Assembly (NCBI GenBank): GCA_002102555.1
Contig: MCFL01000090.1
Span: 1 to 64,000 of the forward strand
Origin: Catenaria anguillulae PL171
Taxonomy: Eukaryota > Blastocladiomycota > Blastocladiomycetes > Blastocladiales > Catenariaceae
Direction: 5' to 3'
DNA length: 64,000 nt
A program made the translations under genes and the position numbers. The notes beneath the pieces were generated by a model. The model saw nothing but the letters and a program-made list of their open reading frames with translations. It was not told where the DNA came from and made no database searches. Of the stretch, positions 1-64,000 are shown piece by piece; the stretch's first letter is position 1, and each line of letters begins with the position of its first letter.

Positions 1-236
1 TGTGCCGCGGTGCCTCCGCTCCGCCAGTTACAGGAATCGGAGATGCTCGCGACTTCCCGATCCTGCAGAACTTGGAACACAAGGCGCTGTTGTGGCGTCA
101 GGTGCCGTGGAATGGTGCGCGGGAGGACACAGTCGAGCACGTAAATCTTGGGCGGAAACGTCGGGAACATTGAGGAGAGAGCCAATGAAGACTTTGAGGC
201 GGACAACACGATCGGTGTTTGGTTCGGTCGCGGTGG

Positions 237-1198
237 CTATGGATGCGGATACCGGCCGTGACGGAGGAGCGGGTCCTTTGTGGGAATATCGTCCAGCGTC
301 GTCAGATTGGGAAGGGCAGACGTGAACGTTGCACGATACGTGGATATGAGTGAGAGTGGATTGCCTTGGAGGCAGAGCAGGCGAACACTCGATACTCGCG
401 CAATTGCCTCTTTTGCGCTCGCTGTATCAATCAAGTGGTTGAAAGACAGGTCCAGGCTGCGTAGCGACTGAGGCGGAAGCAACTCATGATGGCCGAGATG
501 GATGCGATGCAGTTGTAGCTCAGGTTGGCATGTAACAGGTGCGGACAGGCGCTCAAGTTTGGGACAGACTTCAGACTGCGACAGCATCCCTTGGAATCCA
601 GTATTTTTTTCAGATAGCCCACGAATATAGGGGTGCAATTCATGACATACCGATTCAAAGACAAGTTGAGCTCAACCAGAGTGACAGGAAACACGCCGTG
701 GGACTGAATGGATTCGATGGCGTTCCCGCACAAGTTGAGACGAGTCAGTTTCGGAAACGACGCTGTCAGAAAGCCAGGCGTCAAGACTTGAATCTGTCGG
801 TTGGCCAATGGTAATGTCGTGACCGCATCCGCGACAGTCTGTCGCGACACTTGTCGAGTTTCCTTGATCCGAAGCTCGCTACACGGATCTTGGTCGGGAC
901 CCAGCTCAAAAGGAGGTAGAATGTCGGCAATATCTGGGTAAATGCAATGGATATATATATTCCAGCCCAGGTCAGCTTGGTTCAAGATATCTGTGGCGTG
1001 CCAGGAAGAAGGAATGTCACCTTCGGCCCATCGAGGGCGGCCTGCTCGCCCATGAGCAAGATCGGCCCAGTTCAGGCCGGTTGACAAGGCAAAGACTTGA
1101 TCCCATGCATGGGCTATTGTGATGGGTTTGGTCGTGGCAGTAGGCATGGCGAGTTGTTTGAATGTCGGATTCCGGTGTTGGCCTTCGTTCGCGGGCAT
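237..1198 (-). CDS. Leucine-rich repeat protein, LRRC43-like (frameshifted model)
   Basis: Leucine-rich repeat protein. The first clear methionine is at 1198 (MPANEGQ); an open frame runs upstream of it without another ATG. An N-terminal helical region is followed by about four LRRs with LxxLNLxxN cores (LTRLNLCGNAI, LVELNLSLNR, LLHANLSYNCI, LRSLDLSFNHL) and the ending NPLSLISTYR...LPNLTTLDDIP. An intron at 576-650 (GTATGT...CGCAG) joins LSLNR to LKSVPNLSAC with correct repeat spacing. Near 495-505 the frame changes by one base with no possible intron, so this is a frameshift or a sequence error. The 'NPL...YR...L..LDDI' ending resembles LRRC43, a cilia-associated LRR protein; I infer that, and SDS22-like proteins are the alternative. 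The frame stops at 237, but a coding-like stretch (RVVRLKVFIGSLLNVPDV) continues near 70-190 in another frame. The true 3' end may therefore lie at or beyond the window edge. Confidence 0.55.
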
Positions 1199-1443
1199 GC
1201 GTGAGGAGCGGGAGCCACGGCTGCGAACATTTTTTGCAGTGAGCAAGCTATTATTCACTCGATGGATTCGTATTTAAGCACGTAAGGGACAAGCAACAGA
1301 ACCGAATCTATTTACTTTTCTGATTCGGCGGCCGAGCCAGTCTACGCAATTTCTATACGAGCGTCGAGACAAGACTCTACAATCACATTCCGATCCACTC
1401 CCAAGTCTTGCCTGACGGATAGACAGATACTGGATACGTTGCT

Positions 1444-2096
1444 CTAGGCGGGGCATTGCGACATGATGAGCATGGTGCACGCATCGCAGCGCTCAAGGTT
1501 CTGCGAATAAAAGCAAGGAGGGTTTATGTCAGCAATGTGCAGAGACATGGGCGGACAGGAAGCGGAAACGAAACGTACCTTGCACCACCACTTGCCCCAG
1601 GCATCAATGACAAGATCACACTGACCGGCAGGGAACGGCTGGTCCCGACCCCAGTTGCCAGCATCGTAAAGGTTGGGCGTATCAATGTGACCCAAGGCAG
1701 CACCTTCGCGGGTGTACATGACTCCCTCGAAGCCATTGTCCTCCAAATTGGTGAGTTTCTATGGGACAAAGACAGGGAGGGGCAGTTGACATAAGGCCAG
1801 TCGATTGGTGTGAGCGAACGGTAGGTCGGACACGGTGGAAGGCCGCAAGCGGCACGCACCTTGATGTAGCATCGCTTGTTGTCCCCGCGGAACACACCAG
1901 CAACGCCGTTCCTGCGCGAAATGATGGCCATGCAATCCTCGACGCCGTTGGCGGCCTCTTCGCCGTCGTCAAACTTGTAAGGAGTGTCGCGGCCTTCGAG
2001 GCGGTAGAACATGGGGCACCGGGCAAAGCGGCGCTGAGCCGAGGCAAGGGCGGCCAGGGTGGCGAGGATGGCGATGAAGAGGAAGGTCGAGTTCAT
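1444..2096 (-). CDS. Small secreted protein, three exons, unknown function
   Basis: Predicted secreted protein of 157 residues. Exons are 2096-1860, 1758-1579 and 1500-1444. Introns 1759-1859 (GTGCGT...ATAG) and 1501-1578 (GTACGT...CGCAG) are both phase 0 and keep one open frame. The N terminus MNSTFLFIAILATLAALASA is a clear signal peptide with a likely cleavage after ASA. The mature part is about 137 residues with Cys residues spaced for disulfides (RFARCPMFY, EDCMAI, KRCYIK, GQCDLV, KWWCK, ERCDAC, SQCPA). I do not recognise the family; it could be an extracellular effector-like or wall-associated protein. An AT-rich TATTTAATA-like element lies about 25-35 bp upstream of the ATG on the coding strand. 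Confidence 0.7.
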
Positions 2097-3000
2097 TGTG
2101 CAGGGTCGTTGGCTGGGCGAGTTATTAAATATGTAGGGAGTAAGGACAGCACGGTTGATGGACTGTCGGTCTTGACTTGCGAAAGGCTTCCGCGTTGTCC
2201 GTGGGCGCTGGTACGGCTTTGTATAAATGGTCTGCTAGTCATACGGCAACCTGGCTCCCCTGCTGACCGACCCCAGACGGCGGCCCATACGGTGGCACCG
2301 CAATGTATTATTCGGTTTCGTGCATGAATCGCAGCAGGATTTTCCGCAGGTGAGCAAAGGTTGGCCGGTCGGCATGGGCTCGAGAGCGCGAAAAGCAAGG
2401 ATTTCCGCAACGCCGACATGTTTCACTTTCCTTTCCCTGGCGGTTTGAAGCTGATCTGGCACATTGTGTGGCGTCACTCTATCAACCTTAGCGCGTATAA
2501 ACATGCCTGACCAGAGAATGTATTGGCCTGACGATGCCAGTGCTCATCGGCTTCCAAGTCCTCATGGTACAAATATAGCGAACCCATGGCAAAGCATGAA
2601 TCGGGTCGCCGTGTCTCACGACAGAACTGATCGCGTCGAATAAGTATACTCATCAGCGGAGTGTTACCTCCGGTCGCACCTCTGCACTTTCAGAGAGTTT
2701 CAGCGCGTCGATGGTCATTCTGCTGAGCTTTTTCTGCATCCACCAAAGTTTCCCACATGACGGATGATGGAGCGACGACACATTTGCGCACAACAACGCA
2801 TTCGAATCAATGAAATGACACTAGAATGTAAAAACAAGCAACAACCGTCGGCCATACATGAAGCGGGCGATTATGGACGGTCATTGCCGGCGCAAAGCGA
2901 GAATCAGACGAGCTCACTCAACGAACCACCGTTACGACATATCTCCGCTTTGGCCGTGGTCCGTTGGTTGGTAGACTCTCTGCTTGACTTCACGTATTCA
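2097..3000. other. Intergenic, no supported gene
   Basis: About 0.9 kb upstream of the small secreted gene. Only short overlapping frames are present, with no recognisable domain or consistent splice model. A + strand frame at 2764-3420 has no recognisable motif and overlaps the eIF4E-like relic on the other strand. Confidence 0.5.
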
Positions 3001-3170
3001 GCCGTTACACAAGATAGCGTGCTTCTCGTGCTACTCGCCTGGAATGATTCCAATGCGGATTTTGTTGCCCTTGTTGGGCCTCAGTGCAACGCCGCAGATT
3101 GCATCGGCGCCCTGGAAGTTGCCGTCAATGACTCCGACCCCGTCATGAGCATTCAAAATGTCGCAAACTC
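3001..3170 (-). pseudogene. Possible eIF4E-like relic
   Basis: On the minus strand, from about 3132 down to 3031, the translation reads VIDGNFQGADAICGV then ALRPNKGNKIRIGI. This resembles the cap-binding protein eIF4E around its conserved 'IGEQF..ADEICGVV.S.R....KI.IW' block. It runs into a stop and then HEKHAILCNG, which resembles the next eIF4E block (NE.A...IG). The tryptophan-containing cap-binding part is missing, and stops interrupt both sides. I read it as a decayed fragment. The match is short (about 40 residues), so chance similarity remains possible. Confidence 0.33.
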
Positions 3171-3777
3171 TGGGACTGTTCTCGCCAAGAAAAGCTGCTT
3201 GTTAGCGGAATTCCGTAGGCGAGTGAAGCTACCAGCCATCAAGCTTTCAGCGCTGGATCGACTAGTCTCAGCTCTCGACACGTCAGTCGCTTGGCCGAGA
3301 AACGCCTCATCGACGTCCACTGACATGCCCCGCAACTGGATTTCCTGCTTGCGGCGGCCATCGCAAGTAGCATCTGAGATGTGTCTTGACGTCTTAGAAT
3401 GGCTGACAAGTGGTGGTTAGTCGGTTACTCTTTATTGCGGATGATATCGAGCAGTGTATGTCCAGCAAAACCCGGCCAGCAGCGAGCCAAAGCAGCGAGC
3501 CTTGCAGCAGATTGTACTAGTGGCCCCCTCTCGAGTGCTTACTTGGCCGCTGGAAGCACAAGCACATTCCCTCACATAAGCCAAACCCAGGACTACAAGT
3601 AGGCGGCGTTATCCTCGCAACTTTTTCCGACTTCTTGTACTTCATTACACAAACACAACACAACACAAGTCTCGCACTAACACTAACCAACTTCAACTTT
3701 CAAGCTGTGCCCCACCCGCATCCCTGGCTCCCTTCCCCGCACGCTTTCCTTCCTCATACAACACCGCCACCGCCGCC
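3171..3777. other. Intergenic, upstream of RING gene
   Basis: No supported gene. The last 100 bases before the ATG at 3778 are C-rich and contain no in-frame ATG. This is compatible with a 5' leader for the RING-H2 gene. Confidence 0.4.
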
Positions 3778-5011
3778 ATGCTTTCGCCAATGCGTGTTCC
3801 GACGACCCACGCGTCTCGACTCGTTGGCCCACCACTTTCCCATGCACAAGGAGCCGCATACGACAACCGTCCTTTCGGTACAATTGATTTATCCGTCAAT
3901 GACTTTGGTAAGAACACGGCCGACCATCCTTCGCTCACGTTTTCCCCCCTCAGCCCACAATAACATTGAGCTCGGATTGGAAACAGACGAGCATCGCGGC
4001 CATCCAAATGCGCACAGGCCCGCATCACCCAGGGCCAGTCTTTTCCTTTTGACGCTGACCGCCATCACGCAAATCCTGGCACTCTTCTTTACCATCGCTG
4101 TTGCACATCACGCCTTCGCATCGCCCGCACCCGTGCGCCATGCGTGCATTGCCATGTGCACGATGGGCCTTGTTTCCGGATGCTGGCTCATTGTCCACTT
4201 TGTACATGCGAAATGGCAAAGGTATCACCCCGAGCAGAGTAGCAGCACCAGCGGCAAGCGCTCATGCGGAGGAGCAAGTGTCTGGGTCGGCAGAATCAGT
4301 ATGTTGGCGGTGCTTGTGCCAACAGTGATCTCGGCCACGGTGCTGTGTGAATGTGGTATGAATCCTTTATTGTGCACGTGGTTGAATCGCTTGTGTCTCA
4401 CCTGTGTGGTTGCGCTGATGATTGTATGTATTCATAGTCTCGAATGGTGTCTCTTCACATTTGACCTTGTGTGCAACTTGGTCGACGGGGCTTTGGGCGA
4501 CTCAGCTGCTCTTGATCTCTTATGTGAACGTTCGCACTGTACGCATGTCCCTGACCATCCTTCATCTTGTGTCGAATGAGAACGATACTGACTTGGCTTG
4601 GTTGTGGATCAGACCCGTCCTTTACCACATACTCGTATCCGCCCCACTCTACCATCGCCACTTCAACTCTCAAGTGCACTCGCTCTTTCCTCGAGCTCTC
4701 CGTCAACTCGTACACCCGCACGATCGTTGAACCACCTCGTGCCCTACTACCCGCCACCATCACCAGTCCGCATTCCCCTCATTGTACCCTCACCGCCCAC
4801 AGCCTGCTACGAAACCTGCTCCATCTGCATCGAGGACTTTCAACCAACGGAAATGTTATTTCGGCTGCCATGCGGCCACTTGTTCCATGCAACCTGCGCT
4901 TCGCCATGGCTGGCAGCGTCGCAAATGTGCCCAAACTGCAAGCAGCCCGTGTTGGAAGATCTTGTTTCGCCCGTGATTTGCCAAAAGCCAGCAGATCGAC
5001 GTGAGACATGA
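3778..5011 (+). CDS. Membrane-anchored RING-H2 E3 ligase-like protein (four exons)
   Basis: Predicted integral-membrane RING-H2 protein of 343 residues. Exons are 3778-3907, 3954-4355, 4438-4538 and 4613-5011. Introns are 46, 82 and 74 bp, all GT-AG, and the phases agree at each joint. The middle holds hydrophobic segments that fit about four membrane helices (FLLTLTAITQILALFFTIAV; CIAMCTMGLVSGCWLIVHFV; ISMLAVLVPTVISATVL; and a weaker one around WATQLLLISYV). A Ser/Thr/Pro-rich linker follows. The C terminus carries a RING-H2 finger: CSIC...LPCGHLFHATC...CPNC, with all eight C3H2C3 metal ligands present. RING-H2 proteins of this layout act as ubiquitin E3 ligases in membranes; the substrate is unknown. 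A paralogue with the same four-exon, multi-helix and C-terminal RING plan lies at 13989-15342. Confidence 0.8.
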
Positions 5012-5246
5012 CGCTTGAACATGTCGTCGTTTTTGCTTGCCTGCACTCTGTTCAAATCATCATTTACTTCAAGTTGACGTCTTCACCCACGCTCAACCCT
5101 AACTGTTTATTTGTTTCTTCAATACCCCCACTCTCAATCTTGTTGTTGTCCGAGCCAATTTACACTTACTGAACAAGTATATACAGACGGAAACTGGCGC
5201 TCTCAAGTCACAACGAAACAAATACTGAAAGGGCTTAACCAATCAA

Positions 5247-7788
5247 TCAATCCTCTGTTGCCACCGTAGCCATCGTGTCAAGCACCCTTGCAACCTCCTC
5301 ATCCTGCCTGCTCTTGCGCTCGACCCATCGCCGCCACCACTCGATCACCCTCCTACCGCGAGCCCTCCTCACGGCAAACTCACTAAACCGAAGCTCCCAG
5401 CCACTCGTTGCCCACCACTCGAGTACAAGATGCTGGCCCCTTTCGCTCGCCACATCCACAAACCTGGTCGTCCCCTCCACCACGCCCCTGGGCGGCCCAC
5501 CCAAGTTCTTGCGCCACCACTCCAACACTTGAACCCTCCCGAGCTCGCACGCAAGCACTACGGCCTCCTCGGCTGCCCTAGCTTCATCAAACTCAAACGT
5601 ATACCCATTCTCCACACACCATGACAACACCATGGTATGCTCACCGCCCTTAATGGCATCCCGCACGAGTGTGACGAGCTCTGCACCCAGTGCCCCGAGC
5701 GGTGCGCTTTGCGGCATTTTGCCCGCGGCCCGCAACCAGTCGAGCGTGCTGACGTGCCCATTGGCCGCCGCAATCCCCGCACATTCTGCCCAATCAGCCA
5801 ATCCTTCGGCATACCCGCGCGCGTGGAACCATTGCAGCACGTTGATTTGATTGCCGCGGCATGCGATTTTCAGGCATTCGTTGGCGGCGGCAGCCATCGG
5901 GTTGAACGGTTCCCACCATTCTAGCACACTTGTGTGCCCAAATTGCGCCGCGTGAATGGCGGCCAAGGGCGTGGACACGGAGGGAAGCGCGCGCCAGGTG
6001 AGTTGGTCGAGAAGGTCGCGGCGGCCAAACGCCGTCAGCGTGTCCATGTCGATGGGCGCCAGTGTGGACGTGTCGCATGTGGGTGTGGGCAAGAGGTCGG
6101 GGGGTTTGTCGCCGCGCAGCAGGGCAACGAACCGTGGACAGTTTGACCACCATCTGATTCAACACGTGTGTGTTTGTGAGAACCCAAGGAAGTGAAGCAA
6201 CAACAGGGGAGAAAGGGAGGACATACCTGGCAATCTCCTTGTGCCCGCCCTTGAGCGCCAACTCGCCCACATTGGGCGTAAACCTGAGCTCCAATCCGCT
6301 CGCGCGCCACCACTCGAGCGTCGCGAGATGCCCGTTGCGCGACGCAAACTTCATGGCCCGCGTCGTGTACTTGCACTCGTTGCCCAACTCTGCGCGCCAA
6401 AACTCGAGCACTTGCACATGCCCATTCATGCTGGCCAAATCCATGTTGCTGACCTCGACGCCCTCGCCGACAGCAAACCCGGCGGCCTTGAACCATTTCA
6501 GCAAATGCACATGACCAAACTCGCTCGCGCACACGCCAAATTCCGGGAAATAAACAAACGCGGGGCCCAAAAACTCGCGCCACCATTTGACCACGCCTAA
6601 ATGGCCCCCACGACACGCCGCTGCAATGGCCGGACTAGTATCGTAATTCAACACGAGCGCTCCGCCCGTGGTTTTCACCCACCACTCAAGCACGTGCACG
6701 TGGCCACGTGCACTGGCCACGACCATGGCGTCACGTGGGCATTCAATGGGGCGGCCCGAGTTGATCCACCAGTCGAGGACCGAGGTGTGCCCGCCGCGCG
6801 ATGCCGCAGTGATGGCGAGCGGAAAGGGGTCGAGGGCAAGACCCAGGGCAATCAAACAGTTGAGCGTGGAGAGCGAACCGTAGGTGCAAGCCGAGAGGAC
6901 GAGGCGGCGGGTAAAGAGCGGGTCGAGTTTGAGGGCGGGGACCAACAGGGCAAGCAGGTGCTCATTGCCAGTGCGTGCGAGGGCGATCGATGACGGGGTT
7001 GGTGGCGGGAGTGGCGGTGAGGGGAGTGTGGATGAAGCGAGCCGTGGGCCAATGCCGCCGCCATTGCCGGAGCCATGGGCCGCAGTGGGTGTCGGGCGCG
7101 GGCGCGGCCGGACGAGTTTGTCGGTGGTGATGAACCTGCCGTCGCTTTCGGCGTCGTCTGGGTCGTCCATCGAAGGTGAGGTGACGCGTTTGTTGGCACT
7201 CGCGAGCGGTTTGAGGTCCGGGGCGTAGGCGTCACCAAAGCGGACGAGCGATTGGAAGGCGCGCGGGACAGAGAGCGGGTGCAGAACGTTGAGGATGTGC
7301 ATGTAGGTGGAGCACTTTGGTGTCGGGCATTTGGGAACGAGCGCCAGGATGGTGTCGACGATGGACATGGGCAGCAGCTGTTGATGTTGATGTTGATGTT
7401 GGTGATGGGGATGGGGATGGTGCTGGCCCAGCGTATGGGTATGGGAGTGGCCGTGGTGGTTCTTGGCCATGTGGTGTGGGTGGGAATGAATCGGGTACAG
7501 GGCCATCAATTGCTGGTTGAGCTGCAGAGAGCGGCCGGGGGCAGCAGGCTTTGCCGCGCCGGTGCCGGTGCTGGTGCTGGTGCCGGTACTCGGGTGTGCG
7601 CCGTTCACATTGGCGTTTTGTGGCGGGGGGCGATGTGGGTGCGGGTGACGGTTGGCGTGCATTGCGGAAACAGTTGCAGTGGCAGTAGTTGCGTGGACAT
7701 AGACGGGCTGCGTGAGCAAGTAGTCATACTCGTATCCGAAGCCGTCGCCCACGTCGTCGTCGTATTCGCGAAGAAAGAAGGCCGCCAT
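5247..7788 (-). CDS. WW-type ankyrin-repeat protein with His/Gln-rich N terminus
   Basis: Predicted 822-residue protein. Exons are 7788-6227 and 6153-5247, with a 73-bp intron (GTATGT...AATCAG). The joint restores the repeat (HKEIAR|WWSNCPRF). The N-terminal 150 residues are low complexity, rich in His, Gln, Gly and Thr (QHHPHPHHQHQHQHQQ). Next comes a conserved segment (SIVDTILALVPKCP...VLHPLSVPRAFQSL) shared by all WW-ankyrin genes here; it resembles a degenerate F-box. The rest is about 14 repeats of 33-38 residues built on 'A...GHxxVLEWWxxSG', an ankyrin-like pattern with a conserved Trp pair. Ankyrin-type repeats usually bind proteins. The start at 7788 is the first ATG after a stop-rich leader. 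Confidence 0.8.
7375..7425. repeat. Low-complexity trinucleotide-like tract in coding sequence
   Basis: An imperfect TTGATG/TTGGTG/GGGATG repeat that encodes the His/Gln-rich stretch of the overlapping minus-strand ankyrin gene. It is likely to vary in length between strains. Confidence 0.7.
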
Positions 7789-9079
7789 GTTTTGCTAAAG
7801 GAAAACTTTACTGGAACAGGATCCCAGCGTTCCAGAGCACTCGACAGCCAGCGAACGCGGGGGTACCCACGCTGTTTTGAACCCTTGGTCCAGAACACGC
7901 TTCTCGAAAATACCCAACACTCGCCATGTCACGCGCCGCCCTGGCAAGCCTTGTTCATGACAACGGTTCCAGAACCCGAGCGCCGACAGCACGTGTGCGG
8001 AACCTTTTCATTGGTCACACTCTGGAACTTTATTCTCGACGCACACAACGCAACGGCCCTGCTTGGCCACCACAGACTTTTTCGGGCATTCCCGCGTACA
8101 CTTATTGCCACCGACAGGCCACAGCGTCTGGATCCATGAAGCTCCGTATGCATTCAGTGTGACCCGACCATCCATGAGCTGCGACTTTCGCTTCCAGTCA
8201 GCGGGATCGCCTCACTCTGCTCTCAAGACAGGTCAAATGTTAATTCAAAGGCGTAGGATGTGAATGCATTGGCATTGCTGCACGCGGCCAAGAAGTCCGA
8301 ATCAATCAACGTGAAGATTTGAATGTGGAAACAAAGCTCACTTGTGGTCACCCCTCTTTCCACTGAGGCCAACGGGCGAAATAAAGTGTGGCACTTGTAC
8401 ATTCAAGCAATACCGTGACGACACGAGCATCGCGGTGAGTTTGTCTGCACTGTTCGAGTCAAAACGCAGCGAACGCCTACCCCAGCTCCTTCCGCAATGG
8501 GCCAATATGGCGGTGGTTGGTTCAATCAGCGATCAGCTATCCCATCAGTCCGCCGCCACCACCGTCCAGCGGCGGGACGACCTGGGGTACTGGCGTCACT
8601 GTTGGGCGGTACAAACGCTCGGTCGAGAGCGGGTGTGGGGCTGCACATGACTGCGACGAATTGTGAGTGTGGACGAGAATTAGTTGTTGTTTGCAAGGCC
8701 AACCTTGCTGGTTCGTGAGGAATCGATGCTATTGTCGTGTAATGAACAGTTCAGTGACGTACACACATTTCTTTCCAATAGTGTGATTAATTTTCAGTCA
8801 TGACTGGAAGAAAGTGACGCAAACTTGAAGTGTTGTAAGAATTGTTACCACTTTTGCATTCCCTGCGGTTTGTGAGTTCAAATCCGTCTGAAAAACCACA
8901 TTGGTTGACTTCCCCGCACGTCCAGTTTCCATTTTTTCGGCGCGATGTTCCAGCTGGCTCATCGCCTGGAGAACTCAAATCGGACAGCAAGTGATAAATT
9001 GAGCATCCACCCCACTCCTCTCCCCCTGAAATACATTCAGATCCCCTATACACTCTTTCGTCAATCGTGACGCACGATA
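7789..9079. other. 1.3-kb divergent intergenic region
   Basis: This lies between the 5' ends of the minus-strand WW-ankyrin gene and the plus-strand lectin gene. It should therefore hold both promoters. I see only short unrelated frames (for example 8342-8650 +), with no domain and no coherent splice model. The region around 8700-9000 is more AT-rich than its surroundings. Confidence 0.45.
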
Positions 9080-11240
9080 ATGAACTCAACCTACACATCT
9101 CGAAAATCCAAGTTGGTGCCCTTGCTGGCGGCCCTCTGCGGTCTGCTGACCGTGTGTGTTGCCCAAGTGCCATACGAATTCAACTTGTCTGTCAATGACC
9201 GTTGGTGTGTGGCACGCTCCAGCTCGGACAACCTTGGTTCGCGTCACATCGCTTGTTGGCCCCAGACCACCATCATTTGTGTCGACAGCGCACTCACAAT
9301 AGTTTTCCTGTCGGCAGGTCCATGGCATGCACCGGCACACTTGTGGGAATGCAACTCAAACGAAGATCAAGTGTTTCGATTCATACCCGAGGCCAAGCCC
9401 ATCAATGGCCGCGTTGTTGGTAGATTTGAAGTCGGGTATCGGCCCAACATGCCGCAGTTGTGCTTGGATGTCGAAGGCGGGGTGCGTAAAGCTGGCCAGG
9501 GGCACGAAAGACTGCATCCATCCGACATGACGCTCTATCGTTTGGTGTTCTTCGTGTGTAGGTTCTCGTCAATGGACGCCTCGTTCGACTGTGGGAATGG
9601 TACGCGTCCTTTTTCTCAAGCGTGTGGGTGACAATTCACAGCCCGCTAATTGTTCGGTACATTGCTTCTTTGCTTGTCAGTAACGGGACCAATGCTCAGC
9701 GTTGGGTCCTCAGAATCGGCTTCACTACTCAATATACATACACGAGCGACGGGCTGAGCTCCATCAACAACTATTTCACCCAGTTGTCCCCGTCAGCAGC
9801 CCCTGGTCTTTGCCTTGGCTACCCAAGCGGTTCGTCAGCAATTCCTTTCAAAGCGGCCTTGGCCATATCAAGGATGCTTTTTTTGACCTAGCTCCCAATC
9901 CCCTGTCAACCGCTCTGTGCTCGATATTGCTACTCGTACGTAGGTCTAAACTTTGGTTCACGTATCGAGCTCTCCGACTGCGTTATCAACGCGCGCAGCA
10001 GCTGGGGCTGGGGTGTGCGACGCATTGGGGGCATTGTGTACCCACACATTGTGTCTAAATTCGCCAACCTCACGGCGGGATCGCCTCAAGGCATCAACAC
10101 GACTCACTCGATCCTGTGGATGAAGTCACCCACGGATCCGCCCCCGGCGTTGCCAAGTGTGCTGCTCAAGTCTGCACTCGACTCGGCAAAGTGCATTGCG
10201 CGCAATGGCGATCCCAGAACAATGAGTATGTATATTGAAGTCCTGAAAAAAAATGACGGGGGGCACTCCGCACTCTGACGGACTGTCTCGCCCGATTGTG
10301 TCTTGTGTAGCCGGATGGTCAGGTCTCATTCACATGTGGTCATGCAACGTGTGGGCCGAGGACCAAAACATGCGCTATTTGCCGTCGCCTTTACCTCGCA
10401 ACGGTCGAATCTTTGGCATGCTGCAGTTGGGAGTTCGCAACGACGCACATGCACAATGCTTGGATGTGCCTGGCGGGGTGCGTTGAGACCACTGCGCTCT
10501 TTGCCACGCTTTCTCCAAGATCTCACCAGTCTAGCGTCACTCCGATTGTTGTTGAATACCCCCAGTTTTTTGACGTGGGGCAGATCGTTCGCTTGTGGGA
10601 ATGGTGCGTGCCGTTCTTTGTGGCTGCGTGCGGAAGGATGGATTCAAGTTGATTCACCCTATCCTCGGCACATGTCTATCATAGCAATGGGTCCGACGCT
10701 CAGCTGTTTTCGCTGGATCTCACATTTGACGGTTACGAGCGGCGCTTCAAAGTGTCGCCCATTGCTCGCCCAGACTTGTGCATGACCATTTCTGGCGGAT
10801 GTGCGTACAATCTCACATACCATGTCTCCTGAAGTGCATTGACGCCGTCGCATTTCCAATAATCCTGCTCTTCAGATAATCCACCTGCCAGCGTTCCCAA
10901 CGGAGCCGGCCTTATCCTCGAGCGATGCGACAACTTTGTCAACCAAGGCGACAGACCGCCGGCAACCAGGGCAGATTGGTTCTTGCCAGTTCAGGGCGGA
11001 GGAACCGAGTACTTCCAAGCTGTTCAGCGCATGACCAAGTTTTTCTGGGCCGCTCAGCCGTTGAACGAGACTCACTCGTTGTCATGGGTCACTGGATGCG
11101 GAACCTTTAACTTGGATACGTGCCCGGAGCCGATCAGTCCGCCGCCCCCGCAGCCGATTAACATTGGAGGCAGCGGTGGCGCTGGCGGCTTGAAGCGCTC
11201 CATTAGCGGATGTCAAGCGCACCTTTGCGACGAGTTGTAA
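9080..11240 (+). CDS. Secreted ricin-B-type lectin-like protein, eight exons
   Basis: Predicted 518-residue secreted protein. Exons are 9080-9481, 9562-9599, 9681-9829, 9944-10225, 10311-10477, 10566-10603, 10685-10800 and 10876-11240. All seven introns are GT-AG (75-114 bp) and the phase agrees at every joint. A signal peptide is present (VPLLAALCGLLTVCVAQ). Two long repeats follow. Each holds a Trp/Cys block (HLWECNSNEDQVFRF; HMWSCNVWAEDQNMRY), then CLDVxGG, then a 38-nt exon ending in VRLWEC, which is spliced to CNG...AQ. This CLDV-GG...V.LWECNG...Q.W pattern is typical of ricin-B (beta-trefoil) carbohydrate-binding domains. The last exon has no matching repeat and ends in a Pro/Gly-rich tail. 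The lectin ligand cannot be told. The first exon could hide an additional intron around 9235-9320 that I could not confirm. Confidence 0.8.
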
Positions 11241-11485
11241 CCGTGAAGCACTGTGTCTGGTGCGGATTGAATTGCTCCTCAGTTGGAAGATTGTACATAT
11301 CTTGCGGCGCCCTTAGTAAGTACCTCGTCTTGTGTTGCTGTCGGTTCTTTGGTTCCCACTTTCGTCAGGTATAGTCCAGGTATAATTATGTGTCCAGACT
11401 TCTTTCAACCCACTTTATGTTGTTAATCAATTCTGTCCAACGAGCAGTCATCGTAAGAGCATAGTCAATGCACCCAAGAACAAAG
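11241..11485. other. Convergent 3' intergenic region
   Basis: A short spacer between the stop of the lectin gene (+) and the stop of the WW-ankyrin gene (-). It must hold both polyadenylation regions. No gene is seen. Confidence 0.5.
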
Positions 11486-13450
11486 CTATTGTTCAAAGTC
11501 ATCTAGGTCTGAATCAGGAAACACATCCGTCTCAAAATGTGTGCGCAAAGACGGCGACAACTCGACCCGACTCTCTCGCAAACAATACCGCATCACCTCG
11601 ACCGACACATTTGACCTAGCCAGCTGCAACGCCCGCTCGGTAATGGGGAGCACCTTGCCCGCGTCCATGTTCCACTTGACCACCTTGACCTGGTCGTACT
11701 TGAACGCCAGCTCCATAGGTGTTTCGAGCGACTCGGGAAACTCAAACCCGCGGCTCATCCACCAGGAAAACACATCGACACGGCCAAACTCTGCGGCGGC
11801 CGACAGAGGATCGACGGAAAAGTCGTACGGATCCATGCGTGCGCCTTTACACACAAGCACGTCCAACACATTGACCCTGCCCGCCTCGGCCGCACACACA
11901 ACGAGCCTGGGCATCAAGTCGCGCAATTTGGTGTCGGGCTCGTGGACGCGCAAATACTCAATGATCCAATCAACCGCCAAATACGCCCCAGACCTTGCCG
12001 TTTCCTCAAGCACCACTTCCCACACCTTGCTCGACGGCATGGCCGATTCGGATGTGTTGCGGACAAGCCACTCGAGCGCCGCACACTGGTTGTTTCGAGC
12101 CGGACCGAGAAGCGTGCCAAGATTCAGTGGTAAGTGCCGGAACTGCGACCGGTAGTCGCGCAGCACGTGCAATTGGCCTTGCTCGGCGGCCTTGCCGCGC
12201 ATGTGTGCAATGACATGATCGGGTTCTTGGGCCAGCGACAACAGGTCGGGCATCCACTCGAGGCGGCCAAATGCCGCAAGCATGACGGGATCGGCGCTGG
12301 TCGAGCCAATGCTCGGTCCGCGGTTGGAGCTTCCAAATCGCATCAACCGATACCGGGTACACTGATCCCACCACTCAACCACATCGTCGTACCCATTGTC
12401 CAATGCCGAACGATGCGCCATGGGCGTAAACTTCATGTCAAGCCCAGACTGCGCCCACCACTGCAACACGTCTAACCTACCGTGTTCGCTTGCGGCATCC
12501 ATGGCATGCACCGAGTACTCGATGGCGGGCGACTTGATGGCAAACCACGACAGGCAATTGATGTGCCCATACTCGCTCGCAATATCCATTGCCGTGGGCG
12601 CAATCGCCGACGCGCGCGTTGGGAACCGCACGTCGTATCGGTCGGCATTGCGCAATGCCCAGTCGAGCACGTGGTCGTTGCCATACTCGCATGCCTCGCG
12701 CCAGTGACTCTGCTCGAACGTGGCGCCGCCGCCGTCGCGCGCAAACCAGTATCGAAGCACGTTGAGGTTACCCGAACTGCATCCGTACATGATGCCCGTG
12801 CGCGTGTCGTCGCTGCTGGCGATAACCGGAAAAGATAAAGCTGCCTTAGCCCACCAGTCGAGGACATGAGAATGGTCGTTTTTCGAGGCAGACACAAGTG
12901 CCTGCGCCGAATAGAATGACTCGCCCAGGTCGATGGTTGCAAGCCAATCGAGCACGTCGACATGCCCAGCTTCGGATGCCGAGTCAAACATGCGCACATT
13001 GAGTCGGGAAAAGTCAAAGCCACGGGCATGGAGCTTTTGCAGCACAGCGAGTTGGCCGCGATAACACAGTGCATCGGTCAATCGGCAACAAAACAGAAAT
13101 GGCAAGGACGTTTCCGGTGCACACATCCATTTGGACAGGGGCCATTGCTCGACAAGCGACCACAGGGTGTCGACTGAGCCGATTTTGCAAACAGTGTAGA
13201 GGTCGAGGAACGGATCCGGCCCCCCTTCGTACACTGCGCAGTCGGGGGATGAGTTGACGATGCAAAAGAGGGCACAGAAGGCGGCCGGGGTGGCCGAGCG
13301 AGGCAGGACTCGGAGAAGCGAGAGGCTTGGGTTATGGATACCATGATTAGGCTCGCCCTTAGTGTCAATGAAGTGCGGTGCGAACGATAGAATGAGGTCG
13401 AGGATGCACAGCGGCAGCGTTGGGACAAGGGGTTTGTTGGATGGTGGCAT
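11486..13450 (-). CDS. WW-type ankyrin-repeat protein
   Basis: Single-exon gene for 654 residues, starting at the ATG at 13450 (MPPSNKPLVPTLPLC). The frame is open 10 codons further upstream but without an ATG. Residues about 10-70 hold the conserved family head (LPLCILDLILSFAPH...LLRVLPRSATPAAFCALFC), F-box-like at the LP-LIL positions. It continues with about 15 imperfect repeats of 30-38 residues, such as ASEAGHVDVLDWLATIDLG, ASKNDHSHVLDWWAKAAL and ASEHGRLDVLQWWAQSGLD. The mid-protein segment 'LASFG/LAAFGRLEWM' is shared with the other copies and breaks the repeat register at the same place. The likely role is protein-protein interaction; partners are unknown. Confidence 0.82.
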   Translation of the reverse strand: MPPSNKPLVPTLPLCILDLILSFAPHFIDTKGEPNHGIHNPSLSLLRVLPRSATPAAFCALFCIVNSSPDCAVYEGGPDPFLDLYTVCKIGSVDTLWSLVEQWPLSKWMCAPETSLPFLFCCRLTDALCYRGQLAVLQKLHARGFDFSRLNVRMFDSASEAGHVDVLDWLATIDLGESFYSAQALVSASKNDHSHVLDWWAKAALSFPVIASSDDTRTGIMYGCSSGNLNVLRYWFARDGGGATFEQSHWREACEYGNDHVLDWALRNADRYDVRFPTRASAIAPTAMDIASEYGHINCLSWFAIKSPAIEYSVHAMDAASEHGRLDVLQWWAQSGLDMKFTPMAHRSALDNGYDDVVEWWDQCTRYRLMRFGSSNRGPSIGSTSADPVMLAAFGRLEWMPDLLSLAQEPDHVIAHMRGKAAEQGQLHVLRDYRSQFRHLPLNLGTLLGPARNNQCAALEWLVRNTSESAMPSSKVWEVVLEETARSGAYLAVDWIIEYLRVHEPDTKLRDLMPRLVVCAAEAGRVNVLDVLVCKGARMDPYDFSVDPLSAAAEFGRVDVFSWWMSRGFEFPESLETPMELAFKYDQVKVVKWNMDAGKVLPITERALQLARSNVSVEVMRYCLRESRVELSPSLRTHFETDVFPDSDLDDFEQ

Positions 13451-13988
13451 GATGGTCGGTCGGGTAATCACCTCTGGCAAGTGCTTCTATTGCATATCGG
13501 TCGTCGATGCCTCATGTACGAGCACATTATATACATAGCTCCTCTCAAGGACACACCCCGACCATCAGGCTTGAAATCATTCCGACAAGATCGACACGAC
13601 CGACAACTGCGGGTCTGGTCCCTTCTGGACGCCTTCTGGGTCCCTTCTGGGTTCCCTGTTCTCTGCCGCAGTCGATCCAGACAACCCAGACAGGAACAGT
13701 GCATACCGCACAATTTGCGACGTCGAGTGAATAAGATGTAGCACAATGCAACCGTGGCTATGTCCATATTGGTCTTTTGACACCTGGCGCATTCACTCTC
13801 CACGCGGATCGAGCGTAGCGTTTACTTCTCCTTCAGTCGGCAGTCCGTCGCTTTGCCACAGCCCCGCTCAACCGCGCGGCATCACGCTCCTGGCTCGAAG
13901 TTGACCGTGCTGTGCCCCTTGTCCCGTGCAAGTATATTTGTAGTCGTAAGTGACATACACCAACTCTGATTGAACCATACGGCAAGAA
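13451..13988. other. Divergent intergenic region
   Basis: Lies between two divergently transcribed genes (WW-ankyrin - and RING-H2 +). At about 13617-13660 there is a short tandem-like stretch in which GTCCCTTCTGG / CGCCTTCTGG / GTCCCTTCTGG recur. No protein-coding gene is supported. Confidence 0.45.
13526..13535 (-). promoter_or_regulatory. Candidate TATA element
   Basis: Reads GTATATAATG on the minus strand, about 75-85 bp upstream of the WW-ankyrin ATG at 13450. It is placed as a core-promoter TATA box would be, but this rests on position and sequence alone. Confidence 0.3.
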
Positions 13989-15342
13989 ATGGATGCAGAG
14001 GACGAAGATCCAGCCTTGCTTGGCGACGCATCGGCATCCGTCGGGGTTCCGGTCGCGTCCATGGCTCTCTTTGCCTTTGCGGCGACCGCAAACCTGCTTC
14101 GTCAAGCAGGTCACTCTTTTCTCCATCGGTACATGTGCACCCTCAGTCTTTCCAAACTTGATCTGTCCTGACCTCTTGGCTTCACTCCGAACGAACGTGT
14201 AGCGCCCGCGACTTGTCTGCGATTCAGCTCGTTGCGCCTCCCATCATCATTTCGCTCCTTTTGCTCGGTATCTTTCTTCCACTTTGGCTTTCGCTTTTAC
14301 ACATTGTGCTCGGGGTTCAACAGTGTGGTGACCCAAACCTGCGCTCAATACCCAGACCACTCGTCCAGATCGTCCTTTATTGCCCTTGCCATGTTTCTCG
14401 TCTTGAAATCGGCATGGGTGCTCGACTCTGTTCGCAGCGCTTTGCATCCAACTCGCCTGTTGATGCACCAATCCCATACCGACAATAACAACAACATTCG
14501 CGTCCCTCTCAACTCGGCAAGAACAATTGACGAACGCATCGAACAGTCTTTTCGAGCCATCATCACCCTTCTGACATGCGTCGTTGCCGCCACATTTGCT
14601 CTCAGTACGTGCCGATTCTGCCACCCACTTGCATACCATCCGGACATCACTCACTTGACCCCAACGTTGTACAATGCACATAGCCCTTCTCGTCATCTCA
14701 TCGCACAACCACGCTCTCATTGCTTCCCACCTCCCCGTCCTCGCCTCCTCGACCCTGCGCCTCCTTGCAAGTTACCCATCCGCCGATACCTGGGTCCTCC
14801 TCTCCGTCACCATGCTGCCCCTCATTCTCGCCATTGCAGACCCATGGGTCGGGCACTTGTGGACGTATCCCCACAACCAGCGTACACCAGCAACGCTCTC
14901 TGACGCCATTCGCCGCATTGATTTCGGGCAACTCGTTGGCCGCGTGCGATTGCATGTTGTCTGCGACCGCGATCATTCAGTTGACAACACTGCTGTTCAT
15001 GCAGCTGCCCATGCAGATAAGGAAAACCATGGCAGCACCATGCTGATTCCTGTCCAGGCTCGCGAAATGGTTCCCATGGTCTGGTCACCTGTCAGCGCAT
15101 GCCCCAACCAGCTCCTTCTTGGCCGCCCCGCATCACCCGATTGTGAGATTCATGTACATATTCCCCGATCGGAAGCGTCGTGCGCGATTTGCTTGACGCA
15201 TTACGTGCACGGCGATCCGGTCTGGCGATTCAACTGCGGCCATCATTTTCATTCGCATTGCGTCGTCAAATGGTGTGCCATGGTGTCCAGCTGCCCATTG
15301 TGTCGTCAGTCGATCGAGGACATGGACGTGGACGCCAAATGA
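13989..15342 (+). CDS. Membrane-anchored RING-H2 E3 ligase-like protein, second copy
   Basis: Predicted 370-residue membrane protein. Exons are 13989-14128, 14203-14267, 14356-14604 and 14684-15342. The introns (74, 88 and 79 bp) are GT-AG and phase-consistent. Hydrophobic segments: VASMALFAFAATANLL; LVAPPIIISLLLLG; SFIALAMFLVLKSAWVL; IITLLTCVVAATFAL; TWVLLSVTMLPLILAIADPW. A linker of about 130 residues leads to a C-terminal RING-H2 finger: CAIC...FNCGHHFHSHC...CPLC, with all eight ligands kept. It is a paralogue of the 3778-5011 gene in exon number, membrane topology and RING position. The linker and loop sequences have diverged strongly. The expected activity is ubiquitin transfer at a membrane, with the RING in the cytosol (inference). 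Confidence 0.8.
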
Positions 15343-15517
15343 GTTGCCGCCTTTTCCCTTTTATAATGACCCGATTGAGCACACCTTCCCCAACGGGACT
15401 TATTGTGTGTGTATTTTCCAGCAAGTTTTCTTCTTTTTTTGGCAATCTTGTCTCTTTTTGTTTATTTGGAATCAAATGAGAAACATCCATGTATATATGT
15501 CGACAATTCCCCACAGC
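15343..15517. other. Convergent 3' spacer
   Basis: Only 175 bp separate the RING-H2 stop codon from the stop codon of the CFAP99-like gene on the other strand. It is T-rich (TTTTTTTGG, TTTTTGTTTATTTGG) and likely holds overlapping 3' ends. Confidence 0.5.
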
Positions 15518-17882
15518 TCATCCAACCACCTTGTCTAACCGGAGCACCATTGCAATTGCGTCCGTCAACCGCCTCCCCTCGAGCTTTTTCGGCTCCTTTG
15601 GCTTTCCATCTCCATCCAATCCGTCCTTGTCATCGTCATCTGAACCCTCAATCGTGGTCAGCTCGGGCGCACTTGAATACTTGTCAACCTTGCGCAGTTT
15701 GAGCAACGGAACGTGCTTGCGCAGGTCCACCTTGTTCCACGTGTTGTCGGCCAATCCGCCGTGAATGGAGAGATTCGGCAGCGAAACAGAGATGGGCGGC
15801 GTGGGTGGGCGCGACACGGGCTTTTCAACGTGCTTGATGCGGACTCGGTAGCGGTGCGGGGATGCCGAGTTGGATGCAATGAGCTTGAGTTTTTCTGTGA
15901 AGATGCACAACACTTGAGACATGAGGCGATTGAATGTGCACGAGCATCTGGATGACGAGGTATACCGGACCTTTGCGCTTATCCGCCAGCTTGCGTTCCA
16001 TCTCCTCCATCTCAGACAATGTTTGCAACCTGCTTGCCGCTTGCCCCAACGCACTGGCCACTGATCGATTCCCACCCGCGCCCGACCCGGACGTGGACGC
16101 CCCAGAGCCGCGTGAATTGGCCGCAGAAACCCTGGCGCGCCTGCTGCACATAGTCCATGCTCTTTTGCAACTGCTCACACTTTTCGGCCTTTTCTTTTGC
16201 AATCTCGTCACGCCGTTTGTCCTCGGCGGCCTTAGCCACGGCTCTGGTCTGAATCAGCCGCTCTTGCAATTCAACAATCGACATTTCCGTCAACAGTCCA
16301 ACATTGGACGAGCTCGTCAGGTCCACGACATTGGCGCCATTCAACATTTGTCTGCCACTTACTCCAACCAGCGCCACAGTTGCGGCTTCGAGCGCGCGGA
16401 TCTGGCGAATCAATTCGCGGCGTTCCTCGAGATCCTGCGCGGCGCGCCGGGCAGCGTCTTGGCGTTGCCGCTCGACCTCGGCCGCGGCTTCACGTGCCAG
16501 GCGATGCTTTTCTTCGGCCACGCGCGATTTGGCGAGTGCCACGCGATCAGATAGGTCTTGGACCTCGGCCACACGCGCTCGGTTAGCCGCGTCGAGCTCG
16601 CGTTGTGCGAGTTCAAAGTCGGCAATGCGTGCTTCGAGGTCGGATTTGACTTGCAGAGCAACAATTCTACAAGGACCACCATAACTTCAGTGAGTCAAGT
16701 ACACCCACCCCAACTTGAATCGACTGACGTACTGTTTCTCCTTAACCGCCACCTCGCGCTGAATCCCAGCCTCCTCCTTTGCCAACTGCACACTGATGCG
16801 CAACCGCCTCAACTCTGCCTCTCTCTCCTCGTGTACCGCGCGCCTTGCCTCTGCCTCTGCCTCGCGCACCTGGTCGGGATCCACAAGGCCCATGAGCGCA
16901 TGCGCCAGGGCCTTGTCTGCAGCCGCCTCGCGCTTCTTGTGCATGGCGGTTTCACGCATGATGGTTGTTGCAGTAAGCTTTGGACCGCTGGTGGCAAGTG
17001 GCGACGACACATAGCTGGGCATGTGGCCCAATTTGTGTGGCAATGTTGGCTCCGGTGCATCGGCGCTTGGCGTTGGCATGGATTGAGTGGCGGTGGCTGC
17101 GACTGCCGACGGCGCCATGTGTTTTGCGCGCTGTTTTGCATGTTGCTGCATCATGCGCCGCCGCTCGCGCTCGCGCTTTTCGTTGGCCAGCTGCTCTTTG
17201 GTTTTACGAACGTAGTGGGATTCCGGGATGGTACGTGCTTTGGGCTGGTTGGGCACGGGTTCGGGCGTGGGCACGCGAGGGGTTCGTGGGCGCGTGAGGA
17301 CGGGCGCAATGGGTTTGGTTGGCTGTGCGGAGGAGGGTTTGGTTTGCTTGCCGCGGGATATGTAGAGTTGGAGTTTGGTGAGGAATGGGGCGAGGGTAGT
17401 GAGGCGGGAAGATAGGTTGGCTGATAGAGTCTGGTTATGGATATCATTGTTAGTTCATTGCAAATCCGTCGGCACCAAGAGTGAATCCGCTGAACCTCTC
17501 GGTATGTTTCATCGTCGTAAATGTCGGCCAATGCTGCCGAAACAATGCGATGATGATGTTTGAGAAACGTCAAGAATCGATCAAGCTTCTTGGCCGCCAG
17601 GTACGAGCCAGCAATGCCCGTCAATTCCGGGATCGCGCTCGATGTGGGAATCGCTTGTGTCCACAGCACGATCAAGACGGCTCGGCACTGCTGAATGTCT
17701 TGCTGCTTGACGGTCCTGCCCGAGCTTGCACCAGGAACTTGCGAGGCATACGAAGAGACGACTGAATGAATTGCACGCTTGTGGCTGTGGTAAAAAGTCA
17801 CGGCTCGTGCGAGGAGGGCCTCAGGTGCCAATTTGCCGCTGCCCGCTGAAATCGTCATGCTCTGCGCGCGGGTGCGAGCCAA
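15518..17882 (-). CDS. CFAP99-like axonemal protein (five exons)
   Basis: Predicted 695-residue protein. Exons are 17882-17496, 17430-16733, 16666-16131, 16060-15971 and 15894-15518. Phases agree at all joints. The first intron (17431-17495) and the third (16061-16130) have weak donors, so their edges are less sure. The N-terminal ~130 residues are helical (ELTGIAGSYLAAKKLDRFLTF, IYDDETYRE). A Pro-rich central motif follows (PVLTRPRTPRVPTPEPVP then ARTIPESHYV). Long coiled-coil stretches come next, rich in Arg, Glu and Ala. The tail is acidic then basic (EGSDDDDKDGLDGDGKPKEP). The helical head, the 'PKPR..P.PEPIP...IP.S.Y' motif and the coiled coil together match my knowledge of cilia- and flagella-associated protein 99. 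This supports an organism with flagellated cells. Other coiled-coil axonemal proteins are the alternative. Confidence 0.65.
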
Positions 17883-18803
17883 TCAGTGAGCTGCATGTGA
17901 CTCTAAGCCTGATGGGCGACGAAACGGACATGTTGTTCTTCTTCCGGCATTGAGACGAATGTTGTCAACGCTTCAATCAGACCCGCCTTTTTTGTTGAAC
18001 CCATTGTCGGTTGCGGATCATTGTCAATCGCAGAGTCAGCTGAACTCGGGAGGTCTGGCGATGGCTGAGCATTTGGCAGATCGATTGGTCCAATGGACTC
18101 GACGGAATGCGACGAAAAAGGACGAGCCAACATGTTGCTGAGTGTCGCTTGTCCGTATCTACTTCATTTCATGCTACTTCGCCTTTCGGCGACATCCGCG
18201 CCCACTCGCGACAACACGCGCCTGTTCGCAGGCATCCCAGGCGTGCCGCGTAATTGCCGACAATTGCCGACTTGCTGGCCAAACAAATTGAGACATTCTA
18301 CGCCTTCATAGTTGCACCGCAGTCAGGCCATGTACACACCATCCCGCTGCCATTGTTGTTGCCATGTTCCCTCATTAGCACCTCAGAGTTCTCGTCATCA
18401 TCACATCGGCCAATGCCGATGGACATCTATCCGCAGCAATCAGCTAGATCGGTCTTTATCGTGGCCACATATGGCGCCGACGTCGCACAGCTTAGCGTGG
18501 ACTCCGTTTTCTTGTCTCCTTGGATGCGGAAAAGGTTGATGGCAGGCACCGGACGCGTTAATTGAGTCCGCCACTCACTTGACGCAACTGCGAAATTGGC
18601 ATGGGAAAGAGCAATGTGCGTGACAAAACCAATGCTTGCGCAGGCGGCCATGGGTCCCGAATCGATCGTGGCGGCGTTGTATGCCGGCCCGTTGCAGACC
18701 GGCCTGCCCCTCATAACCCGAGCCCAACCCTCGCTGATGTCACCCTATCACGAACTACTCGACCGAGCAATGTCTTTGGCCGACGATCAACATAACCCGC
18801 CAA
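17883..18803. other. Divergent intergenic region
   Basis: Lies between the 5' ends of the CFAP99-like gene (-) and the aminopeptidase gene (+). A 76-residue minus-strand frame at 17903-18133 could be a 5' exon or leader frame of the CFAP99-like gene, but no splice joint is convincing. Nothing else is recognised. Confidence 0.4.
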
Positions 18804-21800
18804 ATGCTTTCCTCACAACAATCTGATTTGCAGCTTATGCCGGCTGCCCCAGAGCGGCCCCGAGTGGAGCTCCCAGCCAACGTCATTCCTCGACACTACG
18901 ACCTCACGCTGCGTCCCGACTTGGCCACATTCTTTTCCCAAGGACAAGTGATCATCACATTGGATGTGGCAGCTAACTCGACTTCAATCACGCTCAACGC
19001 GCTCGACATCCAGGTCAATGCTGCCAAATTGGTGGCGGGTGACGGCGCGGCGCCGGTGGATGCGGAGGGTGATCCGGTTTACAACTTGGTCGAGCAAACG
19101 GTCACTCTGTGCTTCCCGGCGCACTCGCTGCGCGTCGGATCCAGGGGAGTCAAGCTCATTCTTGACTTCACGGGCAAAATCAACTCTGGTATGATGGGAT
19201 TCTATCGGTGCAAGTATACAGAGGGAGACGACAAGGATGATGCCTGCGCAAAGTATGCCGCAGCGACACAATTCGAAGCAACCTTTGCGCGCGCTGCTTT
19301 GCCGTGCTTTGACGAGCCAAAGTACAAGACCACGTTTGACGTGACAATCGTGGTGGACAACCACTTGACGGCGCTGTCGAATGGGGATGTGGTGAGCCAG
19401 GATCCTGATCCGGCCGATGCTGGTAAGAAGGTGGTGAAATTTGAACGGACGCCTGCCATGTCAACCTATGTACGGTCACGACGCTCTCTCCATGATACAC
19501 GCTCGCCATCGTACTCTGCGCAAGAACAATTTACCATGTATTGTCCCATAAATGCAGCTCCTAGCCTGGGCAATCGGCGAGTTTGAATACATTGAAGCCT
19601 ACACCCGCCCAACACCTGCGCTGCCCGACCCGGTCCGATGCCGCGTGTACACGACCAAGGGCCTTGTCCACCGCGGCCAGTTTGCGCTCGCTCTTGCGAC
19701 CAATTTGCTCGAGCTCTTTTCCGACATGTTTGCCATTCCATACCCGTTGCGCAAGTGCGATCAAGTCTGTGTGCATGAATTCGCATGCTTTGCAATGGAA
19801 AATTGGGGTGTGGTGATGTATCGTGACATTGCGCTGTTGTTGGACACGGCGGCGGAGGGACCGAGCGGGCGAGGGAACTCGGCGGCGGCTGGCACGGAGT
19901 TGGCAAGCGAGCAGGCCAAGATGATGGTTGCGACTACGGTGGCGCATGAGTTTTCACATCAGGTATGTATGCCCGTGCGTGTATGATGACTTGACCGATC
20001 CACAGTGTGCAGCTGACCGATTCCTTTTGGATGCCACAGTGGTTTGGAAACCTGGTCACATTTACTGAGGTGCGTCCGCATCATCCTTTGATGCCTTGCC
20101 TTGCTTGCTTGAATTGTCAACTCACTTGCGCAATCGTGCACTGTACCGATAGTTTGACGACCTTTGGCTCAATGAGGGCTTCGCCACTTGGGTCGGCACC
20201 TATGGGACCGCTCTCATGTACCCGCAATGGGAGTGCGTATCATCATTTTGCGCATACATTGCTCGGCGGCTGACGAGATGGAGTTGATCCTCATTCGCAG
20301 TGTATGGACGCAATTCGTTTCTGACGACTTTTCATTCGCCCTTCGGATCGATGGCTATCGCTCGTCACACCCTGTTCAAGTTCGAGTCGTTGACCCAAAG
20401 GAGATTGAGGAGATCTTTGACGACGTTTCGTATAGCAAGGGATCCAGCGGTCCGTTCCTGCGCTCATTCTCAGACTGACCGGCCGCCTGACTCGCTCACA
20501 ATCACCCGAAACACAGTCATTCGCATGCTCGCTGAATGGCTTGGGCCCGACACCTTCCTCACCGGAATTCGCGCTTACCTGCGTCAATATGCCTACCAAA
20601 ATACCACGACCGAGGACCTCTATCGCATTCTGTCGGAAACGTCTGGGCAAGATGTCTCGTCCGTCATGGGCATCTGGACTCGTCAAGTCGGATACCCGGT
20701 TCTCACGCTCTCGGAAAGTGGTCGCTTGACGCAACGCCGTTTTCTCCACACTGGCCGCACCGACGAGCACGAGGATGATGACTCGACCATCTGGCCACTG
20801 CCGCTCAACGTTGCCCTTGTCCCAACCGCTTCTGATTCAACGGATCAGAAGACACGTCCATCAACCACTGTCCTGTCGCGAGAACTCATGGTTGACAAGC
20901 ACCTCAATTTGCGCATTCTTGAGACCAGCTCAATGTCGCCACCTCTCTTTGTCATCAATTCGGACCGGATCGGGCTGTACCGTGTCGCATACCCACCGGC
21001 CCACCTGCGTTCGCTCGCGCACGCCGCAGCTCAAGGGCGCTTGTCGGTCCGTGACCGCCTCGGCCTTGTTGACGACGCATTCAACCTTGCGCGCGCGGGA
21101 GACATTCAAATCACCGAGTACTTGACGCTGCTGGCTATCATGATTCCCAACGAACGCGACTTGGTCGTTGTCAAGGAGGCGGCTCGCGGAATCGGAGCAT
21201 TGAGCCAAGTCGTGCGCACAGCGGTCGAAACACGGGCGGATATGGACGTGATGTGTGCGTTCCGAGCGCACTTGTTTGGATCGCACGTGGACCGGCTCGG
21301 GTTTGATCCGGTCCTGGGCGAGGATGCGTTGGTCAGGTTGTTGCGGCCGCTTGTTGTCGAGCAGGTTGGGTTGGCGGGTGGTCAGCACGTGATTCGTGAA
21401 GCGCAGAGGCGGTTTGAGCTGTTGTTGGAGGGCGGCGGTGGCGAGGACGGTAAGGCCATCATTGCGCCGGACATGTACAAGGTCGTCTTTTCATTGGTGG
21501 TTGCAAATGGTGGAGAGCAAGCGTGGCAGCATGTGTTCGATTTGTACCAGTCGAGTTCGTTGGCGGACATCAAATTTGGAGCCCTGTATGCCCTGGGACA
21601 GGCGACAGACGAGACGCTCGTCTTGCGGACGTTGGCGTTGGCAATTGATACAGACGTCGTGCGTCAGCAAGACATTGACCATGTACGCAGCGCCTTCACT
21701 TTGCCCGTTCCGTGTTCTTCTTCTTGCTCATGTTCCCTTGCTCCCCTAGGTGTTTACATCGGTGAGCGAAAACCCAACCCATCGGTCGCTTCTATGGTCA

Positions 21801-22142
21801 TTTCTCAAATCCAACTGGCCGCTCATGTTTACCCGATACGACGCCCAAGCCGGCATCCTGGCCCAGTGCATCTCGAATGCGACCATTTTCGCGACCACAG
21901 ACCGTGACTTGGCGGACATCAAGGCATTTTTTGAAGACAAGGATACGTCGTCGTTTGTTCGCACGCTCAACGAGGTGTGTGAGCGGGCATTGGCCATGAC
22001 GTTGTGGGTCAAGCGGCAAGGCAAGGACGCGGTGAGCTGGTTGAGGCAGTGGAATGTGGCCGTCGAAAACAAATCGCAGGAGCTTTATAGCGTCCTTGAA
22101 GGTGACCATCATCCCTCGATTCAGGCTCCACTGTCAGCGTAG
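18804..22142 (+). CDS. M1-family zinc aminopeptidase (seven exons)
   Basis: Predicted 962-residue puromycin-sensitive/Ape2-type aminopeptidase that removes N-terminal residues from peptides. Exons are 18804-19469, 19558-19962, 20040-20069, 20153-20232, 20301-20449, 20517-21682 and 21750-22142; the third is only 30 nt. All introns are GT-AG and all phases agree. The N-terminal beta domain starts LPANVIPRHYDLTL and contains LPCFDEPKYKTTFD and MSTYLLAWAIGEFEYIE. The zinc site is complete after splicing: HEFSH, 18 residues, then E in LWLNEGF (HExxH-X18-E), with WFGNLVT between. The usual exopeptidase motif GAMEN reads FAMEN here (ACFAMENWGVVMYRD). The C-terminal ERAP1_C-like helical domain is full length. 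No signal peptide is seen, so the enzyme is probably cytosolic. Confidence 0.9.
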
Positions 22143-22543
22143 TGGACCAATGTCCGATTTGGTTTCCTGTTGATTGCTTGCACTCTGCACATGTACACCC
22201 AATACACACGGCGGTTACCACGAGTTGGTTCCTTATGGTAGCGATCCGTCGTTGTGGTTGTGAACCGGGCCCACATGTGGGAATCTTTTGAAGACAGCCA
22301 GGAGCCGATCGTTGCGCTGGAACTGTGTTTTCGTGAGTGGCCGCTTCGTCTCAGGTTGAAAGCCTCCCTCTCTCAGTGACATTACAATAAGCTGGTGACT
22401 CTTCAATGGATAGCGTCCCAATGCAACCAACCGCCACGTCTTTGGCCACAGTAAACACTCGAACAGCCCGCCCGGTATTCGGCCCAAATGCTTGTCAACG
22501 GCCAAACGCCGGAATCGCCCTCGTCGCTGTCGAGCTGCTGATT

Positions 22544-22562
22544 CACACACACACACACACAC
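22544..22562. repeat. (CA)n microsatellite
   Basis: About nine uninterrupted CA units. It sits at the left edge of the WW-ankyrin relic, just before the readable PTYLFALVAVPP segment. Confidence 0.85.
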
Positions 22563-22565
22563 CAC

Positions 22566-23290
22566 GGATCTCGCCCGTCCCCAAACCAACATACTTGTTT
22601 GCACTCGTGGCTGTCCCTCCTTCCACCGTTTCTTGAAGATTGCCTTGAAGCGGATTATTGCAACGCTGTTGCGCGCGCTGGGCATGTCCACGCTCTTGCA
22701 CCCTATTCTGAAAAGTTGACGTGGTGCGAGGAGGACCAGGGGCAGTGAATGGAATATGCAGCCGCATACAACCATGTGCCAATGTCGCGTTTTTTTTTGG
22801 TTGAAGGCTTGTACAAGCTCATTGTCAACGACGAGGACTAGGAAGCATTGTGGGTTTCTAGCACAACGACAGCGGCCAAGACGTGATTGACTTGCGCATG
22901 ATCAACATCATTATACACAATACCCCTCAGGCTGGATTTCCTAAACTCATTCAAGCCGCTTGTCAAGCTGGATCCATCAAGATTCCCGAGTACGTGATTG
23001 ACCATGGGCATTGTCACTTTGGTAATTGCTGCCAGTTTCAGAAGATGGAGTGGATCAAACAGGCTGCTTTGAAAGGGCATGCAACCGTTCTGAGGTGGTG
23101 GGATGCCCAGAGTCGTCAATCGTCAAGCTTCCTCATTTTTTCCCAGAATATGGTTGCAGTTACTCGCTAGTGCTACCTGCCGATAGGGCGTGCAGCTGTG
23201 CTGGAGTGGATTGAGACATCTGGGAGCAATTCCTTCACCATGTCTCGTCTCTACGTCCAACGTCCAAGTCGTCGATAAAGGATGCGACAG
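22566..23290 (+). pseudogene. WW-ankyrin gene relic with large internal deletion
   Basis: Three short coding pieces match the neighbouring WW-ankyrin copy at 23716-25748, in the same order and strand. About 22575-22636 reads PTYLFALVAVPPSTV (neighbour: PTYLFALMALPPSVV). About 22925-23110 reads FPKLIQAACQAGSIKIPEYV and KQAALKGHATVLRWW (neighbour: FPDVVLAACKGGAVRILQYL ... GGHVHVLDWW). About 23190-23270 reads VLEWIETSGSNSFTMSRLYV (neighbour: VLEWIGNTFGWSALTISSADV). The middle, about 1.8 kb in the neighbour, is missing here. Frames change between pieces, so no protein is made. Confidence 0.65.
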
Positions 23291-23715
23291 GGTGTTTGTT
23301 GTGTGGGTGCTGAAGGGTGCCGCACAGACAGTATCATTGCCGGCTGCTTGCATTGAGTGTTTGCTTCTGGCATTGGCTTGATGGTGCCGCTCTTTTTCTC
23401 ATAGTGAAATTGTCGCCAGGATATCACGTACTGCCTTTCGAATCGCCTACTTCATTATCCATGGGTGCTTTCCCATCCGAGCAGTTCCGTCGTATGCAAC
23501 TATGTATGTACTCATGCAGATGTGAAGGATGTCTGTGTCTGCTCTTCGGTCTGCTCTGTATTTGACATATGGAACGTGTACGTTCAACGCCCCTCCAGAC
23601 CAGTTCTATCACTCAGGCCGTCCATCAGGTCTTCATAACATTGAAAACGCGCGCTCAATCGAAAACGAAATGTGATAGAAACCACGTCCATGAAGTTTAC
23701 TTTCCACCTTGCGCA

Positions 23716-25748
23716 ATGTATTCCAATAACATGCACGATAAGTCCCTGGCCTCGGCCAATGGCCACCTGTCACTCGGTAACAAGCCGTCGGCCGCTCAAG
23801 GATCCTGCGGCCCATCCACAACAACACTTCCCATGTCGCTGATCGAGCTCATTCTCGCTCACGTCCCGCACGTTTCTCATCAACCCGACCCGACATACTT
23901 GTTTGCCCTGATGGCTCTGCCTCCTTCGGTAGTCCCTCTGGCCTTCCAATCCATTCTGTGTGCTGCCAACAAGCCAACGTCAAGCGAGCAGCGCACGTCC
24001 GACGACAACGACGACGGCGCCATGATCACCGATCCGTGGCTCTGTGTCTCGCGGCTTGCGCGCCCACGGCCCGAGTTTCAGCGCATGCTCGATCTTGCGC
24101 TACCCGTGCTCACGTGGACCGCCTCGCGTGCTCAGGTGCTTTCATACCAAGGGTGAAATGGTGGACAGGTTCATTACTGGACTTTGCAAATGTGGAAATG
24201 TGGCTGGTCTGGAGCAATGTGCGGCGGCGTCCTTGATTGCAAAGTCGCCGCAGGTCTTGTCCGAGTATCTCGCTGCCGCTTCTGAGAGCGGGCTTGTTGA
24301 AGTTCTTGATTGGTGGTTTCGAGAGCTGGATCAGTTTTCGACGTTGATGACCACTTGGACATGGACCAAGTGTCTGCATGAGTGCGTGCGGATGGCATGT
24401 CGATCGGGAAGAGTGCAAGCGGTGGATTGGTGGGCCAAATACTTGCAGTCACAGGGGCGAGACTTGGATCGCATCATTGATCGCTTGTCCCCTTGCTGGC
24501 TGGAAATGTTTTCGTTGGGGCATGTCGAGTTGCTCACTCATGTCCACTTGACGTGGCGCTGCGAGGTGGCTGTAAATGAGAATGAGGATGGCTTCCACGA
24601 TGACGTTTGCTTCATGGATGTTGCGAGCGCCATGGGCCAAACTGCCTCGCTCGACTGGATCATGACTTATGCCATTGCGCCGCATTACACAACCGAAGCA
24701 ATGGATCGCGCAAGCGCCGCGGGGTATGTCCATGTGCTTGACTGGTGGGCTCGTTGTGGAATGCCGCTCAAGTTTACGCCTGCAGCGAAAACCGATGCTG
24801 CGAAAGCAGGTCAGCAAGCTGTTGTTGCATGGTGGAATACGTTTCCATTGTATCGAATTCTCTTGTGTGGCCCCCTGCTCCCGAACAATCCCACCACTGC
24901 CGCCCACACGACGGATGAAGTGACGCTGGCTTCGTTTGGTTGCCTGGACTGGATGCGCAAGTTGGCTAAATGTGAAGATGGCTTCATCACGATTTACAAG
25001 GCCAGGGCATTTTGTGAAGCCGTTGCTCGATTTGGCCACGTCCACATCATGCGCGAATACGGCATGGTGCTTGATTGCCGTGATGACTTGCATGACGAGA
25101 GCATCGTGACAGCTGCCAAGTTCAATCAACTTGCCATGTGTACTTGGTGCAAGTCATGTACGACCTGTACGAGGAGGATCCCAATTTATCTGACCTGTGG
25201 CTCCAATGTACGCTGGCCGCAGCTGAGCACGATTCCGTTGACGTATTCGACATGCTTCTCATTAATCTCAAAACTCGTCCAAGTCCTCGCAGCTTCCCGG
25301 ATGTTGTTTTGGCCGCGTGCAAGGGCGGTGCCGTACGCATTTTGCAGTACCTGATTGACAACCGGCATTGGAAGCCGAGTCTCATTTCGGCGGCCCAGCA
25401 GCAAGGTGCGCTCCAAGCCGCCATTGCCGGCGGACACGTTCATGTATTGGACTGGTGGCATCGCACAGCCGCGGAACGGTCCCTGCGCCTGATGTCAAGT
25501 CTTCCGAGTCTTGGCTGGATTCGCTGGTGGCGCTTGCTTGCGTCCACGGTCATGCCAATGTGCTTGAATGGATTGGCAACACGTTTGGCTGGTCCGCATT
25601 GACCATTTCGTCAGCCGACGTGCGGGCTGTGGGAATTAACAAGAGCAAGAAGGTGATTGCGTGGTTGATGGCTGCTCACGCCAAGTCCAATGTCAAGCTT
25701 TCGTCGGCCTCGGTCAAGTATCTCGAGCTGGCGTCGCAGTCGCAGTAA
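23716..25748 (+). pseudogene. WW-ankyrin gene with three frameshifts
   Basis: A near full-length WW-ankyrin copy. It starts MYSNNMHDKSLASANG and has the family head (LPMSLIELILAHVPHVS ... ALPPSVVPLAFQSILC). The reading frame changes three times: near 24118-24135 (after LTWTASRAQ), near 25130-25140 (after FNQLAM) and near 25465-25480 (after WWHRTAAERS). No GT-AG intron of plausible size fits any of the three. Between these points the repeats are well kept (VHVLDWWARCGMPLKFTP, VEVLDWWFRELDQF), and no other stop occurs. This suggests recent loss of function, or clustered sequence errors. The end is the stop at 25746-25748. A possible upstream start exists at 23569. Confidence 0.7.
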
Positions 25749-26155
25749 GTATCCCTGGTTTGCATAGTTCATTTACTAGTATCCAACCAACAATGCAGTA
25801 TCTCTTTCATACTTGTGGGGTTCTCGTCTCGCGGCACCTTGCCTGGCTCACGGACAAGGGCAAGTGGGAAGGCCTTTGGTCGGTCCGAGTAACATAGTGC
25901 TGTATCGAGTCGCTGTGCACTGTGGACACGGGCACCGACAGCTAGCGACCAGAAGGTGACCTTGAGCAACCGCCATCCATTCATCAACCTATGATGTAGT
26001 AAGTACATAGCTTGCTTGGATCGATTGGTGGGGCGGGCTAACCGCCGGGCCAAATGCGGACGATTCTTCGTCAAGGACGCAATTACATGAAGTCGAATGA
26101 ATCGACCGGTGGGACTTGATGCAATCGGCCTGCACCATTGTTTTTGACCATCAGC
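25749..26155. other. Intergenic, left border of VILPP array
   Basis: A 407-bp spacer between the frameshifted ankyrin copy and the first VILPP gene. No gene is supported. A long minus-strand frame across it (25769-26590) is the antisense of the VILPP start and has no domain. Confidence 0.45.
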
Positions 26156-28267
26156 ATGCTCGCGGCCGAGACCACGTACCACCCGTCGACAGGCTTTGCG
26201 TCCCTGGCGGACGCCGACTCCAACCCAAACTCGTCGCGCGTGCTCGTGATCCTGCCACCTTCGCACAAGCACGCCGATGTGGACAGGGTCCTGGGGCTCG
26301 CACGCCGTGCATTCGCCGACCAGTCGCTCTCGCTCATCGACCTGTGCCTGCGCTTCGCAAAGGTAAGCAAGGACGACCTCGTTCTCGGATCTGATCCTCC
26401 GTCGGCGGCGGCCGACTCGCCTCACACCGCCAATGGTAACGGTGTGGGCACCAAGGGCAACAACAGCAACAACAACGATGGTTGGGACGACGATGAAGAC
26501 CCCAATCCAATCACCACTCTCCCTCCGCCGCTCTTCACCTCCATGCCCAAGCAGCCCAACCCGGCCGCGGGTAACCCGCCGCACACCCACAAGCTTTTCG
26601 TATCCAATCTCTCAACGGCGGCCGCCGATTCCGACCTCAAGCTCCTTCTTCCTCCCGGTCTCACGCCCGAAGAGACAAGCATTCACGCCCCGGCTCTGCG
26701 CGGACCTCGAAAGGAGATTGTGCGCGCCGTGACGTTCACATTCAAATCTGAAGCGGATACCGTCAAGTGTTACAAGTGGGTCATGGACCAGTATGCTAAG
26801 GGTGCTCTAGCAAAGCTGACGTTGCCCCAAGTCAAGCTCAGCATTCCAAACCCTCCACGTTCCTTGGCGCTCGCCGCAGAGGTGAATCCAGAAGCCTCAT
26901 TCAAACCTGCGCCGCCCGCAACATCTTCTGCCTACTCTCACGACGGGACACCGTCTGTTACACCCGTTCCAGCAGCTACGAACAATATCGGAAACAGCAA
27001 ATCTGCACGCTCTGTCCCCGAGCCGCCACCGACTGCACCGTTCATCAACGTCTCCAACCTCCAACCAACACTCTCGGAAACTCAAATCCTGACCTCACTC
27101 GTTCCGCACCCAATCAAGCTTGCCGGCGCCATTGTTCAACCTGCACGCATGGTCGGCCCGCACAAGGAGCTCGTCAAGCAAGTCAAGCTGGCGTTCAAGT
27201 CGCTCGACGACGCGCAAAAGTGCCACGATTGGATCAAGGAGCACGCCGTCGAAAAGGGCACATTGGCCAATTTGGTCATCAAAAAGACGAAAATCAGCGT
27301 GACTCGACCCATTGTACCAAACCCGCCCACGGCTGCTGCTGATGGCACGGCCAAGCCATCACCTGCGACGACAACCGACGTCGCCGCCACCGCAACACAA
27401 GAACACCAACCCGCCGACCCGCCAACCCCCACTCCCTCCCCATACCCGCCCGCATCTCCAAACCATTACCGCCTACACGTTGCCAACTTACACACATCCC
27501 TGCCCGACTCGGCCCTCCTCTCGCTGCTCCCGCCCGACGTGCCGCTTGCCGGCGCAACACTCTACCCCGCGCGACCCATTGGCCCGCGCGCACTCAACAT
27601 GCGGTCCGTGACATTCGCGTTCAAGGACAATGAGTCGGCGCACACGTGCTACGAGTGGATCAAAGAGTACGATGCGGGCGGCAAGGCCACGCAAATGACG
27701 GCGGTCAAGGGCATCAAGGTGTGGGTGTCGAGAGTGGTTGGGCCGGGCGAGACGTTGAGAGAAATGTCGGCCGCAGCGGCAGATCAGGGCCAGGTGGATG
27801 CGGCGGCAAGTAAAGGGAAAGGGAAGGCAAAGGGGACAGTAGATGCCGCGCCGCAAAGTGCGCCGCCGTCGCGGTCCCAGTCGCGTGCAAGCACACGCGC
27901 TTCAATAGCGGGTGCACCCGCCCCGGCCGCTTCGGCATCTGCACCTGCGCCAACAGCCAATTCAGTCGCCGATCAGCCAATCGAACCCATCGTCACCATC
28001 AATGGTATCAACCCCGAGTCACCCGTGACAACAGTCATGGGCCTGATTCTTGATCCGATTCGCGGCCAACTCGACCCAACGCGCATCTTGCAGACGGGCG
28101 TCAAGCCGCTGGATGGAACGGGCCCGCTCGCACGCGGGTTGCAGTTTGTGTTCGACACGACTGACACGGCCAAGCGGTTTGTGGCGCACGTGAGGCAGGC
28201 AAGTCGCGATGGCAAGTATCGCGAGATTCAAGTTGTTGGGAGTGAGTTGAGGGTGGTCAGGGGATGA
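26156..28267 (+). CDS. VILPP-family protein A (N domain, three RRM-like modules, C domain)
   Basis: Single-exon gene for 703 residues. The first ATG in frame is 26156 (MLAAETTYHPSTG). The N domain lies at about 27-75 (RVLVILPPSHKHADVDRVLG ... LCLRFAKVSKDDL). Three modules follow. They begin KLFVSNLSTAAADSDLKLLL, FINVSNLQPTLSETQIL and YRLHVANLHTSLPDSALL. Each has a VRxVTFxFK-type third strand and a CYxWI/CHDWI helix. A basic, Gly/Ala/Ser-rich linker (SKGKGKAKGTVDAA; SRSQSRASTRAS) precedes the C domain (VTINGINPESPVTTVMGLIL ... LQFVFDTTDTAKRF) at about 610-703. The xLxVxNL start and F.F third strand look like RNP2/RNP1 of RRM folds, so RNA or protein binding is inferred. It is among the more divergent members. 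Confidence 0.75.
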   Translation: MLAAETTYHPSTGFASLADADSNPNSSRVLVILPPSHKHADVDRVLGLARRAFADQSLSLIDLCLRFAKVSKDDLVLGSDPPSAAADSPHTANGNGVGTKGNNSNNNDGWDDDEDPNPITTLPPPLFTSMPKQPNPAAGNPPHTHKLFVSNLSTAAADSDLKLLLPPGLTPEETSIHAPALRGPRKEIVRAVTFTFKSEADTVKCYKWVMDQYAKGALAKLTLPQVKLSIPNPPRSLALAAEVNPEASFKPAPPATSSAYSHDGTPSVTPVPAATNNIGNSKSARSVPEPPPTAPFINVSNLQPTLSETQILTSLVPHPIKLAGAIVQPARMVGPHKELVKQVKLAFKSLDDAQKCHDWIKEHAVEKGTLANLVIKKTKISVTRPIVPNPPTAAADGTAKPSPATTTDVAATATQEHQPADPPTPTPSPYPPASPNHYRLHVANLHTSLPDSALLSLLPPDVPLAGATLYPARPIGPRALNMRSVTFAFKDNESAHTCYEWIKEYDAGGKATQMTAVKGIKVWVSRVVGPGETLREMSAAAADQGQVDAAASKGKGKAKGTVDAAPQSAPPSRSQSRASTRASIAGAPAPAASASAPAPTANSVADQPIEPIVTINGINPESPVTTVMGLILDPIRGQLDPTRILQTGVKPLDGTGPLARGLQFVFDTTDTAKRFVAHVRQASRDGKYREIQVVGSELRVVRG

Positions 28268-28543
28268 GGCGTCATGTAGGTAGACATGTGGGTGTGGTGG
28301 AAGCTGCAAGTTTTTCATGTGAGGGTCACGATTTGCTGCAGGTATAAGCTTTTCATATATGATTCCGTTTTCCAGTTTCCTCACACTGAGATTCCTAAAT
28401 TTGCTCAGGCTGGTTGGCGAGACTGGGACAGCGAACTTAATTCATTCTCGCTGGCTATGGCACCGTCGCGACGGTAATGATAAAGACTCTATGAAAACAT
28501 CGCACTGCATGCCATCCAACACAACAAATCGATCTGGACAGGA

Positions 28544-30916
28544 ATGACGCCACCAACAGTCAGCACCTCGACCAAATCGCCCGTCCTCGTCATCTTGCCG
28601 CCAACGCACAAGTGTCCGGACCTCACTCGAGTGCTCAAGCTTGCCCGCAAGGCCTTTGACGATGTCACACTCGACATCTTGGATCTCAACCTCCGATTCG
28701 CTTGGGTATCAGGCGACGAGTTGGAGAAGGACGGCCCTCAGGCGCCGCCTGCCTCAGCCGCGCTACGATCTGTACAAGCGCCCCCAGCTGCACTGTCGCC
28801 AACTGTCATTGAGCCGGTTCCTGCACACTCGAACGCACTCACTTACATTGGATCCATTCCACCGGCTAGTGTTGCTCAACCGCGTGTTCTAATTTCTGAC
28901 TTCGTTCCGACCTTGAGTGACGCCGAGATACTCAGCGCATGCCGCAACGGCGCGGATATTGCGGGCGCTACATTCTACCCTCCGCTTCCTCTAGGCCCTG
29001 GCCAGTCAAGCGTTCGCTCGGTCTTACTGGCGTTTTCCAAACTGAAGAGAGCCAAGCTTCACGTCCAATGGATCAAACAAGCGGCAGGCGCAGGGCTCTT
29101 GGCAGGCAAACTCGTGACGCATGTCGTGTCCGCAAATGCTATTCCGCGTCATGCGTCGCCTGACACCTTGATTCGACACAAGACGGCGGCAGCTTCCACA
29201 AGTGATTCGACTCTGCCATTTTCACCCGATCCTGCGTCCTTATCCAGTGTACCGCCTGCCGCAAATGTGCCAACAATTCTTTCCGATGCATTAATCCCAG
29301 CGTCTGCATGGCATTTCAACGTCAACAACCTGTTTGGATCTTTGAAAGACGCCGACATTTTGGCCAGCATAGTTCCCCAAGGAATCCCGCTCATCGGAGC
29401 CTCTCTTTCCCCGCCCAAACGTCGCAGCAAGAAGCGCCCCGAACTGGTTCGTGCCGTGTCGCTGTATTTCAAGAGTGAAGTCCATGCCAACTTGTGTCTC
29501 CTTTGGATTCGTCATCACTCGAAAATCCCGACCGGACCTGTGGCCAAGTTGAGGAATCCAGAAGCTGACATTTCCATGAATCTTTCATGGAAAGGGCTGT
29601 ATAAGACGGCGAAACCCAAGCATCCAACTCGCTTAGTCGCCACCTCGACGTTATCCTCAAAGCCGCAATCCACTGTCGCTTCCTTTTCGCCGCAATTGAC
29701 TGTCGCCTCCTTGACGCCCATCATTACACAGTTACCAACACTGTACCGCCTCACCATCGGCAACCTTCTTGATCATCTCACCGAAGACCAGCTCCGCACC
29801 ACCCTCGTGCCACCTGGTGTCATACCTGTTTCATTTCAACTTTTACCGTTGCGGCCACTTGTCGTCTGCCCCGTGATGGCCGGGACGGTTCAGCTTGATC
29901 TCGCTTCTGAGCGCGATTTAAACCTCACGCACGACTGGATCAAGGCCGAGGCTGTTGTTGGTGGTCGCGTGGCGCAATTGTTAGTTCCCAATTCCGAAAT
30001 CTCTGTCCAGATCCTCAAACTCACTGCTCCGCCAGCCCCGACAGCACTCACGTCACCCAGTTCAACGCCCGAAAACCCTTCCACTCCCGCTTTGCCTGCT
30101 CAGCCTGCTGGACCCGCCCCAAGTCCGCTTGATGTGTTGCCGGAAGCGTCACCTGAGCATTACCGCTTGCATGTTTCCAACCTCAAGCCTGGCCTCGAAC
30201 TCGCGCAAATAATTCCTGCGCTTGTCCCTCACGATATCAAACTCGCGGGCGTCACCCTTTTCGAGTCGCGCCCAATGGGGGGATCTCGCCGTGAGCTCGT
30301 GCGGTCGCTCAAGTTTGCCTTTTTCACGGAATCGGATGCCAAGCAATGTCAGCAGTGGATCAAGAAGGATCTTGACGGAGGCGTTTCTCGGCTCGTGCTT
30401 CCGGGTGCAAAGCTTGTTGTCGGCAATCCCATGGACCCAATGGTGTCCAATGTACCAGAATCGCATCATAATGATCTGGGGATGAATGGCAATCCGGATG
30501 TATTTCAGCCAACGGCGCCAGCCGGCCCATCACGGTTGCGTTCGCCGTCGGCTACTTCGGTCGCGTCATCAACAACCACGGCAACCTCAATGGCTGGCGA
30601 GTTATCCACGTCGCACTCTTCCTTGCAACAGCTCACGCAACACAAGCAATTCCGCATTTCTCTCACTGGGATCGACCCGTCCTTACCTGTTTCGACCGTG
30701 TTCAGTACCATTCTCGGCTCTCTTGAAGGTGCGGCTGCTGAGCCGGCACGTGTTGGCGTCAGGAGCGCAAACGGGCATCGAGGGGCAGAGTTTGTGTTTG
30801 ACTCGGAAGCGACGGCAAAGCAGTTTGCATTGCAAGTGTGGAATGGCATCAGAAAGGGAATGTATACGGGGTTGACGGCCGTGGGGGAGGAACTGACGAT
30901 TGAAAGGAAAGTATAA
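28544..30916 (+). CDS. VILPP-family protein B (N, alpha, beta, gamma, delta, C)
   Basis: Single-exon gene for 790 residues; ATG at 28544 (MTPPTVSTSTKSPVL). It has the complete standard layout. N domain: SPVLVILPPTHKCPDLTRVL ... LRFAWVSGDEL. Alpha: PRVLISDFVPTLSDAEIL. Beta: WHFNVNNLFGSLKDADIL. Gamma: YRLTIGNLLDHLTEDQLRTT. Delta: YRLHVSNLKPGLELAQIIPA ... NPMDPM. C domain: FRISLTGIDPSLPVSTVF ... AEFVFDSEATAKQF. Linkers are Pro/Ser/Thr-rich. Delta and C are nearly the same as in the minus-strand copies beyond 42 kb, while alpha to gamma differ more. There is no signal peptide or membrane segment, so the protein should be intracellular. Confidence 0.8.
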   Translation: MTPPTVSTSTKSPVLVILPPTHKCPDLTRVLKLARKAFDDVTLDILDLNLRFAWVSGDELEKDGPQAPPASAALRSVQAPPAALSPTVIEPVPAHSNALTYIGSIPPASVAQPRVLISDFVPTLSDAEILSACRNGADIAGATFYPPLPLGPGQSSVRSVLLAFSKLKRAKLHVQWIKQAAGAGLLAGKLVTHVVSANAIPRHASPDTLIRHKTAAASTSDSTLPFSPDPASLSSVPPAANVPTILSDALIPASAWHFNVNNLFGSLKDADILASIVPQGIPLIGASLSPPKRRSKKRPELVRAVSLYFKSEVHANLCLLWIRHHSKIPTGPVAKLRNPEADISMNLSWKGLYKTAKPKHPTRLVATSTLSSKPQSTVASFSPQLTVASLTPIITQLPTLYRLTIGNLLDHLTEDQLRTTLVPPGVIPVSFQLLPLRPLVVCPVMAGTVQLDLASERDLNLTHDWIKAEAVVGGRVAQLLVPNSEISVQILKLTAPPAPTALTSPSSTPENPSTPALPAQPAGPAPSPLDVLPEASPEHYRLHVSNLKPGLELAQIIPALVPHDIKLAGVTLFESRPMGGSRRELVRSLKFAFFTESDAKQCQQWIKKDLDGGVSRLVLPGAKLVVGNPMDPMVSNVPESHHNDLGMNGNPDVFQPTAPAGPSRLRSPSATSVASSTTTATSMAGELSTSHSSLQQLTQHKQFRISLTGIDPSLPVSTVFSTILGSLEGAAAEPARVGVRSANGHRGAEFVFDSEATAKQFALQVWNGIRKGMYTGLTAVGEELTIERKV

Positions 30917-31270
30917 AGCAATAGTGGTGGTGATAGAGCCGGTTGTGGTCGTGGGAGGTAGGTGTACGTGGAATATTAGATGTGGCCTCAACTGATGTCT
31001 TCAAACTGTTGCATGTTTGTCACCCGCTATGCGTGCGACCAGTTGTAAGTACTGTTTCTAGAGGTGGGGCGTCATGAAATTGAGGTTGTGTAAAGCGAGC
31101 GTGAGCTGACCTCGCCAATGGAACAGGCAGGTGGGAGCAGCGGCGAATTGCAAGTGCACGACCTATAGTACATATTTACTTTGACTCTGGAAACCGTGGA
31201 TTCATTCAAGACAACAAGCGCTATAAGGGCAACGTATTTCGCTCGCAAGTCCACACTCTTTGGCACCCTT
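30917..31270. other. Convergent intergenic region
   Basis: A 354-bp spacer between the stop of VILPP gene B (+) and the stop of a WW-ankyrin gene (-). No gene is recognised. Confidence 0.45.
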
Positions 31271-33208
31271 CTATATCTCATGACACCCTTTTGCGCTCTT
31301 GAGCGTTTCGAGCATACACGGACCATTGACGAGCCCAGAATTGATCCACCATCGGATCACGGAACTGCGATTCTTTGAGCGTTCACATCGAATGGAATTC
31401 CACAGCGCTTGCTCTGAAAAGAGAAACGACCATCCCGATTCCTTCAACCACCATTCAAGGACGAGCGCACGTCCATGGAAACTGGCCAAGTCAATCGCTT
31501 TTGTGACTGTGCGCGGACTGGGGGCTGGAAGCTTGCGTTCTTGCCACCATTCGAGTACCGAAATCTGGCCCGACCTTGCCGCAGCCTGAATCACAGTGTC
31601 CCTGTGTGGAGAGGTTTCCACCGCCGTAGAGATCCAGCCAAATGCATTAAAGAGGTCAAGAACACAGAGGGAAGCAAATTGTGCTGCTTGCTCGAGGCAT
31701 TCGCTGCGCACGGACTCCAGCATCCCCATACCGTTTAAATAAGTCAACATTTCCACATGTCCTTGTGCTGCACAGTCGGAGATGACTTGATTCATTTCCA
31801 GCATCTGGTTGAGATCGTTTGCATAGTCCCAGCATCGCTTACCAAACCGGGCAACGAGCCATTTCAAGCATGCAACCTGGTTGTTCTCAATTACATCACT
31901 CACAATGAAAAAGAGAACGAGGTCGTGGGTTGTCTTTACCTTGATGACGTTCTGTAGCTCTTTTAAAAGATGGAGGTGCCCAAAGCGACATGCTTGCCGC
32001 ACAACCTGGCCAAATTGCCAATCGCTCATGGTCATCAAATCTCGCGAGACAATCAGGTCACAGCAACTTGAACCAAAAGCAGCCAACATAGCTGAGTCCT
32101 TGGGTACCCGGCCCAGCGCGATCATTTGCGCACTCGGCCCCACGAGCATTTGTTTGTACAAGCCGCACTTGTTCCACCATTCAATCACAGCCACGTGTCG
32201 CTTTTTACAAGCATTAAGATACGCTTGAGGCGTGAATCGAAGCTCCAATCCAGAAAGGGCAAACCACTCAAGCACGGCCAAATGCCCGTTTCTGCTGGCC
32301 TCGTCCAGGGCCCATACCGAGTAGCGGAAAGACCCTGGGCCAGCATTTGCAAAGAACCAATCAAGTACATTGACGTGACCATTTTCCGCCGCACCGTCTA
32401 CGCAATCCTCGACATCCGCTGGCAATGGCCACAGCATCTTGACAAACCAATCCAGGACAGTAACATGGCCACCACAACTTGCCGATTCCCACATTTTGTC
32501 CGTGATCTCGGGATCAGACAAAGTCGCGTACCAATCAAGAGCATCTGTCCCTCCCAGTGCAACGGCAACCTCGAGTACAGTGACAGGGTCGAAAACCGCT
32601 TCATTTTCAGATTTTTGATACAGATGCTCCAGAATGTCAGTATCTCCACGCTCAACAACCTTCTTGATCGAATCAATCGAAACCGCCGGCAAGTGGTGTC
32701 CCTGGCGAGTCCACCATTGGAGGACGTGAAAATGACCCGCCGCGATCGCACCATTGACAGCGTCCACGCTTGAGCTCGCCATCCAAAGCTCTGGATCCGT
32801 CTCGGGCATGCTTTTCCACCAGTCCAGCACAGTCAGATTACCCGCCATGCACGCGGCGGAAATGATTGCTTTGCCCAAGGCGTAATGGTCCCGAGCGGGT
32901 TTCAGCAGCTTGAGAAAGCGAGAGTGCGCATGATCGCCTCCACGAAAGAGGCCAGTGAATCCCTTTCGGACATGATTAAAATCGTCCTTGATTGCAGTGC
33001 ACAAGGCCGAGCAAAAGGCTGCAGGCACAACGGTTGGCGGTAAGACGTGGATGAGTGTGAGAAACGGTGTGTTCGGTTCATCGAGGGAGGCGATCACGGC
33101 GAGGACGAGTTCTTGCACGTTGAGCGGTAGGGTTGGTAAAGCGTCGCGGCGGGACATGGTGGATGGGTTGCTGAGAGTATTGGCATGTGTCATGGCATTT
33201 TTATTCAT
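31271..33208 (-). CDS. WW-type ankyrin-repeat protein (tandem copy 1)
   Basis: Single-exon gene for 645 residues from the ATG at 33208 (MNKNAMTHANTL). A second in-frame ATG at 33157 (MSRRDALPTLPLNV) is equally possible and sits right before the conserved head LPLNVQELVLAVIASL ... VLPPTVVPAAFCSALC. About 15 repeats follow, such as ACMAGNLTVLDWWKSM, SCGGHVTVLDWFVKML, ASRNGHLAVLEWFALSGLEL and AARSGQISVLEWWQERKLP. It ends with IRWWINSGLVNGPCMLETL. The closest relative in the window is the next gene (33717-35612), which has the same length, ending and repeat register. The pair is a tandem duplication. Confidence 0.83.
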   Translation of the reverse strand: MNKNAMTHANTLSNPSTMSRRDALPTLPLNVQELVLAVIASLDEPNTPFLTLIHVLPPTVVPAAFCSALCTAIKDDFNHVRKGFTGLFRGGDHAHSRFLKLLKPARDHYALGKAIISAACMAGNLTVLDWWKSMPETDPELWMASSSVDAVNGAIAAGHFHVLQWWTRQGHHLPAVSIDSIKKVVERGDTDILEHLYQKSENEAVFDPVTVLEVAVALGGTDALDWYATLSDPEITDKMWESASCGGHVTVLDWFVKMLWPLPADVEDCVDGAAENGHVNVLDWFFANAGPGSFRYSVWALDEASRNGHLAVLEWFALSGLELRFTPQAYLNACKKRHVAVIEWWNKCGLYKQMLVGPSAQMIALGRVPKDSAMLAAFGSSCCDLIVSRDLMTMSDWQFGQVVRQACRFGHLHLLKELQNVIKVKTTHDLVLFFIVSDVIENNQVACLKWLVARFGKRCWDYANDLNQMLEMNQVISDCAAQGHVEMLTYLNGMGMLESVRSECLEQAAQFASLCVLDLFNAFGWISTAVETSPHRDTVIQAAARSGQISVLEWWQERKLPAPSPRTVTKAIDLASFHGRALVLEWWLKESGWSFLFSEQALWNSIRCERSKNRSSVIRWWINSGLVNGPCMLETLKSAKGCHEI

Positions 33209-33716
33209 GCTACTTGTCCCAAATATCCGCTGGCCGTCATGCCGACAGTGATCAACGGCCGCAGCCAACGATTGAGACAGCGACAGAGCCAAGCCGTCGA
33301 TCGGCCGTTGTGAGACTGAATCGCCTTCATCCGTCAACAGCACGCCCACAACCGTAAGGCATGACAAGGGAAATCATGCTTTGCCACCGATCCGAATCAT
33401 CCATGCACCATTCTGTTGTGCCTCATAACTGCAGTGCTGTCCTGTTTGTTGTTTGTCATCGCCTGTCAAGGTAGAGGAAGAGACGTTTTCCGTCGTTCCC
33501 TTTTTGGAAATGCGTCGCAGCAATCGAACGTATGTATCAATAGTTGAACCTGTCGGTATTTTCCTACTCTGACACTACTGCCGCACGTCAACAATGAAGG
33601 AGCTGGACGCAAGCCTGTCGTTCTAATTGATTATGACAGCAAAGAACATTCTGTTGAGAGTGGAGGAAAACACACACAAGCAAAGCAAACGCAAAAGCAA
33701 CACATTGAATCCAACT
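33209..33716. other. Spacer between tandem ankyrin genes
   Basis: A 508-bp region upstream of the 31271-33208 gene and downstream of the 33717-35612 gene. It presumably holds the promoter of the former. No coding feature is supported. Confidence 0.45.
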
Positions 33717-35612
33717 TCATGTCGCCAATTGACGAGCTGCATCCTTGAGTGCTTCGATCATGAATGGACCGAAAACCAACCCAGAATCGATCCACCAACG
33801 AATCACACACTTTTGCCGCTTTTTGATGGCATCCCACAGTGCCAACTCGGTAAATTGAAACTCCATACCGGATTCCTTCCACCATTGAAGCACAAGAGAG
33901 TACCCATTTGCACTTGCCTTGTCAATCAATCCTGATATGGCTTGCTTCGAGCTCGGGAAGGGTAAATTTGATTCCAACCACCAATCAAGTACAACATACT
34001 GGCCGTTTTCGGCGGCAGCAACAACAAACGCTGTTTCAAGTGTACTGCTTTCCACTTTCGCAAACGCATCAAAACCATCAAACAGGTCGAGGAGATCCAG
34101 TCGGCCCCACTTTGCAGCCGCCTCAATGCAACGGCCAAGCAAGGAGACATTGACACGATCAATGGAGAGGAGAAACTGCATAATTCCGCAATGACCATAT
34201 TCAGCAGCTCCAATGATCTTGTTATCGAGGTCAGGACTATTCAACACCGTAGGTCCATACTTGTGGTGTATCCATCGAACAACAGCAACCTGATTCTCAT
34301 GGATGGCCTGTTCAACAACCCGACACAGCTCAACTTGTGCAACGCGATCCAGGTACGGCCGCTGCCAGCGGGCAAAAAGCTGGACATGGCCATGTCGGCC
34401 AGCATGAAAAAACACTTCTACAAGGACAGCATGTGATAGTTTGTCAAGAATTTTCTTGTCAATGAGCTCATCATAGCCAAAGGATGCTAAAGTGACAACA
34501 TCAGTTGGAACACGATTGAGAGCCCTGAGATGACCCAGGTTTCCAGACATGAGCTGCTTGTACAGCTTGCACTTTGCCCACCATTGCACAATGTCTTTGC
34601 GGGCTTCCTTGTAAGCGTTAGAAACCGCGGCTGGGGTAAACTTGAGCTCCAAACCCGTGGTTGCAAACCAATTCAATACTGCCAAGTGCCCATTCAGACT
34701 CGCCATGTCCATGGCCCAAACAGAGTAGGCAAATTGGCCAGCAGGAACATGCTCGAAAAACCAGTCAAGAACACCAATGTGCCCAGCGCCAGCGGCAACA
34801 TCAACACAATACTGAACGTGGCCCACCATGTCATGCCCCTGATCAAGTGCCCATTGCAAGATGCTTACATGACCTGCAGCGCTAGCCTGCTTCCACATTG
34901 AATAATCAAAGTCCATGTTTCCATCCAACTGCAAACACCAATCAAGAATGTTGACTCGGCCTGCTTTTGCAGCTTGATGCTTGAGTTTTGCCTGTTGCAA
35001 GTAGGGCAGCCCATCAGGATGCGCTTGAACCCACTTGAGTGTGTCAAGGTATCCATTGCCAGCCGCTTGCTCCAGCGCATTCGATTCAATTGCAGCAATC
35101 GAGAAATCCATTGACCGCCACCAATCAAGCACACGCCGATGCCCGAAGGCGATTGCGCCATTGATGGCATACAAGCCGTCAAGCGTTGGCAAGGGCGACT
35201 CGGAGGGAGACCCATTCTTCACCTTCCACCATTCAAGCACATGCAGGTTATCGGAACGACATGCAGCGTCAAAAATCATGACCTCGCAATCATATCGAGC
35301 GCAAATGGGCCGGAGAATGGACAAGACGGCATCTTGTTGTGCCTGAGTGCTCTTACTGAAGAGGCAGACAAAAATGTCCCGGGCGCGATCGTAGTCTGCA
35401 TTGGTCATGGCACAGATGGCCGAGCAAAATGCAGCAGGGATGATGGCAGGAGCGAGCACGTTGAGGAGGGAAACAAGGGGCACTTGGGCCTGTTGAGCAG
35501 TCACGGCAAGGATGAGTTCGACGACGTTGAGCGGCAGGCTCGGAGGCGGTGTGGCAGTGGATTCGGCCATGCTGCTGACGGTGATGAGGTTGCTGGGAGT
35601 ATCGTCATTCAT
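33717..35612 (-). CDS. WW-type ankyrin-repeat protein (tandem copy 2)
   Basis: Single-exon gene for 631 residues from the ATG at 35612 (MNDDTPSNLITVSSM); an inner start (MAESTATPPPSLPLNV) is possible. The head LPLNVVELILAVTAQQ ... VLAPAIIPAAFCSAIC matches the other WW-ankyrin proteins. Repeats include ACRSDNLHVLEWWKVKNG, AAGAGHIGVLDWFFEHVPAG, ASLNGHLAVLNWFATTGLEL, AAAENGQYVVLDWWLESNLP and ASANGYSLVLQWWKESGMEF. The protein ends IRWWIDSGLVFGPFMIEALK, almost the same as its neighbour. The 5' end lies about 170 bp from the start of VILPP gene E on the other strand, so the two may share a divergent promoter. Confidence 0.83.
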   Translation of the reverse strand: MNDDTPSNLITVSSMAESTATPPPSLPLNVVELILAVTAQQAQVPLVSLLNVLAPAIIPAAFCSAICAMTNADYDRARDIFVCLFSKSTQAQQDAVLSILRPICARYDCEVMIFDAACRSDNLHVLEWWKVKNGSPSESPLPTLDGLYAINGAIAFGHRRVLDWWRSMDFSIAAIESNALEQAAGNGYLDTLKWVQAHPDGLPYLQQAKLKHQAAKAGRVNILDWCLQLDGNMDFDYSMWKQASAAGHVSILQWALDQGHDMVGHVQYCVDVAAGAGHIGVLDWFFEHVPAGQFAYSVWAMDMASLNGHLAVLNWFATTGLELKFTPAAVSNAYKEARKDIVQWWAKCKLYKQLMSGNLGHLRALNRVPTDVVTLASFGYDELIDKKILDKLSHAVLVEVFFHAGRHGHVQLFARWQRPYLDRVAQVELCRVVEQAIHENQVAVVRWIHHKYGPTVLNSPDLDNKIIGAAEYGHCGIMQFLLSIDRVNVSLLGRCIEAAAKWGRLDLLDLFDGFDAFAKVESSTLETAFVVAAAENGQYVVLDWWLESNLPFPSSKQAISGLIDKASANGYSLVLQWWKESGMEFQFTELALWDAIKKRQKCVIRWWIDSGLVFGPFMIEALKDAARQLAT

Positions 35613-35782
35613 TGCGTGCCTGCATGGTGTGCTGATATTGGCCTTTTTCCTTGCAGGGTCGCAATCTATCGATCGGCCGGAGCCGCCCTCACCTGCCGCC
35701 GGCCGTCGTTAACGCAAAGATGCGTGTGCGTATCTATGGGGCCCTCGCTTCGACTTCCCGACGAGGCGACAATGTCATTGCA

Positions 35783-38129
35783 ATGAGTTCACTCGATGCA
35801 ATCATGTCTGATGAGCACAAGTCAACGCTGCCGCCGTCAGCAACCGGCCCGGCCCCCGTTTGCCAGGCTTGCGGTTGTCGGTGTGGACAAACGTTGGTCT
35901 CTCACGGCCAACCGGCGGTCCAGAGCCAAACCGATCACTCACAGGTCCTTGTCCTTGTCGTCCCCGAGTCCCATTTCACTTGCACTGGCGACGGCGACTC
36001 CATTTCCAATCAAGTCCTCGCCCTTGCCAGGGAGACGTTTGGCAACGCTTTGATCGAGCCTCACCAATTGCACATCAAGTCGCTTGTGGACGAGGATACC
36101 TCTGCAACCCACCGGGCTCCACAAGTCGAAATTGATCCTGCCACCGTGCCATTGCCTCCGTCGCCGCTCTTGACGGCCGCCGAGCTCGACGACCCTGTTG
36201 ATTGCCCCGACCTCGGCCACGAAAACGACAATGAGCTGCCCGAGGCTAGCTCGCCGCTCACGGACTCGCTTCATGCTCAAGTCGTTCAAGCGCATGACAG
36301 CGACCTGAAGCCGTCTTCAAACCATCATGCGGAACCGGCGGCGAAACCATCACCTGCGTCTCGCCTGCCCGAAGCGTCACCCGACATGTACCGCATCATC
36401 CTGAGCAACCTCGTGCCGACCGTGACCAATGACCAAATCTACAGCCTCACCTTCCCGTACTCGCTGCTCGTTCGCGGGGCCACCTTTTACCCGCCTCGCC
36501 CGACCGAACCGGGCGGTCCAATGGCTCGGTCTGTCATGTTTGGGTTCCGCGACCATAACTCGGCAACAAAGCTCGCCAATTGGTTGATTCAAGGTCAGGC
36601 GGGCGGCCGGTTGCCTGAAATGGTTGCGCCGTTTGGTTTCGCCAACATTTCCCCTGTTATGCGGCCCGTGTTGCCAGAGCCAGAGCCACTGGTCAAAGAC
36701 ACTGCACCATCAGAGCAAAACAGCGAAGCCCCTTCGATTGATCTCGATCTTGCGGCTCGCGCTGCCAAGGCCGGTTTGCCCAACGGTATACTTTCTTTTG
36801 CTGCGTGTCATGACTCTCTGTATTCGGATAAGCTCCTGATACACATTGCTTGTCCATGTAGGCTCCTCCAAGCAGGAATCACAAGCTCCCAAATCAACTA
36901 CTCGCCGGCCAATCGCATCCATCATTACCGATTCCGACCACCGTCTTCAAGTCTTCAATCTCCTCGCCACTCGCTCCGAGTCAGACATTCTATCTCTCAT
37001 TCCGGAGCACATTCAGCTCACAGCTGCCGTTTTCCAACCCCCCACCATGGCTGGTCCCAACCGGCAACTCAAGCAATCCGTCACTCTTGGATTTGCCAAC
37101 GCTGCAGATGCCCTTGCGTGCTACCACTGGATCCAGAATCTCCTGACCAATGGCATGTTGGCGGATTATCTGGTTCCCGATACCAAGATTTGTGCGGCCC
37201 CGCCGTTGCAACCGAAAACGATTCATCCGAGGCCCGAACCTTTACCCGCACCCGCACTCGCGACTGCTCAATCTCAATCGATGGCACCCACTTTCCCATA
37301 CCCTTCGCACATGTCTTTCCAGCCTCAACCCCAACCGCAGCAGCAACAATTGCAATCGCAATCACAACCGCCTCCCATGTGGCCATACCCGCCTGCTTTC
37401 CAAAATTCCGTCTGGGCCGTCCCTGTGAATGCAGTCCCACTCCAGCCTGTCAGCGGATATTACCAGCAGCCACAGGCCTCACGCCCGCCCACCTCACCGA
37501 CCTACTTTTCCGCCGCGCCGTCCGCGGCTCCGCCATGCGTGGACAACCGGCACATTTCGCACGCCAGACTGAATCAGCCAGGAGCGCTTCCCTCGCCTCC
37601 ATCGTCCATGTCGTCTGCGTCGCCACAGCCCGCTGACCCAATGCCGCCCAAATCTGCTCCGGCGCCACAAACCAACAACCCTTTGTCGGCACTCGCGTCC
37701 GCGTCCGCACCCACCTCGGCTCCTATTTCGCCACCCATCACACCAACCGTTACGCCTGTTCCGCGCAATCCGTCGCCCGAACCGCAACCAGCCGACCCCA
37801 CACCTCGGGCGGCCGATTCTGTTTCCGGCAACGACGAGTTTGGCATCACCATTCACGGCATCAACCCGTTGGCCTCCGTGTCTGCGGTCCTTGGCACCGT
37901 TCTCGACCCGTTGCGTGGCCGCGTAAGCCCGATTCGCATTCAGCAAACGGGCGTGCACCCAATGCTCGACACGGAGGATGTGCAAGTGGAAGCGCGCGGG
38001 GTTAGGTTTGTGTTTGCGAGCGACGATGACGCAAAGCTGTTTGTCAGGCATGTGTTTGAGGCGAATTTGGATGGGGAATTGAGCGAGATTACGGCGGCTG
38101 GGTGTCGGTTGAAGGTGGTCAAGGGGTGA
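35783..38129 (+). CDS. VILPP-family protein E (divergent, Pro/Gln-rich)
   Basis: Predicted 756 residues. Exons are 35783-36785 and 36862-38129, with a 76-bp intron (GTATAC...TGTAG) at phase 1. The chosen start is MSSLDAIMSDEHKS; the frame is open further upstream. Residues about 55-105 are a weakened N domain (QVLVLVVPESHFT ... VLALARETFG ... LHIKSLVDED). A Cys motif, CQACGCRCG, lies just before it. Two RRM-like modules follow, split by the intron: YRIILSNLVPTVTNDQIYSL ... GATFYPPRPTEPGG, and HRLQVFNLLATRSESDILSL ... VTLGFANAADALACYHWIQ. A Pro/Gln/Ser-rich linker of about 200 residues leads to the C domain (FGITIHGINPLASVSAVLG ... VRFVFASDDDAKLF). It resembles F more than the minus-strand members. 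Confidence 0.72.
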
Positions 38130-38372
38130 ATCACGAGTGCGATTGTGTGTACCGGTATTATGATACATAGGCCCAGCATCATGGCTCTGTGTTCCAGCGG
38201 GAGTACATACTGTAGTTCTGACAATAGAAAATGCCACTTCGATCTTCTGATGGTTTTCATTGCAAACTATAGTTGTGGGCGATATGAAAACATCAATTGA
38301 GTCCATTAATGATACTTAGACCATGGCCTGCCAAGTCAACGGCCGGACGCATACCATCCGACACTTGATGCA
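38130..38372. other. Spacer between VILPP genes E and F
   Basis: A short AT-richer spacer between two genes in the same direction. It should hold the terminator of E and the promoter of F. No gene is seen. Confidence 0.4.
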
Positions 38373-40764
38373 ATGATCCACTCCTCGTATCCTAACCCGT
38401 ACCTCATCTCGGTGCCCTTGACATACGCCCAAGGCCATGGCCACGGCCACGCCAATGATCAACAGTACAGCTACGGCCCCGGTCCCGGACATCAATGGGG
38501 ACCATCCCCTTCGACGGCCACCAACGGAAACGGAAACGGACATGCTTCCTCCTCATATGGTGGGCCGCCGCCTCTGCCGCCCCCGCCGCCACAGCAGCCC
38601 AGTGTACTCGTGATCCTGCCGCCGGCATACCAAAAAGTCAACTTTGGGCGGGTGCTCGACTTGGCCCGGTCGGCCTTCCAGCAGCCAAACGTTGGCCTCG
38701 ACGACCTCAACTTGCGGTTCGCGTGGGTGGCAGAGGCTGACCTCATGGTAAGCAACACCGCGACTGCAAACGAAACCGCTGCCTCCATGCGCAACTCCTC
38801 GTTCCAGCAACCGCAAGGTCAAGGTCAAGGGCAAGGTCAAGGTCAAGGTCAAGGTGGAGTTGCAAGCAACGGCAACGGCTCAAGCACTACAGAATCGCGT
38901 GATTTCTTCAGTCATCCTGTTCAGAAACACTTTGCTCGTCCTTATCTTGTGCCTCCTCCCGCTCCACAACAACATTATCCGCAGTATCATGCGGCGGCCA
39001 CATCTATTGTGACGCCCGTCACTCCCGACATGCACCACGTTGTCCTGTCTAACCTGTCGCCATCCACCTCCGATGATCATCTGCTACACCTCATCACGCC
39101 CTTCCGTGCCATGCTCACGGGTTTCACATTGGCTGCCGCCTCACAATCGTCGCTCTCGGCCGCTTTTGGGTTCCGTGACCGTGGATCGGCCGAATCATGC
39201 TACGGATGGCTTGTGCACCAAGGAATGGGCCACGCAGCAGTGGCCAATCTGGCCGTGTCGGGAATGGCTGTCAGCGTGCGACTGTATCACCCGGCAGGCC
39301 TGGGTGCACAGGCACGACCCACGTCGGCACATTATGTCGTGCCTCCCCAGCAGGCGCAGCCTATGCCGCCGCCACAGACCCCGCTGGAAAAGGCACAGGT
39401 GCATTTGAGGGCTGCGCGTACGTCCACTAGTGGACTCTTGCTGTGATTGGTTGCTTTTTACTCACACATCCAGCTGGCTTGTAGAAGCCGCAATTCATCC
39501 TGGCAAAGTGCCTGGCAGCTTCGCGAGCGCCGCAAACTATCGACCGCAAGCTCCAGCGCCTCATCCGCCCTCCCCGCCTCCATCGTCCTCGTTGCAATCG
39601 CCCGATCTGCAAGACGCAAACGTCGATGCGACATCCAAGTGGACTGAGCCGGCGTCGCCAGCGATCATTTCCGTTGCAAATCGCGACCTGGCCGAACCCG
39701 TTTCGCCTGCACAGCAGGTGCTCGCCACCTCTCGGTCCTTTATTACCGAGGTGGCCACGCCCGAGCCTCCGTCGCCCACACCGCCGAGCCCTCAAAAGAG
39801 CAAACCAGCTCCTCCGCAACCTGCACCTGTCGCGCCGACATTATCCATTGTGGATGCAGCCTCTCAAGAAGCGCGCGCGCCATCGGAACCACTCGCTGCC
39901 GTCCCTGAGCCTCGAGCCGCAGATTCGGCACTCTTGGCACTGCTATCGCAACTCAATGTGCGTCGAAACTCGACAGAACTCGCCTCGGACAGTCCTAGAT
40001 CGGATGCGGTCACGGTCACACACAAGGATCCGTCCTCGCTTGCGTTGATTTCACTACTGACTGGTTCCCAGGCCGCGGATGGCAACGCACGGGTTCCAAC
40101 AGAAGCGAAACCCGATGCCGCATCACCAGCGCCTGCTGCTGCCCCTGGCGACACAAGTGAACTGTTGGCGATACCGGTTGAAGAATCCAAGGCGTCACCG
40201 GCTCGACCTGACCCTGAACTGCCTGCTACCCCACCACCCACCACCCAACCGAAACGAGAGCCCACCTCACCGCCGCCCGCAGGGCCTGCGCGCCCACTGC
40301 CTCCGGCGCTCAATCTCGATACCCGCGCACCCATAGCGTTGACCTCACCGCCCATCACATCCCCAGCGCCTCCGGCTTCCACTCCCATTCCGGCTCCGGC
40401 TCACGCTTTCGCTACTGCTCCAGTAGCACCAAAACCAACTCCGACCTACTCGGTCAACATCCTGGGCATCAACCCATCCACGAGTGTAGCCCAAGTGCTC
40501 AGCCTGTTTATTGACCCGGTGCGTGACCAATTTGGGCCCGTGCGCATACAGCAGCTGGGCGTGTGGCGGTCGACAAAGGACGGCGACAACAAGAAGCCTG
40601 CACGTGGGGTAAGGTTTGTGTTTGAGAGCGAGGAAAAGGCCAGTGGGTACTTTGATCAGGTGACGATTTGGGACAAGGTTGGGGTGTTGAGTGAGGTGAG
40701 GGCGGACGGGTGGGAGTTGCGCATCCAACCAGAGACGTCCGTGGGAGGTGCCCCTGGCCCTTGA
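38373..40764 (+). CDS. VILPP-family protein F (one module, long Pro-rich linker)
   Basis: Predicted 774 residues. Exons are 38373-39417 and 39485-40764, with a 67-bp intron (GTACGT...TTGTAG) at phase 1. The N terminus is His/Gly/Asn-rich and then has a run of prolines (PPPLPPPPPQQ). The N domain reads SVLVILPPAYQKVNFGRVLD ... LNLRFAWVAEADL. A (QG)n tract follows, then one RRM-like module (HHVVLSNLSPSTSDDHLLHL ... SAAFGFRDRGSAESCYGWL). The second exon is mostly Pro/Ala/Ser/Thr-rich and probably disordered over about 300 residues. It ends with the C domain (YSVNILGINPSTSVAQVLSL ... VRFVFESEEKASGYF). This is the member with the fewest modules and the longest disordered part. Confidence 0.72.
38814..38855. 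repeat. (CAAGGT)n hexanucleotide repeat in coding sequence
   Basis: About seven near-perfect CAAGGT/CAAGGG units encode alternating Gln-Gly in VILPP protein F. Length changes in steps of two residues would keep the frame. Confidence 0.85.
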
Positions 40765-40902
40765 GTGGTCCGCATGTCGAGTATGTATGGGCGTTGTGAG
40801 AGCCGGCAGAGTGTCGTGTTTCGGTCGTGATGTGCATGAATCAATGATTTCAGTAACCCATAAGTTCACTTGGCAACCTTTCGCAATGCCCATTTCCCCG
40901 CC

Positions 40903-41135
40903 ATGATGGGTAGATCCGAGTCTCACACATCGCTGGCTTCGCCCCTTGCGCTTGCCCTCGCGCACCACCACGGCCGCGTCGACGGCCAAAGTGATCTCAC
41001 AAATGGCCTTGACAAAGGGTGCTCGGCGACGTGCGGATGCCAAGGCAACGGGCAACAGCCGCAAGTGCTCGTGATTCTGCCGCCAGCCTTCAAGAACACA
41101 AGACTTGACCGCATCCTCACCGCTGCGCTCGTAGG
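40903..41135 (+). pseudogene. Severed 5' part of a VILPP gene
   Basis: From MMGRSESHTSLASPL the frame runs into a recognisable N domain (QVLVILPPAFKNTRLDRIL). It breaks off within the first helix near 41130 and meets a stop at 41143. The remainder of the N domain is missing. The sequence that follows at once belongs to the same family but on the opposite strand. Confidence 0.7.
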
Positions 41136-41676
41136 AAAAACTTAGCATGATGCGCCGGGCGAGGGCAACTCGCAGGCCGATATGAGCAGGGGGATAGAAT
41201 GTCGCACCTGAGAGCTCGTCCATGTGGGGTTGCACGAGCGTGAGGATGGTAGCGTCGTACGGGTGCGGTTGAAGATTGGTAATGATGAGGCGGAACGAAT
41301 TGTGCGGCACGGGCGGCAACATGGCGGGTGGGGCGGTGGGTGGCGCCGAATGATTGATGGAGGAACGGACCGTAGCTGTCGTCGAGTGAGTGAAAGATGT
41401 AGGAACACTTTGAACTAAAGAGGGTGAACCACACAGTCCCGTGTCGGGGACTGGAATGAGCAGAAGGTTGGGGCTGTGACTGCTGTTGGTGATTGGGGCA
41501 TAATCCCGAACGATCCGTGACGGATGCACAGTCTTCTGGAGCAGCACGCCAGATGCCCGATCCGACAGGCCTTGGACAGAAGGTACTGCAACCCGCCGAC
41601 CACTGCTTGCTTGGAGCGAACTGACCAGTGGCTGCACCGGAGAGCCGGTTATCGCCTCATTGGTGCTGGAGGACAT
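41136..41676 (-). pseudogene. Severed, inverted module part of a VILPP gene
   Basis: On the minus strand a Ser/Pro-rich linker is followed by most of one RRM-like module (FRLIITNLQPHPYDATILTL ... SGATFYPPAHIGLRVALARR, IMLSFS). The module is cut in its third strand at about 41140, where the plus-strand N-domain fragment begins. The frame stays open further on, but that part is only the antisense of gene F and of the N-domain piece. I see no N domain upstream, so it is unlikely to make a family protein. Confidence 0.65.
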
Positions 41677-42530
41677 CGGCCAAGGGTTAACTCACCACAA
41701 TCGAGAGAAGAGCTCAATTGCCCATCATCGTACCAAGTCGTTTCCCAGTAGTTCCTGGCCAATTGCGACCTCCTCACACACATGAGTTGCGCAACGACTT
41801 GGTTGAGCTCAAGACTAGGATCATGAAACGCGCTCTGGGTGAGATCCTGTGACACTTTGGTGGGACACACGCCCGTGTATTTTCCACGGCGGTAAAACAA
41901 CCAATACCCTTGGTGGATCATCAGCGACCGATTCCAAGTCTTTCGATTTAATGGATGCGGTAGCGTGATGCCGCCTCGGCGAGCAAATCAGAGGGACCGG
42001 CTGGAATTGACGTGCCAGTTCGGAGCGGTACAGCCTCGACGGAAGTCGGCGAAAGCCATTGCTCAGATTGAATTGTAAATGATTGCGTCATACCAGCCTG
42101 AGCACATGTATGACAGGATCTTGCAACGTTGAGACCTGACCTCGGATTGCCTATGCCCCGGTGCCATCCTCCTTTTGGCTCCTTTTAACGCTCGCAGGGC
42201 GCTAGGTATCAAGTTCGTCGTCAAGATCTTCAGGTTGTTATTGACATGCATGTTCCGGAAATTCAAATTCCTTCGTGGAAGTATCGTTCATCGGACCGAC
42301 GGCATACTTGACAGACAAAGCCACTCCATCATGCCATGGAGCCATGTTTTTGACCATTTCTCTGCGAATCGCATTGGGCAACGGTGCGACTTTGCCTGAG
42401 CGAGGTGAGGAAACGAACAGCCATGTTGAGAGGTATACATCGAACGAAACAAATGACCGAACAACGGAACGCCTGCGCTAACAACGGTCGCAATCCAACA
42501 GGCAATCGCTGCTGTTTGCCCGTCAGTGAC
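41677..42530. other. Intergenic, between the two arms of the array
   Basis: About 850 bp with no recognised family piece. A minus-strand frame at 41649-41921 (TQSAFHDPSLELNQVVAQ) matches nothing I know. Confidence 0.4.
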
Positions 42531-45013
42531 CTAGTATTCTGCGCCGCCGCGACCAGTGCTCCCCTTCACAATCTTGAGCTCTTCACCTTCCGCCGTCACT
42601 CCGGCGTACTTTCCCTCCTTGATTCCCGTCCACACCTGCAAAACAAACTGCTTTGCCATTGCCTCCGAGTCAAACACAAACTCGGCGCCACGGCGACCAT
42701 TGGCGTTGCTTATACCCATTCGCGCAGGAGTCATCGAACCATTGAGTGATCCGAGAATGGTGCTGAAAACAGTCGGAACGGACTTTGTTGGGTCGATGCC
42801 TGTGATCGAAATGTGCGACGGCTTGGAAGGTGTTAAGCTTGGCGTACGAGACGGTGATGATGGCACAACTTCCCGCACTGGCGAGTGTGCGCGCGACAAA
42901 GCAGGTGCGGCCGGTGAAAGTACACCAAGATGAAGCTGGGAGCCTGTTGAAATGGAAGACGACTGCTCATGCGACTCATCAAGCGCGGGTGCATCAAGGC
43001 TCATTGGATCCATTGGATTTCCCACAACAAGCTTTGCACCTGGAAGGACGAGCTGAGAAATGTCTCCGTGAAGACCCTTCTTGATCCACTGCTGACACCT
43101 TCTGGCCTCCGATTCGGTGAAAAAGGCAAACTTGAGCGACCGCACAAGCTCACGGCGAGACCCGCCCATTGGGCGCGGCTCGAAAAGGGTGGCGCCCGCG
43201 AGTTTGATGTCATGAGGGACAAGCGTGGGAATGATTTGCACGAGTTCGAGGCCAGGCTTGAGGTTGGAAACATGCAAGCGGTAATGCTCAGGCGACGCTT
43301 GTGGCAACACGTCGAGCGGACTTGGGGCAGGTCCGGCAGGCAGAGCTGGCTGAGCAGGCGAGGCGACAGCAGCCGTTGGAGTGTGAATCCCATTTTTTTT
43401 GTACTTTTGGCTGATGATGGACACTTTGGTGTTCGGAATCAAGAACTCGGCAAGGCGACCACCCGGAACAGCCTCGGCCTTGACCCAGTCAAATGTCGCT
43501 TGCCAATCGTCCAGGAAACTAAAATCGAGTCGGACATATAGGGACATTTCAGGACGGCCAGAAAGCGCTGCCAAAGGCCTAAGTTGCAGATTCACAGGAA
43601 CAATGCCAGCTGGCACAAGGGCGGCGCGGAGCTGGCTTATGTTGAGATGGTCAAGGAGGTTTCCGACAGTGAGGCGGAAAAGACCAGGTGATGATGACTT
43701 GGATCGACTCGAGGCAGTGGCTGAAGATGTATTCGGTGTGGGTTCAGCGGCCATAGCTGGATCAATTGATGACTTTGTCGGCAATTTGGCAGGCATAGCT
43801 GGAACATTTGGAACCGTCGTGGAAGCCTTAACCATCACAGATCCAACATTTTGCGTCGATTGGCCAATAGAAGATTGTGTGCTGGCTGTACAACCATGCC
43901 TCAACTCACGGCCATCAGTATGGGATGTGAAACGAAACAAATGGAAGTTGGAGTTTCGTGTCGTCGCACTCACGTACAGTTAGGCTTCGAAGGAGCAGTG
44001 TGTTGGTCTGCCGGGAGGCTCGTTGTGATGTTGAGCCAGGATCCAACTACGATAAGGCTTTTGAGATCTATGCTCGCATGTGATTGCCACCTTATCCATC
44101 CCCTGTACCACTTCAACTTGCCCTCGGTCTCGAATGTGAGCTTGACGGATGGACCAGAAGGTTGCTTTGATGGGTAAACCGACACGCCAGATGGGACCAT
44201 TCTTCGCGGAATAACAACCGAGAGAATCTCGAGGTTACTTGCGCTTGCAGCAAAGCCTATGAGCGTGACATGCCAAGGGCAAGATTCAACTGCTCCAGGC
44301 AAAGCGCTGAGAATTAATGAAGAGTCGGTTCCAAGAAATAAGTCAGCGCGTTTGAAGCTCATCGATGCCTCCACGGCGTCGTTGGGCATTACAATGATGG
44401 TGTACGCGTCTGCTCCACCCGAAAAGGCGAACGAGCCAGCCAGGGTGCCACTGTTGACTGCCGATTGTATCCACGATTGATACTCCTTGATCTGAGCTTG
44501 GTCACCAAATGTAAATGCGACCGATCGCACCATAGCCTTATTTGGGCCAAGTGGGCGAGGAGGGTAGAATGTTGCGCCAGTGATGGACACGGCAGGAGGT
44601 GCGAGCTGAAGGATTTCAGCATCAGATAAGGTCGGAGAAAAACCAGTAACGAAGAGGCGAATGGTATGGTAGAGCGCTGGAGGAATTTTCAGCGAGTCTC
44701 GAGCTCCGGTTGGTCTCATCGATACCACGGCTGATGCTGCTGGAGTCGCTGATGACAGTGGTGCAGACATTGCTGGCACTGCAGCGTCTTCAGCTGGCCG
44801 CAGCGTGACATCCTCATCCTTTTGGAGCTCATCATCGGCCACCCATGCAAATCTGAGGTTGAGATCTAAAATGTTGAGTGAGACGTCGTCAAAGGCTCTT
44901 CGAGCAAGCTTCAGAACACGCTCCAGATCCGGGCATTTATGTGTTGGCGGCAATATCACAAGCACAGGCGACTTGGGAGAAGAGGTGTACATGGTCGATG
45001 ATGGCAACAGCAT
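42531..45013 (-). CDS. VILPP-family protein H (N, alpha, beta, gamma, delta, C)
   Basis: Predicted 796 residues. Exons are 45013-43978 and 43885-42531, with a 92-bp intron (GTACGT...TACAG) at phase 1. The start is MLLPSSTMYTSSPKSPVL; a second ATG lies seven codons on. Domains: N (PVLVILPPTHKCPDLERVLK ... LRFAWVADDEL); alpha (IRLFVTGFSPTLSDAEILQL ... GATFYPPRPLGPNKAMVRSV); a shortened beta-like module (WHVTLIGFAASASNLEILSV ... KWYRGWIRWQ); gamma (FRLTVGNLLDHLNISQLRAA); delta (YRLHVSNLKPGLELVQIIPT ... NPMDPM); and C (HISITGIDPTKSVPTVFSTI ... AEFVFDSEAMAKQF). The intron falls in the linker between beta and gamma. Delta and C are close copies of those in gene B. Confidence 0.8.
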
Positions 45014-45299
45014 GCATGAATGGCGGTTGCGGGTTGTTCCTCGCTTTCTATGTCATTTCCTGTATTGCTGCATTGGGATGTATGCATCTTTACCCGCCTG
45101 TGTTCACTTCGTGAGTGATCCAGGGTTCGTGTATACCGATTCAACTTGTCATGGGACCAAAAATGGGAGGAATCCAGCGTTTCAAGTCCAACGAAAACTT
45201 GCTCTCAACGCTACTACTCACCCAAACCCACAACGACATCATGGTTAAATACCCAGTCTCGAGATCTGCGAGGTGACCACGTCAAGGACCGTTCGATCC

Positions 45300-45523
45300 A
45301 TCCATAGGGCTTTGATTGACCTGACTGATAACAATCTTTGCACCTGGCAATGCAAGTTAGGACACGCCTCCACCGACATCGTTCTTCATCCACTCTTGAC
45401 ACCGCTGCGCATCCGATTCCGTGAAAAAGGCAACCTTGAGCAATCGGACAAGCTCGCGGCGCGAACCAAGTGCGACGGCGGCAGGATCACGAGCACGGGC
45501 GCCTTGGTTGAGGTGGTGGTCAT
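45300..45523 (-). pseudogene. VILPP deletion relic (N-domain start fused to delta module)
   Basis: From the ATG at 45523 it reads MTTTSTKAPVLVILPPSH, identical to the start of the next gene upstream (K/J). It then jumps out of frame into the second half of a delta module (SRRELVRLLKVAFFTESDAQ ... GGGVS) and a stop. Decayed delta-end sequence (PGAKIVI-like) continues to about 45300. About 1.5 kb or more of the normal gene is missing between the two pieces. The start context GCCGCCATGACC is still intact. Confidence 0.75.
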
Positions 45524-45747
45524 GGCGGCAACACCAATGAGGAAGCTTTGCTCGGTGTCCGGTTGATTCACAACCCATAGGCATTGCACAGCAAGCCAAG
45601 ACTTGATTGCATGTACATAGTCTACCAATCGTTCGAGCTCCCCTCGTCCAATCCCGCTCGCGATGTGTCATTAGGTCCGTTCACCACAACTGTACCGCGA
45701 CAGCGCCCCAACGAACAGGAACCGAATGTACTGCACCGGCTGTCCGT

Positions 45748-48700
45748 CTAAGCTCCACTTCCACCCCGCCTGCTGTTCCCCGTCACAATTTTGAGCTCTT
45801 TCCCATCCGCCGTCACCCCGGCATACATGCCTGCCTTGATTCCCGTCCGCACCTGCAACACAAACTGATCTGCCACCGCCTCCGAGTCAAACACAAACTC
45901 CGAGGTGAGTCGTCCATTTGCACTGCGCACGCCCATGCGCACAGGCTCAACGGGACCCGTCAGCGAATCAAGAATGGTGCTGAACACACTCGACACGGGT
46001 TTCGACGGATCAATCCCAGTGACGGAAACGTGCACTTGCTTTGACGGCGCCGGACTCGGCGCTTCAGATGCCAATGGCGGGAGTGTCTGAGGAACGCGTT
46101 GTGTCGTGGGCGCCGGCGACCGTGTCCGTGACCGTGACCGTGACAAAGGTTGCAACGGATGTGTAGGCGGATCCGCCATCATTGGGTCCATGAGATTCCC
46201 CACGACAAGGTGTGCACCTGGCAATGCGAGCTTGGACGCGCCTCCCCCAACGTCCTGCTTGATCCACAGCAGACATTGCTTGGCATCCGATTCTGTGTAA
46301 AAGGCAAGCTTGAGCGATCGAACGAGCTCGTGGCGCAAACTACTCAGTGAATGCGGCTCGAAAAGCGTGGCTCCGGCGAGTTTGATGCCGCGAGGAACGA
46401 GTACTGGAATGATGTGAACGAGCTCGAGGTCAGGTTTGAGGTCAGAAACATGTAAACGATAATGCTCAGTTGATGCTTCGGGCAACGCGTCGATCGCGCC
46501 CAGCACATCGGGCTCGTGCGACGCCAGAGGAGTGGATGGATGTGGCACAGTTGGACTGGATGGAACTGGTTCAGTAGGTGAGGTCGCTGCCAGCGTGGCG
46601 CCCGTGACAGTGACTTTGGTATTGGGAACGAGCACCTTGGCAACAGAACCACCCGCAACAGCTTGATCTTTGATCCAGTCGTGCGTCAGTTGCAAATCGC
46701 GCTGGGATTCAAATTCCAGTCGGACAAATCGAGACTTCTCCGGTCGACCCGCGAGTGACTTCAAGGGCATAAGGTGCATATCAACCAGCGATACGCCGGC
46801 TGGTACGAGCGCGGAAAAAAGTTGGTCCTTGGTGAGATGGTCGAGCAGGTTGCCAATTGTAACACGGTAGATTGCTGGTGGCGGAGTGATTGGCTGAGCC
46901 GCGGGCAGGTCAGACGAAGATGAATGGGGCGGTGTGGAAGCTGACGAGGCAATAGATCTAGTCGTCGAATTGGCTTGCGGCGGCTTGCATGAATGATTCA
47001 TGTAAATGCTGGCTGTTCGCACAATCATTTTGGCAACACATCCACCTGGTTTCGAATGATGCTTGATCCAAAGTCCACACAAATTGGCTTCGACTTCGGT
47101 CTCGAACGCAAGCGTGACAAACCGGGCGAGTTCGGGACGGCCAACACCAAGAGGTTTGAGTGCGTGAAGAGTTGCGCCAATGAGCTGAATTCCGTCGGGA
47201 ATGATGTTGGCAACCATTGACTTGTCCGCAAATGAATCGCGCAAGTTGCCCACCGTCAGGCGCCATGCAGCGTCGTCGGCATCTGGCAGGTCACTCGGTA
47301 CAGATGCGGCTGACGGGACGGCGGCCAAGGATGACGGATCAGGTGAAAATGGCAAAGGAGAATCGGAAATTGCGGCCGCAGCTGCTGCCTTGACGTGCAT
47401 CAAGTCTCCAGGCGACATGCCTGCCGGCAGCATGTTCACCGATAAAACTGGCGTCACGACCTTGTCAGCCAAATCCCCAGCGCTTGCCGCTTGTTTGAGC
47501 CAGTCAATGTGCAGCTTGGCGTTCTTGGGCTTGTCAAACGCCAATAGAACCGAGCGAACCTTTGATCGCCCAGGACCCAACGGGAGCGGCGAATAGAATG
47601 TCGCGCCCTTGATAGCGGCGTCGCCATTGGAGCATGCGCTGAATATCTCGGCGTCACTCAATGTTGGCACAAAGTCGCAAATGAGGACCCGTGGGTCATG
47701 GATGGCGGCTGGTTTGATATTTGACACGTCGCAGGCGAGGACATGAGACTCGGAAGTGGCCGGCGTCATCGTAGGGAGCGAAGCTGGAGAGCATGGCTCC
47801 GCGGCCACAGCGACATTAAGAGGCGATGCAATGATGGAGTCGCCACGGACTGGAGGCTTGAATCAGTTGAATGCACAGCAACGAGAGAATCACGGGCAAA
47901 GATCAAGACATGCCATCAGAAGGAGTCGCCATCGAAACCACAGGAGATTGGACTTTTGGGTTTGACTCGACTTCGAGCCGCGATCCCACCACGATTCTCT
48001 TGAGGTCCAAACTGATATTGAACTGCCACTTGATCCATCCCTTGTACCACTTGATCTCCTCCTCGGACTCGAACACGAGCGTGACAGAGCGACCAGTGGG
48101 ATGCGAGAGGGGTTGAAATGACACGCCAAATGGGACCAGTCGTCGCGGAACGGCATTCAAGAGAATGTCGAGGTTGCTTGCGCTCGCAGCAAAGCCCGTG
48201 AGTGTGACATGCCAGGGACTTGATTCCGCCGCAGCGGGCGGCAGATTGCTGAGCATGTGGGAAGAATCGGTCCCAAGAAATAAGTCGGCTCTCTTGAAGC
48301 TCATGGAACCTTCCACAGAGTCTCTCGGTAAAATAACCATTGTGAAGCAGTTATCAGGCCGCCCACCCGGAAACAAGAACGATTCACCCAGGCTGCCTTT
48401 GTTGACGGCCGAACGCAACCATGACTGATATACCTTGACATGTCTGGGATTACTGAAGGCAAAAGCGGCCGATCGCACCATGCTGTTGTTTGGACCAATC
48501 GGTCGGGGCGGGTAAAACGTCGCGGAGCTGATCGTAACGTTGGGCGGCGCTAGCTGAAGGATTTGAGCATCAGACAGAGTGGGAGCGAAGCCCATGACAA
48601 GGAGACGCATGGAATCGATTGGCGCCGGGGAAATCGCATTCGCCGGCTCGGTAAATGATGCCATCGGCGCAGGTGCAGGTGCAGGTGCAGGCGGAGAGCT

Positions 48701-48937
48701 CGAAACCATTGTCGACGCAGCTGGGGCTGCGGGTGTGGATACCCGCACCGTGTTTTCCTCGTCCGCTTGCAATTCGTCACCCGACACCCACGCAAACCTG
48801 AGGTTGAGGTCCAAGATGTTGAGTGACAGATCGTCAAAGGCTTTGCGGGCAAGCTTGAGCACTCGAGTGAGGTCCGGGCACGCGTGCGACGGCGGCAGGA
48901 TCACCAGCACGGGCGCCTTGGTCGAGGTGGTGGTCAT
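45748..48937 (-). CDS. VILPP-family protein K/J (long form, two alpha-beta pairs)
   Basis: I model one gene of 1034 residues. Exons are 48937-47942 and 47856-45748, with an 85-bp intron (GTGGTT...TCAAG) at phase 0. The donor is weak, so two separate genes remain possible. The reason for joining is that the first half has the N domain (KAPVLVILPPSHACPDLTRV) with alpha and beta but no end. The second half has alpha, beta, gamma, delta and C but no N domain and no good start (first ATG 47769). Second-half modules begin PRVLICDFVPTLSDAEIFSA, WRLTVGNLRDSFADKSMVAN, YRVTIGNLLDHLTKDQLFSA and YRLHVSDLKPDLELVHIIPV. The C domain is VSVTGIDPSKPVSSVFSTIL. Alpha-beta would thus be duplicated compared with H. 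Confidence 0.65.
48668..48691. repeat. (GGTGCA)n hexanucleotide repeat in coding sequence
   Basis: Four units that encode a Pro-Ala run in the K/J linker on the minus strand. It is a short, in-frame and length-variable type of tract. Confidence 0.75.
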
Positions 48938-49400
48938 GGTGGCGGCAAAGAATAAATGATGATGCGCTGCGACAGGTCGAGGGCTTGCTTTGCTTTGGCC
49001 TAGGATACCAATCCATTGAGTTTTTTTTTTGCCGCCGGCCCCGGTCACGATCATGAGATCAATGATTCCTGGGCACCCCCTTCAAGGCGGTGCGCCGACG
49101 CTGTCAAAAAAACCTTCCACGTGTATCATACAGAGCACACATGTCGAAAGACAGATGGATTGAACGAAAGAGCGAGAAAATACATGGCAATAGATGGCAC
49201 TCGGGCAGACCCAGACGCCGAATTACAGAACAATGTCCCACTCGCCAGTTGTTGATCATGACGAAAAATCACGGCTTTCCATAGTCGACCGGTCCAGGGC
49301 ATACTCGGAACGTGACAAAAACCAAGCAAGTCATGACGGCAACAAGGCACATCGTAACTTTGCGTGCCCATCGGAAAGTTGCTGATGCACCCACGATTAC
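48938..49400. other. Spacer with poly-T tract
   Basis: A 463-bp spacer between two minus-strand VILPP genes (K/J and L), with a run of T at 49020-49030. It holds the promoter of K/J. No gene is seen. Confidence 0.45.
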
Positions 49401-50963
49401 CTATGCTGCCATTGGATCCATGGGATTGCCCACAACAATCTTTGCCCCGGGCAACACCACTTTGGACGCACCACCACCCGAATCTAGCTTGATCCACTGC
49501 TGACACTTTTTGGCATCTGACTCGGTGACAAATGCAAACTTGAGCGACCGCACCAGCTCGCGGCGAGACCCGCCCATTGGGCGCGGCGCAAAGAGCGACG
49601 CACCAGCGAGCTTGACGCCGCGCGGTACGAGCGCAGAAACGAATTGGGCAAGCTCGAGGTCAGGCTTGAGATTGGAAACGTGAAGGCGATAGTTGTTTGG
49701 TGATGCTTCGGGTAAAGGGTCGTCCGTGGTAGCCGGAACGGATGAGGTTGCAGTGGCTTTTGGTGTGGTGTTGGCGGTTTTCGATGGTGTTGGCTTTTGT
49801 GCAGCTAGAGTCGACCCTGATGACGACACAGCCGCAGGCGACTTGAGCTTTTGAATGTCTGCAACGACTTTGGCTTTGGGGACGAGTAGATTGGCAATGC
49901 GGCCACCTTTGCCAGACTCGGCCCGAACCCAGTCATGCGCTGCTTGTGCGTCACTTTGGGTGTCAAAGTTAATCCAGACATAAAGGCACTTGTCTGGCCG
50001 GTCACTGAGTTGAACGAGAGATTGAATACTGAGATCAATGAACGACACGCTGGGTGGAATCAGAAGTGAAGAGAGCTGAGATTTACTGAGTGTCGGTAAA
50101 AGGTTACCAACAGTCAGGCGGTATCGAGTCGACTTGTCAGCACTTGAAGTCGGTGCAGGTGGACGAGTCACTGGCTGGGCAAGAGAGATGGGCGTGGTGA
50201 CTGCAGGTGCAGCTGAAGTTGAGGAAGAGCTAGGAGTAGGAGACGAGGAGCGGGTACGAGCTTTACGAGGTGCGCTGGGCTCATTGAGACCAATTTTTCC
50301 TTTTGGCGTAATGATTTTGCGCAACGCCCCGCCATCCTTTGATTCCTTCTTGATCCAATCGTAGCACGCAAATGCGTGCGCTTTCGACGCGAATGTCAGC
50401 TTGATAAATCGCACCGTTTCGGGCCGCTCCTTGCCAAGTCGACTCGGAGGGAGGGCAGTCGCACCGGTCAGGGTCACTCCTTTAGGAGCAATGTGAGCGA
50501 GAATCTCGTCCCTGGACAGGGTACCGATAAAGTTGCCAACGACCAGCTTCCAATCACAATCACGGGCATCGGGAACAACTGTTGCCGTGGCTGATGCCGC
50601 TGAGCCGTTTGGCAACGCGGCCGGAACAGTCACAGGTACAGCAACCTTGGCGATGTTGGCGGCAGGTCGCACAAGTGGTTTGGGCGGTAATGGCGAATCG
50701 AGTGCAGGTGCGGGTACCACTCTCGTCTGTGCCGGAAGCACGACAGGTTGCGCGGCAGGCGGTGACCCAATGGCGTGAAGAGCAGGGTTTTCAGTCTGCA
50801 GCTCGTCGTCGGATACCCAAGCAAACCGAAAGTTGAGATCTAAGGTGTTGAGTGCGACATCGTCAAAGGCCTTGCGGGCAAGCTTGAGGACTCGTTCCAG
50901 ATCTGGACACTTGTGCGTTGGCGGCAAGATGACGAGCACGGGCGATTTGGTCGAGGCGGTCAT
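49401..50963 (-). CDS. VILPP-family protein L (N, beta, gamma, delta; no C domain)
   Basis: Single-exon gene for 520 residues; ATG at 50963 in the conserved GCCGCCATGACC context. It has the N domain (SPVLVILPPTHKCPDLERVL ... FRFAWVSDDEL), beta (WKLVVGNFIGTLSRDEILAH ... CYDWIKKESK), gamma (YRLTVGNLLPTLSKSQLSSL ... AAHDWVRAESGKGGRIANLL) and delta (YRLHVSNLKPDLELAQFVSA ... CQQWIKLDSGGGASKVV). Alpha is absent. It ends NPMDPMAA at a stop right after delta, where the other copies go on into a linker and the C domain. Linkers are Ala/Ser/Thr-rich. No separate C-domain piece is seen downstream before the next gene, so this is a natural short form or a clean 3' truncation. Confidence 0.8.
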   Translation of the reverse strand: MTASTKSPVLVILPPTHKCPDLERVLKLARKAFDDVALNTLDLNFRFAWVSDDELQTENPALHAIGSPPAAQPVVLPAQTRVVPAPALDSPLPPKPLVRPAANIAKVAVPVTVPAALPNGSAASATATVVPDARDCDWKLVVGNFIGTLSRDEILAHIAPKGVTLTGATALPPSRLGKERPETVRFIKLTFASKAHAFACYDWIKKESKDGGALRKIITPKGKIGLNEPSAPRKARTRSSSPTPSSSSTSAAPAVTTPISLAQPVTRPPAPTSSADKSTRYRLTVGNLLPTLSKSQLSSLLIPPSVSFIDLSIQSLVQLSDRPDKCLYVWINFDTQSDAQAAHDWVRAESGKGGRIANLLVPKAKVVADIQKLKSPAAVSSSGSTLAAQKPTPSKTANTTPKATATSSVPATTDDPLPEASPNNYRLHVSNLKPDLELAQFVSALVPRGVKLAGASLFAPRPMGGSRRELVRSLKFAFVTESDAKKCQQWIKLDSGGGASKVVLPGAKIVVGNPMDPMAA

Positions 50964-51326
50964 GGCGGCAATGACATTGGGAAGATGAGTTGCTCTGAGT
51001 GCGTTACTTCATTCCACAACATACGTGGCATGGATTACATAGTAGTCACGGTGTTTCTTTATTCGATCCATTCCCTTTATACCTCCATGTTGAAGGAGCC
51101 ATCGTTCTTGGCGGCGTTCTTTTTATCGCGATGCAAACAGTGCAGACATCAGAATTACGTCCGAATGGCCTGAGTACGAATGGTATGAGGGCCGTATGCC
51201 AATGCACGTACGCATGCATGACGAAATTGATTTCACAAGAGCTCTTTGTGCCAATACAATAACAAAACATTGCAACACCGAAACACGACCAATCAAAACC
51301 ATTGCCATTTACTCTCCACCACCACC
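50964..51326. other. Spacer between VILPP genes L and M
   Basis: A 363-bp AT-richer spacer between two minus-strand genes. It should carry the L promoter and the M 3' end. No gene is seen. Confidence 0.45.
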
Positions 51327-54278
51327 TCAACTGCTGCCGCCCTTGGCAATCTTGAGCTCTTCTCCCGCCGCCGTCACGTCCGCATACTTTCCCTCCCTGA
51401 TTCCTATCCACACCTGTAACACAAACTGCTTTGCCGTCGCCTCCGAGTCAAACACAAACTCGGCTCCACGCCGTCCATTTGCGTTCCGGACGCCCATGCG
51501 CAGGGGCTCAACAGGGCCTGTTAGCGATCCGAGAATGGTGCTGAACACGGTTGACACGGGCTTGGCTGGATCGATGCCAATCAGTGAGATGTGGAACAAG
51601 GGCGCACCCATTGAAGGAGCAGGAAGCGACGATGTGTTGGACGACACGGATGGCGAACGTGATGGTTGACGAGACGCGAGATCGGAAGTGCGCTGTGTGT
51701 TTGAGGTGGCCAACACGGCCGCGTGCGGGCTGGGCGGCAAAGGCCGTGTTTGGGCGAGCGCGAGAAGGCTGGGAGATGTCGGCTCTTCCACCACACCACC
51801 CGCGCTCTTGTCAGCCTCGACTGGCGGATCCGCCATCATCGGGTCCATGGGATTACCCACAACAATCTTTGCACCTGCCAACACCACCTTGGACACACCA
51901 CCACCCGAATCTTGCTTGATCCACTGCTGACAACGTTTCGCGTCCCATTCTGTGAGAAATGCAAATTTGAGCGACCGGACCAGCTCGCGGCGCGATCCGC
52001 CCATTGGTCGTGGGGCAAAGAGTGACGCGCCAACGAGCCGTACGTCGCGCGGGACGAGCGCGGGAATAATTTGTGCAAGCTCGAGGTTTGGATCGAGGTT
52101 GGATACGTGCAGACGGTAGTTGTTGGGTGAAGCTTCGGGAAGGTCGGTAATGGTAGCAGGTGAGGCATGCAAGGAGGGTGAATGCGCCAAAGATGATGGA
52201 CTGTGCGTGTGTGACGAAGGAGGTGCGGGTGCTGGTACCGGTATTGCAGAAGAAGAAGAAGAAAAAGTGGATGGCTGGATGATATTGATAATGGGCTTGA
52301 CTTTTTGCGGCAGTAAACCGGCAACAAGTCCTCCTGCCACTGCTTGCGAACGGATCCAGTCGTGTGCGACTTGAAGTTCATGCTCGGATTTGAACTCAAG
52401 GGCAACGTAGCGGCACTTTTCGGGACGGCCAGTGAGCTGTTGGGATGGATGAAGAGTCATTCTCGAAGGTGAAAGGCCTGGTGGGAGAAGATTGGCAAAT
52501 AGCTGGTCCTGAGTAAAGTGATGGAGAATGTTGCCAACTGTGAGACGAAACGGCGATGATGGATTTGCCCCGGGAATGCTGGCCGGCTGTGGGGAAATGG
52601 CGCACGCTAAAGGTGGGCCCGATGCTCCGGTGGTGATGCTGCCTAACGAGATCGATGCAGGCGGAGTCATGGCAGCCGAAACGTAAACCTTGGCTCCGGG
52701 TGAAACCAAGTCAGTCATTGGGCCGCCAACGTCGGCTCTGGATGCGATCCATTCGCGACACACCCGTGCGTCTGATTGGGAGTCAAAAGCGAGCGTCATG
52801 TAGTGAACGGGCTCGGGGCGGCCAGTGCCAAGGGGGCGTGGGGCGTGAATCACTGCGCCTGCCAGGTTAATGCCGGCAGGGATGATGTTTGCAAGCACAT
52901 CTGCGGCGAGTGCGGACGGCCGTAGGTTGCCAACCTTGATCCGCCAATGACAGTCTTGCGGTTCTGGTACGCTGGCGGGAAGAGTTTGGGCAGACAATGG
53001 AAGCGACGGAAGCTTTGCCTGTGCACCGCCAATTTGGAGCGGACGAGAGGCAGTCGGTGATGGGGTGGGCTGTTGGGTAACCGATGAAGCCGGCGGTGAG
53101 CTGTTGTTGGTCGGGCCAGCGGGAGTCGTAGCAGGAATGAGTGTGGCGGCCGTTGGACGAGGAGCACCAGGTTCATTCAGACTGAGCTTGCCATTTGGCG
53201 TGATGATTTTACGCACAACCCCGCCCTCATCAGACTGATTCTTGATCCAATCGTAGCAAGCAAATGCATGGTCTTTTGACGCAAACGCCAGCTTGATAAA
53301 CAAGACCATCTCAGGCCGCCCTTTTCCAAGTCGGCTCGGTGGGTACATTGTCGCACCTGTCAAAGTGACGCCTTGAGGTACAAGGCTGTTGATAATCTCT
53401 TGCTTGGAGAGGGTGCTGATAAAGTTTCCTGCGACAAGCCGCCAGTTACGATCGGTGGCCTGGGGAAGACCGTGCGGCACTGCTGCTGCCGCCGGGGCGC
53501 AGGATGATACTGTAGCAGCGTCTTTTGCAACTTGCGGGGCCGTCAGCGAGTTGCCGAAAAGCAACGACTTGTTGGGCTCGCTCAACGTTTCCTCGAGCTC
53601 CACTCTTTGCGGAAGGAAGATGGTCAAGACACTCTTGGTCATCAACTTGCCCGCCAGCGACCCATTCGCGGCTGACTGCTTGATCCAATCGAAATACTCC
53701 TTGGCGTGCTTGGCCTTGGCAAAGGCAAAGACAACCGAGCGAACCATCGACCTGCCGAAGCCCAAGGGTCGCGCTGGGTAGAATATTGCGCCAATGATTT
53801 CAATCTCGGGAGGACACATGCCGAGAATTTCGGTGTCAGACAAGCTTGGTGCAATGTCGGAAAAGAAGATTCGGAAACAGTTGGGATCCGCCTCCTTGAT
53901 GGACAATTTGCGGACTGCGACTGCCGTTGTCGTCGCGTTATCTGACTGAGCGGCCAGTGGCGCGGGCAGCGCAGGCCGAACGGCTGCCGGCACCGGTGCT
54001 GCACCGGCGTGCGGTTGCGGAAGCGCTGGGCGACTTGAGGTGGTTTTCGCAGGCGAGAGTCCATGGGGACCTAAGCTGGGAGCGAAACCCTCCTCCATCA
54101 AGTCTGGCTGCAGCTCATCGCCCGATACCCAAGCGAATCGAAGGTTGAGGTCCAAGATGTGGAGCGCGAGGTCGTCAAAGGCTTTTCGGGCGAGCTTGAG
54201 GACTCGTTCCAGATCCGGACACTTGTGTGTGGGCGGCAAAATCACGAGCACGGGCGATTTGGTCGAGGCGGTGGTCAT
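51327..54278 (-). CDS. VILPP-family protein M (five modules, intronless)
   Basis: Single-exon gene for 983 residues from the ATG at 54278 (MTTASTKSPVLVILPP). The frame is open upstream of this but carries only the antisense of the next gene. Domains in order: N (VLVILPPTHKCPDLERVLKL ... LRFAWVSGDEL); alpha (FRIFFSDIAPSLSDTEILGM ... MVRSVVFAFAKAKHAKEYFD); beta (WRLVAGNFISTLSKQEIINS ... CYDWIKNQSDEGG); a second beta-type (WRIKVGNLRPSALAADVLAN ... CREWIASRADVGG); gamma (FRLTVGNILHHFTQDQLFAN ... VAHDWIRSQAVAGG); delta (YRLHVSNLDPNLELAQIIPA ... NPMDPMM); and C (HISLIGIDPAKPVSTVFSTI ... AEFVFDSEATAKQF). It is the longest uninterrupted member and the best template for aligning the family. Confidence 0.82.
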   Translation of the reverse strand: MTTASTKSPVLVILPPTHKCPDLERVLKLARKAFDDLALHILDLNLRFAWVSGDELQPDLMEEGFAPSLGPHGLSPAKTTSSRPALPQPHAGAAPVPAAVRPALPAPLAAQSDNATTTAVAVRKLSIKEADPNCFRIFFSDIAPSLSDTEILGMCPPEIEIIGAIFYPARPLGFGRSMVRSVVFAFAKAKHAKEYFDWIKQSAANGSLAGKLMTKSVLTIFLPQRVELEETLSEPNKSLLFGNSLTAPQVAKDAATVSSCAPAAAAVPHGLPQATDRNWRLVAGNFISTLSKQEIINSLVPQGVTLTGATMYPPSRLGKGRPEMVLFIKLAFASKDHAFACYDWIKNQSDEGGVVRKIITPNGKLSLNEPGAPRPTAATLIPATTPAGPTNNSSPPASSVTQQPTPSPTASRPLQIGGAQAKLPSLPLSAQTLPASVPEPQDCHWRIKVGNLRPSALAADVLANIIPAGINLAGAVIHAPRPLGTGRPEPVHYMTLAFDSQSDARVCREWIASRADVGGPMTDLVSPGAKVYVSAAMTPPASISLGSITTGASGPPLACAISPQPASIPGANPSSPFRLTVGNILHHFTQDQLFANLLPPGLSPSRMTLHPSQQLTGRPEKCRYVALEFKSEHELQVAHDWIRSQAVAGGLVAGLLPQKVKPIINIIQPSTFSSSSSAIPVPAPAPPSSHTHSPSSLAHSPSLHASPATITDLPEASPNNYRLHVSNLDPNLELAQIIPALVPRDVRLVGASLFAPRPMGGSRRELVRSLKFAFLTEWDAKRCQQWIKQDSGGGVSKVVLAGAKIVVGNPMDPMMADPPVEADKSAGGVVEEPTSPSLLALAQTRPLPPSPHAAVLATSNTQRTSDLASRQPSRSPSVSSNTSSLPAPSMGAPLFHISLIGIDPAKPVSTVFSTILGSLTGPVEPLRMGVRNANGRRGAEFVFDSEATAKQFVLQVWIGIREGKYADVTAAGEELKIAKGGSS

Positions 54279-54636
54279 GGTGGCGGTGACCTGAGCTGGA
54301 GATGGACCCACCGGGTGGAGTGGCATGTAATGGCTGTAATGAGTGCATCGAGTCGACGTGGCCGTCTTCGCACATCGCATTAACTGTATTAAGGTTAATA
54401 TCATATGTATGTTTGCTTGCCTGCTTTGAATGCATATGAAGTGGACAACGATAACAAACAAAAACAAGGGAGCCGCCATGTGTTTATAGCGAGGGCAAAC
54501 GCAGTATTTACAAGAAGGGAGGCCAAAAACAACAAGTTTGCACAGCACATGCCACCGCCCATTACCAACATTCCCATCACCACAGCCAAGTCGCCAATCC
54601 TCATCTCTTGACCCCGGCCATCTCAGGCTCTCTCGC
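54279..54636. other. Spacer between VILPP genes M and O/N
   Basis: A 358-bp spacer that contains the M promoter side. It has AT-rich patches (54380-54420). No gene is seen. Confidence 0.45.
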
Positions 54637-57207
54637 TCACTCCCGATTCTCACCTCCGCAGCTCCCTCTCCCGATTCGCAACTCGCACCCATCGGCCGTA
54701 ATGCTCGCAAGCGTCCCTGCCTTGATTGCCATCCACACCTGCAGCACAAACTGCTTGACGACGGCCTCAGCGTCAAACATAAACTCGACTCGGCGTCGTC
54801 CATCGACATCCCGGATGCCCATCTTGTCCGGCTCAACCGAGCTTGGCAGCGACCCAAGGATGGTACTAAACACAGTCGATGCGGGCGTACTCGGGTCAAT
54901 GCCGCTGATGGAGATATGAAACTGTTTTGCACTTGTTTTGGCTGACGTGGTTGACGCAGCCAACTCGGCCGCGGTCGGCGGTGCTTGCGCGTCGTCACAT
55001 CGATGAGACGGAGACGGCGGATCAGAACCGCAAGCGTTGTCATCCAGCTCCACACTTGCCTCTGGCTGTGGATCCAACGACACATGTGGCTCCTTGGGCT
55101 TCCCAATGTCTAATCTGACTCCTGACAGCGCAACCTTGGCTACACAACCACCCGCATCCTGCTTGATCCACTCGCGGCACCGCTTGGCATCTGCTTCCGT
55201 CACAAACGCCAGCTCAAGCGACCGCACCAGTTCACGACGGTACCCGCCCATTGCGTGAGGCGCAAGGAGTGTTGCACCGGCAATTGTCATGTCTTGAGGG
55301 ACGAGCATGGGAAGGATTCGCGCAAGGTCGAGGTCTGGTCGGAGATTCGACACGTGAAGTCGAAAGTGGTCTGGTGAAGTGTCGGGCAGATTGGCAAATG
55401 AGGACGATGCTATCATATGAAATGACATGGGAGATGCGCGTCAGTCAAGACCAAGTGGGCCAAAAGCCAAGAATATGTCGGAGATCGCACATGTTGGAGG
55501 CGGTACTGGTCCCAGCGGCAACTTGCTCATTGTCACGGCAACCCTGACATTGGGCGGCAAGAGCTTTGCAACGCGTCCGCCGGCCACTGCTTCGGATCGG
55601 ATCCAATCATGCGTTGCTTGCAAATCGTGCTCAGAATCAAAGTCGAAAACAATCGAGCGGCACTGTTCTGACCGGCCAGAGAGCTGCTGGAGCGGTTGGA
55701 TCGACATGTCCGTGGGAATGACGCCTGGCGGGACAAGGGCGGCAAACAGTTCGTCGCTCTTGAGATGATGCAGGAGATTGCCGACGGTAAGCTGAAACCT
55801 TGGAGTGGGCGGATGAGGAGGGGAGGAAGAGGGTGAAAGATGATTTAAAGGCGAGCCAAACGAGGAAAAATCAGATGATAGCGAAGATATCAGGGTTGAA
55901 AGCGAAGAGATGGATGGTGTCGAAGTGGATGCTACGTTGTCAGATGTAGAATCGCATGTGCTTGATGGCGCTGACACAATCGGCGGCAATGGGCGACTGA
56001 TGCTGATTCTGAACGTCGGAACAATCACCTTCGCCACCAAGCCACCAGGGTTGGATCGCTTGAGGATCCACGCCCGGCACGCGATCGCATCAGCTTCGGA
56101 ATGAAATGCCAGCTTGACGTCCCGCCCCTGCGGAGTCTGCTCGGTGTGACCGCGTCCGTTGCTCCCAAGTGCCTTGGGAAAACGGATCGTCGCGCCCGCA
56201 AGAATACAGTGACGAGGCACGATGCTAGCGAGAATCTCGGATTTGCTGAGCGACCCAATCACGTTTCGCACAATGAGCCGCCAGTAGGAATCGTGCGCCT
56301 CGGGTAGGTGAGCGGGACGAGTTGGTGATGGTGAAACAGGGTTTGCGGGCTGGTCTTGACTGGTCACAGCCGGGTCTGACTCGCCATCCTGGTTCAAAAA
56401 CGCTACCCTCTTGCCCTCTGGCATGAGCTCTTCTGGCGCCATTCCCCGAGGTAGAAAGTACACGGTCACGCTTGGGACCACAAACACGCGGTCGAGCAAC
56501 CTGTTTCCGGCCTCCTTGACCCATGCGTGGAATTCCTTGGCCTGCCTTGCCCTTTGGAACGCAAATGTGGCCGAACGAACCATCGTACCGTTTGCACCGA
56601 GCGGCAACGGCTGGTAGAATGTGGCGCCATTGATTGTCGTGTCGGGCGGGCACACTTTGAGAATGTCGGAATCCGACAGGGTTGGGACAAGGTCCGATAC
56701 AAACACGCGGAAGCAGTTGATATCAGCTTCTTGAATGATCGTTGGTGTTGTCAGAGAGACCAATGAAGCGTGAGCGGCGGCAGCTGATGGAGGCTGCTCG
56801 GTCGCGTAATTCTGAGCACCGCCAGGAGCAAGTGGCAAGCATTGAGTGACGGCCGGCGCCGGAGGAGGAAAAGATGCTGCAGGTGAATTAAACGGTAAAG
56901 CCAAAGAAACATGTTCTTGCGTCGTCGCTGATCCAGTCGACCCATTCACCTCATGATGATCGGCCCAGCTGGCCGTGGCGGCCGGTGTGTCATCCGGCAG
57001 TGGAGATGATGAAGGTTCATCGTCCTTCTGCAACTCGTCACCGGCAACCCAGGCAAACCTCAGGTTGAGGTCCAAGATGTTGAGCGCGAGATCGTCGAAG
57101 GCTCTGCGCGCGAGCTTGAGCACACGCTCGAGGTCCGGGCACCGTTGTGTCGGCGGTAGGATCACGAGCACGGGGGATTTCGTGCTTATAATCGAGGTGG
57201 CCAACAT
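54637..57207 (-). CDS. VILPP-family protein O/N (N, alpha, beta, gamma, delta, C)
   Basis: Predicted 842 residues. Exons are 57207-55452 and 55409-54637, joined over a 42-bp intron (GTCTTGACTGAC...GATAG) at phase 1. This is the shortest intron in the window, and a frameshift is the alternative. The start is MLATSIISTKSPVLVILP. Domains: N (PPTQRCPDLERVLKLARRAF); alpha (FRVFVSDLVPTLSDSDILKV); beta with an insert of about nine residues before its third strand (WRLIVRNVIGSLSKSEILAS ... GRDVKLAFHSEADAIACRAW); gamma (FQLTVGNLLHHLKSDELFAA); delta (FRLHVSNLRPDLDLARILPM ... CREWIKQDAGG); and C (HISISGIDPSTPASTVFSTI ... VEFMFDAEAVVKQF). The intron lies in the gamma-delta linker. Confidence 0.72.
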
Positions 57208-57349
57208 TTCGGTTGTGATTTGTGAGTCACAGAGGATTGCATGGGGTCGTTGGAAGTTGCACGATAATAAACATACATGGCAGAGCTGACCGGACAATAC
57301 AATGTATCGATTGATATCCTTCGTAATCGAACACGATCACTGCTCACAC

Positions 57350-57991
57350 GCTCTTATCCCCACTTCAGCTCGGCGCCCTCGGCCGTGATCCCAGCGTACG
57401 TCCCGGCCTTGATCCGTATCCACACTTGCCTCGCAAACTGCTTGGCCTCTGCCTCTGTACGTACCAAATGTGAACAATGAAACCCCTCGCCGCCCGTTCT
57501 CATGCCGGACGCCCACGCGCAGGTTCAACAGGGCTCGACCAGGATCCAAAAATGGGGCCGAAAACTGCGGCAACAGACTGCGTCGGTTCGATGCCGTCGA
57601 TGGAAACGTCATGTTCTGGTTCTTGCGTCCGGTCCGGCGAACAGCGCGACGAGGGCGAGCCTAGCGAAGCTTCCGTTGAGTACGTTCGTGATGAATCGTC
57701 TGCGCTGAGCGTGGGAGAGAACGGCGAAAGTGAGAATAGCGGCGAGTAAGGCCGGATCAGTAGCTTGAACATGGAAGGGGCGGGTTCGTTTGTGCGTTTG
57801 TGTCGAGTGGGATAGAACGCGGCATATGGTGCAAAAAATCTTCGCTTGCTTCCAGCCTTTCAGGCGACTGCCTCCACGGCACAGTTCGCCGACCTGTCCA
57901 TCTTACGAGGGCACTGGTGTCAGGGCGGCAGGATCACGAGCACGGGCGACTTTGATGAGGCAGCCAGTGGACCGGAGGCGGTGGCGGTCAT
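57350..57991 (-). pseudogene. VILPP deletion relic (start plus broken C domain)
   Basis: From the ATG at 57991 the minus strand reads MTATASGPLAASSKSPVL then VILPP and a stop, with a faint continuation of the N domain. About 300 bp further on is a decayed C domain. It reads HDVSIDGIEPTQSVAAVFGP ... SPVEPARG in one frame, then ENGRRGVSLFTFGTY- and AELKWG-like sequence in other frames, down to about 57350. All modules in between are missing. This is the same kind of internal deletion as at 45.3-45.5 kb, but older. Confidence 0.7.
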
Positions 57992-58289
57992 GGTGTGTGA
58001 ACGTTGGGTCTACAGGGTCAAAGCCAAAGAGGCATCGATCAATACTGTTTTCATGGGGTGATGCCGCGGGAATACGTTGCCTGGCGTCCTTTCACTTTTT
58101 TATTGCCATACCCCTCTCATGAATGCAAATCGATGTCGAACATTGATCCCGATCGATCGGCGAACCCTGATGGCCGTGTCCATGACAAGTCCACTGGATG
58201 TCCAACCGCTACACCTCGGTTCCCGTGCAACGGCCACAGTCTGAAAGCAGATGATCACGCTCAAAAATCTTAAACATCTATACAAATGA
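57992..58289. other. Spacer
   Basis: A 298-bp spacer between the relic and VILPP gene R/Q. No gene is seen. Confidence 0.4.
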
Positions 58290-61200
58290 CTACACACTCC
58301 CCCTGCCAATCCTCAACTCTGCTCCCTCGGCCGCAACACTGGCAAACACGCCATCCTGGATCGCGATCCACGCCTGCAACACAAACTGCTTGGCATCCGA
58401 CTCTGAATCAAACACAAACTCTGCCCCGCGTTGGCCTTCCATGTTCCTGATTCCCATGCGTGCTGGCTCAGCAGCCGGGCCAGTGAGCGCGCCAAGAATG
58501 GTACCAAAAACAGTTGACACGGGCTTCACCGGATCAATCCCGTTGATGCAAATGCGGAACTGCTTGGATTTCGTGACCGTCGAGGAAGACGAGTGAGTCG
58601 TGGACTCGCCAGTCGACGAGGCCGCCGTAGTCGTTGATGCGAGCGAGGGCGAACGCAACTGTGCCTGGTCGACAGACGGCGACCTTTGAGGGGTGGCTGG
58701 ATGATGCACGCCAGCTTGCTCATCGGAAAGCAAAGCATACGGATTTCCCACCAGCGCAGGGTTGCGAGGCTCGGATGGGCCCGGGTCAGATACCATGGGA
58801 TCCATGGGATTGCCAACGACAATCTTTGCACCGGGCAACACCACCTTGGCCACGGTGCCGCCCATGTCCTTTTTGATCCATTCTTGGCACCGCTTTGCGT
58901 CGGATTCGGTCATGAACGCAAACTTGAGGGAACGCACGAGCTCACGGCGGGATCCGCCCATGGGTCGCGGAGAGAAGAGGGATGCACCAACAAGCTTCAC
59001 GTCGCGCGGTACCAAGACGGAAACGATTTGCGCGAGCTCGAGATCGGGTTTCAAGTTTGATACGTGAAGACGGTAGCGATCTGGAGATGCTTCGGGCAAA
59101 GAAGTTGAGGATGCGACGTTGAGCGGCGTGAAGTGTGCAGGTGAAGCAATGGGCTTGGTCAAAGTTGAGTTCTGTTGAGGTACATCCTCCGTTGGATCCA
59201 CGGCCCCAGGTTTGCACATATTGCACACGAGCTTGACTCCAGGCAAAAACAGTCGACCAAGTCGCCCACCAGGAACAGCTTGTGCACGGACCCAGTTGTG
59301 CGCTGCTTCAAGTTGCTGCTCGGATTCATATGCAAACGTGACATAGAGAACAAGCTCTGGGCGGCCAGAGAGCTGCACAGGTGGTCGAACCGTCATGCCC
59401 ACAGGCAACATGCCGGGTGGAATGAGGGCGGCCTCGAGCTGAGCCTTGGTAAGATGTTCGAGCAAGTTGCCAACAATGAGACGGTAAGGGGCAAGTGCGT
59501 CGACTTCAGGGAGGTTGCTCGTGCTCGGGCCAGTCGACGGAGACGGGTCTGGGCTTGGGCCGGGCGCAGATTTGATGGGAAACAGAGCTATACCGACAGC
59601 TGAGTGTGAGAAGCCTGGTCAAAAAGTGAGTAGCGGAACACAAGATGAGAAACGTGCGACTCGATCCCGCAGCGGGTTTGTAAACACACGCAATAATCTT
59701 TACGTTAGGCGGCATCAACTTGGCCACACAGCCGCCAGGAACCGCCTCGGCGCGAATCCAATCATGCGTCACTTGTACGTCTCGCTCGGAAGAAAACTCA
59801 AACAAGACAAAACTGCACTTTTCCGTTCGACCCGAGAGTTGCTCCTGCGGCATGAGCGACATGCCGACAGGCGAAATGCCTGGCGGAATCAAACCGGCGA
59901 GCATTTCCTCTTTTGAGAGGTGTTCATTGAGGTTGCCCACCCTGAGACGATATGGAGCGGTCGAGTCGGCTTGGCGCAAGTTGGTAGCAAGCAGCTGGGA
60001 CAAAGTGAGTTGAATTGGAGACGCAGTTGCCGCGGCAGTTTTTGACGAGGTATCGACGGCTTGAGCTTGTGCAGCAGTGCCCGAAACGATCATTGGTCGA
60101 CACGGTACCGGCAGAGCAATCTTGCCCGTTGGGATCACAATCCTGGCAACCCACCCACCTGGCTCGGCCTGCTTTTTGATCCACGCATGACACGCACTCG
60201 CATCCACCTCGGACTGGAACGCCAACTTGATATCCCGCACGATTTCAGGCCGCCCGTCGCCAAGCGGCTTGGGATCCCGAATCGTTGCACCTGCAAGTGT
60301 AATGCCTTGAGGAACAATGTTGGCGAGGATCTGCTTCTTGGTCAACGATCCAATGAGGTTTCCAACAATGAAGCGCCAGCAACCGTCGTCGGCCTCGGGC
60401 AAGTCGTCCGGCACTCCAGAAGTTCGCGGGACCACCGTCAACGATGCTGCATCCAATGCAAAGGGCAGGTCCGCATCGCTACCGTAAAACGCTGCCTTTT
60501 TCTTGTCATCCATCATGTCCTCGGGTGACATGCCTTGAGCAAGAAAGTACGTCGACACCACCTTTGCGGCGGCCTTGCCTGTCAGTAGCCCTGTCGACGT
60601 TGCCTGCTTGATCCAATCCAAATACTCTTTTGCATGTTTTGCCTTGGCAAACGCCAACGTGGCCGATCGGACCAGCGACTTTTTCGGCCCAATCGGGCGT
60701 GCCGGATGAAACGTAGCGCCAATGATTTTGATGTCGTCGGGGCATATGGTAAAGATTTCGGCATCCGTCAAGGTCGGCGACAGGTCAGTTAGAAACACTC
60801 GGAAGCAGGTGAGTTCGGCTTCCTTGATGCGCACTTTCCCGGCAGACGCACAGGCAGGAGCCGGCGTCGGCACAGGCACGGGCACTGGTGGAGATTGATG
60901 CAATACAGGCACTGGCTTGAGCGATTCGGTGGCCGCGGGATACGACACGGACGAGTTAGGCAAAGACAAGTTCGGGGCCGGATGTGCGTCGATTCGAGGG
61001 GTTGGAATAGCTGGCATGGCCGACATGACCGGCAGTGGTTCGACGGCCGGGTTCGAATTCGACGGTGGTGTAACGGCATCATCGACAAGCTCATCGCCCG
61101 ACACCCACGCAAACCTCAGGTTGAGGTCCAAAATGTTGAGAGATAGGTCGTCAAAGGCCTTGCGCGCAAGCTTGAGCACACGGTCCAAGTCGGGGTACTT

Positions 61201-61380
61201 GTGCGTGGGCGGCAATATCACGAGCACGGGAGATTTGGTCGTGGTGGCGGCGAGCGAGCTGGCAGCGGCGTGGCCATGGCCGAGACTGGAGCTGGGGCTA
61301 CTCCAGGCGAGGTGCTGAGGCCACATGGTCCCATTTGCCTCTTGCGCAGAATCCGCGATTGCTTGATAGTATGAATGCAT
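58290..61380 (-). CDS. VILPP-family protein R/Q (five modules, gamma duplicated)
   Basis: I model one gene of about 1014 residues. A first exon from 61380 is joined to a second that ends at 58290. The intron lies within about 59560-59670. The joint that fits phase best is 59615-59660, but its donor is weak, so its edges are uncertain. The start MHSYYQAIADSAQEANG adds about 48 residues before the N domain (SPVLVILPPTHKYPDLDRVL). Domains: alpha (FRVFLTDLSPTLTDAEIFTI); beta (WRFIVGNLIGSLTKKQILAN); gamma (YRLRVGNLNEHLSKEEMLAG); a second gamma (YRLIVGNLLEHLTKAQLEAA); delta (YRLHVSNLKPDLELAQIVSV ... NPMDPM); and C (FRICINGIDPVKPVSTVFGT ... AEFVFDSESDAKQF). The intron separates the two gammas. Confidence 0.7.
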
Positions 61381-61794
61381 GAAGAAAGACCAGGTGTTTG
61401 GCGCACAACGGTCCAGCGGAGCGAATCTTGAGCAAGTCGGCGGCCGCGGGTCCTTCTGCCACGCATCCGCGTCATCGCGCGGCGACCGGCGACGTCGGCG
61501 GAAGTGGCGGTGGCGAGATCATCATTGTGGCATTGACGCGTTTTGTCCACATCTTGTCCACCCCAACCACTGGCAGGGGTACTAAACTGTCTGCTATGAG
61601 CAATGAAATGGAATCGATAAGTGAATACGGCAATCGGGACACGACAGTGACGGCGGATTTTTGCTCCACATGCTTGCCACGCAATACGCAATGAAAACAT
61701 CCGTTTCCGAACTGACCGAATCTATTGAGGCATTAAAAATCCACTGGCAAAGATCATTCACACACCAAAACCACAACGCCAGCACGAGCGAACA
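61381..61794. other. Spacer between VILPP genes R/Q and S
   Basis: A 414-bp spacer with no supported gene. It should carry the R/Q promoter next to 61380. Confidence 0.45.
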
Positions 61795-63645
61795 CTATTC
61801 CATTGGCGCCATGGGATTGCCCACCGTGACCTTTGCCCCCTTGACGACAATCCTGGCCACCGCGCCGGTTTGATCCTTCTTGATCCAATCAACACACTTT
61901 TTCGCCTCCATTTCCGTGGCAAATGCCAGCTTGAGCGACCGCACAAGCACGTCGCGCTTGGACCCGGACAGCGGCCGCGGCGTAAACATGGACACGCCCA
62001 GCACCGTGACGCCCTTTGGCGGCACTAACGCGGCCAGAATTTGCGGCACATCGACTGTTGGGAGCAGGTTGGAGATGTGCAAACGGAATGCCGACGGCGA
62101 TGCTTCTGGGAAATCCGACGAACCCGCGGCCGCGGCCGCGGCTGCGGGTGCACTGTGTGCCACAGGTCCCGGCACGGCCAGAGTCGGAGCAACAGGCGCC
62201 TTGACCTTGACTGGCGGTGCCACGCCAGACATGCTCACGACCAGCTTAGTCCTCGGTGCAATCATGTCGGGAACCCTGCCGCGTTGCTCCTTGACGTGCT
62301 CGTGCACTTGGTCCATGTCGTCCTTTGTCGCAAACTCGAGCAGCACGCGCCGCACACTGTCCTCGCGCCCAACGAGTTGTTGCAAAGGTGCCAGCGTCAA
62401 GCCAACGGGACGGATGCCGCGCGGGAGGAGGCCAGACAGAAGTTGCGATGGGGTTATGTCTGGGAGTAGGTTGCCAATCGTAACCCTGTAGGCGGCCTTG
62501 GGATTGGCTTCGGGCAGTGGCGAGGAAGCAGCTGGATCAGGCGTGTTCGCCGAGACGGAGGATGGGCGAGGGATGGACGTGGGTGTGGGCGTCGCCGTGG
62601 GAGACGGGCGATACATGGGCGCAAACGGGTTGAGTGGACTGCGGCTGCTCGTCACAGATGCCTGATCGGCAACAACGGCAATGGGTGCCTGCACAACGGG
62701 CACTGACTCGTTCACGGTCGTCGGCGGCGACTGCAGCGTTGCGCCCGCAGAAGGTCGGATCAGGTTTCCAACATGCACCTTAGTTCCTGGCGCAACCATG
62801 CCGTACACCACGCCGCCCTTTTCTGCCTCTTGCTTGACCCACGCGTGGCACGCATGCGCGTCGTCTTCGTCCGCAAACGCCAACTTGACATAGCGCACGA
62901 GTGGGCCAGACTTTCCTGGCCCGGCGGGCACGGGCGAGTGGAATGTGGCGCCCGTGAGCGAAACGCCGCGCGGCACAATGGTGGCGAGGATTTCGGCGGA
63001 AGAAAGTGTGCCGTTGAGATTGCCCACAATCAGGCGCCAGTTTGCCGGGTGGGCGTCGGGCAATGGTCCGGACGGCACGAGTGTCGAAGCGGCGGCGGCG
63101 ACGGGTTGAGCAGGCTGGCGAGTCGGAGGGGTCCAATCGTCGGTTGTTTGGTCCTTTGAGGAAGCAACACTGGTGGGTCTGGCAGGTGAAGGCTGCGGGG
63201 TCGGGTGAATCGTGTGTTGCATCACGACCGCGGGGGCGGCGGTGGCAGAGCCGGATTGAGCGGCGATGTCGGTAACACGAGGATGGTCTTGCGGGTGCGT
63301 GTGCCCATTCTGGTTTTGCACTGCCCACGGGTCATGGTTGTGGTCGTTGGCGGGTTGTTGAGGTGGCTCTTGCAGCGAGGCCGTCGCCATCTTGGAGGAA
63401 CAAGTTTCGGCTTGGCCATGGCCGTGCCCATCGGCAGCGGCGTCGGCGGCGTCGGCAGGCAGCAGCTCAAGGCTCGATACGGTCTCAAACTGGACATTGA
63501 GGTCGGCAATGGACAGGGACACATTGCCAAAAGCCTTGCGGGCGAGGCCGAGGACCTTACCGAGGTCGGCACACTTGTGGGCCGGCGGCAGGACGACGAG
63601 CACGGGCGACTTGAGAGGGGTCATGGTCATGGTCATGGCTGGCAT
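61795..63645 (-). CDS. VILPP-family protein S (N, beta, gamma, delta; no C domain)
   Basis: Single-exon gene for 616 residues from the ATG at 63645 (MPAMTMTMTPLKSPVLVV). The open frame upstream has no support. Domains: N (PVLVVLPPAHKCADLGKVLG ... LNVQFETVSSLELL, somewhat divergent); a long polar linker; beta (WRLIVGNLNGTLSSAEILAT ... CHAWVKQEAEKGG); gamma (YRVTIGNLLPDITPSQLLSG ... with EHVKEQ in place of HDWIK); and delta (FRLHISNLLPTVDVPQILAA ... CVDWIKKDQTGAVARIVV). It ends NPMAPME at a stop after delta, as gene L does. L and S therefore form a sub-type without alpha and without the C domain. An Ala run (GCGGCCGCGGCCGCGG) lies in the linker before delta. Confidence 0.8.
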   Translation of the reverse strand: MPAMTMTMTPLKSPVLVVLPPAHKCADLGKVLGLARKAFGNVSLSIADLNVQFETVSSLELLPADAADAAADGHGHGQAETCSSKMATASLQEPPQQPANDHNHDPWAVQNQNGHTHPQDHPRVTDIAAQSGSATAAPAVVMQHTIHPTPQPSPARPTSVASSKDQTTDDWTPPTRQPAQPVAAAASTLVPSGPLPDAHPANWRLIVGNLNGTLSSAEILATIVPRGVSLTGATFHSPVPAGPGKSGPLVRYVKLAFADEDDAHACHAWVKQEAEKGGVVYGMVAPGTKVHVGNLIRPSAGATLQSPPTTVNESVPVVQAPIAVVADQASVTSSRSPLNPFAPMYRPSPTATPTPTSIPRPSSVSANTPDPAASSPLPEANPKAAYRVTIGNLLPDITPSQLLSGLLPRGIRPVGLTLAPLQQLVGREDSVRRVLLEFATKDDMDQVHEHVKEQRGRVPDMIAPRTKLVVSMSGVAPPVKVKAPVAPTLAVPGPVAHSAPAAAAAAAGSSDFPEASPSAFRLHISNLLPTVDVPQILAALVPPKGVTVLGVSMFTPRPLSGSKRDVLVRSLKLAFATEMEAKKCVDWIKKDQTGAVARIVVKGAKVTVGNPMAPME

Positions 63646-64000
63646 GTGGTGGCCAGTGGTGGTTGAGCATCTTATCGTAGCTTGCGGTATCGTAAATAAT
63701 GGCCGTCGTAATGGCTGTCGTAATGGTGTCTCGCAGTCTCGCAGTCTCTGCTGCCCAGCTCCACTGTGATCAGTTTTTCTGATCCTGATCGGATTAGATC
63801 GGCGGCCTTCGTTGGTTTGCTTGTTGACAGCAGACACCCACGCGCCCAGCTCCAGTGCTGCAAACATGGACATTGTATTTACTCTGTTGCCGTTTGGGCG
63901 GTCGAGATTGATCCCTTATAAGACGACCAGCGGTTCATGGACATTACAAGCGCCGCCGGGCACATAAGTATTTGTGCTGGACTGGATTGTGGTCAATGTT
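63646..64000. other. Right-edge intergenic sequence
   Basis: 355 bp upstream of VILPP gene S. It contains direct near-repeats (GTAATGGCTGTC / GTAATGGTGTCTC; TCTCGCAGTCTCGCAG) at about 63708-63750 and probably holds the S promoter. No gene is seen before the window ends. Confidence 0.4.

Follow-up and report, generated by a model that had tools for sequence, protein, structure and literature searches.

Which kind of protein is encoded by the array of related genes found in Catenaria anguillulae PL171 (Blastocladiomycota), and what might its repeated modules bind? The window, i.e., the whole stretch of DNA analysed (64,000 nucleotides), harbors 11 related genes together with relics, comprising 40 modules of ~85 aa, nine C-terminal domains and ten N-terminal domains. 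The reading that we favor, evenly poised in our judgement, is a paralogous family of intracellular adaptors, in which non-canonical modules of the RRM superfamily are joined by flexible Pro/Ala/Ser-rich linkers and preceded by a short N domain of a distinct type. The most likely setting for such proteins is RNA biology, in mRNA-protein complexes or in RNA silencing.

Organization of the locus

An iterated module profile identified 52 stretches between 26588 and 63039, namely the 40 modules, the nine C-terminal domains and three fragments, confirming the repeats and the module order described in the first-pass annotation, whose count of eleven genes and three relics (~41.0-41.9, 45.4-45.5 and 57.4-58.0 kb) was reproduced as well. 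Several genes extend over more than one ORF, probably because of short introns, the proposed joins being candidates and some of them weak. In the following list, Greek letters denote module classes and the number after a unit its position.

26156..28267, + strand: gene 1; N domain, modules 26588, 27044 and 27467, C domain 27980; ORF open from 26138; allele on contig C436 with 95% protein identity
28544..30916, + strand: gene 2; N, alpha, beta, gamma, delta and C in a single 790-aa ORF; deposited allele P0001 (99%)
35651..38129, + strand: gene 3; divergent N domain, modules 36389 and 36939 lying in different frames with a possible intron between them, C 37836; start uncertain
38373..40764, + strand: gene 4; N 38580, single module 39033, C 40438; two ORFs
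41041..41931, both strands: relic place 1; N and module fragments, namely N on + (41041-41142), module on - (41116-41295) and N-like on - (41824-41931); the + fragment corresponds to the beginning of the gene at C436:415319-416854, which is open there and mostly missing in the window
42531..45013, - strand: gene 5; ORF a with N 44798, alpha 44435 and epsilon 44033; ORF b with gamma 43419, delta 43029 and C 42576; candidate 92-base intron (GTGAGT..CAG) between the two
45363..45520, - strand: relic 2; beginning of an N domain that overlaps, in a different frame, the tail of a delta module; broken on C436 as well
45748..49054, - strand: gene 6; part a with N 48743, alpha 48383 and epsilon 47987; part b with alpha 47437, beta 47005, gamma 46612, delta 46207 and C 45793; a single deposited 1039-aa model (P0002) on the other haplotype, the intron candidates in the window being weak here
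49401..50963, - strand: gene 7; N, beta 50292, gamma 49863 and delta 49434, without C domain; P0003
51327..54278, - strand: gene 8; one open frame from N 54084 to C 51354, with alpha 53631, beta 53184, a second beta-class module 52686, gamma 52296 and delta 51861
54637..57207, - strand: gene 9; N 57004, alpha 56464, beta 56005, gamma 55540 / delta 55111, C 54679
57366..57967, - strand: relic 3; tail of a C domain (57366-57458) plus the beginning of an N domain on its own (57923-57967)
58290..61380, - strand: gene 10; ORF a with N 61060, alpha 60577, beta 60118 and gamma 59695; ORF b with gamma-class 59229, delta 58818 and C 58314; alternatively two genes; deposited model P0004
61795..63645, - strand: gene 11; N 63436, beta 62776, gamma 62242 and delta 61828 in a frame without C domain; ORF open to 63873, start codon uncertain

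The ten aligned N domains fall in 10 of the 11 genes, the exception being gene 3, whose very divergent N domain was recognized by eye only and whose allele is likewise missed by the N profile. The family continues beyond the window, in two haplotypes, and the number of modules per protein, previously given as one to five, is one to six on account of the gene 6 allele P0002 (N-alpha-epsilon-alpha-beta-gamma-delta-C). Scans of the window returned no Rfam match at gathering scores and no tRNA.

Predicted fold and module classes

The RRM-like fold earlier inferred for the modules is supported by the AlphaFold model of the delta module, which has the order beta-alpha-beta-beta-alpha-beta (pLDDT 89, pTM 0.77), and the same order is predicted for all five units of the 790-aa gene 2 protein, the P-rich PPRPLG stretch being located between strands 2 and 3. 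Both the order and the length of the predicted models are those of the RRM superfamily (~80-90 aa). The C-terminal domain had been described as a separate domain present in most genes; it is mostly present, but profile comparison and modelling identify it as a diverged module itself, with a profile-profile probability of 95% over 83 columns against the modules and the same strand and helix order in the full-length AlphaFold model. In a module tree built from few columns for so many rows, gamma, C and delta each form a single clade (bootstrap 99-100), as does beta (89/92). No confident AlphaFold model was obtained for the N domain, its hhalign scores against RRMs and against the modules (10.3 and 10.5) did not exceed those of shuffled RRMs, and its profile returned two short matches among PDB sequences (E 0.13 and 1.1), neither revealing a relative.

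The sheet face: RNA or protein

In canonical RRMs, RNP1 positions 3 and 5 stack on RNA. In the register of the wide-profile alignment (see below) and of the model, the F-x-F previously taken as an RRM signature is located instead at RNP1 positions 6 and 8, which are buried, and delta has S at position 3 and mostly K at position 5. Aromatic residues occupy RNP2-2 in 5, RNP1-3 in 11 and RNP1-5 in one of the 40 modules, and the three aromatics of a canonical RRM are combined in none. With F-x-F serving core packing and the RNA-stacking aromatics mostly absent, the modules would therefore be non-canonical RRMs, and the motif does not in itself imply RNA binding. Almost no variation is seen on the sheet face of delta (His/Ser/Val/Ser/Lys), with an identity of 0.95 vs 0.61 elsewhere in the module (P = 0.008 against random columns, uncorrected, for face positions that we chose and with four classes tried, delta being the sole class standing out). 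This face would be used by delta in place of stacking aromatics, for RNA or for protein.

These observations bear directly on the strongest alternative, which we regard as possible although somewhat doubtful, namely that the modules are RRM-derived protein-protein units and the proteins scaffolds that never touch RNA. Consistent with this proposal, aromatics at RNP1-3 and RNP1-5 are lacking from all eight delta and all seven alpha modules, and the best query-normalised TM-scores (0.65) among the 50 module matches listed by Foldseek belong to UPF3/UPF3B RRMs, whose entries concern the UPF2-UPF3 interaction. The RRMs of UPF3 and of UHM proteins are protein-protein docking units, and the GW182 RRM offers a further precedent. 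Conversely, the pI exceeds 7 in 34 of the 40 modules (8.9-10.3 in 8/8 delta), Y or F is retained at RNP1-3 in six of nine gamma and five of eight beta modules, and F is retained at RNP2-2 in four of seven alpha modules, all of which argue against proteins that avoid RNA altogether.

Constant ends, diverging middle and selection

Mean amino acid distances are 0.14 for N, 0.32 for delta and 0.37 for C, vs 0.47 for alpha, 0.54 for beta and 0.47 for gamma. For all pairs among the five genes carrying all six units (10 pairs), the mean N/delta/C distance is below the mean alpha/beta/gamma distance in 10/10, and the pattern holds without N, although single units break it (between genes 2 and 6, alpha differs by 0.26 and delta by 0.32). 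According to the adaptor reading, the family would have spread by whole-gene duplication after the order alpha-beta-gamma-delta-C had been established; N, delta and C may dock onto shared partners, and the alpha, beta and gamma modules may give each paralogue a target of its own.

A tandem cluster with faster middle modules could also be expected of an allorecognition or host-parasite recognition family under diversifying selection, and two further features point the same way: one gene on C436 is mostly missing in the window haplotype, and an ankyrin-like gene lies in a stretch of the window aligned only here. We nevertheless consider such a family unlikely. Allelic dN/dS is 0.20 for modules (37/40 mapped), 0.12 for C (9/9) and 0.14 for N (9/10), and within-class paralogue medians are 0.14-0.26 among pairs with estimable dS, the highest among the pairs listed being 0.63; diversifying selection is thus not seen on average in either comparison, and the alleles are under purifying selection on average. 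No secretion signal was recognized by eye at the N termini. Because the classes form clades and the protein sequence is maintained by selection between alleles, the modules are not a product of chance.

Relatives outside the window

W-rich linkers are a feature of relatives encoded beyond the window, with 24 W in 532 aa at C18:48492-50927 and 6 in 169 at C436:415k, compared with 4 W in 1524 aa of linker in eight window ORFs (genes 4 and 5 and second ORFs not counted). One of them has tandem DWG repeats resembling Argonaute hooks; tandem W in a disordered region, the mark of such hooks, was found in outside relatives and in none of the window ORFs counted. WG/GW pairs are not above shuffles at C436:531k (8 v 5.0, P 0.108), C436:476k (P 0.28) and C95:5k (P 0.196). 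Piwi-domain (Argonaute) and RdRP matches are present in the genome, and no paper naming Catenaria anguillulae together with Argonaute was found among those searched.

A link of the family to silencing is only a lead. Taken further, it would derive the family from a fungal GW182-like silencing scaffold whose RRM-like part was multiplied into alpha-beta-gamma-delta adaptor arrays in Catenaria, a speculative origin to which we attach little probability. The ancestor would have consisted of an N domain, an Argonaute-hooking W linker and an RRM-like C unit; the scaffold would have been duplicated along one locus in Catenaria, and the resulting dedicated adaptors might each recruit the machinery of silencing or decay to a different set of targets. 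Argonaute hooks are known in fungi, as in Tas3 of fission yeast, and we know of no fungal one with an RRM-like unit.

Probable kinship with RRMs

Window modules alone aligned weakly with RRMs (hhalign probability 19%, 24 columns). A profile widened after this result to 46 modules (40 window and six flanking) aligned with eight Catenaria RRMs at a probability of 74% over 68 columns, with a score of 28.8 as compared with a mean of 9.8 (SD 1.9, maximum 16.4) for 100 column-shuffled controls. The alignment is in register at the N-L of strand 1 and at the Phe/Ala spacing into helix 2. The C domain alone scored 15.0 against RRMs, below its shuffled maximum of 17.4. Because the score of the wide profile against Catenaria RRMs exceeds that of the shuffled controls, RRM descent of the modules is likely, although not proven.

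Another ferredoxin-like fold, such as an ACT-like sensor, from which the modules would derive in place of an RRM, is in our view improbable. Its support comes from Foldseek, in which none of 874 matches to the module model reached E<=0.001 and ribosomal S6, ACT, PII and dimeric alpha+beta proteins are placed level with RRMs or ahead of them; by target-normalised TM-score among the matches listed, an ACT domain (0.69) is placed above the UPF3 RRMs. The whole model gave seven matches at E<=0.001, of which one is an RRM protein and three are efflux pumps. The predicted module fold is common to other ferredoxin-like folds, and Foldseek by itself is undecisive; the in-register profile alignment speaks for RRMs, although one-sidedly, RRMs being the only fold compared by profile. 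Lastly, a cluster of duplicates decaying without function, suggested by the three relic places, is extremely improbable given long open frames on both haplotypes and dN/dS values well below 1.

Database searches

No named family with this layout was recognized in the first-pass annotation, and within Pfam this is supported: no cut-off was reached by ORFs, modules or flanking relatives, with genes 3 and 4, like several of the second ORFs, searched as modules only and N and C domains within whole ORFs. Nine whole family ORFs gave three sub-cut-off matches, Dbl7 (E 0.02), Biotin_lipoyl (0.0053) and Tir_receptor_M (0.13); the 40 modules searched singly gave nine families, each in 1/40 members (best E 0.01); and five flanking ORFs gave two matches below cut-off. 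All were rejected as chance. The curated PF00076 model has 122 matches in the genome, none of them in the modules or on C436 or C448. A neighbouring ankyrin-like ORF matches ankyrin models in Pfam.

Among PDB sequences, the best match of the module profile, to 19 residues of a napin helix (E 0.0048), was set aside as local likeness; a TIA-1 RRM matches at E 1.6 over the first 25 residues, and the C-domain profile had no match. Two protein database searches returned the same four Catenaria proteins among the candidates listed, lists of at least 7999 that were probably filled by linker-like words. With linker-free words, 1528 candidates were scored and none reached E<=10, the source Catenaria genes also being missed, so that this search says nothing on absence elsewhere and lends no support to the lineage-specific array proposed in the first-pass annotation.

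Comparison with known systems

With the RRM superfamily (PF00076, RRM_1) the modules share the predicted topology, the N-L of strand 1 and the 68-column alignment of the widened set, but they lack most RNP1/RNP2 aromatics and carry the P-rich stretch between strands 2 and 3. UPF3, which has one RRM that binds UPF2 and a C-terminal EJC-binding motif, is the closest by query-normalised TM-score among the matches listed; the family modules show 14% identity to it and no Pfam match, and occur as up to seven units counting C. PABP-type proteins likewise array RRM-like units on a single chain, but L047 of this genome, which we take to be a PABP-like gene, has classical RNP1/RNP2 and a PF00076 match, and the family modules have neither. 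The C18/C436:590k relative resembles GW182/TNRC6 in its N-terminal domain, W-rich middle (15 WG/GW pairs) and C-terminal RRM-like unit, whereas the window genes have few linker W, the N domain is different and the flanking relatives lack a Pfam match above cut-off, UBA and PABP-binding motifs included. Should the W-repeat relative bind Argonaute, this would point to a GW182-like layout in an early-branching fungus. To our knowledge, the known large lineage-expanded modular RNA-related families use helical repeats (PPR, OPR); if the adaptor reading is true, expansion of RRM-like units would constitute another route to adaptor families with differing specificities.

Inventory of the Repeat Family

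An iterated module profile run on six-frame ORFs revealed 52 stretches in the window (C448:1-64000 of our 41.07 Mb, 457-contig assembly), comprising 40 modules (alignment A1), nine C-terminal (C) domains (A2) and three fragments; ten N-terminal (N) domains (A3) share 18 invariant columns. The eleven genes and three relic places of the first-pass annotation are present. Where there is a C domain, one to six modules, rather than one to five, come before it; in genes 7 and 11 (49401-50963 and 61795-63645) the frame contains none. The closest database proteins to the family are hypothetical proteins of Catenaria anguillulae PL171 (Blastocladiomycota), a nematophagous fungus according to the title of a published paper, one being 99% identical to the gene 2 ORF (28544-30916) over its full length. 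A protein database search for relatives in other species returned nothing at E≤10; because it also missed the Catenaria source genes of the query, the database or the search was incomplete for Catenaria.

Neighboring genes in the window
31271-35612, 23569-25602, 11486-13480, 5247-7788: ankyrin-like genes containing VLxWW repeats; Pfam Ank models in three scanned ORFs, no Ank match in ORF 24044-25354 in the Pfam scan
18804-21907: M1 aminopeptidase gene, at least two ORFs; Pfam Peptidase_M1_N, Peptidase_M1, ERAP1_C
14674-15342: RING finger protein; Pfam zf-RING_2

Predicted Fold and Probable Kinship to RRMs

The AlphaFold model of a delta module, built from a 40-row alignment (pLDDT 89.0, pTM 0.77), has the order strand-helix-strand-strand-helix-(short helix)-strand, and as a prediction bears out the RRM-like fold guessed previously. 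Overall confidence is low (62.5) in the model of the 790-aa gene 2 protein, which was built on 11 sequences, its linkers lying mostly below pLDDT 50 and its N domain being poorly modelled; the same secondary-structure order is predicted in all five units, C domain included. A Foldseek search with the module gave 874 matches at E≤10 and none at E≤0.001, with RRMs ranking among other ferredoxin-like folds; within the best 50 of the 874, the UPF3B/UPF3 RRMs had the top query-normalised TM-score (0.65), and an ACT domain reached 0.69 when normalised by target length. The whole gene 2 model had seven matches at E≤0.001 (three efflux pumps, the RRM protein DND1 and three others), and 18 of its best 50 matches are RRM proteins, by title or known identity.

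Profile alignment of the window modules alone to RRMs was weak (probability 19%, 24 columns, score 21.5; 100 shuffled controls, mean 9.7, maximum 16.0). After this result the profile was widened by six modules of flanking relatives, giving a score of 28.8 with a probability of 74% over 68 columns (shuffled controls, mean 9.8, SD 1.9, maximum 16.4) and, in global mode, 15% (score 21.7; shuffles maximum 11.1). Descent of the modules from the RRM superfamily is likely, not proven. The C domain alone scored 15.0 against RRMs, below the shuffle maximum of 17.4, and aligned to the modules with a probability of 95% over 83 columns, for which reason we regard it, by sequence, as a diverged module. At least 122 PF00076 matches occur in our genome, none of those listed by the whole-genome search lying on C436 or C448.

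The F-x-F of strand 3, previously taken as an RRM signature, cannot serve as one, because in the register of both the widened alignment and the AlphaFold model it corresponds to RNP1 positions 6 and 8, and because the RNP aromatics are mostly absent (RNP2-2 in 5/40 modules, RNP1-3 in 11/40, RNP1-5 in 1/40). Both RNP1 aromatics occur in a single gamma module (49863), and all three RNP aromatics in none of the 40. With the two sides of strand 3 assigned from known RRM structures rather than measured on the model, F-x-F would sit on the buried side, L-x-F-x-F alternating with exposed V, S and K.

Evolution and Selection within the Family

A tree built on 49 units places gamma, delta and C in one clade each (support 99-100), likewise beta (89/92), and both epsilon units inside the alpha clade; this clustering by class argues that module order was already established when these genes multiplied. 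Allelic dN/dS between the window and C436 was 0.20 for modules, 0.12 for C and 0.14 for N domains (37/40, 9/9 and 9/10 mapped, the remaining three modules and one N domain belonging to gene 11, beyond the stretch compared). Paralogue medians within classes were 0.14-0.26 at a median dS above 1, for the 113 of 149 pairs with estimable dS (6/9 C and 7/10 N sequences). When the five genes carrying the full set of six units were compared pairwise, N, delta and C differed on average less than alpha, beta and gamma in 10/10 pairs; these pairs are non-independent, and individual units can reverse the order. Identity in delta was 0.95 at five sheet-face positions, 0.87 in the core and 0.61 elsewhere (P 0.008, uncorrected for four classes); by the same test the sheet face was not special in gamma (P 0.67), beta (P 0.76) or alpha (P 0.34).

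Haplotypes and Wider Locus

The window aligns colinearly with C436:376-440 kb, the blocks longer than 600 bases sharing 94-98% identity and some gaps reaching kilobase size, for which reason we read the two as haplotypes. A family gene with the layout N, module, W-containing linker and C is open at C436:415319-416854; the window haplotype lacks most of it (about 2.5 kb) and retains an N fragment at 41041-41142. Nothing in the C436 alignment corresponds to the stretch that holds the ankyrin-like 33717-35612. Separately, 6/37 modules are 100% identical between haplotypes and others differ by up to 5% (28544-30916 and 51327-57207 versus C436), which may reflect gene conversion or loss of heterozygosity in patches.

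Two protein searches of our genome, giving lower bounds, listed family matches only on C436 (402-590 kb), C448, C95 and C18. The C95 stretch is 96.6% identical to C436 at 475-480 kb and the C18 stretch 97.4% identical at 588-592 kb, while C448:84.4-87 kb matches C436:462-464.6 kb at 97.2% identity; all members found may therefore lie on one chromosome stretch of ~190 kb, read in part, in two haplotypes. The flanking members that were read are more distant, with one or two modules and with or without a C-type unit.

Tryptophan-Rich Relatives

The relative at C18:48492-50927 (L053; allele L052 at C436:590k) contains 27 W, 24 of them in a 532-aa linker, and 15 WG/GW pairs versus 5.6 expected, a number reached in 0/1000 shuffles. 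Its tandem NDWG repeats, and those of its allele, are placed between the N domain and the RRM-like unit, and resemble Argonaute hooks. A pattern of two close DWG codon triplets had 11 matches genome-wide, seven in this gene and its allele, and one in the reversed control. The 169 linker residues of the C436:415k relative include 6 W; the relative at C436:531k contains 18 W, but its WG/GW pairs do not stand out from shuffles (P 0.108). The eight counted window ORFs with linkers hold 4 W among 1524 linker residues.

Piwi-domain matches in our genome lie on C423, C112, C53, C390, C179, C310 and C46, and RdRP matches on C423, C112, C76 and C346; on C112 and C423 the two are about 84-87 kb apart. 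No paper in the literature searched names both Catenaria anguillulae and Argonaute, and those naming Blastocladiomycota together with the RNA recognition motif have titles on other subjects. Argonaute is bound by tandem W motifs in plant Pol V and GW182, the AGO hook being described in PMC10991848; given this precedent, the W-rich relatives and the Piwi and RdRP matches, a silencing origin of the family is worth testing and no more.
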